A stretch of DNA of 47,487 nucleotides from Prolixibacteraceae bacterium. Lineage in GTDB: Bacteria; Bacteroidota; Bacteroidia; Bacteroidales; Prolixibacteraceae. Within the stretch, counting starts at the first letter, position 1. The number at the start of each line of letters is the position of its first letter. Under the pieces are notes generated by a model. The model saw nothing but the letters and a program-made list of their open reading frames with translations, ran no database searches and was not told the origin of the DNA. The DNA is taken from assembly GCA_025355875.1 (NCBI GenBank), contig JANXYV010000225.1, positions 1 to 47,487 on the forward strand, read 5' to 3'. This document shows, piece after piece, positions 1 through 47,487 of the stretch. The position numbers were made by a program, and so were the translations under genes.

Positions 1-342
1 CGAGTGATAATCATAGATTAACTTCAGCTCTTTTGCCCAATCTTTATATTTATGAATTTCATCAATAAATAGATATTTTCCACCATGTTTTACAAAAGTA
101 CCAGCTAAATCAATCAGCTTGTTATCGGCAAAGTAAAAATCTTCAGCCGTTACATAAAGCGTCTCAGTAGGATTCAGGTTCTTTTTAATATGCTGTAAAA
201 CCAAAGTAGTTTTCCCTACTCCACGCGGTCCAACAAGTCCAATCATTCGACTTTTCCAGTTCATCTCAGTATAAATGTAGCGCAAAAAGCTACTATCTGT
301 CTCATTTATAAGTTTCTTAGACTGTTCAAATAATTTGTCCAT
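1..342 (-). CDS. AAA_14-type ATPase (DUF4143 family), N-terminal part
   Basis: The frame runs from an ATG at 342 off the left edge, giving the first 114 residues of a longer protein. Visible: a Walker A motif (GPRGVGKT, residues 38-45) and a Walker B motif (LFIDEIH, about 91-97), with the spacing of AAA_14 ATPases; family members are usually about 380-400 residues and carry a C-terminal DUF4143 domain, which would lie outside the window. These proteins are widespread in Bacteroidota and are often annotated only as ATP-binding proteins; some sit near mobile or toxin-like genes. Substrate and role cannot be read from the sequence. The domain call is firm; the function is unknown. Confidence 0.85.
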   Translation of the reverse strand, partial: MDKLFEQSKKLINETDSSFLRYIYTEMNWKSRMIGLVGPRGVGKTTLVLQHIKKNLNPTETLYVTAEDFYFADNKLIDLAGTFVKHGGKYLFIDEIHKYKDWAKELKLIYDYHS

Positions 343-584
343 AGCAGTTTATTTTCAGCAAAGATAATAAATATGCACTTATCTAGTGCATATTTTAATA
401 AAATTCGCACCGCAAGAGTGCAAATTAAAGCATGTGTGATTTTGGGTGAGAATATTTGTCATTGATTCAAATGGAATAATCCTTTTCAAAATCCTAGCAT
501 CGACTACACCATTTGAACATTGTAAAAATATTTTTCTAATAAAGTTTTTCCCTACATTAGCCTTAAAATCTAAAAGTTATATCC

Positions 585-806
585 ATGAAAACAAAAAGTA
601 TACAAGAAAAAGAGCATGTTGATAAACTTGAGGCAAGTCTAAAAGATTATATTGATCCAGATAAGAATGTGATTTCTCTGTTTGATACCGACATTCTCGT
701 ACAGGTTGTGAAAGGTCAAATTGACTTGAATAAAGTTGCATTACTTGAGTTGAAAAATAGAGGATTGGATACAAATGGGAAATGGGTTGGATTTAATAAG
801 GACTGA
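585..806 (+). CDS. small conserved hypothetical protein (73 aa)
   Basis: ATG start and 73 codons, with a hydrophilic charged N-terminus (KTKSIQEKEHVDKLEASLKD) and a C-terminal part ending RGLDTNGKWVGFNKD. The pattern 'D-x-D-x-L...LLELKNRGLD..GKWVGF' resembles short proteins seen on Bacteroidota plasmids and conjugative regions, whose function I do not know. No signal peptide, membrane segment or metal motif is visible. The other-strand frame over the same stretch has no protein-like features, which favours the plus-strand reading. It stands alone between the ATPase and decayed DNA, so it may be a leftover of a mobile region. Confidence 0.6.
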   Translation: MKTKSIQEKEHVDKLEASLKDYIDPDKNVISLFDTDILVQVVKGQIDLNKVALLELKNRGLDTNGKWVGFNKD

Positions 807-927
807 AAATTTGTATAGAATCAACATATTACAAATCAAAAAATGCGAAATAGTAACCATGGAGGTTGAATATTTCCAACGAAGCTTATGCTAATTTGAT
901 CTCCTGTCTTATTTGTTCTCTTTAAAA

Positions 928-943
928 TTGTCAATATTGACAA
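928..943. repeat. palindrome TTGTCAATATTGACAA, copy 1
   Basis: Perfect 16-bp inverted repeat. Close variants occur at 1793-1807, 2188-2203 (identical) and 35643-35657. Three of the four copies are near tRNA 3'-end fragments. It could be a recombinase or regulator binding site; function not shown. Confidence 0.8.
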
Positions 944-1064
944 AATTTGAAGCAGAATTCAGGACTGCGCTTATTGGGCTTGATATTAGAAAATATGCGA
1001 TGATCTGGGTTCTAATCTTTAGCAGTTTTGTGTTTACGTTTTCAAAGTAATTGTTTGTGTTTTT

Positions 1065-1152
1065 GTGGGTTTTAAGAGGTCCTTCACCTGAGAAGAACGG
1101 TTAATCAATTCAGCAACGAAAATAGCAGGGAACGCACCGGAATTGATTTGGC
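1065..1152 (+). repeat. imperfect direct repeat, copy 1
   Basis: Starts GTGGGTTTTAAGAGGT and ends with a near-identical 35-bp block containing AAAATAGCAGGGAAC and ATTGATTTGGC. The second copy is at 2031-2117. The ends are best conserved and the middle is variable. Function unknown; it belongs to the repeated module that also carries the palindrome and tRNA fragment. Confidence 0.7.
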
Positions 1153-1311
1153 ACGATTATATGGGCAACAGCAGGTTACTCAAATAACTGAAATCAATAG
1201 AACTACTTATATTTATGCACCACCAGCATCTTTTCATTATAATCCCTATGGGCCACTGTTTTCTTTGCTAGACGATAAACAAGGCTTTTGAATTATAGAG
1301 TTTAATAATGA

Positions 1312-1737
1312 TGGAGAAATAATCCCTTAACCAAAGGTTCGAATTCTCTTAAATATTTGCTTCCAGCCTGTTTGAATTCCAGCCACTATTTGAAAGCTAA
1401 GTATTGCAATCCAATCTCAGAGTTCAATTTAACCAGCACCAACTTTGATGATTCTCATGTCTGGTTGGAAATGGAAGGAAATACGGTGAAAAATCCGTAC
1501 AAGATATTGCCAAGATTGTTTCAGGATTGGACTAATGAACAGATAGATCAAAATTTAGGTGAAATCGAAACTATTGCTGATGGTGGAGCAGCATTAATGG
1601 CTTATGCCAAACTTCAATATCAGGATATGAGTGAATTAGAAAGATCGGAAATTAAATCCTCACTTCTAAAATATTGTGAACTGGATACCTTGGCAATGGT
1701 AATGATTTACGAACATTTTAGATTTGATCTTCAATGA
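1312..1737 (+). pseudogene. DUF2779 protein, C-terminal remnant
   Basis: The frame is open from just after a stop at 1309-1311 to the TGA at 1737. The translation shows the C-terminal signature of DUF2779 proteins: KGSNSLKYLLPACLNSS, then NPYKILPRLF, GGAALMAYAKLQYQDMS and LLKYCELDTLAMVMIYEHFR. Complete family members are several hundred residues long with an RNase H-like/PD-(D/E)XK-like architecture, so only about the last quarter survives. No proper start or ribosome site precedes it, and the DNA just upstream is repeat-like. I read it as the tail of a gene cut by insertion or deletion. An internal start giving a short product (first ATG far inside) is unlikely. Confidence 0.75.
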
Positions 1738-1792
1738 CCCATTGTTTCATTTATACCAGATCGATAAATTAGTAATCAAATTGCCATTAATT

Positions 1793-1807
1793 TTGTCAAC
1801 ATTGACA
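1793..1807. repeat. palindrome copy 2 (TTGTCAACATTGACA)
   Basis: Variant of the 928-943 palindrome with one central change. It precedes the tRNA-like fragment at 1831 by about 25 bp, the same arrangement as in the next module. Confidence 0.7.
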
Positions 1808-1830
1808 TTTTTAATCGAATTAGTCCGCTA

Positions 1831-1856
1831 GTCAAAAGGTCATCGGTCCGATTTCG
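1831..1856 (+). other. degenerate tRNA 3'-end fragment (att-like), copy 1
   Basis: GTCAAAAGGTCATCGG followed by TCCGATTTCG resembles the variable loop, T-arm and start of the acceptor 3' strand of a tRNA gene (T-loop normally GGTTCGATTCC). There is no 5' tRNA half. Read on the minus strand it encodes the IGPMTF-type tail typical of frames running through a tRNA T-arm. Likely a decayed attachment-site copy. Confidence 0.6.
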
Positions 1857-1911
1857 TCATTCTTTACTTTGATTATCAAGATATTGCATCGATCCAAGGT
1901 CTTTTTAATTT

Positions 1912-1935
1912 CTGGAGTGCCCATCTGGAGTGCCC
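1912..1935 (+). repeat. paired CTGGAGTGCCC boxes (copy 1)
   Basis: The 11-bp box occurs at 1912-1922 and 1925-1935. The same pair, one slightly shortened, is at 2308-2330, and a single box is at 35675-35685. Always close to a tRNA-like fragment. Possibly arm-type recombinase sites; not demonstrated. Confidence 0.65.
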
Positions 1936-2030
1936 TTTTAGATTTTTTAAGTGGATTTCGAATGGATTTCATGTACTGTTTAATGGGTTTGTTTTGTGGT
2001 ATTTTTATAAAGTTAGAGTTTGCGTTTTTG

Positions 2031-2117
2031 GTGGGTTTTAAGAGGTTGTACATATGGTTAGTCAATTAGTCAATCCATTAATGAAAATAGCAGGGAACAC
2101 ACCGAAATTGATTTGGC
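2031..2117 (+). repeat. imperfect direct repeat, copy 2
   Basis: Second copy of the element at 1065-1152, with the same start (GTGGGTTTTAAGAGGT) and the same end block (AAAATAGCAGGGAAC, ACACCGAAATTGATTTGGC). Confidence 0.7.
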
Positions 2118-2187
2118 TTGAATTATAAGCATGGAGTAGATTGAATGAATAATACCTTAAATAAGTACTTAGATTATCTTTAATTTT

Positions 2188-2203
2188 TTGTCAATATTGA
2201 CAA
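2188..2203. repeat. palindrome TTGTCAATATTGACAA, copy 3
   Basis: Identical to 928-943. Lies 22 bp before the second tRNA-like fragment. Confidence 0.8.
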
Positions 2204-2225
2204 TTTTAGATTCAGTTATTATATG

Positions 2226-2249
2226 GTCAAAAGGTCATCGGTTCGATTC
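2226..2249 (+). other. tRNA 3'-end fragment (att-like), copy 2
   Basis: This 24-bp stretch (begins GTCAAAAGGTCATCGG, ends GTTCGATTC) is identical to 35788-35811, some 33.5 kb away on the other side of the PUL. It contains the T-loop core GGTTCGATTC but no 5' tRNA half and no matching acceptor strand. Best read as an attachment-site core left by integration into a tRNA gene. Confidence 0.65.
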
Positions 2250-2307
2250 TGCCATTTTATTTATTAATTATCAATATTTTGCAGTAATGTAAGTTCTTTT
2301 TTATTTT

Positions 2308-2330
2308 CTGGAGTGCCCTACTGGAGTGCT
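2308..2330 (+). repeat. paired CTGGAGTGC boxes (copy 2)
   Basis: Boxes at 2308-2318 and 2321-2330, matching 1912-1935 in sequence and spacing to the preceding tRNA-like fragment. Confidence 0.6.
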
Positions 2331-2463
2331 ATTTTGAATTTTAAACCCAATTTATTTATTGTTAGAATTGACAAAATAAATTTTTATTGGCGCTTGATTT
2401 ATTTGCTTTCAGGTAGTATTGTAATTTCAATTTAATATGGTTGTAGTGTTTATTGAATGAAAA

Positions 2464-3123
2464 ATGCCACTTTTGTTATGGCTAAAAGACTTGGCAAGAA
2501 ATATGGTTGCAACTACAGAAATAGATTTTAGTGCTGATTGGGAAAGCTATATTCAGAAAGGAGACCAGGAGGCTTTTTCAAGGATATATTATTCGCATTA
2601 TGATCTGTTGTATTACGTAGGATTGAAATACATTTCAGATATTCAAGTTATAGAAGATTCAATACAGAATATCTTCATCTATTTACTCAAGCATAGAAAT
2701 AAGCTTATGTCAGTGTCCAATGTCAAGGGATATTTGCTTAAATCATTTCGACGTCAGTTATTCTACGACTTAAAGAAACAAAACAAACTTTCCTTATCTA
2801 ATCAGTTCACAGAAGCCCAATTCGATTACTTCAACAATACTCAGCAGGCATCATTAGATAAAGAAGAAAATGAAGAGTTAAATAATGCATTGAAAAAAAG
2901 TTTAAGCAAACTTTCGGCCAGGCAGCAAGAGATTATTTATCTTCGTTTTGATTGCGATTTAAGCTATGAGGAGATTTCTGGGATATTGGAAATTTCAGTC
3001 GATTCGTGCTATAAGTCAGTTTATCGGTCAATTAAAACCATGAAAGCAGATATTGAACTAATGCTTGTGAAAAGTAAAGACTTATTTTTCTGGTTTATAT
3101 TCCACTTCAAGAAAAAATTTTAG
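2464..3123 (+). CDS. ECF-type RNA polymerase sigma factor
   Basis: Bacteroidota SigX/FecI-like ECF sigma factor that would direct RNA polymerase to the PUL promoters. Visible: sigma region 2 in about residues 30-105 (AFSRIYYSHYDLLYYVG, IEDSIQNIFIYLLKHR) and a sigma-4 helix-turn-helix at about 150-195 (ARQQEIIYLRFDCDLSYEEI). The first ATG gives 219 residues; a second ATG at 2503 (MVATTEIDF) starts closer to the conserved part and is an equally plausible start. The next gene is a FecR-type anti-sigma factor, then a SusC with an STN domain, the classic three-part trans-envelope signalling set. It is therefore expected to be held inactive until the SusC binds its glycan. The C-terminus is rich in Phe/Lys, which is unusual but not diagnostic. 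Confidence 0.93.
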   Translation: MPLLLWLKDLARNMVATTEIDFSADWESYIQKGDQEAFSRIYYSHYDLLYYVGLKYISDIQVIEDSIQNIFIYLLKHRNKLMSVSNVKGYLLKSFRRQLFYDLKKQNKLSLSNQFTEAQFDYFNNTQQASLDKEENEELNNALKKSLSKLSARQQEIIYLRFDCDLSYEEISGILEISVDSCYKSVYRSIKTMKADIELMLVKSKDLFFWFIFHFKKKF

Positions 3124-3281
3124 TCGATTCTATTTCTCCTCCTTTACTGCATTTCTCTCAATTTATAATTATTTAAATACTAGCGTGATACGTGATTGTA
3201 TGAAAAATAGTTGAAAATAACCAAGCTTTCTTGTCCAGATTTTCAAATTGGATTCCTCTTAAAGTAAAAATCACAACCCAA

Positions 3282-4457
3282 ATGAATTTTGAGCATTACA
3301 AACAGTTCAGTACCGAAGATTTCCTCCTAGATGAAAACTTCCTGAAATTAGCCAAAGGTTATTCCGTTGATGGAAATGATTTGGCGCAGTTTAAAAGTCA
3401 GCTTCCTGAAAAGAGTAAAGAAATTGCATTGGCCATAGGAATCGTAAATGGATTAAAAACGATAAAACCAAGCTTGCCAATTGAAAGAAAAGCCGAGATG
3501 CTGAAAAATATCTTACAAGAAAGGAAAGCTCAATTCAGAATCACTTTATTAAAATATGCAGCATCAGTTTTGCTTGTCGTTGGTTTAGGAGCATCATCAC
3601 TTTTCCTTTTCAATAAACAATCAAAAATCGAAAGCTTTGCAGAGTCTTCCAATATTCGTTCAGAAAAGGCTGAACTCATTTTGGCAAATGGGAAAAGAGT
3701 AGAAATTGAAAGCAAAATGTCGAAAATTGAATATGCTGCAAATGGATCTAGGGTTTGCTTAAACGATACCTCAAGAATTGAGCAATCAGAACCTTCCTCC
3801 GGCGAAGGTTTTAATCAGGTAATCGTTCCATTTGGCAAACGATCTACTATCTTACTTTCAGATGGCACCAAGGTTTGGTTGAATTCAGGATCACGATTGG
3901 TTTATTCACCAGTTTTTGCCGGGAAAAGTCGTGAAGTGTTTCTGGAGGGTGAAGCATATTTTGAAGTTGCCAAAAATAAAAACAAACCATTTTTTGTGCG
4001 TAACGATGCTTTTCGGGTTAAAGTTTTAGGAACCAAATTTTTGGTTCAAGCCTATAAAAATGAAAATGAGTACAATACTGTTTTAGTTGAAGGAAAAGTT
4101 AATCTGGCAAAGAATAATAAATTATTTTCAAAGGAGTATGAACTTTTACCAAACCAAATGGGAACTCTTTCAGGCATAGATGGTGAGTTCACTATTACTA
4201 GAGTGGAAGATGTTCAGAATTACACTGCCTGGATTAATGGATATCTGAATTTCGAGAATGAAAATCTTATTAGCCTAACTAAACGTATTTCCAGATATTA
4301 TAATATTGAGATTGAGGTTAAATCTTCAATTTCCGGAGCAAAATTTTCAGGTAAGCTTGACCTAAAAGATAGCCCTGAACGCATTCTGGATGGATTGTCA
4401 ACCATTTTTAAAACAAAATATGAGAAACAAGGAGATAAGTTTGTGTTTTTTCAATAA
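3282..4457 (+). CDS. FecR-type anti-sigma factor
   Basis: Inner-membrane anti-sigma factor partnered with the upstream ECF sigma. The ATG at 3282 is chosen (391 aa, MNFEHYKQFSTEDFLLDENF). A TTG at 3231 would add 17 residues that do not look like the family. Visible: a cytoplasmic N-terminal part, one membrane segment at about residues 87-110 (LLKYAASVLLVVGLGASSLF), a periplasmic FecR domain at about 180-275 (VPFGKRSTILLSDGTKVWLN, FLEGEAYFEVAK, VLGTKFLVQAY) and a C-terminal DUF4974 domain at about 323-391. It contacts the STN domain of the cognate SusC in the periplasm and releases the sigma factor on signal. The STN-bearing SusC directly downstream is the expected partner. Confidence 0.95.
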   Translation: MNFEHYKQFSTEDFLLDENFLKLAKGYSVDGNDLAQFKSQLPEKSKEIALAIGIVNGLKTIKPSLPIERKAEMLKNILQERKAQFRITLLKYAASVLLVVGLGASSLFLFNKQSKIESFAESSNIRSEKAELILANGKRVEIESKMSKIEYAANGSRVCLNDTSRIEQSEPSSGEGFNQVIVPFGKRSTILLSDGTKVWLNSGSRLVYSPVFAGKSREVFLEGEAYFEVAKNKNKPFFVRNDAFRVKVLGTKFLVQAYKNENEYNTVLVEGKVNLAKNNKLFSKEYELLPNQMGTLSGIDGEFTITRVEDVQNYTAWINGYLNFENENLISLTKRISRYYNIEIEVKSSISGAKFSGKLDLKDSPERILDGLSTIFKTKYEKQGDKFVFFQ

Positions 4458-4466
4458 ATAAAAAAG

Positions 4467-4493
4467 CCGGCAGACGCTTGCAACATCTGCCGG
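4467..4493. promoter_or_regulatory. hairpin between fecR-type gene and susC
   Basis: CCGGCAGA (4467-4474) pairs with TCTGCCGG (4486-4493) around an 11-nt loop. A run of A precedes it, so on the minus strand it would resemble an intrinsic terminator; on the plus strand no T run follows. It could separate the regulator mRNA from the susC operon, act as an attenuator, or stabilise a processed end. Confidence 0.5.
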
Positions 4494-4545
4494 ACTATAA
4501 AATAAACATGCCGCAAGGCAACATGTCTAATCCCAATTCAAATTT

Positions 4546-7500
4546 ATGAAAAAATGTGAAATTTACGAATCCTCCGGAAAAGGGAGGACGAGGAGAATTA
4601 TTTTTTTAACTATGAAACTACTAACCATCCTGATTTTTGCAGGAACCATGGCTGTTTCTGCCAGTGTTTATTCTCAAAAAACAAAAATCAATCTCGAACT
4701 CAGAAATTCAAATGTTGGAGCGATTTTGAAATCGATAGAACAGGAAAGTGATTTTATCTTCATCTACGATACTGAACTGGTTAATAACCGAATTGAAAAA
4801 AGTATCTCAATAAAGGATGCGAAAATCGAGACCGTGTTGGACGAATTATTTGGTGATAGCAAAATTGCTTATTTAATCGATGATCGTCAGGTTTTCCTAT
4901 ATGTAAAGGATGACATCAAGCAACTGGAGAATTTGAAATCAGCCAATGAAGCGGAACAACCAAAAAAGAAAGACATATCTGGAACAGTTAAAGATAGCAA
5001 AGGTATTCCTATACCAGGGGTCAGTGTGGTACTAAAAGGTACATCCATAGGTACAATAACTGATATAAATGGAAAGTTTGAGTTTTCTGTTCCTATAGAT
5101 ACAAAAACCTTTGTTGTTTCATTCATTGGGATGACAAAACAAGAAGTTGCAATTGATGGTAAAACTTCGTTTAGTTTGGTCATGGAGGAGGTTGATACCG
5201 GACTTCAGGAGGTGGTCGCTGTTGGATATGGAACTCAAAAGAAAGAGACCGTGGTTGGTGCTATTTCAACAATGAAGGCTGCCGAAGTTGTCCAAACACC
5301 TACTACAAACTTAACCAATGCATTGAATGGTCGCTTGCCAGGACTTGTTGCCATGCAACGTCAAGGCCAACCGGGAAAAGATGAGTCTGAGATTTATATT
5401 CGGGGTAAATCTACTTTTGAAGCTGCAGCATCAAAACCATTGACATTAGTTGATGGGATAGAACGTCCTTTTGCGCAGGTAGATCCCAATGAGGTAGAAA
5501 CAATAACAATTTTAAAGGATGCATCAGCTACAGCCGTATACGGTGTAAAAGGAGCCAATGGTGTAATACTTGTGACAACAAAGCGTGGGATACAAGGAAA
5601 GGCTGAAATAAGCTTTTCAGCAAATGTAGGGTTCCAGAACCCTACAAGAATATTGCCATTTAAAGATGCAAACGTAATAGCAGGATTAAGGCAAGCAGGT
5701 TATTATAATGATTATGGCACACTTTACTATACCCAGAATCAATTGGCAACTATTGCTCGAGTAGTTTATGGCGGAGGAAGTGAAGATGAGAAATTACTCT
5801 ATCCAAATCAGAACTGGACCAAAGATGTTACATTAGAAAACGTACCACAACAACAATATAATTTGAATGTTAGGGGAGGAAGTACCTCCATAAGATATTT
5901 TATATCAGGAGGGTATTTTACCCAAGGGAGTTGGTTTGAAAATTTTGATCAGTACTATAAAGGCGTTAAAAAATACAATAGTAATTATCAATTTGATCGC
6001 TACAATTTTCGTTCAAACATCGATATAGATATTACTAAAAAATTTACAGCTACTGTAAATCTGGCAGGACGTATTGAGAATGTAAATAATGACAAGCAAG
6101 GAAGTTGGGGATTTATTCAGCAACTTTATTATAAAAACAGTTTAGATCCACCAATATATTATCCCGGAATAGGATTTGCTGCCGAGCAAGGTGGAGGAAA
6201 TCTGATCGGTAGCGGGCTTGTTCAGGGTGGATTTAATAACACATCTAAAAGTACGCTGGAATCATCAGTCATATTAAAATACAATTTGGATGTTTTACTT
6301 AAAGGACTATCTGCAAGAGCAAATATTAGTTTTGACAGTGAATATGATTATTCGAAATCCTTTTGGGAGCGACCTGAAACCTTTACCAGAGATTTGAACA
6401 TCACTGACGAAGCAGTATACATTAAAACCCAAACATGGGCGCCATTAATGGATACCGGCGATTCATATCTGAACACGACAAAAAGATATGAAGAAATCGG
6501 ATTGGATTACACTCAACAATTTGGCAAACATGATATTACCGGACTTTTCCTATACAACCAACAAGAATTTAGAATGGGAGCGCAAACCCCGTATGTTTAT
6601 CAAGGATTGGTTGGGAGGGCGACTTATGGATATAATCGTAAATATTTAGCTGAATTTAATGTCGGGTATAATGGATCAGAAAATTTTGCACCAGGCAACA
6701 GGTTTGGATTATTTCCTGCATTATCATTTGGTTGGGTACTTTCTGAGGAATCATGGATTAAAAACTTGGATTTTATCTCATGGTTAAAGATTCGAGGCTC
6801 GTATGGAGAAGTTGGAAATGACAAATTGTATATCAGTGGCCAACTGCAACGTTTTTTGTATTACAATGACTATGCTCAAATTTCAAATGGATATATATTC
6901 GGGAGTGCCGGGCGAGTGGAACCTGCTATCATTGAAGGTAGAATTGGCAATGATGAGGTTACCTGGGAACGGGCAAAGAAATCGAATATAGGAATTGAAA
7001 GTAATTTTTTTGATAGAAAGCTTGGATTTACCCTCGACCTTTTTCAGGAGTACCGGGATGACATTTTACTGTCACAGGCAAGTACTGTTCCCAGTACGCT
7101 TGGAGCAGTATTACCCGCCGTCAATAAAGGGAAAACATATAATAGGGGATATGAGATTGAAATTTTTCACCAGAACAAAATCGATGATTTCTCTTATCAA
7201 ATAAAGGGCAATTATACCTTCGCAAAGAGTGAAGTCTTATTTATTGACGAACCTAGTTCTGTAGCATCATGGCAAAGAAGTACAGGACAGCCTATCGGAC
7301 AACCTATACTTTATCAATGCATTGGATTTTTCCAATCACAGGAAGATATAACAAATTCGCCATCTCAGGAATTCCTTGGGAAATCAATCGTTGGAGACCG
7401 GAAATATCTTGATTATAACAAAGATGGAAAGATTACAGAATTAGACCGGATCGCTTCAGGATATACTGATATTCCTGAAATCACTTATGGCTTAAATTTA

Positions 7501-7944
7501 AATTGCCAATATAAAAATTTTGATTTCAGTATTTTATTTCAGGGTGTAGATCATGTTACTTTTAATGGTTTCTGGGGTCCGGTTATTAATAACACAGACG
7601 AAAATTCATGGTCTCCTTTTAAAACAACGGAAGAGAATTCCGGAGCCATTTATCCTTCTCCACACGCAACCACAAGCGTAAATGATAATTGGTCGTCAGG
7701 ACCATTGGGTACTAGTATCAGCGGCGCCTATTTAAAATTAAAAAATCTGGAATTTGGATATTCACTCCCCAAATCAGCATTAAAACGTACGAATATAAGT
7801 GCCTGTAGATTTTATACTAACGCTGTAAATCTGGCTATTCTATACGATGAACTAAAAACCATAGATCCTGAAAGTGGAAGTGGTGGTGGAGTCGTTTATC
7901 CGCAAATGAAGACGGTAAACTTCGGCGTAAATGTTAAATTTTAA
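4546..7944 (+). CDS. SusC-family TonB-dependent outer-membrane transporter with STN domain
   Basis: Outer-membrane glycan importer. The 1132 residues contain: leader with hydrophobic core at about 23-43 (MKLLTILIFAGTMAVSA); STN domain at about 47-122; carboxypeptidase-D-like (CarboxypepD_reg) domain at about 143-215 (ISGTVKDSKGIPIPGVSVVL); the SusC signature VVAVGYGTQKKETVVGAIST; plug with SEIYIRGKSTF and the ATAVYGVKGANGVILVTTKRG block; then a beta barrel ending in NFGVNVKF. The STN domain marks it as the transducer that signals to the FecR/ECF pair upstream. The long N-terminus before the leader (MKKCEIYESSGKGRTRR) is common in this family, so the first ATG is kept; a start at 4612 is possible. 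It pairs with the SusD that begins 11 bp downstream. Confidence 0.97.
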   Translation: MKKCEIYESSGKGRTRRIIFLTMKLLTILIFAGTMAVSASVYSQKTKINLELRNSNVGAILKSIEQESDFIFIYDTELVNNRIEKSISIKDAKIETVLDELFGDSKIAYLIDDRQVFLYVKDDIKQLENLKSANEAEQPKKKDISGTVKDSKGIPIPGVSVVLKGTSIGTITDINGKFEFSVPIDTKTFVVSFIGMTKQEVAIDGKTSFSLVMEEVDTGLQEVVAVGYGTQKKETVVGAISTMKAAEVVQTPTTNLTNALNGRLPGLVAMQRQGQPGKDESEIYIRGKSTFEAAASKPLTLVDGIERPFAQVDPNEVETITILKDASATAVYGVKGANGVILVTTKRGIQGKAEISFSANVGFQNPTRILPFKDANVIAGLRQAGYYNDYGTLYYTQNQLATIARVVYGGGSEDEKLLYPNQNWTKDVTLENVPQQQYNLNVRGGSTSIRYFISGGYFTQGSWFENFDQYYKGVKKYNSNYQFDRYNFRSNIDIDITKKFTATVNLAGRIENVNNDKQGSWGFIQQLYYKNSLDPPIYYPGIGFAAEQGGGNLIGSGLVQGGFNNTSKSTLESSVILKYNLDVLLKGLSARANISFDSEYDYSKSFWERPETFTRDLNITDEAVYIKTQTWAPLMDTGDSYLNTTKRYEEIGLDYTQQFGKHDITGLFLYNQQEFRMGAQTPYVYQGLVGRATYGYNRKYLAEFNVGYNGSENFAPGNRFGLFPALSFGWVLSEESWIKNLDFISWLKIRGSYGEVGNDKLYISGQLQRFLYYNDYAQISNGYIFGSAGRVEPAIIEGRIGNDEVTWERAKKSNIGIESNFFDRKLGFTLDLFQEYRDDILLSQASTVPSTLGAVLPAVNKGKTYNRGYEIEIFHQNKIDDFSYQIKGNYTFAKSEVLFIDEPSSVASWQRSTGQPIGQPILYQCIGFFQSQEDITNSPSQEFLGKSIVGDRKYLDYNKDGKITELDRIASGYTDIPEITYGLNLNCQYKNFDFSILFQGVDHVTFNGFWGPVINNTDENSWSPFKTTEENSGAIYPSPHATTSVNDNWSSGPLGTSISGAYLKLKNLEFGYSLPKSALKRTNISACRFYTNAVNLAILYDELKTIDPESGSGGGVVYPQMKTVNFGVNVKF

Positions 7945-7954
7945 TTTTTTTTTT

Positions 7955-9694
7955 ATGAAAACGATATACAAGATAAGATGGATTCTAATCCTATTTTCAA
8001 TCATAATTATCAACGCTTGTTCCGAAGATTTTCTGGATCGGGCTCCAACGGCAGACCTGGATCAGGAAAAGACATTCAGCGACATTCGTTTAGCCCGGGA
8101 ATATCAAATTGGGCTTTACAAATCATTGGTAGGTGGATTTTATAATTTCAGTGGAGATCCTGGACAGTTCTCACTTGAATTCATCTCAGATATTGATGGT
8201 CATTGCATGGGCGCATATTTTAACACTTCGTGTATAGATATACTTGCAGGTAAATTGCAAAACACTTCAGGATCAAGTGCCTATGAAGTGGAGTTTAAAT
8301 GGGCCAATTGCTACAAGAATATTCGGGCGATCAATATCTTTTTAGAAAATTACATGAAAGTTCCTTTGAACACGGATGCTGATCAGAAGGAAATGAACAG
8401 TATGGTAGGTGAAGCCTATTTTTTGCGTGCTCATAATTATTTTGAATTGGTAAAACGCTGGGGAGGTGTTCCTCCAGTGTACAAAGTTTTAACAGTTTCA
8501 GATGAACAGCGAATTCCGCGTGCAAGTATTAAAGCAAGTATAGACTCAATTGTTGCGGATTGTGACCGGGGTGCTAAATTAATGGATACTCAAGTGTCAT
8601 CCTCTCAATGGCTCGGAAGAATTACAAAAGGAGCTGCTATGGGATTAAAAGCCCGTGCCTTATTATGGGGTGCAAGTCCCTATTGGTCGGCACATAATTC
8701 GGGTATGGAATATTCAGATGCAGCTAAAGCAGCCCTGGATGTTATTGATCTGAATGTTTATAGTCTTATGCCTAAATACAAGGACGTTTTCATGGTTAAT
8801 TATAACCCTGAAGTGATCTACTTTCATAATGATGTGGTTCGTGCAACATGGCAGTTTATGAATTTTGTACCTATTCCACTTGGAGGCTGGTGTGGTGGGA
8901 ATATGCTGGCAACACAAGAGTTTGTAGATTGTTACGAGATCAAAGACGGAAGTGGTAAATACGTTCCTTTTGATCGAAATAATCCGGATCATTTAGCTAA
9001 TATGTATAACACCGACAGAAGAGATCCCCGTTTTAAAGCATCCGTTCTATACAATGGAGCAAAATGGCAAGGTTTAACTTGTAGTTATTATGTAGGAGGT
9101 TCATTTGGTAACGGGTATACTAATAATTTCTATACAGGTTATAATTTCATTAAATGGCTTGATGAAGGTGTTCATATTGGTGGATTGGTTGGCCAATATG
9201 GATCGAGGCAGACAAATTGGATTTTTCTTCGATATGCTGATATTTTATTGATGTATGCCGAAGCACAGAACCAAGTGGGAGGGCCAAATTCAAGCGCAGG
9301 TGGAAGTGGTAAAACTGCATTATGGGCTATTAATCAGGTAAGAGAACGTGCAGGATTAACCGATTTGCCTAACGGGATTTCGAAAGAAGATTTTGATGAG
9401 CGGCTTAGGAACGAACGTGCAGTGGAGCTGGTTATTGAAGATCAACGTTATTTTGATGTCAAACGCTGGGGTATTGCCGACGTAATTGGAAAGGATGTCC
9501 ACCAGGCAATCGCTACAAAAAATGCTGATGGCACATTTACTTACGACTTTTCGCAGACCGCTGGTCCTGTCAGGTTTAAATATTCGGTGCCTGATCAGTT
9601 CGTTCTATATCCAATTCCGGTATCTGATATTACAAAGAATCCAAATTTGGTCCAAAATCCAGGTTGGCAAGATATTATGAGAACTTCCAATTAA
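7955..9694 (+). CDS. SusD/RagB-family glycan-binding lipoprotein
   Basis: Surface lipoprotein that caps the preceding SusC and captures the glycan. The ATG at 7955 is chosen: it gives a short leader ending INAC-SEDFLDR, a lipobox plus acidic surface-export-like signal. An upstream start at 7931 would overlap the SusC stop and spoil the leader. Visible: the SusD TPR-like helical part (MVGEAYFLRAHNYFELVKRW, GGVPPV), and the conserved C-terminal segment NERAVELVIEDQRYFDVKRW. About 580 residues, normal for the family. Transcribed with the SusC (11-bp gap). Confidence 0.96.
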   Translation: MKTIYKIRWILILFSIIIINACSEDFLDRAPTADLDQEKTFSDIRLAREYQIGLYKSLVGGFYNFSGDPGQFSLEFISDIDGHCMGAYFNTSCIDILAGKLQNTSGSSAYEVEFKWANCYKNIRAINIFLENYMKVPLNTDADQKEMNSMVGEAYFLRAHNYFELVKRWGGVPPVYKVLTVSDEQRIPRASIKASIDSIVADCDRGAKLMDTQVSSSQWLGRITKGAAMGLKARALLWGASPYWSAHNSGMEYSDAAKAALDVIDLNVYSLMPKYKDVFMVNYNPEVIYFHNDVVRATWQFMNFVPIPLGGWCGGNMLATQEFVDCYEIKDGSGKYVPFDRNNPDHLANMYNTDRRDPRFKASVLYNGAKWQGLTCSYYVGGSFGNGYTNNFYTGYNFIKWLDEGVHIGGLVGQYGSRQTNWIFLRYADILLMYAEAQNQVGGPNSSAGGSGKTALWAINQVRERAGLTDLPNGISKEDFDERLRNERAVELVIEDQRYFDVKRWGIADVIGKDVHQAIATKNADGTFTYDFSQTAGPVRFKYSVPDQFVLYPIPVSDITKNPNLVQNPGWQDIMRTSN

Positions 9695-9745
9695 TATAAC
9701 GCTAATGCTAATCAATCACTTTTGTATTTGCTAATAAATAAAAAT

Positions 9746-12571
9746 ATGAAAAAACATAAATTCAATAATTTTCAAGCTATACCAATACTCCTCCTATTAT
9801 TTTTATTTGAATCTGCTTATGTATATGCACAATCGGATGGAATAATTGAGAAAAGAGATTCGACAATCGAAATTGGGTACAATATAAAAAGTAAGACTGT
9901 AGCAGTTTCTTCACTTAAGGGAATGGATATTGAAACTCATGCCACTGACAATCTTAGCAACTCATTAACAGGATTTCTTACCGGAGTTTCTTCACAGCAA
10001 ATGGGCGGAGAACCGGGTAAAGATGGAAGTTTAATCTGGATAAGGGGTTTTAGAACTCTTAATAATGGATATGGATCTCCACTGGTTTTAATTGACAATG
10101 CCCCTGGTGATTATACCGCTTTGGATCCAAATGAGATAGAAAGTATACAAGTTTTGAAAGATGCTGCAGCTACTGCAATTTATGGACAACGTGGTGCCAA
10201 TGGAGTGATTTTAGTCACAACAAAACGCGGGGTAGCAGGTAAATTAACTATTAAGTTGGATGCCCAAGTGGGTATGCAGGAATTAACAGGCCTCCCAAAT
10301 TTTTTAAATTCTTATGATTATGCACGATTGGTGAATGAGGCAAAATACAATGAGGGCGATTTGTTACCCTATTACAATAGTGAAATATTGGATAAATATA
10401 AAAATCAAACCGGAAATAATATTTATACGAATCCAAGTGTTGACTATGTGGGAGAGTTCTTAAAACCAACTGCACCAACACAAAGGTATTCACTAAATCT
10501 TTCCGGCGGTAGTGAAACTGTAAAATACAACATCGTATTAGGGACAATGAATCAGGATGGTTTTTATAAGTATGCCCAAAACGATCCAAAATATTCTACC
10601 AATGCCAGCTCCAACCGTTATAATTTGCGCACCAATTTGGATGTTCAGATTTCTAAGCGACTTAATTTGAAGTTTAATATGGCTGGGCAGCTTATAAAAT
10701 ATAAATCTCCCTATGCTGGTACAAGTGCTATTTGGGGTGAAATCATGCACGAGCGCCCCAATGCTTATCCGGTTTTTACTCCGTCGGGCAATCTGGGAGG
10801 TACCTCCAATAACTTCAATAATCCGGTGGGTTTGATGTCACGGTCGGGATATCTGGAAACAAATGATCGAAATTTTCAGGTAACAGGACAGGCGATACAT
10901 CAACTTGATTTCATAACCAAAGGATTGTCAGTAACTCTTTCTGCAGCTTATAACGGATACAATTCTTATGGCTTACAAAAGAAACAGGAGTATGCTGTTT
11001 ATTCGGTTGATGAAACATTGTTCGAGACTAAATATGGCGAGGATAAGCCGTTGCAGGTTGGAACTGATTTAAGTAACAACATGAATTATATTACTTCACT
11101 GTGGTCATCTCTAAACTATGACAGGACATTTGGCGACCATGCAATTCAGGCTTCGGCTCTGGTGAACTTTGATAGTAAAAGTATTCCTAAGTTTTCACCA
11201 TACGTAAACCTGAATTATGGGGCTACATTGAATTATGGTTATTTAGACCGCTACTTTTTGGGTGGGTCTATTGTATATTCCGGAAGTGATAATTACGCAC
11301 CGGAAAGTCGGTTTGGAACTTTTTATTCCATATCAGGAGCCTGGGATATTCATAAAGAATCGTTTTTAAATGACGTAGATGCGGTAAGCCAGTTAAAAGT
11401 CAGAACATCATACGGTTTAACGGGTAATAATGGACAGCCTAGCGATGCCCAGCGTTATCCTTATGAAACACTCTATACGTCAACCTGGCCCACTTTCGGT
11501 TTAAATCCAAGCGCCGTGCAGGGTGTTACTGAGTCTCAAACAGGGAATCCTTTTTTTACTTGGGAAAAGGCAAAGCAATTTAATATTGGACTGGATGCAG
11601 AATTCTATAATAGAATCTATTTATCATTTGATTATTTCACTGATCACCGGTTCGATATTTTGGCAAACCCCTCCAATAAATTTCCCGATATTTTAGGATA
11701 TTCTCTTTCATACGCCAATATCGGAACTGCGAATACTAACGGTTTTGAAGCATTGATCGGAGTTAAGCAAACTGCCGGAGATTTCGTGATTAATGCAGAT
11801 TTAAATGCATCATTTTTCCAGAATAAAGTAGTTGAGAATGGTGAAGTTTCTGGATTGTATTCCAATCAGCAAGGAATTGGCAAACCAAGTTATGGCAACT
11901 GGGGCCTTCAGGCAATTGGGTTCTTCTATGACGATGCTGAAATTGCCAATAGTCCAAAACAAGAATTTGGAACTTATGCGCCGGGCGACGTTAAATATGC
12001 CGATACAAACAAGGATGGTAAAATTAATGCACAGGATGTAACCAGGATTGGTGGAGCAGGTGTTCCGGAATTATCTACTGCGGCCAATTTAAAAATTACC
12101 TATAAAGGAATTGATCTTGGGATTCAAATTGTAGGACAATTTAATCGAAGTGTATGGGTACCAAGTGAATTTAACAATGCCATACCTAATGGAGGCAAAT
12201 TGGCAGAAGATGCGAATTTGCGTTGGGCAAACTATATCGATCCTGTTTCGGGTGAAGCAATTGATACGCGGAGCCAGGCAAAATTTCCCCGGTTACTGAC
12301 CACGGTTTCTACTAATAATACTCAGAGTTCAACATTATTTGTAAGAGGTGCAGATTTTGTGCGGATCAAAAATCTTGAAATTGGCTATACCTTACCACAA
12401 CTGTGGTTGAAAAAAATAGCAATAGCAAATGTTAGATTCTATGTCAATGGGTATAATTTGGCATTAATCTATGACGAATTGAAAACCGGAGATCCGGAAT
12501 ATCCTGGTGCCTGTATATGGGGTTATGGTAAAACCAGGATCATCAGTGTCGGAACATCCATCAAATTCTAA
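9746..12571 (+). CDS. second SusC-family TonB-dependent transporter, no N-terminal extension
   Basis: Outer-membrane glycan transporter, 941 residues from the ATG at 9746 (MKKHKFNNFQAIPIL). After a leader ending VYAQ the protein goes almost directly into the plug (SLIWIRGFRTLNNGYGSPLV, LDPNEIESIQVLKDAAATAI, ANGVILVTTKRG), lacking both the STN domain and the carboxypeptidase-like domain present in the first SusC. It also lacks the usual VVVGYG box; the matching area reads KTVAVSSLKGMDIETHATDN. It is followed by its own SusD. The shortened N-terminus implies it imports but does not signal, leaving regulation to the first SusC. The barrel ends ISVGTSIKF, as expected. Confidence 0.95.
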   Translation: MKKHKFNNFQAIPILLLLFLFESAYVYAQSDGIIEKRDSTIEIGYNIKSKTVAVSSLKGMDIETHATDNLSNSLTGFLTGVSSQQMGGEPGKDGSLIWIRGFRTLNNGYGSPLVLIDNAPGDYTALDPNEIESIQVLKDAAATAIYGQRGANGVILVTTKRGVAGKLTIKLDAQVGMQELTGLPNFLNSYDYARLVNEAKYNEGDLLPYYNSEILDKYKNQTGNNIYTNPSVDYVGEFLKPTAPTQRYSLNLSGGSETVKYNIVLGTMNQDGFYKYAQNDPKYSTNASSNRYNLRTNLDVQISKRLNLKFNMAGQLIKYKSPYAGTSAIWGEIMHERPNAYPVFTPSGNLGGTSNNFNNPVGLMSRSGYLETNDRNFQVTGQAIHQLDFITKGLSVTLSAAYNGYNSYGLQKKQEYAVYSVDETLFETKYGEDKPLQVGTDLSNNMNYITSLWSSLNYDRTFGDHAIQASALVNFDSKSIPKFSPYVNLNYGATLNYGYLDRYFLGGSIVYSGSDNYAPESRFGTFYSISGAWDIHKESFLNDVDAVSQLKVRTSYGLTGNNGQPSDAQRYPYETLYTSTWPTFGLNPSAVQGVTESQTGNPFFTWEKAKQFNIGLDAEFYNRIYLSFDYFTDHRFDILANPSNKFPDILGYSLSYANIGTANTNGFEALIGVKQTAGDFVINADLNASFFQNKVVENGEVSGLYSNQQGIGKPSYGNWGLQAIGFFYDDAEIANSPKQEFGTYAPGDVKYADTNKDGKINAQDVTRIGGAGVPELSTAANLKITYKGIDLGIQIVGQFNRSVWVPSEFNNAIPNGGKLAEDANLRWANYIDPVSGEAIDTRSQAKFPRLLTTVSTNNTQSSTLFVRGADFVRIKNLEIGYTLPQLWLKKIAIANVRFYVNGYNLALIYDELKTGDPEYPGACIWGYGKTRIISVGTSIKF

Positions 12572-12600
12572 GCAGGTAAAATAAATAAAACTAAAAAGTT

Positions 12601-14292
12601 ATGAACTATAAAATATTTTTAAATGGCTTAATGCTTCTTCTTATCACTTTGTTGTTTTCGTGCACAAAGATGTTAGATAAGGAGTATGAAGTAACCTTGG
12701 GTAGGGATCAGATTTTGAGTGACCGGGAGCTTATGATTGGATTGGAAAGCAATATTTATTATTATCTGCCCCGGAACAATGGATATTCTTTTAATTGCAT
12801 CGATAATGCCATGTTGGATTGTGCAACGGATGACGGGATGGAATCGTCCGGTTTATCCACAATTCATAAAATGACGAACGGAGCCTGGAGCCCACAGAAT
12901 GTAGTTGATGATCAATGGTTTCAGTTATATGCCGGGATTCGAAAATGTCAAATGTTTTTAACATCCATTGGCCAGACAAATGTTGTTGAGAATAATGAAG
13001 TCATAGGGAACGACGGAAAACCTACTGATGAATCGCATCTTCGGGATCGCTTAATCGGTGAAACCTATTGCATGCAAGCTTTATTCTACTTCGAATTGAT
13101 CAAACGATATGGAGACGTACCAATGGTTACATCACTATTAAACCCAAATTTAAGTGAATTGGATATTCCCCGTACATCGTATGATGCGGTAGTAGATTCT
13201 ATTGTAGCATGGTGTGATAAAGCAGCGCCGGTTTTACCCATACAATATTCCGATGCCTCCAAAGGTCGCGTAAATAAAGGTGCGGCTTTACTCCTGAAAT
13301 CCCGCACCCTGTTATATGCAGCCAGTGTATTGAACAATCCGACAAATGATAAATCAAAATGGGTTTTGGCTGCAAATGCGGCAAAAGCAGTGATTGATTT
13401 AAGTGAAAATAACGGTAACGCTTATGCATTAAGTTCTGCTGTCGATGCGCCATTTTTTACTGTTTTTGATAAAGAGATTATACTTCCTTGTGCATATACC
13501 AACCGTAGCGATATCGAGTCACTGAATTTTCCCAATGGATACTCTCGAGGAAAAGGACATACCAATCCAACTCAAAATCTGGTTGATGCATTTGAAATCA
13601 AGGTGAATGGTGTATTTGTTCCATATGATCCGACTAATCCGGCACATGAATCAAAAATGTACTCCGTTGATCGGGATCCTCGTTTAGCAGCGACTGTACT
13701 ATATAATGGAGCCACTTTTAAAAGTCGCAAAGTTGAAACTTTTGTAGGTGGTTTAGATGGGCTAAATAAAACCATTGACTACACGAAAACCGGATACTAT
13801 TTAAAAAAATTCGTAAATCCATCCATCAATCTAGATGAAAATGGCACCAGTATGCACTCATGGATACTATTTCGCTATGCCGAGGCTTTATTGAACTATG
13901 CTGAAGCACAAAACGAAGCAATTGGCAGTCCTGATGCATCAGTTTATGCCCGGCTAAGTCAGGTTAGAACCAGAAGTATGGGTGCAGCGGGCAACCTCGA
14001 ACCTTCGTTGGGCTGGACGCAAGATCAAATGAGGCAAAGAATCAGAAATGAACGACGGGTAGAATTTGCATTCGAAGAGCATCGCTTCTGGGACATTCGC
14101 CGATGGAATATCGGCACGGATATTCTGAATAAACCAATTTATGGATTGAAAATATCCAATGGTACGACTTCGGCTATAAAAGAGCGATTCAAAGTAGAGG
14201 ATAGGCTGTTTGAACCGAGAATGAATCTCTGTCCAATTTCAGAAAATGCAGCACTAAAAGCACCGACTACCGGACAAACAAAAGGATGGTAG
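12601..14292 (+). CDS. second SusD/RagB-family lipoprotein
   Basis: Partner of the preceding SusC. 563 residues from ATG at 12601. Leader ends LLFSC-TKMLDKEYE (lipobox, then a short charged segment). Family features: GETYCMQALFYFELIKRYGD near 155, PMV, a long central domain, and the C-terminal hallmark NERRVEFAFEEHRFWDIRRW. Sequence differs strongly from the first SusD, so the two SusCD pairs probably bind different oligosaccharides or different sizes of the same glycan. A strong hairpin follows the gene. Confidence 0.95.
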   Translation: MNYKIFLNGLMLLLITLLFSCTKMLDKEYEVTLGRDQILSDRELMIGLESNIYYYLPRNNGYSFNCIDNAMLDCATDDGMESSGLSTIHKMTNGAWSPQNVVDDQWFQLYAGIRKCQMFLTSIGQTNVVENNEVIGNDGKPTDESHLRDRLIGETYCMQALFYFELIKRYGDVPMVTSLLNPNLSELDIPRTSYDAVVDSIVAWCDKAAPVLPIQYSDASKGRVNKGAALLLKSRTLLYAASVLNNPTNDKSKWVLAANAAKAVIDLSENNGNAYALSSAVDAPFFTVFDKEIILPCAYTNRSDIESLNFPNGYSRGKGHTNPTQNLVDAFEIKVNGVFVPYDPTNPAHESKMYSVDRDPRLAATVLYNGATFKSRKVETFVGGLDGLNKTIDYTKTGYYLKKFVNPSINLDENGTSMHSWILFRYAEALLNYAEAQNEAIGSPDASVYARLSQVRTRSMGAAGNLEPSLGWTQDQMRQRIRNERRVEFAFEEHRFWDIRRWNIGTDILNKPIYGLKISNGTTSAIKERFKVEDRLFEPRMNLCPISENAALKAPTTGQTKGW

Positions 14293-14343
14293 ATTTTCGA
14301 TTATCAGATAGTAGGTTTTAGTTATTAGTTAAAGTTAGTCTAT

Positions 14344-14378
14344 ATCAATTTCCGTTGCCTTGAGCAACGGAGATTGAT
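14344..14378. terminator. 15-bp hairpin after the SusCD block
   Basis: ATCAATTTCCGTTGC (14344-14358) pairs with GCAACGGAGATTGAT (14364-14378), one G:U pair, loop CTTGA. It is followed by TACAGATTGTTTGTTTG, only moderately T-rich. It separates the two SusCD pairs from the enzyme genes and could terminate some transcripts or protect the 3' end, giving more transporter than enzyme mRNA. Confidence 0.65.
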
Positions 14379-14466
14379 TACAGATTGTTTGTTTGCTGAT
14401 TTTTAAAAATTTACAATTCAAAAATAATGTTATTGCATTGAATTACATGCTAATATAATAGTTTAA

Positions 14467-16059
14467 ATGAAAATTCCATTACTAACAATCTGCCTGTGCA
14501 TTACTTCTTTTTGCCTGTGTTTTGGTGAAAATAAGGAGAAGACAACTCAAATCCATCTTGAGAAAGGTGAAAAAGTTTGGGCTGGAATTATTAACGATGG
14601 GAGCCTTATGCCATTGAAATCGGGTTATCGAATGGATTTTTATGCCAATAATAAATACAACCAGACTCAACCACTTATTCTTACCAGCTCGGGGCAATTT
14701 GTATGGAGTGAAACTCCATACGAGTTCATTGTTGGAGAAAATGAAATTACAGTAAATAGTTCTTTTGGCGAAGTGATCACTGGAAAACACGGCACTAATC
14801 TCAAAGAAGTGCAACAATTTACTTCGCAAAAATTCTTCCCCGCCAGTGGATTATTACCCGATACCTTATTAATCTCTTCACCACAATATAATACCTGGAT
14901 AGAATTGAACTATAACCAAAATCAAGCTGCCATTTTAAGTTATGCGAAGGCTATTATTGATAATGGTTTTCCTCCCGGAGTCATCATGATTGATGATTCG
15001 TGGCAGGAGGATTACGGCGTATGGTCTTTTCATCCGGGTAGGTTTTCCAATCCAAAAGAAATGATTCGTGAACTTCATGCCATGGGTTTTAAAGTCATGT
15101 TGTGGATTTGTCCATTTGTGAGTGCTGATCAGGCGCGTCTTTATACAAAATTGAAAGATGATCAGGCATTTTTATTGGAGGAAGGAAATAAAGAACCTGC
15201 GATGATTCGATGGTGGGATGGTGTTTCTGCTTTGCTTGATTTTTCAAATCCCAAAGCTGTTACCTGGTTTAATAATCAATTGGACTATTTGGTAAAAGAT
15301 TATGGCATTGATGGATTTAAGTTCGATGCAGGCGATATGGAATATTATCCTGCAAATACTTCAAGCATGGGAAATTTTACACCGAATCAACATTGCGAAA
15401 GGTATGCACAGTTTGGACTTCGATTTCCTTTGAACGAGTATCGTGCCTGCTGGAAGATGGGTGGGAAACCCCTAGTTCAGCGTCTGGCCGACAAGTCACA
15501 TAAGTGGGAAGACCTGCAGCTGTTAATTCCAAATATGATTGTAGAAGGTTTAATGGGATATCCTTTTTCTTGCCCTGATATGATTGGGGGAGGTGGACTT
15601 TCTGTTTTCTTTACTGAGAGAGGATTACTAAATCAGGATTTAGTCGTTCGTTCAGCTCAGTGTCACGCCTTAATGCCAATGATGCAGTTTTCAGTAGCAC
15701 CATGGAGAGTATTGGATAAAGAACATTTAGAGGCGGTTCAAAAGGCAGTTGCTGTAAGAGAAAAATTCAAATCATTGATATTGAAACTGGCGCATAAATC
15801 TGCAATCAGCGGTGAACCTATTCTTAAAAGTCTGGAATATGTATTCCCTGGTCAAGGATTTGAAAATATTACTGATCAATTTATGCTTGGTGATAATTTG
15901 TTGGTTGCACCGATGTTGTTGTCAGGACAAAAAGGACGAAATATTATGCTTCCAAAAGGAAGATGGAAGGCAGATGATGGGCAAATCTTCACAGGTGGGA
16001 AAGAAGTATTTCTGGAAACTCCTATTAATAGATTGCCCTATTTTGAAAGAATTAATTAA
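14467..16059 (+). CDS. GH31 glycoside hydrolase, MYORG-like subgroup
   Basis: Retaining alpha-glycosidase, 530 residues, with a leader (IPLLTICLCITSFCLCFG). The barrel shows TTWIELNYNQNQ-type spacing: NTWIELNYNQNQ (142-153), GFPPGVIMIDDSWQEDYGVW (167-186), MGFKVMLWICPFV and the catalytic block GIDGFKFDAGD with the likely nucleophile Asp287. A likely acid/base is Asp342 in RLADKSH, less certain. The 'DDSWQ/DDDWE ... FHPGRF..PKEMI..L..MGFKV.LW..PF' pattern resembles the animal MYORG group (known alpha-galactosidase activity) more than alpha-xylosidases or starch enzymes. The protein is shorter than typical GH31 members because it has only a small N-terminal beta domain. Likely removes alpha-linked galactose or glucose side groups in the periplasm. 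Confidence 0.88.
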   Translation: MKIPLLTICLCITSFCLCFGENKEKTTQIHLEKGEKVWAGIINDGSLMPLKSGYRMDFYANNKYNQTQPLILTSSGQFVWSETPYEFIVGENEITVNSSFGEVITGKHGTNLKEVQQFTSQKFFPASGLLPDTLLISSPQYNTWIELNYNQNQAAILSYAKAIIDNGFPPGVIMIDDSWQEDYGVWSFHPGRFSNPKEMIRELHAMGFKVMLWICPFVSADQARLYTKLKDDQAFLLEEGNKEPAMIRWWDGVSALLDFSNPKAVTWFNNQLDYLVKDYGIDGFKFDAGDMEYYPANTSSMGNFTPNQHCERYAQFGLRFPLNEYRACWKMGGKPLVQRLADKSHKWEDLQLLIPNMIVEGLMGYPFSCPDMIGGGGLSVFFTERGLLNQDLVVRSAQCHALMPMMQFSVAPWRVLDKEHLEAVQKAVAVREKFKSLILKLAHKSAISGEPILKSLEYVFPGQGFENITDQFMLGDNLLVAPMLLSGQKGRNIMLPKGRWKADDGQIFTGGKEVFLETPINRLPYFERIN

Positions 16060-16114
16060 TAGAAGGTGAATTAAAATGAAAAACAATATAATTAATCACT
16101 TAAATTTTAAAATT

Positions 16115-18040
16115 ATGAAAGCAAAATTTTTTACTTTATTGGGATGTTTATTTATGAGTTTATTTGCATTGGCACAGAAACAGATACCTGCTGGCCCAAT
16201 TGCAAATTTTGATGACATCATGCCAGGGGCAATGAGCAATTCATGGGATGAAATCAAAGATCCAGATGCTTTTGCAGTGGTTGATAATCCATTAATTGAT
16301 GCAACAAATGTCAGTGCAAAGTGCTTGAAAATCATGATAAAGGATACTTATAAGCCTTGGGGTGGTCCACCCGAATGGACTGCTCAGGTTATAAATTTCA
16401 AAGACTCTGCAACGATGTTAGTGGATAAAACCAGTACTACCCGCTATTTGCATGTTAAGTTTTTGGCGAATAAAGTTGGACAGAAATTGGGATTTAATTT
16501 AGTTCATGCATCAGGTCAAGCCGTGTCATTTACCTACATCGTTGGAGCACGCGATACCGCAAAATGGATAGAAGTAGTTTATGATCTCAATTTAGAACAA
16601 AATATGTACGATTGGTTTCTCTCATTTACGGTTAATCAAGACCTTGATTTTACCATAAATGGATTTAAGCAGGAAACAACTTATATTGATGAGATTGTAA
16701 TAAATGATGTTGCCACTTCTTCAAGTTCATCATTACCTGAAAAAGTTTTAGCTGATTTTCAGACTGTTTCCCCCGGATTAAGTGGCAATTGGGGTGAAAT
16801 TACAGATCCTGAAGCACTTACCATTATTGATAATCCGGTTAAAGACGGTATTAATGGAACTGCGAAATGCCTGAAGATTCTGCAAAAGGAATCTTATAAG
16901 CCATGGGGTAACGGTGACTGGTATGGTGCAGTTTTGGCTTTATCACCTGAATTACTTTTTGATAAAACAAATGGATCTCATTTTCTGCACTTCAAATATT
17001 ACAGCAATTCAGTAGGAACAAAAATGAACTTCGAAGTTTTGCAGTCAAGTGGTGTATTGTATGATTATCCTTTAACTGTAAGTGAAGCCGGGAAATGGGT
17101 CGAGGTGGTTATCAATTTGAATGTTCCTGAATTTGAAGTCACAACTATTAAGGAGATCGTATTTAATCCGAACCAGACCTATCAGGCTGATGGTCATACT
17201 GCTGACGAAATCACTTATTTAGACGAGATTGTAATTAATGATATTGCTACCACAGCTACACCTGAACCATCGACAAGGATTTTAGTTGACTACGAAACGT
17301 TTACTCCTTTAATGTCGGGAAACTGGGGTGCAATCACAGATTCTGAGGCTTTGACAGTTGTTGATAATCCATCGAAGGAAGCTGTTAATGAAAGTGCAAA
17401 ATGCTTAAAAATCCTGCAAAAGGCAAGTTATCAACCTTGGGGTAATGGAGATTGGTATGGTGCTGTCTTGGACATACCTAAGATTGATTTTGATAAAACC
17501 AAGGCATCACATTACCTGCACTTTAAATATCTAAGCTTTATCCTTGATACGAAGATTAATTTTGAAATCCTGCAAAATGGTAATACAAAATATGATTACC
17601 CAATGACAGTTAGCTCTGCTGGAAAATGGGTTGATGTTGTGATAGACCTAAATGTTCCAGAATTTACCCTCACGTCTATCTTTGAGTTTTTCTTTAGTCC
17701 AAACCAAACGTATCAAACTGATGGCCACACTGCTGACGAAATTACATATCTTGACGATATTCTAATTAACGATGTGCCGACTGTTATTACTTCTGTATCT
17801 CCTTTATCAAATAATTCTTTGTCGATTTTTCCAAATCCGGCAAGCGAAATTTTGAATATTCGTGGTATTACCGAAGAAACTACAGCAAGTATTTATACTG
17901 TGAACGGGAAACTAATGCAAGCCAATAAACTGTTTAATAATAACAGCCAAATTAATATCAATAGCTTATCAAAGGGAATTTATGTTGTCAGGCTTCAAAC
18001 TGGCAAAAATACAGTGGTCGAGAAATTTGTAAAACAGTAG
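16115..18040 (+). CDS. T9SS-exported protein of three tandem carbohydrate-binding-like domains
   Basis: The ATG at 16115 is chosen because it opens directly into a signal peptide (MKAKFFTLLGCLFMSLFALA); an ATG 39 bp upstream adds 13 residues. After it come three copies of the same ~165-residue unit (DNA about 16199-16711, 16751-17245, 17282-17776) and a C-terminal type IX sorting domain (LSIFPNPASEILNIRG ... GIYVVRLQTGKNTVVEKFVK). Units share NWGEITD.EAL, KCLKILQK.SY.PWGNGDWY, YLHFKY, GKWVEVVI and HTADEITYLDEIVIND; the first is most divergent. The end pattern 'YLDEIVIND' is typical of jelly-roll carbohydrate-binding modules. The same unit is attached to an esterase and a barrel enzyme in this locus, so this protein is probably a multivalent surface glycan binder. 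No catalytic domain is visible. Confidence 0.8.
   Translation: MKAKFFTLLGCLFMSLFALAQKQIPAGPIANFDDIMPGAMSNSWDEIKDPDAFAVVDNPLIDATNVSAKCLKIMIKDTYKPWGGPPEWTAQVINFKDSATMLVDKTSTTRYLHVKFLANKVGQKLGFNLVHASGQAVSFTYIVGARDTAKWIEVVYDLNLEQNMYDWFLSFTVNQDLDFTINGFKQETTYIDEIVINDVATSSSSSLPEKVLADFQTVSPGLSGNWGEITDPEALTIIDNPVKDGINGTAKCLKILQKESYKPWGNGDWYGAVLALSPELLFDKTNGSHFLHFKYYSNSVGTKMNFEVLQSSGVLYDYPLTVSEAGKWVEVVINLNVPEFEVTTIKEIVFNPNQTYQADGHTADEITYLDEIVINDIATTATPEPSTRILVDYETFTPLMSGNWGAITDSEALTVVDNPSKEAVNESAKCLKILQKASYQPWGNGDWYGAVLDIPKIDFDKTKASHYLHFKYLSFILDTKINFEILQNGNTKYDYPMTVSSAGKWVDVVIDLNVPEFTLTSIFEFFFSPNQTYQTDGHTADEITYLDDILINDVPTVITSVSPLSNNSLSIFPNPASEILNIRGITEETTASIYTVNGKLMQANKLFNNNSQININSLSKGIYVVRLQTGKNTVVEKFVKQ
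16199..17776 (+). repeat. three in-gene copies of the ~165-residue domain
   Basis: Copies 1-3 code for PWGGPPEW, PWGNGDWY and PWGNGDWY versions of the core motif. Copies 2 and 3 are much more alike, also at the DNA level (for example both have AACCAGAC/AACCAAAC-type NPNQTYQ codons followed by the HTADEIT block), which suggests a later duplication of one unit. Confidence 0.8.
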
Positions 18041-18105
18041 TTCGATGATTTATCAAATAATAGAATAAAGCAAAGTTTGATTTGGAAGTAATAGTGAATG
18101 TTCTG

Positions 18106-18136
18106 GTAGTCAGCAGTCTTTAAGATTGTTGACTAC
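18106..18136. terminator. hairpin after the triple-domain gene
   Basis: GTAGTCAGCAGTCT (18106-18119) pairs with AGATTGTTGACTAC (18123-18136), two G:U pairs, 3-nt loop, then CTTCTTACTC. A plausible weak terminator or mRNA-stability hairpin. Confidence 0.55.
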
Positions 18137-18236
18137 CTTCTTACTCATTTATTAAAATCAAAATAAAATTGAAAAGGCAATGTACTTTACCCATTATTCT
18201 TACACGTACAATGTTCAATTTAACCATCATATAAAA

Positions 18237-19691
18237 ATGAAAAAATATAAATTCAAATCTGGTATAGTCTTGATTGGCCTTCTAACATTGTCTATGATAG
18301 CGTCTTTGGTAGGTTGCAAAGACACTGAAACTCTTGCAAACTTTGATAAAAAAATCATCCAGTTCAAATTTGAGAAATCAAAAAATCCTGTATTGGCGGA
18401 AGACTCTATCATGGGTATTGTTGATGAAGTGAATCACACCGTTACGTTAACGATTGATCAGTTGGGGGTAGATATTACTCACATGATCGCAAATTTTGAA
18501 GTTTCCGATTTGGTTTCTATTGCGATAGGGAAAAAATCGCAGGAAGATGGGATTACTGCAAATGATTTCTCCGGATCAGTTGTATATACTCTTACAGCAG
18601 TAGATGGTTCTACCCTGGATTATTCAGTCTTAGTAAAAGTTCCAAAATACAACGGAAGCAAACTCGAGAAAATTTCATTTAAAAGTTCATTCAATACTAA
18701 TTTGGAAGGTGATATTAAAGGTGTTATTGATGAAACAACCCATACTGTAAATTTCACAATGCCATTCGGAACAAATATCAATGCGTTAAAAGCCAGCTTC
18801 ACTTCTTCAATAAAATCTACAGTAAGTATTGGTGGCGTATTACAAGTGAGTGATGTTACAATTAATGACTTTTTGGTACCCAAAATATATTCGGTAAAAT
18901 CGGAAGATGGAAACAATACACAAGATTATACAATTACAGTAGTTGTTGAGAATATCATGAGTTATAAAATCACATCACTAACCGAAGCCAATGCTTTTAA
19001 CCCAGTTAACGGGTCAGTAAGAAATTTAACATTAACAGGTTTTGGAATAAATGATGCCGTAATAAAAATGATAGCCTCTAAACAATTCAATATACTTGGC
19101 ACACTTCTGATTGATGGAACAAAAATTACAAGCACCAAGGGTCTTATTGATGTCATCGAATGTAAAGGAAGTATCATATTCAGAAATAACGCTTTACTTG
19201 TTGATCCTGAAGGGTTTGCTAAATATTCTAAGATTGAAGGCGATTTAATTATAGAAGGTAATTCGAAATTTCAGCTTTGGAATCCGGGTGGGTTAAACTT
19301 GATTGAACGGGTTGAAGGAACTGTCAGAATAGTAAGTCAGAATATATTATCGAATAGTCTGGCATCCTTAAATTATGTAGGTGGAGATTTTCATATTGAA
19401 GGTGGTGGTAAAATTATGCAGCTCTGGGATTTCAAAGGAATGCCAAACCTTGAATACATAGGAGGCAGTCTGATTTTAAAGAATAATTGGTTTCTGTATG
19501 ATTACGATGCACTTAAATCCATCAAATATATTGGTGAAAATATTAATATAACTGGTAATAATTCGGGTTATCCAGACAAAGGCGAAGCGCAAGTAGCTTT
19601 AGTTAAATATTTTAAAGATAATAATGTAATAAGCAGCTCTTGTGTTATAACCATTGCTTTATGGGATGGCACACCCGTGGTATATAGATAA
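18237..19691 (+). CDS. surface lipoprotein with DUF5018-like repeats
   Basis: The ATG at 18237 (MKKYKFKSGIVLIG) gives a lipoprotein leader ending SLVGC-KDTET; an earlier ATG at 18180 would bury it. About 484 residues. Two Ig-like DUF5018-type units follow, each ending with the characteristic strand 'Y.V.A.DG....Y.V.V': VYTLTAVDGSTLDYSVLVKV and KIYSVKSEDGNNTQDYTITV. The C-terminal ~220 residues are repetitive beta strands of the 'I.G.L.I.GN..L' type (IIEGNSKFQLWNPGGLNLIE, GGDFHIEGGGKIMQLWDFKG), reminiscent of receptor-L-like or right-handed parallel beta structures. Given its place in the PUL it is probably a surface glycan-binding protein (SusE/F role), by context rather than homology. Confidence 0.75.
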   Translation: MKKYKFKSGIVLIGLLTLSMIASLVGCKDTETLANFDKKIIQFKFEKSKNPVLAEDSIMGIVDEVNHTVTLTIDQLGVDITHMIANFEVSDLVSIAIGKKSQEDGITANDFSGSVVYTLTAVDGSTLDYSVLVKVPKYNGSKLEKISFKSSFNTNLEGDIKGVIDETTHTVNFTMPFGTNINALKASFTSSIKSTVSIGGVLQVSDVTINDFLVPKIYSVKSEDGNNTQDYTITVVVENIMSYKITSLTEANAFNPVNGSVRNLTLTGFGINDAVIKMIASKQFNILGTLLIDGTKITSTKGLIDVIECKGSIIFRNNALLVDPEGFAKYSKIEGDLIIEGNSKFQLWNPGGLNLIERVEGTVRIVSQNILSNSLASLNYVGGDFHIEGGGKIMQLWDFKGMPNLEYIGGSLILKNNWFLYDYDALKSIKYIGENINITGNNSGYPDKGEAQVALVKYFKDNNVISSSCVITIALWDGTPVVYR

Positions 19692-19729
19692 GTAAAAACT
19701 AATACAATATAGGTTGATTTAGAAGATAA

Positions 19730-19800
19730 ATATTCTTCAAAGGCAAGTCTTTCAGAACTATAAATTAGTAAGGAGAGACTTGTTTGCTGAAGAAAAATAT
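19730..19800. promoter_or_regulatory. interrupted inverted repeat before the GH95 gene
   Basis: CAAGTCT (19744-19750) pairs with AGACTTG (19776-19782), and TTCTTCA (19733-19739) with TGAAGAA (19788-19794), giving an imperfect stem-loop in the 160-bp gap. Could be a terminator or leader structure; weak. Confidence 0.35.
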
Positions 19801-19851
19801 TAGGAGTATAAAAAGTGATAATAATCCAAAAGTATTAAGAATTTTAAATAT

Positions 19852-22254
19852 ATGGATCTAAATATTATACGGCAGTCTTCAGTTTTTTTTATAATAATTT
19901 TGTTTGCAAACATATGCATGTCAGGCAATAAGGTGCAGCTAAAATCAACAGTGATGTGGATGGACAAACCGGCACAAGTTTGGAACGAAGCAACTCCGAT
20001 AGGTAATGGGCAATTGGGCGGAATGATCTATGGTGGCATAAAGTATGAAAGGATCAAAACAAACGATGATACATTTTGGTCAGGAGTACCAACTGATTTG
20101 CAGAAACCTCAGGTTGCTCAATACATCCCTTTTATTAGAAAACTAATATTTGAAGATAAAACGAAAGAAGCTCAATATTTAATAGATTCAAAAATTCTAG
20201 GTGTAAACAATGAATGTTATATGCCATTGGCTGATATATTATTAGAGATAAATGACAGTTTGCCAGTAACCAATTATCGACGTGAATTGGATTTAAATAA
20301 TGCTGTGGTGACAATCACGTATACTCAAAATGGGATTGATTTTAAAAGAGAAATATTTGCTTCTAACCCCGATCATGCAATAGTAATAAAGCTTTCTGCT
20401 GATAAATCCCATGCAGTTAATTTGAAAGCAAACTTAGTGAGTTCTGTTCGATATGAAACCAGAATTGAAGGTAATCAGTTCATTATTAACGGTAAAGCTC
20501 CAAGTCGCGCTTATCCCCATTATGAAGGGAAAAAGGAAGCTGTTTACGATGAACGAGGAGGAATGCGTTTTGAAGGGCGATTGATAGTGAAGCAGAATGG
20601 TGGGATTTTGAATAATAATAATCAGAGAATAGAGGTAAAGAATGCAAATTCAATTCAAATTGTGTTTGTTGAAGCTACAAGTTACAATGGATTTAATAAA
20701 AACCCTTTTACAGAAGGTAAAGATGAGAAAGAGTTATGCCTGAAAAAGGTAAATAAAATAATTTGCAAAGACTTTAACGAATTATATCAATCGCATGTAC
20801 AAGATTATTCAAGATTATTTAATCGTGTGAGTATTGATTTGGGAAATTCAGCAGAGTCAATACTTCCAATAAATAGACGGATAGTAAATTATAAAAAAGG
20901 AACAGATCCTTCACTCACAGCTTTATACTTCCAGTTTGGAAGATATTTGCTTATTTCATCGTCTCGACCAGGTACATTGCCTGCTAATTTGCAAGGAATT
21001 TGGAATGATGATATGCAACCTGCATGGAGTTCTAATTGGACAACAAATTGCAATCTAGAAATTAATTACTGGCCAGTTGAAGTGTCAAATCTGACAGAAT
21101 GCCATCTTCCATTGATTGAATTAACTCGTAATACAGCTGTTGATGGCGCTAAAACTGCAAAAAATCTTTATGGCGCCAGAGGTTGGATGGCTCATCATAA
21201 CCTCGATTTATGGCTTTCTACTTGGCCTGTTGGAGGTTCTGGTCAATGGGCAATTTATCAGGTTGGTGGTGCATGGTTGTGTCAACACATTTGGCAACAC
21301 TATTTATTTACAATGGATAAGCAGTTTCTCAAAGACAATTATGATTTACTGAAAGGAGCTTCGCTTTTCTTTATCGACGCTTTGCAAAAGGACAAAGCAG
21401 GCTTTTTGGTAACCAATCCTTCAGTTTCGTTCGAAAACACGTTCAAAAAGCCTAATGGAGAAACTGGTTGGGCCTGTATGGGGTCGGCACAAGATATGCA
21501 AATCGTGCGTGCGCTTTTTGAAAACACCATGAAAGCCGCAGATATGCTTAATGATTACGACTTTAAAGGAGAAATTAAGAAAATCTACGATAAGTTACCC
21601 CCTATTAAAATTAGTTTTACCACAGGGCAATTACAAGAATGGAACGATGACTGGGAGCCTGAAAATCCTTTCAATGGGATGTTGGCAAATGGCTGGGCAT
21701 TAGTAGAAAGTGAACTTATTTCTTTGCGAAAAACTCCCGAACTGGCAAATGCATTTCGCAAAACGATTGAATATCGGAGACCGAGTGATTATTATAATTG
21801 TGGAAGCTGGACTGGTGCTTTCCCTGCTAACTTTTGGGTGAGATTAGAGGAAGGTGATAATGCTCAGCAGGTTATAGAAAAACATTTTATGCAAGCGCTT
21901 GCCCCAAATTTAACATCCAATTTTAACGCTGGTGGAGTCAGAGATAACATGTCCTGGCAGATAGATGGAAATTTGGGGATAACAAGAGCAATTGCCGAAA
22001 TGTTACTGCAAAGCCAAGATGGTGAAATAAGTCTGCTACCTGCACTATCTACAAAATACCCAACAGGATTTGTAAAGGGGCTTCGGGCGCAAGGCGCATG
22101 CACTATTGACATAGAATGGAAAGATGGATTCTTGATAAAGGCATCTGTAACATCTGATTTTGGTGGAGAATTCACACTTCGGTATAAAGAAAAAACGCTC
22201 CAAATAAAACTTAAAGCAAAGGAAAAAATGACTGTAAACAGTAACCTGGTCTGA
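19852..22254 (+). CDS. GH95 family glycosidase (alpha-L-fucosidase / alpha-L-galactosidase type)
   Basis: Inverting glycosidase that removes terminal alpha-L-fucose (or L-galactose). 800 residues, the usual size, with a hydrophobic leader (SSVFFIIILFANICMS). N-terminal signature WNEATPIGNGQLGGMIYGG (44-62) and NDDTFWSG. Catalytic residues known from the bifidobacterial enzyme map to Asn399/Asn401 (TTNCNLEINYWP), Glu528 (NPSVSFENTF) and Asp705 (WQIDGN). C-terminal block LLPALSTKYPTGFVKGLRAQ. Odd: the His-rich loop HRHxSHL that follows LQEW..DWD in most GH95 enzymes is absent and replaced by PENPFNGMLANGWALVE (603-619). Substrate preference may therefore differ from classic fucosidases. Lies in the enzyme block between the DUF5018-like lipoprotein and the acetylesterase. 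Confidence 0.92.
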   Translation: MDLNIIRQSSVFFIIILFANICMSGNKVQLKSTVMWMDKPAQVWNEATPIGNGQLGGMIYGGIKYERIKTNDDTFWSGVPTDLQKPQVAQYIPFIRKLIFEDKTKEAQYLIDSKILGVNNECYMPLADILLEINDSLPVTNYRRELDLNNAVVTITYTQNGIDFKREIFASNPDHAIVIKLSADKSHAVNLKANLVSSVRYETRIEGNQFIINGKAPSRAYPHYEGKKEAVYDERGGMRFEGRLIVKQNGGILNNNNQRIEVKNANSIQIVFVEATSYNGFNKNPFTEGKDEKELCLKKVNKIICKDFNELYQSHVQDYSRLFNRVSIDLGNSAESILPINRRIVNYKKGTDPSLTALYFQFGRYLLISSSRPGTLPANLQGIWNDDMQPAWSSNWTTNCNLEINYWPVEVSNLTECHLPLIELTRNTAVDGAKTAKNLYGARGWMAHHNLDLWLSTWPVGGSGQWAIYQVGGAWLCQHIWQHYLFTMDKQFLKDNYDLLKGASLFFIDALQKDKAGFLVTNPSVSFENTFKKPNGETGWACMGSAQDMQIVRALFENTMKAADMLNDYDFKGEIKKIYDKLPPIKISFTTGQLQEWNDDWEPENPFNGMLANGWALVESELISLRKTPELANAFRKTIEYRRPSDYYNCGSWTGAFPANFWVRLEEGDNAQQVIEKHFMQALAPNLTSNFNAGGVRDNMSWQIDGNLGITRAIAEMLLQSQDGEISLLPALSTKYPTGFVKGLRAQGACTIDIEWKDGFLIKASVTSDFGGEFTLRYKEKTLQIKLKAKEKMTVNSNLV

Positions 22255-22311
22255 TTTTTAAATCGAATAATAATGATGTAAAGAGTACATAATAGTTTAA
22301 CCAGTAAATAA

Positions 22312-24534
22312 ATGAAGAACTCTATATCTTGCTTAGTGCTAATATTGATTCAATTTTTGAGTAACAGCCTTTATGCCAATATAAGCTTACCCAAATTTTT
22401 CTCGAATAACATGGTTTTACAACGTGATATGCCAATTCATGTGTTTGGAAATGCTACGGCAGGTGAAATGGTAAACGTAACTTTCAATGGTCAGACGGCA
22501 TCCGCAAAGGCAGAAAACTCCGGGAAATGGGAGATTACACTGCCAGCAATGGTTTTTGGTGGTCCATATACCCTGAATGCTCAAGGTTCAGCCAATAGCA
22601 TTAAATTGACCAATGTTCTTATTGGTGATGTATTTATTTGTTCCGGTCAATCAAATATGGAATTTCAATTGAATGCAGAAGCATCCGCAAATACAGAAAT
22701 TCCGGCTTCAGGAAATGACAATATAAGGTTGATTACGGTGCCGAAGAATTTCAATACGGTTGAACAAACTGATATTCCGCAAGCATCTTGGCTTGTCTGC
22801 AATCCAACATCTTCAGAAAACTTCTCAGCAGTGGCTTATTACTTTGGGAAAAATATCCAAACCAATCTGAAAATACCTGTTGGACTTATCAGTGCTGCCT
22901 GGTGGGCAACTTCTATCCGATCCTGGATGGCTTGGGATAACATTACAACTGTTGATGCTCATTACAAATCATATTCTGGAAAAACAATTGAACAGGCTTC
23001 CGGTAAAAACCAAGCTGATTATTTATTGGATGTTTCAGGATTTGCTCCAGCATGGCCTTCTATGGTTTATAATGGCATGATTAGTCCATTCACCAGGTTT
23101 CCGATTAAAGGAGCAATTTGGTATCAGGGTGAAGCCAATACCGGCGAAGCGAATATCTATAAAGACCTTTTTCAGGATATGATTGCCAGTTGGCGAAAAA
23201 AATGGGGATATGATTTTGGTTTCTTCTGGGTTCAACTTCCTGGATACGGTGTCGAAAGTTTAGTTCCTCAGGAAAGCCAATGGGCCGAACTTCGTGAAGC
23301 TCAAAATTCAGCACTATCGATTCTAAAAACCGGGCAGGCAGTGATAACTGATCTAGGCGATGCAACCAATCTTCATCCCACGAATAAGAAAGATGTTGGC
23401 TACCGTCTGGCGCAAGTTGTGTTAAAAGTGAACTATAATCAAGAAATATTGGGTTCAGGGCCAGTTTACCAGAGTTTAACAAAAATTGGAAGTGATCTTG
23501 TTCTTGATTTTTCAAACATTGGAACAGGGCTCTCATCTAAAAATAATGAGGATGTTTTATCGGGTTTTGAAATTTCTGGTAGCAATAAAGTTTTTTTTAT
23601 AGCTGCTGCTACAATCAACGGAAACAAGTTAACCGTCTCAAGTACCAATGTTGCTATTCCGGTTACCGTTCGATATGCATGGGCTGATAATCCTCGAAAA
23701 GCAAACCTGGTTAATAGTGATGGGTTGTTGGCATCTCCGTTTAGAACAGATAATGACCCACCTTTAATTAGCACAATTGCTAATTTTGAACAAATCACAC
23801 CTTCAATTTCTGCGAGCTGGGGCGAAATCAAAGATTCTTCGGCCTTAAACGTAGTTGATAATCCCTTTCCTGATGTTACTAACGGGAGTACAAAATGTTT
23901 AAAAGTATTGCAAAAGGTAAGCTATAAACCTTGGGGCAATGGAGATTGGTATTCATCTGTTTTGCAATTTCAAGAGGTGAAAATAGATAAAACAAGTGCA
24001 TATCATTATCTGCATTTTAAATACTTCTGTAACACGGCTACTGCTGAATTAAAAATCAGACTTGTGAAATCGAGTAGCGAAGTTTTTGAATATGTAATTA
24101 CAAATCCAACATTAGGGAAATGGGTAGAAGTTGTTGTTGACCTGAGTGTTGCTGCTTTTCAAATAAATACCTTTACTGTTATTGAGTTTTATCCCAACCA
24201 GCGGTATCAAACCAATCGACATACAGCCGACGAAATCTCTTATCTGGATGATGTTGAAATTAATGACAGTGCTGATAGTTCTACCGGAATTTCAACAAAT
24301 TCAGAAAACAACATTGTACTGTTTCCCAATCCGTCAAATTATATCCTGAATGTATCGGGTATTACAGAACCAACTATTGCCAGTATCTTCAATTCAAACG
24401 GAAAGCTGATGCGGGTAGAAAAACTGCTAAAATCAACCAGTCAAATCAATTTGGATGGATTGTCTTGCGGTTTATATATTATCAGATTGCAAGCGGGAAA
24501 AGATGCAATCGTTGAAAAATTTGTAAAGTTATAG
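22312..24534 (+). CDS. SGNH sialate-O-acetylesterase-like enzyme with glycan-binding-like domain and T9SS tail
   Basis: Secreted carbohydrate esterase, 740 residues. Signal peptide to about residue 22 (SLYA). N-terminal beta domain with the family opening LPKFFSNNMVLQRDMPIHVFG; catalytic Ser114 in VFICSGQSNM, AIWYQGEANT (268-277), and Asp350/His355 in DATNLHPTNKKDVGYRLA. This covers the usual ~480-residue family length. Residues about 490-652 (DNA 23779-24267) are a copy of the same domain found three times in the 16115 gene (KCLKVLQKVSYKPWGNGDWY, HTADEISYLDDVEIND). Residues about 665-740 form a T9SS sorting domain (VLFPNPSNYILNVSG, GLYIIRLQAGKDAIVEKFVK). Likely removes O-acetyl groups from the target glycan at the cell surface. 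Confidence 0.92.
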   Translation: MKNSISCLVLILIQFLSNSLYANISLPKFFSNNMVLQRDMPIHVFGNATAGEMVNVTFNGQTASAKAENSGKWEITLPAMVFGGPYTLNAQGSANSIKLTNVLIGDVFICSGQSNMEFQLNAEASANTEIPASGNDNIRLITVPKNFNTVEQTDIPQASWLVCNPTSSENFSAVAYYFGKNIQTNLKIPVGLISAAWWATSIRSWMAWDNITTVDAHYKSYSGKTIEQASGKNQADYLLDVSGFAPAWPSMVYNGMISPFTRFPIKGAIWYQGEANTGEANIYKDLFQDMIASWRKKWGYDFGFFWVQLPGYGVESLVPQESQWAELREAQNSALSILKTGQAVITDLGDATNLHPTNKKDVGYRLAQVVLKVNYNQEILGSGPVYQSLTKIGSDLVLDFSNIGTGLSSKNNEDVLSGFEISGSNKVFFIAAATINGNKLTVSSTNVAIPVTVRYAWADNPRKANLVNSDGLLASPFRTDNDPPLISTIANFEQITPSISASWGEIKDSSALNVVDNPFPDVTNGSTKCLKVLQKVSYKPWGNGDWYSSVLQFQEVKIDKTSAYHYLHFKYFCNTATAELKIRLVKSSSEVFEYVITNPTLGKWVEVVVDLSVAAFQINTFTVIEFYPNQRYQTNRHTADEISYLDDVEINDSADSSTGISTNSENNIVLFPNPSNYILNVSGITEPTIASIFNSNGKLMRVEKLLKSTSQINLDGLSCGLYIIRLQAGKDAIVEKFVKL

Positions 24535-24543
24535 TCCAAGAAA

Positions 24544-26073
24544 ATGAGAAAATATTTAATAATATGCCTGTCATTTATAGGGTTTCTGAGTACCTTTTCT
24601 TTGCTGGGTTGCAAGCAAGATAATGCACCAGTAGCAGGGGATAGTGATCCAAAACCTAGTACGACCATCGTTTCCAAAGTAGAGACCATCGGCACACACC
24701 GATATATTGAAGCAAACGGGAAGCCTTATTTATCGTATGGTGTGCACCTTCGAACAGATGATTTGCTGGATTGGGACTATAGCGCTCAATCGATTGCCCG
24801 AATTGAGGAGTACTTTCAAAAGGCTGCTGATTTAGGGTTCAAAACAGTCATAATATCCTTTGCCTGGGATAAAATGGAAACTTCACCCGGAATTTACGAC
24901 TTCAATATACTCTTACGCCCAATGCTGAACTATGCCTATCGGTATGATCTGAATATTGAGCTAAACTGGTTTGGATCAACGCTGAATGGTTGGCCTGGTG
25001 GTCCGTCTTATATTACGAATGATCGAATAACTTATCCCCGAATAAAGAATGGCATAATTGCTGACTCTTATGACTTTACGAATTCAAATGTGGTAAACAA
25101 AGAAATTTTGGCGCTCAAAGCATTAATGAACTTTATAGATATTACCGATGTAAAGAAAAGAATTATAAGTATTTGCCCTTCAGCCGAGCCAGATAACTGG
25201 TCTATCAATGGAATGGCCTGGCAAGGACAAAAAGATGCAGTCATCAACAATATGCTTTCTCCCGTTGGCAAAGAACTTCAGGCCTGCAATCGTAAATTGA
25301 TCGTAAAGACTTATTTTTCTGATGTCAACAGTGGAATAGCTCAGGTACTAAATGCCGGAGGATATGATTTGATTGGTTTTGATCCGTACAAATTCACTTC
25401 AAATGATTTGAAAAGCCAGATCTCTAACAGTTTGATTGGCAACAATATCCCACAGGTTACTGAAAATGGAGGACAATACGATTCGTATATCAATTTGGTT
25501 TTATCAGCTTTTGATGAAGGTGCTGGTTATTACGTTTATGAACTCAAGACCTTGAACTATCGGAACTACGATTTCGGAATATACCGAACGACCTCCAAAG
25601 AATCGAACGAATGGATTGAACGTGATGGCTCGCAAAATGTCGCCTATCTATGGGATGGAAAATCACCAGGGAAAGAATGCAATACATCGGAAATCAGGTT
25701 GTTCAATAAATTGATCTACAAAGCGAATCAGAAAATAGCCGCTTGTCCAAAAGAACAAAGTGTAGGTTTTAATCTGGGAAATTCAGGAACTGCCAATGAA
25801 ACACTAACACTAAACGGAAAGAATATTCAGTATTCAACGATATCCAAGGGCTGTGCGCTCACTTTAATTGATCCGGCAGATAACAGTATTGTTGTTTTAG
25901 CGGCACGTGGCGACATTAATCTGAGTTTTACATCAACAGTAAAAACAATAACACTATCAGTGGGAGCTTATGATGGTACAAACAAGTGGGTTGAAGAGTC
26001 AAGTCGAAGTGTCAGTACTGATAATGTAACGATAAAAGCATGGGAACTTGTAAAAATATTACCGTTTAATTGA
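24544..26073 (+). CDS. barrel-type glycoside hydrolase lipoprotein (DUF4978-like)
   Basis: Nine bases after the esterase stop, so translationally close. Lipoprotein leader ends SLLGC-KQDN. 509 residues. After a linker comes a TIM-barrel-like part starting IEANGKPYLSYGVHLRTDDL and NLGFKTV-type text (AADLGFKTVIISFAWDKMET), like GH35/GH42-type barrels. Candidate catalytic residues are Glu215 (ICPSAEPDNW) and Glu307 (PQVTENGGQYD), a spacing normal for clan GH-A. The C-terminal ~130 residues are beta-rich. I recognise a resemblance to DUF4978 proteins of Bacteroides PULs, but I cannot fix the activity. It may be a beta-galactosidase-like exo-enzyme or an endo-enzyme for the backbone. Confidence 0.72.
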   Translation: MRKYLIICLSFIGFLSTFSLLGCKQDNAPVAGDSDPKPSTTIVSKVETIGTHRYIEANGKPYLSYGVHLRTDDLLDWDYSAQSIARIEEYFQKAADLGFKTVIISFAWDKMETSPGIYDFNILLRPMLNYAYRYDLNIELNWFGSTLNGWPGGPSYITNDRITYPRIKNGIIADSYDFTNSNVVNKEILALKALMNFIDITDVKKRIISICPSAEPDNWSINGMAWQGQKDAVINNMLSPVGKELQACNRKLIVKTYFSDVNSGIAQVLNAGGYDLIGFDPYKFTSNDLKSQISNSLIGNNIPQVTENGGQYDSYINLVLSAFDEGAGYYVYELKTLNYRNYDFGIYRTTSKESNEWIERDGSQNVAYLWDGKSPGKECNTSEIRLFNKLIYKANQKIAACPKEQSVGFNLGNSGTANETLTLNGKNIQYSTISKGCALTLIDPADNSIVVLAARGDINLSFTSTVKTITLSVGAYDGTNKWVEESSRSVSTDNVTIKAWELVKILPFN

Positions 26074-26080
26074 TTTTGCA

Positions 26081-28543
26081 ATGTATAAAAGACCATTTCT
26101 AATTTTGATTTTATTCTTGTCCTTTGGTGGCATTTTTGCGCAAAGCGAAACCCGTAAAACCATTCTATTGGATGAGAGATGGAAGTTTGCACTGGGTGAA
26201 AATTCCAATGCGGCTGAGACAAATCTGGACGATTCCGAATGGGAAACGGTGAGTGTTCCGCACGATTGGGCAATTCGTAAGCCTTTTGATTTAAATCAGG
26301 ATATGCAATGGGTGCTGGTAAAAGAAGATGGTGATAAGGAAGCTAAATTGAGAACCGGAAGAACCGGTGCATTGCCAATTTTTGGAGTTGCATGGTATCG
26401 AAAAATCCTTGAAATTCCTTCATTGGATAGTGGAAAATGTTTTTCTGTTGAATTTGATGGGGCCATGAGTCAGGCGAAGGTATATTGCAATGGGGAATTT
26501 GTTGGAGAGTGGCCTTATGGTTATACTTCATTTTCGTTTGATTTGACTAAGTATTTGAAAGTTGGCCAGAAGAATGTGCTTGCTGTCCGATTGGAAAATA
26601 AGCCGGAATCGTCACGTTGGTATTCGGGTGCCGGAATATACCGGAATGTCAGGTTAATAGCGACTAATCCTGTTCATGTGGCACATTGGGGTACCTATAT
26701 TACAACGCCCAATATCTCTGAAAAGAAAGGGACAGTTTCCATTCAAACAAAGGTTTTAAACCAATCTTCCGTTTCTGAAAAGGTGGAGCTTGTTACTGAC
26801 ATTTATAACCATATAGGCGAAAAAGTAGCCACAACTAAGACTTCTCAAATCATTGCTGTAGTTGGACAATTTAGTCAAACACTGGAGGTGAAAAATCCGG
26901 AATTGTGGGATATTAATTCGCCGGTAAGATACCGAGCCATTAGTCAGGTTTTTGTTGATAAAACACTGAAAGACACTTATGAAACTTCATTCGGATTTCG
27001 AATCCTTCGCTTTGATCAAGACAAAGGGTTTTATCTGAACGAGAAACACGTCAAGCTACAGGGTGTTTGTCTTCACCACGATTTGGGTCCGTTGGGGGCA
27101 GCAGTAAACTTCAGGGCAACACAACGTCAGCTTGAAATCATGAAAGAAATGGGCTGCAATGCCATTCGAACTTCACACAATCCACCTTCGCCTGAATTAC
27201 TCGAACTCTGCGACAGTATGGGTTTGGTAGTTATAGTGGAATCGTTTGACGAATGGAAAAACGGTAAAAATGTAAATGGCTACAATCGTTTTTTCAATGA
27301 ATGGGCTGAAAAAGATATGGTTGCTATGATCCATAGGGATAGAAATCATCCTTCAGTAATTATGTGGAGTATTGGGAACGAAATCAGGGAACAAGAGATG
27401 GCTGATGGAAAACTAAAAGCGAAGTTTTTGGTTAACATCTGTCATAGAGAAGACCCGACTCGCCCTACGACCGCAGGTTTCGACCGTCCCGATGGTGCTT
27501 TGAAAAACGGATTAGCTGATGTGGTTGATTTAGTAGGATTTAATTACAAACCATTTATTTACAAAAAAGTACATGCAGACCATCCGAATTATAAAATCTA
27601 TGGGAGTGAAACCGCTTCTACCTTGAGTTCCCGTGGAGTTTATAAGTTTCCAGCCAAAGAAAATAAAGGACCATGGTACGATGATTATCAAACGTCAAGC
27701 TATGATCTTGACTATGCGGGTTGGGCTTCTACTCCGGATACGGAATTTGAGATGCAAGACGAGTGCGATTTTTCGTTGGGAGAATTTGTGTGGACAGGAT
27801 TTGATTATCTGGGAGAACCAACGCCTTATAATGAAGGGACACCTGCCAAAAGCTCCTATTTTGGTATTGTTGACCTTGCAGGATTGAAGAAGGACCGCTT
27901 TTATCTCTATCAAAGTCGTTGGAGTACAACACCCGTTCTGCATTTGTTGCCACATTGGAATTGGGAAGGCAAAGAAGACGATACGATTCCTGTTTTTTGC
28001 TACACCAATTATCCGAAAGTGGAGCTGTTCGTTAACGGCAAAAGTATGGGGGTTAAATCCAAAAGAAATATCGGTAAATATGAAAAATACCGTTTGATGT
28101 GGACTAATGTAATTTATCAACCGGGAGAAATCAAAGCGGTCGCTTATGATGACAAAGGCAATGTGCAAAAAACAGAAATCATTAAAACCGCTGGCACTCC
28201 CGCAAGCATCAGGCTTACGGCCGACAGAGATACCATTGATGCAGATGGAAAGGACGTGTCGTTCGTGACAATAGAAATTATCGATAAAGATGGAAATCTT
28301 TGTCCCAATGCTCAACGATTATTGTTTTTTAAAACAGAAGGTGTTGGAACTTTAAAAGCACTTTGCAATGGCGATCCAACCGATTTGACTTCATTCTCCT
28401 CCAATTACATGAAGGCATTTAATGGAAAATTGATTGCGATTGTCAGTTCTACGAAATCAAGCGGAGAAATCAAATTAACAGTTTCCGGAGAAAGACTTTC
28501 AAATGCTGAAATTGTGGTACAGACAAATAATACATTAAGGTAG
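26081..28543 (+). CDS. GH2 beta-galactosidase with DUF4982-type C-terminus
   Basis: Retaining beta-galactosidase-type enzyme, 820 residues, beginning 7 bp after the previous stop. Signal peptide to about 20 (FGGIFAQ). Domains in order: GH2 sugar-binding domain (about 25-205; WAIRKPFDL, AWYRKILEIP), immunoglobulin-like domain (about 205-310), catalytic barrel (about 315-600) with LHHDLGPLGAAVN, RTSHNPPSPELLELCD, acid/base Glu434 in SIGNEIREQ and nucleophile Glu510 in KIYGSETAST. The barrel is followed by a DUF4982-like domain (about 630-700; CYTNYPKVELFVNGKSMG) and a C-terminal Ig-like domain (about 710-815; ASIRLTADRDTIDADGKDVS). The order and motifs match PUL beta-galactosidases that remove terminal beta-Gal. 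Other GH2 activities cannot be excluded. Confidence 0.94.
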   Translation: MYKRPFLILILFLSFGGIFAQSETRKTILLDERWKFALGENSNAAETNLDDSEWETVSVPHDWAIRKPFDLNQDMQWVLVKEDGDKEAKLRTGRTGALPIFGVAWYRKILEIPSLDSGKCFSVEFDGAMSQAKVYCNGEFVGEWPYGYTSFSFDLTKYLKVGQKNVLAVRLENKPESSRWYSGAGIYRNVRLIATNPVHVAHWGTYITTPNISEKKGTVSIQTKVLNQSSVSEKVELVTDIYNHIGEKVATTKTSQIIAVVGQFSQTLEVKNPELWDINSPVRYRAISQVFVDKTLKDTYETSFGFRILRFDQDKGFYLNEKHVKLQGVCLHHDLGPLGAAVNFRATQRQLEIMKEMGCNAIRTSHNPPSPELLELCDSMGLVVIVESFDEWKNGKNVNGYNRFFNEWAEKDMVAMIHRDRNHPSVIMWSIGNEIREQEMADGKLKAKFLVNICHREDPTRPTTAGFDRPDGALKNGLADVVDLVGFNYKPFIYKKVHADHPNYKIYGSETASTLSSRGVYKFPAKENKGPWYDDYQTSSYDLDYAGWASTPDTEFEMQDECDFSLGEFVWTGFDYLGEPTPYNEGTPAKSSYFGIVDLAGLKKDRFYLYQSRWSTTPVLHLLPHWNWEGKEDDTIPVFCYTNYPKVELFVNGKSMGVKSKRNIGKYEKYRLMWTNVIYQPGEIKAVAYDDKGNVQKTEIIKTAGTPASIRLTADRDTIDADGKDVSFVTIEIIDKDGNLCPNAQRLLFFKTEGVGTLKALCNGDPTDLTSFSSNYMKAFNGKLIAIVSSTKSSGEIKLTVSGERLSNAEIVVQTNNTLR

Positions 28544-28578
28544 TTGATTTATAATGAACTAGACTGTAATCCCATTAT

Positions 28579-29556
28579 ATGAGAACAAAAATAATTTTAG
28601 CCGTTATTGCAGAAATTTTCATTTCATCATTCTTGTATGGATGTCAGAAAAGTAACTCCTCAGTTGGAGATGATATAAATACTGACACTTTAAGTCCCAA
28701 TAGAGAAAATATAGATATTTACCTAATCGGTGGTCAGTCTAATGCAGTTGGCGTAGGTTACATGCAGAACATTGAAAATCCTCAAATAGTGACGCTGACT
28801 CAAGAGTTTCCACGGCCATTTAAAGCTGATCCCCGTGTCCAGATCTTTTACTTAAAAGGTTGGTATAGTCCGAGTTGGGGACCTTGGTCTTTTAATGGTC
28901 TTAATAACGGTAACCCTGAATTGACATGGATGCCGCTTGTGCATTGTGGACAAGATTCGATCACTTTTGGACCGGAATTGGGTTTTGGAAATAGGTTGAT
29001 GCAACTGAATTCGAAATTCAATATCGGCATAATAAAATATGCATCATCAGGATCAAGCCTTGAGGTTGATTGGAATCCTGGCGATAGCGTTTCCGACACA
29101 ACACATTGGGGGACTCAATTCAAATGGTTTGTCAAGGCAGTTGATAAAGGCATGGATGCTCTAAAAGAAAAAGGGAAGAATCCTGTTATTCGCGGAATGC
29201 TCTGGCAACAAGGTGAAGCTGACACTGGGTATGATAATTATGCCAACATGCTTGGTCATTTTATTGACAGAGTTCGTGAACAATGGGATGTTCCTAATAT
29301 GCGGTTTGTGTATGGCTATGTTTTTCCTGCAAATCCGTATAGCGAAATTAGATATGCAGAACGTGATGTGGATCAGAATTCTGGAACAAAATATGCAAAA
29401 AACAATGCATTTGTTGTTTGGACAGAGGATCTTCAATTGCGCAAAGATGATCCATGGTTTCCGGATCCAAATCTAAAAACTGATGCTGTTCATTTTGGTA
29501 CTGCCGGTCAACTCGAATTAGGAAGACGAATGGCAGATAAAATGCTACACAATTAA
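28579..29556 (+). CDS. SGNH carbohydrate esterase lipoprotein (CE6/DUF303-like)
   Basis: 325 residues; leader ends SSFLYGC-QKSN (lipobox). SGNH/SASA motifs: IDIYLIGGQSNAVGVGY with catalytic Ser54, GMLWQQGEADTG (block III), and Asp/His in TDAVHFGTAGQLELGRRM near the C-terminus. It is a compact single-domain version unlike the long esterase at 22312, so the locus carries two esterases of different architecture and different export route (lipoprotein here, T9SS there). Likely removes acetyl groups from sugars. Confidence 0.88.
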   Translation: MRTKIILAVIAEIFISSFLYGCQKSNSSVGDDINTDTLSPNRENIDIYLIGGQSNAVGVGYMQNIENPQIVTLTQEFPRPFKADPRVQIFYLKGWYSPSWGPWSFNGLNNGNPELTWMPLVHCGQDSITFGPELGFGNRLMQLNSKFNIGIIKYASSGSSLEVDWNPGDSVSDTTHWGTQFKWFVKAVDKGMDALKEKGKNPVIRGMLWQQGEADTGYDNYANMLGHFIDRVREQWDVPNMRFVYGYVFPANPYSEIRYAERDVDQNSGTKYAKNNAFVVWTEDLQLRKDDPWFPDPNLKTDAVHFGTAGQLELGRRMADKMLHN

Positions 29557-29684
29557 GGTAACTAAAATCCGGATTAAGTATTGAATGAAGATGCTGGTTC
29601 ACTAGTGGAAATCACTACTAATTCGGTGGCAGAAATATTGAAGCTAAAGCTGTAAATTAATCACTTACTTGAAATATTACTATT

Positions 29685-31190
29685 ATGAAGATCAATTCAT
29701 TTTTTTCTTTTTTCTTAAGTATTTTCTTTTTTTCGGTTTCCGTTGGGTGCAAAAAAAATAATCAACCAGTTGTTGATGATCCAAATACTGGATCTAAAAC
29801 TTTAATTATTTCTCCAGCCAGAGACAGCATTACGGTGCTTCACAATCCTTTGATGAGTTTGGTTAAATATGCAGGTGGGTACGCTGATGGAAATTGGGAT
29901 TTGGCTGAATGGACAACCAGTGATCCCAATATAGTAGCAGATTGTAACATTGTATACATCAGATCGCCCTGGGTGAATTTTGAGCCTACTGAAGGAAATT
30001 ATGTCTGGAAAAATAATGCAAGCTTCAAAAGTCTGATTGAAGGACTTAAAAGCAAAGGTTTTCGTTTGGCTTTTCGGGTTATGTGCCAGGATGACGGACT
30101 TGATCCCAAATTAGTTCGTGGAACTCCACCTTATGTAATTGATGCTATGAAGGCAGGTACTTATAATGTAATGTCGAAAAGTAATCCAAGATACCCGGAT
30201 GTTACCAATCCTATCTGGCAAGAAAAATTTAAAACATTCATACTGGCATTTGGCAAAGAATTTAATGATCCTGCAGTTACAGATTATATTGATGCCAATG
30301 GATTGGGTTTATGGGGAGAAGGTAATTTGGTTGGAATCCCGACTCCCAATGATAATCATGACCAGGAAAGAGCTTATTATGACTGGCATTTAGGTATTTA
30401 TGCACAAGCTTTTACAAAAGTCATTCTTGCTGTAAATCCATGCACTTTTGGATCATGGAGCAATAATGGAGCAGAACAGATAAAAACTGATTTAGACATT
30501 CCCATCGGCAAATATGGATGCGTATGGCGCAGAGATGGCATTGGACAGGATGTAAACAAGCCTTACATTCAACCAACTTCATCACAATTGGCTCCCTTTA
30601 ATTCAACTTTCCCAGCATGTCCAATTATATGTGAACCATGGTCGGGTTTTGCTTCGACCAATCGTGATTACATGAATCGTTTATTCAATGATGTAATTTT
30701 GCATCACGGAAATGCACTAAGCTATGATGCGGGGTGGGATGCAAATCCTGATCTGCTGGCTAAACTTATTACGAAGCTTGGTTATCGGTTACGTCCGGTA
30801 AAGATAGAACTACAGGATCAAGTCAAAAGTAGTGGTACTATGCAAATTAGTCATACCTGGACAAATGATGGTGTTGGTGCGTTACCAAATGGGAACATTC
30901 GTTGGAATAACAAATATGCCATAGCTTTTGCTCTGTTTAAATACTCTGAACATACTCCCACCAAGGTATATGTTGATAGCAAATCCAATCCCGGAGTTTT
31001 GGTAAATGGCTCAAACACGACCTATACAACCGATATACAATGGAATGTCCCGGCAGGAGACTATTGGCTGGCAGTAGGTATTATCGATCAAACCAAACCA
31101 ACAACTCCTTCTTTAGACCTTGCCATCAAAGCTCTCGGACGAAGAAACGGTTGGTATTTGCTTAAAACGATCACAATTGACGCTGATTAA
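29685..31190 (+). CDS. DUF4832-like barrel lipoprotein (putative glycoside hydrolase)
   Basis: Lipoprotein (leader ends FSVSVGC-KKNN), 501 residues. N-terminal barrel of GH42/GH-A style with the strand-and-substrate text YIRSPWVNFEPTEGNYVW, then GLWGEGNLVG with Glu212 as candidate acid/base and CPIICEPWSG with Glu317 as candidate nucleophile, both conserved in the paralogue 31739-33988. The C-terminal ~130 residues are a beta domain (LGYRLRPVKIELQDQVKSSG, SHTWTNDGVGALPNGNIRW) that matches the DUF4832 pattern. Activity unknown; GH-like by fold and residues. The paralogue has the same barrel with a different export route. Confidence 0.75.
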   Translation: MKINSFFSFFLSIFFFSVSVGCKKNNQPVVDDPNTGSKTLIISPARDSITVLHNPLMSLVKYAGGYADGNWDLAEWTTSDPNIVADCNIVYIRSPWVNFEPTEGNYVWKNNASFKSLIEGLKSKGFRLAFRVMCQDDGLDPKLVRGTPPYVIDAMKAGTYNVMSKSNPRYPDVTNPIWQEKFKTFILAFGKEFNDPAVTDYIDANGLGLWGEGNLVGIPTPNDNHDQERAYYDWHLGIYAQAFTKVILAVNPCTFGSWSNNGAEQIKTDLDIPIGKYGCVWRRDGIGQDVNKPYIQPTSSQLAPFNSTFPACPIICEPWSGFASTNRDYMNRLFNDVILHHGNALSYDAGWDANPDLLAKLITKLGYRLRPVKIELQDQVKSSGTMQISHTWTNDGVGALPNGNIRWNNKYAIAFALFKYSEHTPTKVYVDSKSNPGVLVNGSNTTYTTDIQWNVPAGDYWLAVGIIDQTKPTTPSLDLAIKALGRRNGWYLLKTITIDAD

Positions 31191-31258
31191 TATAAATATT
31201 TTCTTGACATTTTTAGGTTTTACTCTCATACAATAGTTCGTTCAAAAAACATTAAAAA

Positions 31259-31576
31259 TTAAGCGGACATCGAGCCGAAATACAATAGTTCATTGACATG
31301 TTGACGATTTTTGATTGAGTTCGGATTAATAACGAACAGGCGGAAAAATCGGCTAAAGAAGTCAAACCGATCGTCGAATTGGCGACGGAAGCGTTGTTCG
31401 CCAAAACGGCTGTATCGGCCCAACTGGAGAAAGTTAATCCGTGAAGAAAAACTCAGATATAGCATGAAAATCTCAATCATAAAATCTCGTCTGCATTTAT
31501 TGAGCTTAATTTTAGAAACAGATAAAGCATCAAGCACAATTTTTGAATAAACAACATAAATCGCAGAGGTGGCCAT
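31259..31576 (-). pseudogene. transposase N-terminal remnant
   Basis: The minus-strand translation has the opening of a common Bacteroidota DDE transposase: FMIEIFMLYLSFSSRINFLQ then LGRYSRFGEQRFRRQF and FDFFSRFF. It stops after about 105 residues, before any catalytic Asp; the usual following text (an AFDPSYI-type first Asp) is missing. Intact members exceed 350 residues. It sits between the two paralogous barrel genes, so it may mark the recombination that duplicated or rearranged them. A 12-bp repeat ATACAATAGTTC is found at about 31231 and inside the broken end at about 31282. Confidence 0.65.
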
Positions 31577-31738
31577 AATTAAAGTAATTAACTGGTAATT
31601 AATACTTTAAAGATACAAATCTCTGCGCTTTATACCTAACAAATAATCAGTTATTTTACTGCAAATCAGATAAATAACTAAATTTTAATCGAGGTATTGC
31701 TCTTATCCATTCAGTAAATATTAATAAATCTAATTCTT

Positions 31739-33988
31739 GTGAAAATCAACAAATTACTATTACTAATCGGATCGTTCTTAATCGGAACAATGTTGTCTGC
31801 ACAAACTGTTTCTGATTTTGAAACAGTATCGCCTGCAAATACCAGTGCAAATTGGGGCTTAATTACAGATGCCACGGCTGTGAGCATTGTGAACAATCCT
31901 CTAATTGATGCAGTTGATGGTACTGCAAAATGCTTAAAAACCTTACAGAAAAATTCTTTTGTCCCTTGGGGAAGCCAAAACTATTTTTGTGCAGTTCTTG
32001 CAATTCCATCAATTGCGGTCAATAAAGCAGGAACAAACCATTATTTACATGTTCGGTATTTATCTTACAAGTTGGGGCAAGTAATTAAATTCTCGTTGGT
32101 TTATGGATCTGCCAGCTCTATGGATTATAGTGTAACTGTAAGTACTAAAGGAGAATGGGTAGAAGCAGTTATTGATTTATCCACTTCTTCAACAACAATA
32201 ACCTCTTTTTCTGAATTTGCAATATACCCAAACACTAACTATACAGCAAATGGCAATACTGCTGATCAAACTACGTATTTTGACAATATTGTAATTAACA
32301 GTGTTGCAGCCTCTGGTACATCTGCTACCTTCAACCCTACCCCAAATACAACCACAGTACTGAAGAACCCATTAATGAATCTAGTACAATACCTAACGTC
32401 TGACTACAATGGAAATTGGAGCGATCCAACCTGGTACTTAAATGATGTAAATACATCAGCCAATTGTAACACCATATATTTAAGAGCTGCATGGATGTGC
32501 TTTGAGCCTACTGAAGGAAATTATGTGTGGAATAACAATCAAAGTTTCAAAAATCTAGTTGCAGCAGTTAAAGCGAAAGGTTGGCGTTTAGGATTTCGAG
32601 TAATGTGTCAGGACGATGGGTTGAGCGAAACTGCAGTGCACGGCACTCCTCAATACGTAATCGACGCTATGCGTGCAGCTGGTTATACCAATCCTTACGC
32701 TATTTATAATACCCGATACCCAGATGTTACCAACCCAGTTTGGCAGGCAAAATTCAAAAAATTTATCTTAGCATTTGGTGCAAAATTTAACGATCCAACC
32801 ATCACTGATTATGTAGATGCTAATGGTTTAGGTAAATGGGGTGAAGGCAATTTAGTGGGAATTGCTCCTTGGAATGGCGATCATACTGCAGAAAAGGCTT
32901 ATTACGATTGGCATTTAGGCGTTTATGCACAAGCATTTACAAAAGTAATTTTAAATGTAACTCCTTCAACATTTGGCACTTGGGATAATGATGGCTATGA
33001 TCAGCAACAAACAGACCTAACCTATGCTATTGGGAAATATGGTTGTATTTGGAGAAAAGATGGTATTGGAGAAGATCCAACTCTACCATACGTTACACGT
33101 TCTGCTGCTCAACTATATGAGTTTACACAATCATGGCCATCTTGTCCGATGCTTTGTGAACCATGGAATCCGGGTTTCGCATCAAACGATCGCTCGTACA
33201 TGAGTCGGATAATTCAGGACGTGCAGGTATTTCATGGAAATAACCTGACAAATAATTGGAACGGAGCATGGCTAACCACTGCTAACACTGACCTGTTAGC
33301 TCAACTAATAGCTACACTTGGCTACCGCTTGCGCCCAACAAAGGTTATTGTTTCAACACAAGGTGCTACTAGTACAATTAACCATACATGGACAAACGAT
33401 GGTTCGGGAGTATTGCCGAATGCAAACGTTCGTTGGGGTAAAAAATATCAAATATCGTATGCACTTATTTCAGGGTCAACAGTAAGCCAAGTATTCAGTG
33501 ATGTCAACGCCGACCCAGGAGTATTGGTAAAAGGAACAAACACGAGCTTCACAACCACCATTCCCTGGACCGTTGCTGCTGGAACCTATCAGTTGGCAGT
33601 AGGTGTTACAGATAAAACTATCGCATCTTTACCTTCGCTCGACCTTGCCCTTACGGGTACTCGTTTAAACGGATGGTATGTGTTGGGGAATATAATAATT
33701 AGTAATGTTTCCAAGCTACTACGTGCTGTTATGTCTAACAATAATCAGCAGTTATTTGAAGTGAAACTTTTCCCAAATCCTGTTAATAATCAATTAACGA
33801 TTAACGGTATGGAAGGAAAATTTGATCTTCAGATTACAAATATGAATGGAATAGTTTACAAAGCTGTAAAATCAGTGAATGGAGATCAAATAGTTGATGT
33901 TTCAAGAATTCCTGCAGGACTTTATAATGCCTCTCTAATCAGCGAGAATGGACGACACGTTAATAAAAAATTCATAATTATCAAATAG
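31739..33988 (+). CDS. DUF4832-like barrel enzyme with glycan-binding-like domain and T9SS tail
   Basis: GTG start at 31739 opens directly into the signal peptide (KINKLLLLIGSFLIGTMLSA), which decides it. 749 residues in order: one copy of the ~165-residue domain (about 25-189, DNA 31811-32305; KCLKTLQKNSFVPWGS, NTADQTTYFDNIVINS), barrel (about 205-535) very close to the protein at 29685 (AWMCFEPTEGNYVW; Glu in GKWGEGNLVG; Glu in CPMLCEPWNPG), DUF4832-like beta domain (SHTWTNDG-type text here NHTWTNDGSGVLPNANVRWG), and T9SS sorting domain (VKLFPNPVNNQLTINGMEG ... NKKFIIIK). Codon choice looks slightly different from the paralogue (more CCA/ACA, fewer GG repeats) but I did not quantify this. 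Ends at the PUL terminator. Confidence 0.8.
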   Translation: MKINKLLLLIGSFLIGTMLSAQTVSDFETVSPANTSANWGLITDATAVSIVNNPLIDAVDGTAKCLKTLQKNSFVPWGSQNYFCAVLAIPSIAVNKAGTNHYLHVRYLSYKLGQVIKFSLVYGSASSMDYSVTVSTKGEWVEAVIDLSTSSTTITSFSEFAIYPNTNYTANGNTADQTTYFDNIVINSVAASGTSATFNPTPNTTTVLKNPLMNLVQYLTSDYNGNWSDPTWYLNDVNTSANCNTIYLRAAWMCFEPTEGNYVWNNNQSFKNLVAAVKAKGWRLGFRVMCQDDGLSETAVHGTPQYVIDAMRAAGYTNPYAIYNTRYPDVTNPVWQAKFKKFILAFGAKFNDPTITDYVDANGLGKWGEGNLVGIAPWNGDHTAEKAYYDWHLGVYAQAFTKVILNVTPSTFGTWDNDGYDQQQTDLTYAIGKYGCIWRKDGIGEDPTLPYVTRSAAQLYEFTQSWPSCPMLCEPWNPGFASNDRSYMSRIIQDVQVFHGNNLTNNWNGAWLTTANTDLLAQLIATLGYRLRPTKVIVSTQGATSTINHTWTNDGSGVLPNANVRWGKKYQISYALISGSTVSQVFSDVNADPGVLVKGTNTSFTTTIPWTVAAGTYQLAVGVTDKTIASLPSLDLALTGTRLNGWYVLGNIIISNVSKLLRAVMSNNNQQLFEVKLFPNPVNNQLTINGMEGKFDLQITNMNGIVYKAVKSVNGDQIVDVSRIPAGLYNASLISENGRHVNKKFIIIK

Positions 33989-34131
33989 TCGTTCATAAAT
34001 AAAAAATAAGTACAACCACTGAGGCTCCATGGCTCAGGGTATTCTTCAACGTTTTCAATTCCATAATAAAATTAGTTCATGTACCGTACCTCTCACACCT
34101 AAAAAAACAGTATCACAAAAATTAAGTACAT

Positions 34132-34168
34132 CCCCGATTCACCCCCAGAATCGGGGGGTTCTTTTTTA
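34132..34168 (+). terminator. strong intrinsic terminator closing the PUL
   Basis: CCCCGATTC (34132-34140) pairs with GAATCGGGG (34148-34156) around loop ACCCCCA, then GGTTCTTTTTTAT. A textbook rho-independent terminator about 145 bp after the last PUL gene. Confidence 0.9.
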
Positions 34169-34216
34169 TAAGTTCAAGGTTTTTCTATACCACCCAGAAG
34201 GTTTTTCTCTCTCTCG

Positions 34217-34390
34217 TCCAATTTTGCAACAAAGGTATCAGCTGTAAAAAATCAGGAAAACAACACCACCGTATGGGAAGCCTTTATAAACCACCTCGAA
34301 ACAATCTACTTTGAAAGTGCTGCCGAAATTCTCGACAATGACCTCTTTTGGTTCGAATACAGATTGTGGCATTGTGGACAAAAAGAATGA
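34217..34390 (+). pseudogene. C-terminal fragment of an unknown gene
   Basis: A 57-residue in-frame stretch ending in TGA (KNQENNTTVWEAFINHLETI ... WFEYRLWHCGQKE) has protein-like composition but no start codon in context and follows the terminator directly. I do not recognise it. Probably a leftover tail next to the insertion-sequence scar. Confidence 0.35.
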
Positions 34391-34433
34391 TATTTAAACG
34401 ATCCACCCCAGCAAGTACAACTTACAGGATTAG

Positions 34434-35023
34434 CTTATTGTCGATAAATTGTGGGAGCAGATTTTTGAGTTGAGAAGTTTTAGTGTTGTCGAGTGAAGTT
34501 CTTTGTTTTAATTATTAGTGCCCTTTGTAAGGTGCAAACTGTTGGTTTTGAGAAGTTAGCAACTGCCTTTGACAGCAATGCCAGCACTAATTCCTCACTG
34601 CGGAGAATACAACGATTTATGGCGACATATCTTTTGGATACAGATTTGATTTCCAGATTGATATTCAAACTATTACCACATAAACCTCCTTTCCGCTTAG
34701 CAATGGACAGGACAAACTGGAAGTTTGGACAGCAAAATGTCAATGTATTGGTGCTCGCAGTTGTTTATCACGGAGTTGCTTTCCCGTTGCTGATTAAGTT
34801 GTTACCCAAATTTGGCAATTCAAACACCGATGAACGCATTGAATTGGTTGAACGGTTCATCCGCCTTTTTGGTTCAGAAGCATTGGATTGTTTGACCGCA
34901 GATCGTGAGTTTGTTGGAGAACGATGGATCAAATACTTGAATGAGAACCGAATTCGGTATTATATCCGCATTCGCATTGAAAAGAAAAAACAACAAAAGA
35001 GTAATCCTAAGGAGAGTGAGTAG
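34434..35023 (+). pseudogene. IS4-family transposase, frameshifted and truncated
   Basis: Translation shows the IS4-type core: FRLAMDRTNWKFGQQNVNVL with the first catalytic Asp, PLLIKLLPKFGNSNTDERIE, and LTADREFVGERWIKYLNENR with the second Asp. The third acidic residue and the C-terminal third are missing; the frame ends SNPKESE* at 35023. At the 5' end, residues LWEQIFELRSFSVVE are in another frame (34449-34493) and join the main frame only by a shift near 34493, so the gene is broken twice. No intact terminal inverted repeats seen. Confidence 0.8.
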
Positions 35024-35360
35024 ACGTGAGACCATACCTTTTGATTTATTTGGCTTCAATATTACAATTTTAGCAGGAATTCAAACTGTTTAAGTTCATT
35101 AAATTCGATTTGAAATGGCATTAGGTTGATTTATAGTAAAATTGAAATTTATCATCTCAATCTTGGAAGAATAAATTCTTAAAGAGATAAATCTTCAAAA
35201 ATGTAAGCGCATTGCGGGTTCCTGAATTTTTCTGCCGTTTTTTCAACGGCTGGTTCAAGTTCTTTTTGCCAACTTTCTTCTATGAAGGAAAAATTTGAAA
35301 TACTCGAAATGAAAAATAATTTTCCGAATTATTTTTATTTAAAAACCTGAAAATAAAGCA

Positions 35361-35400
35361 ATCACAGAATCAAATCCGAAAACGGATTTGATTCTGTGAT
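35361..35400. repeat. perfect 18-bp inverted repeat with 4-nt loop
   Basis: Left arm ATCACAGAATCAAATCCG (35361-35378), loop AAAA, right arm its exact complement (35383-35400). No T run follows on either strand. May be a transposon-related or REP-like hairpin; unknown. Confidence 0.8.
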
Positions 35401-35642
35401 GAACCACCTGAGCATGCCCTACGTTCGCAGACAGAAAAAAAGGCAGAAAAGGCGGATATATGACCGCACAGCCACAGAGTAGCCGCTATTCTTCCATTTA
35501 GCTATGTTAAAACCTGCAACGATTAATAAGACAGAAGATTAATGGATGGTAATAGGTGAAGGATTGATTATGCTTTTGAGACTCCAAAATTGCGTAAATT
35601 TTTCTTCTTGTTAAAGTTAATGCTTTCGCTTCTTCTTTAAAA

Positions 35643-35657
35643 TTGTCAATGTTGACG
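35643..35657. repeat. palindrome copy 4 (TTGTCAATGTTGACG)
   Basis: Variant of the 928-943 palindrome, followed 18 bp later by one CTGGAGTGCCC box (35675-35685) and ~100 bp later by the tRNA fragment. Same parts as the left-side modules in a different order. Confidence 0.7.
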
Positions 35658-35787
35658 AAATTAACTACAAAATACTGGAGTGCCCTTTTTGTGCTATAAA
35701 ATGCTATAAAATGCTGTATTTTGCGCACTCACATATTTTTAAGTCGCTAATAATCAATATTATACAAGTTTGTTCTTTTCCCTGGCA

Positions 35788-35825
35788 GTCAAAAGGTCAT
35801 CGGTTCGATTCCGATATTCTCCACC
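35788..35825 (+). other. tRNA 3'-end fragment with complete T-arm and acceptor strand (att-like), copy 3
   Basis: GTCAAAAGGTC, then T-arm ATCGG-TTCGATT-CCGAT, then ATTCTCCACC. T-stem pairs perfectly, and the acceptor 3' strand would need GGAGAAT at a 5' end that is absent upstream, so this is a 3' fragment, not a full tRNA. Its first 24 bp match 2226-2249 exactly. A terminator follows directly, as after real tRNA genes. This is what the far end of an element integrated in a tRNA 3' end looks like. Confidence 0.7.
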
Positions 35826-35833
35826 TGAAAATC

Positions 35834-35869
35834 AAAGAGTTGTAAATGTAAAAATTTGCAACTCTTTTT
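35834..35869 (+). terminator. intrinsic terminator downstream of tRNA fragment
   Basis: AAAGAGTTGTAAAT (35834-35847) pairs with ATTTGCAACTCTTT (35854-35867), one U:G pair, with a T run overlapping the end. Probably the original terminator of the tRNA gene whose 3' part lies just upstream. Confidence 0.8.
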
Positions 35870-36160
35870 ATTTGCATACAGTTTGCATACTAGCAGGTAT
35901 TTTACTTCCGAAAGTCTTTGGTCTTTCAAATTTATAAGATCGTATGCACTCTCCTTTTTGTATCTATTTTGAGAGTCGCAAATTCTTTTTGGTTTACGAT
36001 GCAGGAAATGGCAAATTTCCGGTATGATGATGTGCTGTTGAAATGGGAAATAATTGGCCCCGGGAGGAGTGTGTGGGCAGTTATTCTCATTTCAATAGCA
36101 TGATGAAACGCTCAATTCAGGCTGTTTAAAACGATAATGAGCGATGACCATGATTTTTAT

Positions 36161-36830
36161 GGGGCAAACACTTCGCAGGTAAAAATAAGCTGAAATGCTC
36201 TTGGTGTGGGATGGGAAAGGTGTAGGTGTTGAGGCACGAAACACTCACACGTGCGATGCTGAAGCTGGGTTGGTGAACGAATGAAATAGTGAACTGTGTA
36301 GTGAGGTACGAACGTAACGGCGAACGGTTGAATGAGTGAGACGAACCGGCTGTAAGCATAAGGCCATGCGCAAATGCTCCTTTATTTTTACATGCACCAT
36401 TAAAGGGCGGTGGGGTATTTGAGGTTTTTGTTTTTCGGGGGCAAACACTACCGCAGGACATACCGCTGATTGGGTTGGGAAAAGCAAGTGTGGTGACTGA
36501 ATGCAATGTAGCGAATTGGGTTGGGTGGAATGGAGCTTCTCTTTTTGGCTTTGAGCTCTGGATTGTGAGGAGGAAAGCCAAAGGGGAGCGGAATGAAACG
36601 GAGGGTAGGCATGAGCGCAATGGAATGAATGGAAACACTCTTGCGTGGGTAGCCGAGGCTGGAGGCTGACAACGAATGGAATGTAACGAAAGGTGGCGGA
36701 ACGAAGTGCAGCCCTAGAGTGTAATGGAGAGAAGCGGAAGCCACTGGCCGCAGGCTTTGGCCGTAAAACAATTCATGGCTTGCACCTTAGATGGGTGGTG
36801 GGGCTTTTTGTGGTTCTTCTGGGGACAATC
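36161..36830. repeat. G-rich imperfect tandem repeat region, non-coding
   Basis: Two unlike-length units start with GGGGCAAACAC...CGCAGG (36161-36179; 36438-36457) and end with TGCACC..TA.A.GGG.GGTGGGG (36393-36424; 36781-36813). Between them are many short GAAYG-type words (GAACGAATG, GAATGAATGG, GAATGTAACG). Composition is clearly unlike the AT-rich surroundings. Similar text is likely to recur elsewhere in the genome; could be a structured RNA or a repeat family. No gene. Confidence 0.6.
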
Positions 36831-36871
36831 CCAATACTTCAAAATTTAAACAGGCAAGTCGGAATAGATTT

Positions 36872-38065
36872 TCATCTTATTGTAATTTCTTCGTTCACCA
36901 AATCGTATTTATATTTCACAATTTCACCGGAAATGATGAATTGAATGACTTGTTCTATAATATCAAGAGGTGCAATAAACCATTCTCTGGGGGTGTGGCG
37001 GTTGCCATTTTTATCGAATATGTCAATGTTTAAACAGGAGTTGCCGAAAAAGTTATGAAGCAATTGTTCCAATTTCTGCGGATTCATGTTGAAACATTTG
37101 TACGCCATTACAATGCGAACGTCAGCCATTAAGTAGGTTGGTTCCTGAAAGGCATTTTTTATCCTGTCCTCAACTGTTGTTTTGGAGTAACCAATTTTAT
37201 ATAAGTGCTGTATTTCCCGGATTTCCTTCTTTTCACTTTTCGATTTTAAAATGTAGATAAATCCGGCTTCCTGATCTTCTTCTGTAATATTGCCAAATTT
37301 CTCCAGAAAGGTTTCATTTACTTTGTCGGCATTTTCAGAAACAGCCTTCCCATTTGCATATAAAATTTTTTCAACTGACCGTTTTAGCATGTTTGATTCG
37401 GTGCCATTTTCAAAAACACATCGTGTCCGTCCGTCTTCTCTAACTCTTGTGCCATCTTCTTTATAATGTTCCCTTTGTGTAAGTTCAATCTTTTCAATCA
37501 AAAACAAAATACCATTGTGGACATAAAAAGCGCCTTCACGCAAATTACCTAATTTAAATTCAATCAGCTTTCTTTTACCGGTTGAAAGGTCTTTTTGAAC
37601 ATCTCTGAAAAGTGATTCGTATTTGTCGAAATCTTTGCAGGATTTGCGGCGGGCAATAAAATCGGCACTGGCTCTATCATCTTGTTTTGTGATGTGTTTC
37701 AGATCAAAAAGTCCTTCAGAATCATCACCTAACAAGCCCAAAACATCATCATTTAAAATGTCATCCAATGAATTGATTTCTTTTTGCTGATAGTTTAATA
37801 AGCCATAGGAATCGTATTTTAAAAGCATTTCAACTTTTACCGGATTCTCTCTAATAGACTTTAACCGGGAGTACAATTGATGTTCCTGAATACCGCCGCC
37901 TTGTTCGGGTTCCCTGTTGTTTTTTTCAAAGAAATCGTTTATTGCCATAAATGAAACAACAAGCCTTCCATCTTCATTCTGTGCAGGTGAATTAGAGGGT
38001 TTAATATTCAACAAACCCAACGGATCGTTTTCGAATATTTCCTGAAGCTTTTTATCCCTGTCCAT
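36872..38065 (-). CDS. T5orf172/GIY-YIG domain protein, candidate nuclease
   Basis: 397 residues. The C-terminal domain (about 265-345) is of the T5orf172 (GIY-YIG-related) type: GFIYILKSKSEKK (268-280), LYKIGYS (288-294), Arg301 in VEDRIKNAF and Glu333 in PQKLEQLLHNFF, matching GIY-YIG catalytic positions. The N-terminal part has four short related motifs, NDPLGLLNI, YDSYGLLNY, NDDVLGLLGD and DSEGLFDL, possibly a binding repeat. It is the last gene of the minus-strand operon and its ATG overlaps the helicase stop by 14 bp, so the two are translationally coupled. I infer that it supplies DNA cleavage for the helicase; T5orf172 domains can also be DNA-binding only. Confidence 0.85.
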   Translation of the reverse strand: MDRDKKLQEIFENDPLGLLNIKPSNSPAQNEDGRLVVSFMAINDFFEKNNREPEQGGGIQEHQLYSRLKSIRENPVKVEMLLKYDSYGLLNYQQKEINSLDDILNDDVLGLLGDDSEGLFDLKHITKQDDRASADFIARRKSCKDFDKYESLFRDVQKDLSTGKRKLIEFKLGNLREGAFYVHNGILFLIEKIELTQREHYKEDGTRVREDGRTRCVFENGTESNMLKRSVEKILYANGKAVSENADKVNETFLEKFGNITEEDQEAGFIYILKSKSEKKEIREIQHLYKIGYSKTTVEDRIKNAFQEPTYLMADVRIVMAYKCFNMNPQKLEQLLHNFFGNSCLNIDIFDKNGNRHTPREWFIAPLDIIEQVIQFIISGEIVKYKYDLVNEEITIR

Positions 38066-39986
38066 TTTGAGCTTTCCGTTTTTGTTCTTTCAAAAAGATA
38101 ATTCCTTCAGCCATTCTTCTTTCCAACGGGTCGTTTGATTGAAGGCTTGGTTCTTTTTTGAATGTTTTTACAAAGTCGTTTATTTTCGGCCAAAGCAACA
38201 ATGCTTCTTCCAATGTCATTTGTATTCGGGTTGCCTCAATAACATCCTGAATTACTTTTAAAACTTTGGTGGTAACATCCTTTGATAATATTTCGAATGC
38301 TTTCTGGAATGGATTAATACGGTCAATCAAATCAATATGTAAATCGTCAATGTTTACAAATTGACCGGCCATCCGGATAAAGCGTTTATCACCAACTTCT
38401 TTAATTTCACCGCCTTTAATTACAGAATCGACCACAACATATTGCCGAATTTCTTCAATTTCCTCAGCAGATAAATCAGGATATTTTATTTGAATGATTT
38501 TCGGGATTAATACTTTGTTGATTACTTCAGGTTCAATATTACCGGGCATTGCTTTCAACATAGTACCATCCTGAAGAATGGTTGCTTTTAAATCATTCAG
38601 GTCAGATTCAATGATGTCTTTAACCCGTTTTGATGTTGGCATTTTAAAACCTCGGATTTTTATTTCGCCTGGTTCGGCTTTGTCTTCATCCGATAATTTG
38701 GTTTTAAACTTAAAATTTGGTGCCAACACTTGCTCCATCAGCAATGATGCAGTAATGGCTTTTAACATGTTATTTACCGATAGTTTTACCAAATCATCGG
38801 CTGCATCAGGTTGAGCAATAAGGTTGGTAAATTGCGCATGTGACTTATTACTGCTATCACGGGTACAACGGCCAATGATTTGAATTATTTCCGTCAATGA
38901 GCCTCGATAACCAACCGTTAAAGCATGTTCGCAAAATGGCCAGTCGAAACCTTCTTTTGCCATCCCTAAAGCAATAATCAGGTCCATATCATCAACCGAC
39001 TTGATTTCTCGCAGATAGTTTTGAATTTTATCCCGGTCTTTCTGATTATCATTCACTAAATCGGCAACTTTTAAAAGTTTGCCATCCGAATACCGTTTTA
39101 TATTGATAACACCAGTTTCAGAATCGACACTGGTAACGTCACCAATGGCATCCAAAATTGTATCTACCTCCTGATGTTTGTCTTTGGTTGATTCTCCCGA
39201 ATTTACATTGGGAATATGAAGTATCGTTTTTTTATCGGTGTCTAAAATTTCGAGAATTGCCGTTGTGTAACGTCCCTGATAAAAATGATAGCCAATTCCC
39301 AATGATTTCAGGAAGGTATACCCGTTTAATTGCTCATAGTAGTTGTATGTTACTTTGGTGAACCGGGCTTCATCTTCAGGTAAAAGTACCGGAACGCTGT
39401 CGCCGCGAAAGTACGAACCTGTCATTGCAACAATATGGGCGTTTGACTTTGCCATTATTGAACGTAGCAATTCACCTAAACGGCTGTCGCCATCGGCTGA
39501 AACATGATGAAATTCGTCTATAGCCAAAAGAATATTATTGAATCTGGATTCTTCCAGTTCTTCATAAGCAAAGCGAAGCGTGGCATGGGTACAAATCAAA
39601 ATTGATTCGCCGTTTTCGAGGAAATTTTTAAATGCCTGAACCTTACTTTTGCTTCCGTCCATTCCCGGAGTGCAAAGGTTATATTGATCGTTTGGCACCC
39701 AATCAGCAAAAAAACCGAAGCTTTTTAAATTGGTTTTTGCAAACGAACCACCGATTGATTTTTCAGGAACGGCCACAATTACTTTTTTCAAACCCTGATG
39801 CACCAGTTTGTCTAAAGCAATAAACATCAATGCTCTTGATTTTCCTGAAGCTGGCGGGGCTTTCAATAGAAGGTATTGAGCATCGCGAGCCTGATATGCT
39901 TTTTCCTGCATTTCGCGCATTCCCAACGGATTGATTTTAGAGCTTTGCCCTGTCTGGGCGTAGGTTACATGTACTATATCGGGCAT
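38052..39986 (-). CDS. SF2 DEAD/DEAH-type helicase
   Basis: 644 residues, cytoplasmic. Motif I APPASGKS (43-50), motif Ia-like VIVAVPEKS, motif II DEFH (157-160), motif III-like AMTGSYFRG, and C-terminal RecA part with ALGMAKEGFDWP and motif VI QIIGRCTRD (369-377). The remaining ~260 residues are an accessory region of unknown fold. Resembles the stand-alone restriction-type helicases (type I/III R-like motor without its nuclease domain). The ATP-driven motor could translocate along invading DNA for the overlapping GIY-YIG protein. The start ATG at 39986 follows a 216-bp gap. Confidence 0.92.
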   Translation of the reverse strand: MPDIVHVTYAQTGQSSKINPLGMREMQEKAYQARDAQYLLLKAPPASGKSRALMFIALDKLVHQGLKKVIVAVPEKSIGGSFAKTNLKSFGFFADWVPNDQYNLCTPGMDGSKSKVQAFKNFLENGESILICTHATLRFAYEELEESRFNNILLAIDEFHHVSADGDSRLGELLRSIMAKSNAHIVAMTGSYFRGDSVPVLLPEDEARFTKVTYNYYEQLNGYTFLKSLGIGYHFYQGRYTTAILEILDTDKKTILHIPNVNSGESTKDKHQEVDTILDAIGDVTSVDSETGVINIKRYSDGKLLKVADLVNDNQKDRDKIQNYLREIKSVDDMDLIIALGMAKEGFDWPFCEHALTVGYRGSLTEIIQIIGRCTRDSSNKSHAQFTNLIAQPDAADDLVKLSVNNMLKAITASLLMEQVLAPNFKFKTKLSDEDKAEPGEIKIRGFKMPTSKRVKDIIESDLNDLKATILQDGTMLKAMPGNIEPEVINKVLIPKIIQIKYPDLSAEEIEEIRQYVVVDSVIKGGEIKEVGDKRFIRMAGQFVNIDDLHIDLIDRINPFQKAFEILSKDVTTKVLKVIQDVIEATRIQMTLEEALLLWPKINDFVKTFKKEPSLQSNDPLERRMAEGIIFLKEQKRKAQNGQG

Positions 39987-40005
39987 TTTATCCTTGGTTT
40001 ATTTA

Positions 40006-40145
40006 TTTGTTTATTTATTTATTTTTGAATCCTGAAAATAACGCAACAAACACATAATGAGCAGTTTGTTGTATTTTATTTTTGATTCTGTCTTTGATTT
40101 ATTTTTTTTTGATGTTGCTTTTCATTTGCTTTTCATTTGCTTTTT
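40006..40145. repeat. low-complexity spacer with 11-bp tandem units
   Basis: TTTA-type runs (about 40006-40024), then TTGCTTTTCA-type 11-bp units repeated between 40115 and 40145. Read on the minus strand the unit (GCAAATGAAAAG) equals the last codons of the upstream AlbA gene, so it looks like slippage duplication of that gene's 3' end. Confidence 0.6.
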
Positions 40146-40202
40146 AAGATAACATGTGTATATCGTTGATATTATGCGAGTTGTATCCATTTGTATCGAA
40201 AA

Positions 40203-41861
40203 TTACTTTTCATTTGCTTTTTTTTGAACAAGGAAATACATCCTGTTTTTATCTTGTCCTTCTTTCCCTATCACGCCATGATTGGCCATGCGGTATACTA
40301 TCTTGGATATTTCTTTTTCTGAAATCTCTTTCATTCTATCTTTAATCTCCCGCAACTTGCTTTTCCCGTTGTACTTTAAGTCTTCAACGATTAAGGCTTC
40401 GAGTTTGTATGATTCGATGGTTTTTAATGTCGGTTTGATGTTGAGTTTCGCTTGTGCAAACAAATCAGGATTTAATAAATAGTCTGTTCCCTTTTTTATT
40501 CCGTGTGTGATTAAAATTCCCTTATCGATCAATGAACCAATCCAGGTTCTCATTTTATCCTCCTGAGATAATTGTAATTTACCAGCTAATTGGGTTGAAG
40601 GAATTTTCTTTTCAGCTGCCACCATTCCCAGGGTGATATATTCTTTTTGAGTCAACTGGAAATTTTTGTCAATGTAGTCGAGAATGGAGATAGTATCTGT
40701 ATCTACAATTCCGGAATAAATGGTCACCGAAACTTTTGTAAAATCGCTTTCAATCAGAGGCAAGGGTTTAGCATCTCTGGCCAATTTTTCAAATACCAAA
40801 TCGTAACCAGAGCCTTCTCCTTCCATTAATTTCAAATCGCTTAAGGTTTGAATCAAATGCGGATTTCGGCGATGACGTTCGTGCAAAATATTGTCTTTTG
40901 TTATTCCCAATGGTAGGCTTCCGGGATTTGTAATCGTCATACGATCGGGGTAAACCTCAATAAAAATATCGCCAGAAATGGTGTATTTCTTATGAGCAAT
41001 GGCATTGATAACCAATTCGCGAATAACTTCTTTGGGATATTGCCTGATATTTTTTCGGTACAAACCATCAGACAACTCAACACTATAAGTTAGTTCAACA
41101 GCTTCTTTCTCAATGTCGAGTACTAATTCTTTCGGATTGTGAATGTGATAATGCCATTCTTTTTTCCTGATTTTTTCTTCACGCTCATTGTAAACGATAT
41201 ACTGAACTGTAATTGGATAGCTTAAACGAGCACGCTGTGCCGGTGTTCCCAGCCACAAAACCCCCAGATTGGTTAAATAATCTTCGCCGAGTAATTGGTA
41301 AAAATCGAGTACCTCACTATCTTCTTTTGACTTAATAAAATCGGATACTTTATCTGATTTCCGAATATCAGCTAAAAATTCATTCACTTTAACTTGGTCG
41401 GCCTGATCCAATGTGATTTTTTGGGCTATTATAATTTCCCATTGAAAAGCTGATTTTTCGGATGCCAAATTGGTTATTTCATCACTACCAATAGGATAGC
41501 AATTATCCGAAACGCGGATCAAAACCCTGCCTGAAGAAGTAGTCGCAATTGTTCGGGTTGAAGGTAAAACACGTATTATAAAGTATTCACTGCCATTGGA
41601 ATGCTTTATAATCTCGGGATTAACTAAACCAACACCGTCGGTTAATGCACGTAATTTCTTTACGACTTCGTTCATTGCGGCTATGTCAATCTTCTGATTT
41701 ATTGGCGGGTCGCTTTCTTTATCTTCAATCCCAATAATAAGTGAACCTCCCTGAGCATTGGCAAAAGCAACACAGACCTCGGCAAGCGATTTTAAATCGG
41801 ACTGTTTACCTATTGCTTTCCGAAGGCTTTTATATTCAGTATTATTATCTTCAATTTGCAT
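40203..41861 (-). CDS. AlbA_2 (Schlafen-type) ATP-binding protein with GHKL-like region and winged helices
   Basis: 552 residues. N-terminal AlbA_2 domain: EYKSLRKAIG (9-18) and VAFANAQGGSLIIGIEDKES (31-50), motifs of the Schlafen AlbA_2/AAA_4 group. Middle: HATPase_c_4-type text, EVIRELVINAIAHKKYTIS (Asn286), ITNPGSLPLG and GEGSGYDLVFEKL. C-terminal ~180 residues look like winged helix-turn-helix segments (RIVYRMANHG-type here KIVYRMANHGVIGKEG). Usually annotated as transcriptional regulators; in this operon, between methylase and helicase, it could be the ATPase or sensor component of a defence system. Confidence 0.88.
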   Translation of the reverse strand: MQIEDNNTEYKSLRKAIGKQSDLKSLAEVCVAFANAQGGSLIIGIEDKESDPPINQKIDIAAMNEVVKKLRALTDGVGLVNPEIIKHSNGSEYFIIRVLPSTRTIATTSSGRVLIRVSDNCYPIGSDEITNLASEKSAFQWEIIIAQKITLDQADQVKVNEFLADIRKSDKVSDFIKSKEDSEVLDFYQLLGEDYLTNLGVLWLGTPAQRARLSYPITVQYIVYNEREEKIRKKEWHYHIHNPKELVLDIEKEAVELTYSVELSDGLYRKNIRQYPKEVIRELVINAIAHKKYTISGDIFIEVYPDRMTITNPGSLPLGITKDNILHERHRRNPHLIQTLSDLKLMEGEGSGYDLVFEKLARDAKPLPLIESDFTKVSVTIYSGIVDTDTISILDYIDKNFQLTQKEYITLGMVAAEKKIPSTQLAGKLQLSQEDKMRTWIGSLIDKGILITHGIKKGTDYLLNPDLFAQAKLNIKPTLKTIESYKLEALIVEDLKYNGKSKLREIKDRMKEISEKEISKIVYRMANHGVIGKEGQDKNRMYFLVQKKANEK

Positions 41862-41910
41862 TGTAAATATCTTTAAATGTTATATTGTAATCATGTATCG
41901 TTTGTGATTG

Positions 41911-42408
41911 CTATTTCCACAACCCTTTTTTTTTATAATATTCAATACCCTCAAAAATTCCGTTTTTGGCTTGGTCTATTGTGTCAAATTTATGATCGCC
42001 AAATTGTTCGTCAATTACACATTTGTATTTTGTTGATAATTTATCTTTAAATATTGTAAATCTATGACCTCTATAACTCAATGTATAGTTTCCTTTTTGA
42101 GACTTGTCCCATACCTTTTTCAGAAAAGTACTTCGACGAATAGACTTATTTCGTACTCCATTTTCCCGTTTTTGGGGATTTATATAATCTTCTGTCATTT
42201 TTTCAGCACAGATACAGCCAACCTTGAAAATTTCATCCACCGCTGGATGACTTAGCTCATGAACATACCTAATCCTTTCATTGTTACACATCATACAGAC
42301 TTCATAATCCGTTTCTTCAACCGATTGCCCATCGGAACGTACATCATATACATTTTCTGATGTCCACCCTTTACGCGGGATTCCTGGTATGTTCCAGTAA
42401 TTGGTCAT
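41911..42408 (-). CDS. conserved hypothetical with a Cys/His cluster, in the methylase operon
   Basis: 165 residues, 13 bp after the methylase stop and 49 bp before AlbA_2, so clearly in the operon. Starts MTNYWNIPGIPRKGW. The cluster CMMCNNERIRYVHELSHPAV (38-57) followed by VGCICAEKM gives four Cys and two His with the spacing of a zinc-binding knuckle. The C-terminal half is basic (RNKSIRRSTFLKKVWDKSQK) and beta-rich (YTLSYRGHRFTIF). No family name known to me. Probably a small nucleic-acid- or protein-binding accessory factor; the function is inferred only from position and zinc-like cluster. Confidence 0.75.
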   Translation of the reverse strand: MTNYWNIPGIPRKGWTSENVYDVRSDGQSVEETDYEVCMMCNNERIRYVHELSHPAVDEIFKVGCICAEKMTEDYINPQKRENGVRNKSIRRSTFLKKVWDKSQKGNYTLSYRGHRFTIFKDKLSTKYKCVIDEQFGDHKFDTIDQAKNGIFEGIEYYKKKGLWK

Positions 42409-42421
42409 TCATCAATTGAGG

Positions 42422-45160
42422 TTAGTTTCGTTTGCGTGTTTTTTTCTCTTTTTCAAATAAAGTACCCCTGTTTTTTTCTTCGTCTATCATTTGCTCATAC
42501 AATTTAAACAGGTATTCCAGGCGTTCTTCGTCGCTTTCGAAAGGGCGGCTGCGGTAACAACGCTCTACGGCCAAATCGTTTTGGCGGTGAGCTTCGCGCA
42601 AACCTTCGGGCATTTTATCGGGGTCGTAAAGTTGTGCTAAGGTTTTTTCACTGTGTTTTTCACGTTCTTCCAAAATGCGGTAAACATGGGTTTCTAATTC
42701 CTGCTTTTGGGCTTCCGAAATGAGCGGAAATGGAAAAGTATTATAACAAACAGAAGTAGAATAGCGAATACTTGTTCCTAAATAACCCCCAACTTTTTTA
42801 ACCCAGATATTATGAATCTTTGATAATAAAATTCCTAACAGAAAAGGTTTTGCATTATAAATAGCCTGTGCAGAATCAGATATTATAGTTGTGTCATCTA
42901 AAAAGCCAAATGGTATATATTCTCTTCTTTCTGATGATACTCTAGGAATGATAATGGAATTGCCCTTTTGATGACTTCTTTGAGCCAGTTTATGGGATAT
43001 TTTACTATATTGGTTTGTTGTCTTTGCCTTAGACTCCACTCTAAACCTATAGACTTGTTCGATTCTTTCATTAATTAGCGGAATAGTTTTGGCAAGCTCT
43101 AAATCTTCATCTTCTATCCAGAGACAGTATCGAATCTTTCCATTTATATACTCTTCAGCCCCTAAAAAACTCTTTAAAAGTTTTTCACTTTCAGGATAAG
43201 CGAAGCACAAGTCGTTCTTTTCATTAGCAGATAAAATTAAATTGCCACCATCTCTTGCCATGTTTCCCATTACCATGAAAGGGAGATTGTTTATTGGAGT
43301 CTTAGCTTCTTTGACAATAATGGACTTTCCTTCAGTTAAGTACGGTGTTATATTTTCGACATTCCTTGATATTGCAGAATTAAATATTTGTTTGAGATTC
43401 TTTTGTGAATTTTGGACTCCAATTATTACACAGATGACTCCTGCCTTGTCCTTTGCATTATTTGCCCACTTAAATGCTTGATGGGCAAAACTAATTTCTT
43501 GCCCTTTTTTAAAAATTTCAGGCCAAAAATATGCGATTTGGCTACCCTGAGAAATTGAACTTGTTGTTACAAAAGCAAACTTTGATTCAGTCCCTTTAAT
43601 AAATCTTGAAGCCTTCAAAAACCAACATAAAATATAGTCAGAATCTTTATATTCTTCCTTCGCATTAAACACAATCGCCATATCGCGCTTTTGAGACTCA
43701 TTTTGATTTCTTGCCCCTAAATACGGAGGATTCCCCATGATATAAATCTCATCGCCTTCCTTTCTTGGGCAAACCTGTTCCCAATCCAAACGGCAGGCGT
43801 TACCATGTACAATGTTGCCGGTTTCTTTTAAAGGCAGGGCAGGTTTGGTACGGCCAAAGGCAGCAAAAAACTCGCGGTTCATTTGGTGCTCGGCCAGCCA
43901 TAGCGAGAGGGTGGCTACTTCGTGGGCAAAATCGTCGAGTTCGATACCATAAAAATTACCTAATGAAATACCCGAAAATTGGTTGGAATGGAATTGATTA
44001 GTCCGGTCGATTTCTTTAAAAATCTTCATTTCCAAACGGCGCAATTCTTTGTAGGCAATAATCAGGAAGTTTCCACTACCGCATGCCGGGTCGAACAGCT
44101 TGATTTTCCAAATGCGTTGCAATAAAGCATTCAGCTTTTTAATGTTGCCCCTCCTATCCGGCGGGCAGGCTTTTGCGGCTTCAAATTCTTCGTATAAATC
44201 GTTCAGGAAAAGTGGTTCAATTACTTTCATAATGTTGGGGACACTGGTATAGTGCATACCCAATCCTCCACGGTGTTCGGGCGTAATCACGGCCTGAATC
44301 ATGGACCCGAAAATATCGGGGTTAATATCTTTCCACTGTAATTCGCCGCTTTCAATGGCAACCTGACGGCTCCGGCGTGTAAAAACAGGTGCCTGATGTG
44401 CATTTCTGAACAAACCACCATTCACATAAGGAAATGCGGATAGATAAGCTGGCAGTTCGACTCCGCTCACTGACCGGCGCTGACTTTGCTCGGTATTCAT
44501 TACCTCAAACAACTTGTTGAGGTAAATGTGTAAATCGCTGCCGTCCTGTTGTGTATGACTACTGATACCATGCGTGAATTGACTTTTTTCAAAGATGCCG
44601 GTATCTTCAGCAAAAAAGCAAAACAACAAGCGCGAAAGGAATACATTCAGGTTGTGTACTTTTTCGGTGGTATCGGTCGGATTATCTTTTTTTATTTCAT
44701 CGTACAACTTTGCCATTCGTTCGGCGGCTTTCACATCTGCCGGATTCTCGAATTGCTGTTGGGCTTTTTCCATTCCGGCCAAAGGCAAAAAGAAATCGAA
44801 ATGCCTGGCTAGTTCAAGGATTGGAATGTCTAAAGTATCAGAAGTTTTGCAGTCGATTGCCAGCAAAGTTTCAAAATCGGTAACCACAATAAAACGCGGA
44901 TCGTGTTTTAACGATTTTCCATTGGTTTTGATATTGTCAATCAGTTCGTGTAAATCATCATTTTCAACTGCCTTGAAAAACAGTTTCTTTTTCCATGCAA
45001 TTTCACCTTCCGCTTTCGATAGATTTAAACCGCCCTGTTGCAGCCGGGTAATGGATGCTTTAGGCTGACCATAAGCCAAAAGAAGATCGTAAATAAAAGT
45101 GTCTTTGTTGAAATTGCTAATTAGCTGCTGAAGGTTTGCTTCTATTTGGGTTAGGTTCAT
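42422..45160 (-). CDS. MmeI-like DNA (adenine-N6) methyltransferase, no visible nuclease motif
   Basis: 912 residues. MmeI-type order: N-terminal domain (1-150), helical spacer (about 160-330), methyltransferase with SAM motif I FDPACGSGNF (356-365) and catalytic motif IV MGNPPY (475-480), target-recognition region, C-terminal helical part. Conserved family text IEPLFL, ELRRLEMKI, YGIELDDFAHEVATLSLWLA and RSYIKGTESKFAFVTT-type strands are present. In real type IIL/IIG enzymes residues 60-110 carry a PD-ExK nuclease core; here the area reads TDFETLLAIDCKTSD with no D...ExK pattern, so it is probably a methylase only. First gene of the likely methylase operon, with a 244-bp gap to the TIR gene. 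Confidence 0.9.
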   Translation of the reverse strand: MNLTQIEANLQQLISNFNKDTFIYDLLLAYGQPKASITRLQQGGLNLSKAEGEIAWKKKLFFKAVENDDLHELIDNIKTNGKSLKHDPRFIVVTDFETLLAIDCKTSDTLDIPILELARHFDFFLPLAGMEKAQQQFENPADVKAAERMAKLYDEIKKDNPTDTTEKVHNLNVFLSRLLFCFFAEDTGIFEKSQFTHGISSHTQQDGSDLHIYLNKLFEVMNTEQSQRRSVSGVELPAYLSAFPYVNGGLFRNAHQAPVFTRRSRQVAIESGELQWKDINPDIFGSMIQAVITPEHRGGLGMHYTSVPNIMKVIEPLFLNDLYEEFEAAKACPPDRRGNIKKLNALLQRIWKIKLFDPACGSGNFLIIAYKELRRLEMKIFKEIDRTNQFHSNQFSGISLGNFYGIELDDFAHEVATLSLWLAEHQMNREFFAAFGRTKPALPLKETGNIVHGNACRLDWEQVCPRKEGDEIYIMGNPPYLGARNQNESQKRDMAIVFNAKEEYKDSDYILCWFLKASRFIKGTESKFAFVTTSSISQGSQIAYFWPEIFKKGQEISFAHQAFKWANNAKDKAGVICVIIGVQNSQKNLKQIFNSAISRNVENITPYLTEGKSIIVKEAKTPINNLPFMVMGNMARDGGNLILSANEKNDLCFAYPESEKLLKSFLGAEEYINGKIRYCLWIEDEDLELAKTIPLINERIEQVYRFRVESKAKTTNQYSKISHKLAQRSHQKGNSIIIPRVSSERREYIPFGFLDDTTIISDSAQAIYNAKPFLLGILLSKIHNIWVKKVGGYLGTSIRYSTSVCYNTFPFPLISEAQKQELETHVYRILEEREKHSEKTLAQLYDPDKMPEGLREAHRQNDLAVERCYRSRPFESDEERLEYLFKLYEQMIDEEKNRGTLFEKEKKTRKRN

Positions 45161-45404
45161 TTTTGTTCGGGTTTCAAAAAATTGCGTTTTTTCCGGAAAA
45201 CGTAAATTTAGAAAAAATGAAACTATTTATTGATAATGGGGCGAAATGATTTTTAGGGGTTTGGAATCGCACTTGAAATTAACAAGAAAACGAAAGGTGT
45301 ATGTGCAAAAGCGGATTTTTACAGATAGAATTTCAACTAAGAACTGCACTTTAGGTTACTAATTTTCTTTTAACAAAGCAGGATCTCCGGCGGGTCATTG
45401 ACCG

Positions 45405-46268
45405 TTATGTGCCGTATTTCTTTTTAATATTATGAATTATAGAATCTAGTTTTTCAGAAACTCCAAAAGAACGAGATATTTGCGAATTGTTTTCTCCTGC
45501 TGATTTCAATTTTGTCATTAATTTTTTGTCCCAATATTCGATTTTATCAACAAAATTGAGATTCATTTTGGCGTCCGCATAAGAATCTGAATTTTCAAAT
45601 TTATGCATTACTGCGTAGGCCATGTTTTTACTTGTTTTTTTGTTCTTTAATAAAGAATTGAAAATATCTTCTGCTATAACATTAAAATCTACAGCTGTAA
45701 TTGCTTGAAATTTACCAATAAACCCATATGGGTCTTGACCCATTCGAACAGGAATTATAAGCAAATCTCTACCTAAAGCTAGACCAATTTCTTGATCTGT
45801 CCATTTGCTTTCATGAAAGCCTGAAATCATTAATGCAACTAATGCATCACATGTCCTTAATGCCATTTCAATTTCATTTTGCCATTCTTTGGTTGGTTCA
45901 ATATCTGTATGTGCTACAAAGCTAGATATGCCATACTTTTCAAGTTTATCTTTCAGTTTCTGAGCGTTAATTTTATCAGAAGCTAAATGAGAAATAAACA
46001 ATTTAAAATATCCATCCTTCCAAAAGGTTGGATTTAATTCAGATTCGCTCGAATCGATTTTTATATCTAAATGAGAGGCTAAATTAACTATGCTGTCATC
46101 ATCACCGTTTTGAATATGTATTAAGATGTAATCAAATTTATTTCCACTGAAATCATCTGTTGTAGGAAAATCAAATTGTTTAAGAGTCAAGTCGATTAAG
46201 CTCCATTCTTCAGTACTTAGATTGACGGAAATTTCCTTAATCAATTTTATTTTTTCACTAGACATCAT
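45405..46268 (-). CDS. TIR-domain protein (putative NADase effector)
   Basis: 287 residues. The N-terminal ~85 residues are unassigned (acidic, NKFDYILIHIQNGDDDSIVN). TIR domain at about 87-200: YFKLFISHLASDKINAQKLK, HTDIEPTKEWQNEIEMALR, CDALVALMISGFHESKWTDQ and EIGLALGR, with Glu160 (WTDQE) in the position of the catalytic Glu of TIR NADases. The C-terminal ~85 residues are helical. In defence systems TIR domains hydrolyse NAD+ when triggered. Neighbour 64 bp upstream is a HerA-type ATPase, the probable sensor or scaffold. Two adjacent ATGs at the start (46268, 46265) cannot be separated. Confidence 0.9.
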   Translation of the reverse strand: MMSSEKIKLIKEISVNLSTEEWSLIDLTLKQFDFPTTDDFSGNKFDYILIHIQNGDDDSIVNLASHLDIKIDSSESELNPTFWKDGYFKLFISHLASDKINAQKLKDKLEKYGISSFVAHTDIEPTKEWQNEIEMALRTCDALVALMISGFHESKWTDQEIGLALGRDLLIIPVRMGQDPYGFIGKFQAITAVDFNVIAEDIFNSLLKNKKTSKNMAYAVMHKFENSDSYADAKMNLNFVDKIEYWDKKLMTKLKSAGENNSQISRSFGVSEKLDSIIHNIKKKYGT

Positions 46269-46332
46269 AATATTATTGTTCGCTTTTATCAGTATGGTAA
46301 GTTATTCTCTTTTTCTTTATTTCCTCTTTTCA

Positions 46333-47487
46333 CTATTCAATTATATCAATAATTGGGTTCGTCTTAAAATTAGGTGTTGATGAATCTGGTTTAATTTGAG
46401 GTTTGTCTATTTTCATCATTACGGGCATTGGAAAATCAACACCCATTAAAATTGCTTCTCCAGAACCAAGAACTGGTAAGAAATCAAGAGAACTTTTATT
46501 TGCTGATGAACTTGCATTTGCAATTGATTCTTTATCGAAATGATTTATGAGTCTGTGAACAATAAAAGTTCCTATCTGGCTTAAAGTACCAGTTGGAATA
46601 TCTCTAGGCATTTGAGTTGCCAAACACAGAAACAAACCATATTTACGACATTCTTTTGCAATAGAATCAAATGAATTTAGCTTTGTTAGTTCAAAATATT
46701 CGTCTTTAACTTCCTTATTTAGATATTGATGCGCTTCATCAACAAATAGAACCAATGGAGATTTTTTAAATTTCCCATTGCGAGCTAGTTCTAATAAATA
46801 TTTTCCAATTGCATTTGCTAAAATTTCTCTTGCTTGAAAATCAAAACCGACATCTTCAAAACCAATTCTTAACATTGATTTTTGCTTTTGTAAAAAAGCT
46901 TCAATTTGTCTTATTAGCTCATTGTCAGCTAATTTTAATTTGTTGAATCCAAAGATATTTTCGAATTGAGGATTATTTATTAAGTTGTTTATTCTTAGAA
47001 TTAAACTAATACAGTTGTTTAAATGTGTATCATTCCTATCACCCCATTTACCGGGATTATTTCTATCAACATCCCAGATGCATTCATTCACAATTTGAAC
47101 TGACAAAGCCTTAATATCAAAATCTGAATCCAGCCCTTCAATTTCATGGATATATTTATTGTAAACTTTATTGAAGGGCCTCATAAGTTGTCCTCTTTTC
47201 AATATTGTGCCGTTGTTGACCTTTATATCTTCATACTTATTGTCACTAGTTTTTATTGAAAAAGTATCTTCGTCAGCTTTTTTAATAAAATCATTATCCA
47301 GCTTCTCGTTTAATATTTTAAGAACTTTAAGTGATTTAATCGCTTCCTGTTTATAACAATTAAGAAGTAGTCCACCTTTCAGTCGAAAAGTATACCACTT
47401 AGTCATCATAGAATGAGAATATAATCTCATTTTTAAAACATGATAAGTATGTATACAAAACAAGAAATCATTATTCGGAGCCACCGT
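46333..47487 (-). CDS. HerA/FtsK-type ATPase, C-terminal part
   Basis: The frame runs off the right edge; at least 383 codons are visible and the Walker A region lies outside. Visible: Walker B LVLFVDEAHQYLNKE (244-258 of the visible part), KECRKYGLFLCLATQMPRDI (HerA sensor-like Gln and following loop), IGTFIVHRL (Arg finger region), and GSGEAILMGVDFPMPVMM, all typical of the HerA C-terminal half. HerA-type ATPases form hexamers. Paired with effectors (SIR2, DUF4297, others) they form antiphage systems; here the partner is the TIR gene 64 bp downstream. A GTG at 47484 is not a believable start. Confidence 0.88.
   Translation of the reverse strand, partial: TVAPNNDFLFCIHTYHVLKMRLYSHSMMTKWYTFRLKGGLLLNCYKQEAIKSLKVLKILNEKLDNDFIKKADEDTFSIKTSDNKYEDIKVNNGTILKRGQLMRPFNKVYNKYIHEIEGLDSDFDIKALSVQIVNECIWDVDRNNPGKWGDRNDTHLNNCISLILRINNLINNPQFENIFGFNKLKLADNELIRQIEAFLQKQKSMLRIGFEDVGFDFQAREILANAIGKYLLELARNGKFKKSPLVLFVDEAHQYLNKEVKDEYFELTKLNSFDSIAKECRKYGLFLCLATQMPRDIPTGTLSQIGTFIVHRLINHFDKESIANASSSANKSSLDFLPVLGSGEAILMGVDFPMPVMMKIDKPQIKPDSSTPNFKTNPIIDIIE

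Follow-up and report, generated by a model that had tools for sequence, protein, structure and literature searches.

The locus and its five domain copies

The window, i.e., the whole 47,487-nucleotide stretch analysed here, corresponds to contig C160 of a 5.18 Mb Prolixibacteraceae genome (230 contigs, 97.93% complete) and carries a PUL encoding a sigma factor, FecR, two SusC/SusD pairs, a GH31 enzyme, a protein with three copies of the domain considered in this study (hereafter the triple-domain protein), a protein with a weak match to DUF6242, a GH95 enzyme, a SASA-type esterase bearing a further copy, a protein with a weak match to DUF4978, a GH2 enzyme, a second SASA protein and two barrel proteins with weak matches to DUF4832, one of which bears the fifth copy (Table 1). 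The GH31 enzyme closely matches structures of alpha-galactosidases (8J50, E 9.5e-165), the weak-DUF4978 protein weakly resembles beta-galactosidase structures (best E 2.5e-06), and the two SASA proteins resemble each other only weakly (31% identity over 81 residues). Pfam models for GH16, GH17 and GH3 found no match among the 14 main proteins of the PUL. This set of enzymes suggests that their target is an O-acetylated glycan built with galactose and fucose (or L-galactose), its probable constituents being alpha- and beta-galactose, fucose or L-galactose, and O-acetyl groups. Outside the domain, the two barrel proteins share 55-59% identity; the paralogue lacking it has no solved relative by sequence, and the barrel family, whose similarity to DUF4832 is weak, has a match in 5 of 101 related genomes at E <= 1e-20. 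Elsewhere in the window, a 176-residue ORF at 34493-35023 resembles, by eye, a transposase fragment, and the minus strand at 36872-46268 is a likely defence island encoding MmeI-type restriction-modification, TIR, AlbA_2/HATPase_c_4, DEAD-type helicase and T5orf172 proteins.

Table 1. Coordinates of the features discussed in the text (positions in the window unless a contig is named)
Feature	Position	Strand	Remark
Two SusC/SusD-type pairs	4546..14292	+	
Triple-domain protein gene	16076..18040	+	no catalytic domain by Pfam; start at 16076 or at 16115, the second ATG of the ORF opening at 16076, either being possible
Domain copy d1, triple-domain protein	16193..16729	+	most divergent copy
Domain copy d2, triple-domain protein	16742..17266	+	copy used for modelling
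Domain copy d3, triple-domain protein	17276..17800	+	
T9SS type A sorting tail, triple-domain protein	17825..18031	+	PF18962 / TIGR04183
SASA-type (PF03629) esterase	22312..24534	+	one C-terminal domain copy and T9SS tail
Domain copy in SASA-type esterase	23770..24288	+	near C-terminus
T9SS type A sorting tail, esterase	24319..24525	+	
Barrel protein paralogue	29685..31190	+	probable lipoprotein; without domain, without T9SS tail match
Barrel protein	31739..33988	+	N-terminal domain copy and T9SS tail; weak PF16116/DUF4832 match, below cut-off
Domain copy in barrel protein	31802..32314	+	N-terminal
T9SS type A sorting tail, barrel protein	33767..33979	+	
Locus L087 (another genome)	G001:C239:4500-24000		

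The preliminary description of this DNA had proposed that one unnamed domain recurs five times in the PUL, and sequence comparison indeed recovers five homologous copies of ~170 residues each, distributed over three proteins. The other four are 66, 50, 46 and 40% identical to d2, the lowest value being that of d1. A search of the organism's own genome with d2 alone, taken up to E 10, returned five matches, all of them in the window (E 3.8e-36 to 2.7e-115), which is far beyond chance; the profile of the five copies, at E <= 1e-3, returned the same five and no others. No copy has an internal stop. The five copies share 28 invariant alignment columns, including P51-W52-G53 and W116, and four positions (P32, W55, W119 and D161 in the numbering of the wider alignment A5) are invariant in all 56 rows of that alignment. 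The short motifs that had been listed as common to the copies are present in most but are not universal: d1 lacks several, reading NSWDEIKD and AKWIEVV and having no TADE, while variants are also seen in the esterase copy (SWGEIKD), in d3 (GKWVDVV) and in the barrel copy (GEWVEAV and TADQ).

The three carriers all end in a T9SS sorting tail, for which Por_Secre_tail scores 57.3, 42.0 and 41.9 bits against a Pfam cut-off of 27, with TIGR04183 likewise above its cut-off; a scan of 18 further window proteins gave no match to Por_Secre_tail at E <= 0.01. When the window profile was run against the 14 PUL proteins, it found the domain in these three carriers, the best of the remaining 11 reaching E 0.098. 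Within the PUL the domain is thus confined to proteins with a T9SS tail (3 of 14), as had been suggested. The companion observation that the lipoprotein enzymes lack it also stands, with lipoproteins called by eye and by a simple pattern, but it draws the line too narrowly, as the GH31, GH95 and GH2 enzymes, which have no clear lipobox, are likewise without the domain. The carriers also drew a few weak Pfam matches (SDH_protease, Cluap1, DUF1907, RM6_Med14 and others), all of them below cut-off, which were set aside as chance.

Sequence and fold relationships to carbohydrate-binding modules

The domain does lack a family name, in that no Pfam or NCBIfam model scores above cut-off on any copy. 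This includes CBM_4_9 (PF02018), which is not above its Pfam cut-off on the window copies. A search of PHROGs with the triple-domain protein, the sole carrier scanned there, gave no match, and 30 members of the A2 alignment scanned singly against Pfam gave weak, scattered matches, the best being PLipase_C_C at E 0.00028 in two members. No match to a named non-carbohydrate domain, of the kind that would speak against a carbohydrate-binding role, was found by sequence. In the collection of papers searched, none dealt with this domain family; one describes domains to which laminarin binding was assigned from their homology to BfSGBP-B (PMC11345257).

Used alone, the profile of the five window copies (A1) gave no convincing match among solved structures, the one match obtained being a sperm protein at E 1.3. 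With relatives added, a profile of 30 rows (A2) matches the PDB entry 8QX6 at E 1.7e-10, and one of 56 rows (A5; the five copies plus 51 of the 72 listed domains, the rest having been omitted by eye as near-duplicates or short) does so at E 5.3e-13. A profile of seven domains from laminarin-type loci (A6) matches the same structure at 6.3e-15. Further, hhalign joins A1 to A6, which share no rows, at 97.2% (E 3e-11), as against 13.3% (E 0.0021) for the sole control, a CBM30-like profile (A7), which it leaves unlinked. Sequence homology to 8QX6 is hence reached through profiles that include relatives and through the profile-profile link to the laminarin branch, and not by the five copies alone. 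Weak matches of the A2 search included the CBM 1GUI (E 0.02) and outer surface protein B (E 0.025 and 0.067).

The entry 8QX6 bears the title 'PKD domain-containing protein', and we take it to be CBM102, the laminarin-binding module of an SGBP from Christiangramia forsetii, which reportedly goes back to Zuhlke et al. in 2024. The window copies have in common with it an NP..SGIN motif and a terminal Y-D-DI. In contrast, their PWG..W stretch is absent from the aligned 8QX6 sequence; moreover, their carriers have a T9SS tail and no laminarinase family matched in the window locus. The likeness to CBM4/CBM_4_9 (PF02018; 1GUI, the laminarinase 16A module) consists of fold matches and the weak 1GUI profile match; L071, one of the relatives, attains the PF02018 cut-off when scored as a whole protein, while no single stretch of it passes. 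For CBM30 (PF21582), CBM29, CBM61 and CBM11 the likeness lies in fold matches.

With an alignment of nothing but the five window copies, AlphaFold gave a poor model (pLDDT 54.3), which was excluded from the fold search, whereas the AlphaFold2 model of d2 with the 56-row alignment attained pLDDT 86.1 and pTM 0.83. The latter is all beta, with 11 strands and no helix of at least 4 residues. Foldseek against the PDB returned 109 matches to the d2 model at E <= 0.001, and the 50 that were listed have TMq values of 0.35-0.66. Counted from their titles, these 50 comprise 28 CBMs (CBM4, 8, 11, 22, 29, 30, 61 and the engineered CBM4-2), 13 agarases, the aligned part of which is unspecified, one mannanase with its CBM, and eight that are non-sugar by title (three MAM-domain proteins, three FlaA1, one iota toxin pore and one 'EP'). 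The best match is an exo-beta-agarase (E 5.4e-07), and 8QX6 is absent among the 50 listed. The kind of beta fold that the preliminary description had named as support is thus predicted for d2, which appears CBM-like in its modelled architecture. The PWGNGDWY segment (model residues 54-61), which had been pictured as a possible exposed aromatic patch, is modelled at lower confidence as a loop between two strands, with a mean pLDDT of 64 for residues 51-60.

Relatives, their genomic contexts and their phylogeny

Profile searches show the relatives to constitute a Pfam-less set of domains in Bacteroidota and Balneolota. With the five-copy profile, and in each case with the own genome included, matches were obtained in 12 of 61 genomes (E <= 1e-3), 5 of 140 genomes of the family (1e-6), 7 of 395 of the phylum (1e-6) and 12 of 393 of the order (1e-8), these four sets overlapping one another. 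A scan of genome contigs with the profile of same-genus relatives (A4) gave 120 pattern matches, of which 38 were confirmed, in 37 loci, with two titled Balneolales; when the window profile was used in the same kind of search, 54 pattern matches resulted, and not one was confirmed as a relative. Viral contigs yielded 257 pattern matches, none of which was confirmed as a relative, and a plasmid search with the triple-domain protein yielded no match.

The domain occurs in one chain with carbohydrate-active enzymes, namely the SASA esterase in the window and GH16, GH29 and GH30 enzymes among the relatives. Nine relatives that were scanned include proteins combining it with PKD (L007 and L017), with GH30 (L020) and with CBM30-like domains that alternate with it (L024); the T9SS tail is above cut-off in L007, L010 and L023 and below it in L009, L013 and L024. 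Ten further long relatives have a T9SS tail in eight cases, and six of the ten contain CBM20, CBM48 or X25 above cut-off. This combination with starch-type modules is seen in L044 (the sequence of which ends at the locus edge), L048, L050, L052, L062 and L068, all from uncultured Bacteroidota. The domain also stands in front of GH29 in L096 and in front of GH16 in L100.

The gene neighborhoods, in which Pfam scans covered selected genes of L084-L088, L090, L102 and L103, repeatedly place domain proteins beside glycanases. In L084 the order is SusC, SusD, the domain protein, a PKD protein and two GH16 genes; L085 has SusC- and SusD-length genes, the domain protein, GH16 and GH3; and L086, the locus of the L017 gene, couples the domain protein to two GH16 genes. 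L087 comprises a row of GH3, PF10091, a two-domain protein, the T9SS tail of which is on the same gene as L007, and again PF10091, and is, going by PF10091, possibly a beta-1,2-glucan locus. In L088 we found SusD, SusC, an 874-residue four-copy protein, a GH30 with an N-terminal domain, GH2 and another GH30, and in L090 a GH30 with a ricin-type lectin, a three-copy protein and SusC. L102, the locus of L091, comprises GH130, a sodium symporter, the L091 protein, SusC and SusD, and L103 resembles it by eye. Both SusC and SusD were confirmed by Pfam in L084, L088 and L102, and SusC only in L090; those of L085 and L086 are guesses from length and order.

For the phylogeny we used trees of 64 and 68 chosen rows, both of which raised a long-branch warning that in the 68-row tree extends to d1. 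In the 68-row IQ-TREE, the five window copies form one clade (bootstrap 99, SH-aLRT 98), which is joined at 98/97 by L091 and L092. These, from two genomes of the same order, are the nearest sequences found, at 27-36% identity to the window copies, and differ from the window arrangement in that their proteins have a single copy behind another N-terminal region. The window copies did not group with the domains of laminarin loci, 13 of which are parted from them by a branch of 100/99, while ungrouped rows may fall on either side of it. The branches next to the window clade are weak (79/45 and 34/73), and a 27-row set holding that clade has 95/83. The structure 8QX6, present in the 64-row tree alone, has a long branch there and is placed next to the laminarin type (SH-aLRT 89). 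As the window copies are one clade and stand apart from the laminarin branch, we conclude that they multiplied in this lineage and are not just modules of the laminarin type. Such copying within a locus is no general rule, since in the 64-row tree neither the five L088 copies nor the three L090 copies form a single clade; hence, we dropped the notion that each PUL has its private set of modules.

A predicted glycan-binding role and the alternatives

Taking these lines together, we propose that the domain is most probably a beta-sandwich CBM. It would occupy a separate branch of a large set of unnamed domains, in which it is the laminarin-type branch that matches 8QX6. The reading as a CBM is well supported because homology, fold and context concur, ligand binding itself being a prediction from sequence and model. 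The earlier suggestion of a module of carbohydrate-binding type thus finds backing in the homology to 8QX6 via intermediates, in the CBM-like predicted fold and in relatives fused to or beside glycanases. The suggestion that it is a new CBM family fares less evenly: the copies do stand apart from the laminarin-type domains, but this is a matter of degree, and they are a divergent clade of a wider set with a solved member.

Briefly, the architecture of the carriers is consistent with the following mechanism. The T9SS would place the three carriers on the cell surface or outside. There, the single copies might keep the esterase and the barrel enzyme attached to their glycan target, whereas the triple-copy protein could bind the same glycan with higher avidity and keep it near the SusC/SusD uptake pairs. 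The ligand would then be the glycan of this locus and not laminarin. A more far-reaching version, which we advance tentatively and regard as somewhat less probable than its negation, is that the five copies together with L091 and L092 make up a separate CBM family whose ligand is new to CBMs (here an acetylated galactose/fucose glycan). One module would then have spread by copying to each of the T9SS-tailed proteins in the locus, with the result that the triple binder, which lacks a catalytic domain, and the two enzymes might grip the same polymer.

The distribution of the domain could also be read through the tail itself: if it served T9SS cargo as a spacer or for attachment to the surface, by protein-protein or envelope binding, and bound no glycan, then the shared tail and not the substrate would explain where it occurs. 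This is in line with its being found in the window solely with a T9SS tail, with the tail in eight of the 10 long relatives, and with a fold common to MAM domains and FlaA1. We nonetheless consider it unlikely, given that T9SS cargo attaches by its own tail, that the copies track glycan loci and glycanases, and that no T9SS tail matched in L017 (PKD-type, 693 residues; E <= 0.1) or in L071 (E <= 0.01). L091 also has no tail at E <= 0.001, yet its end resembles a short tail by eye, and L096, scanned without its last residues, is uninformative on this point.

If, instead, the profile homology to 8QX6 is taken at face value, the copies might be plain members of that laminarin-binding family (presumably CBM102) and bind beta-1,3-glucan. 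We hold this to be improbable, in view of the 100/99 branch between the window clade (supported 99/98, and joined at 98/97 by L091 and L092) and the domains of laminarin loci, and of a locus in which none of the 14 main proteins matched a GH16, GH17 or GH3 model and which has an alpha-galactosidase-type GH31, GH95, GH2 and SASA esterases. Least probable of all, and in our estimate quite remote, is that we are dealing with duplicates that have partly decayed or are purely structural, and of which only some bind: the divergence of d1, with its low identity to d2 and several missing motifs, would fit such a course, but the copies are free of stops, their 28 columns are invariant in all five, and P32, W55, W119 and D161 persist in 56 of 56 rows.

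The reading as a CBM with its own branch would add to Bacteroidota a Pfam-less set of domains with one solved member, which would aid the annotation of surface glycan-binding proteins and of T9SS proteins currently designated 'hypothetical'. For this locus it raises the question of whether the glycan bound by the triple-domain protein and by the enzyme-borne copies matches the galactose, fucose and acetyl chemistry suggested by the enzymes.
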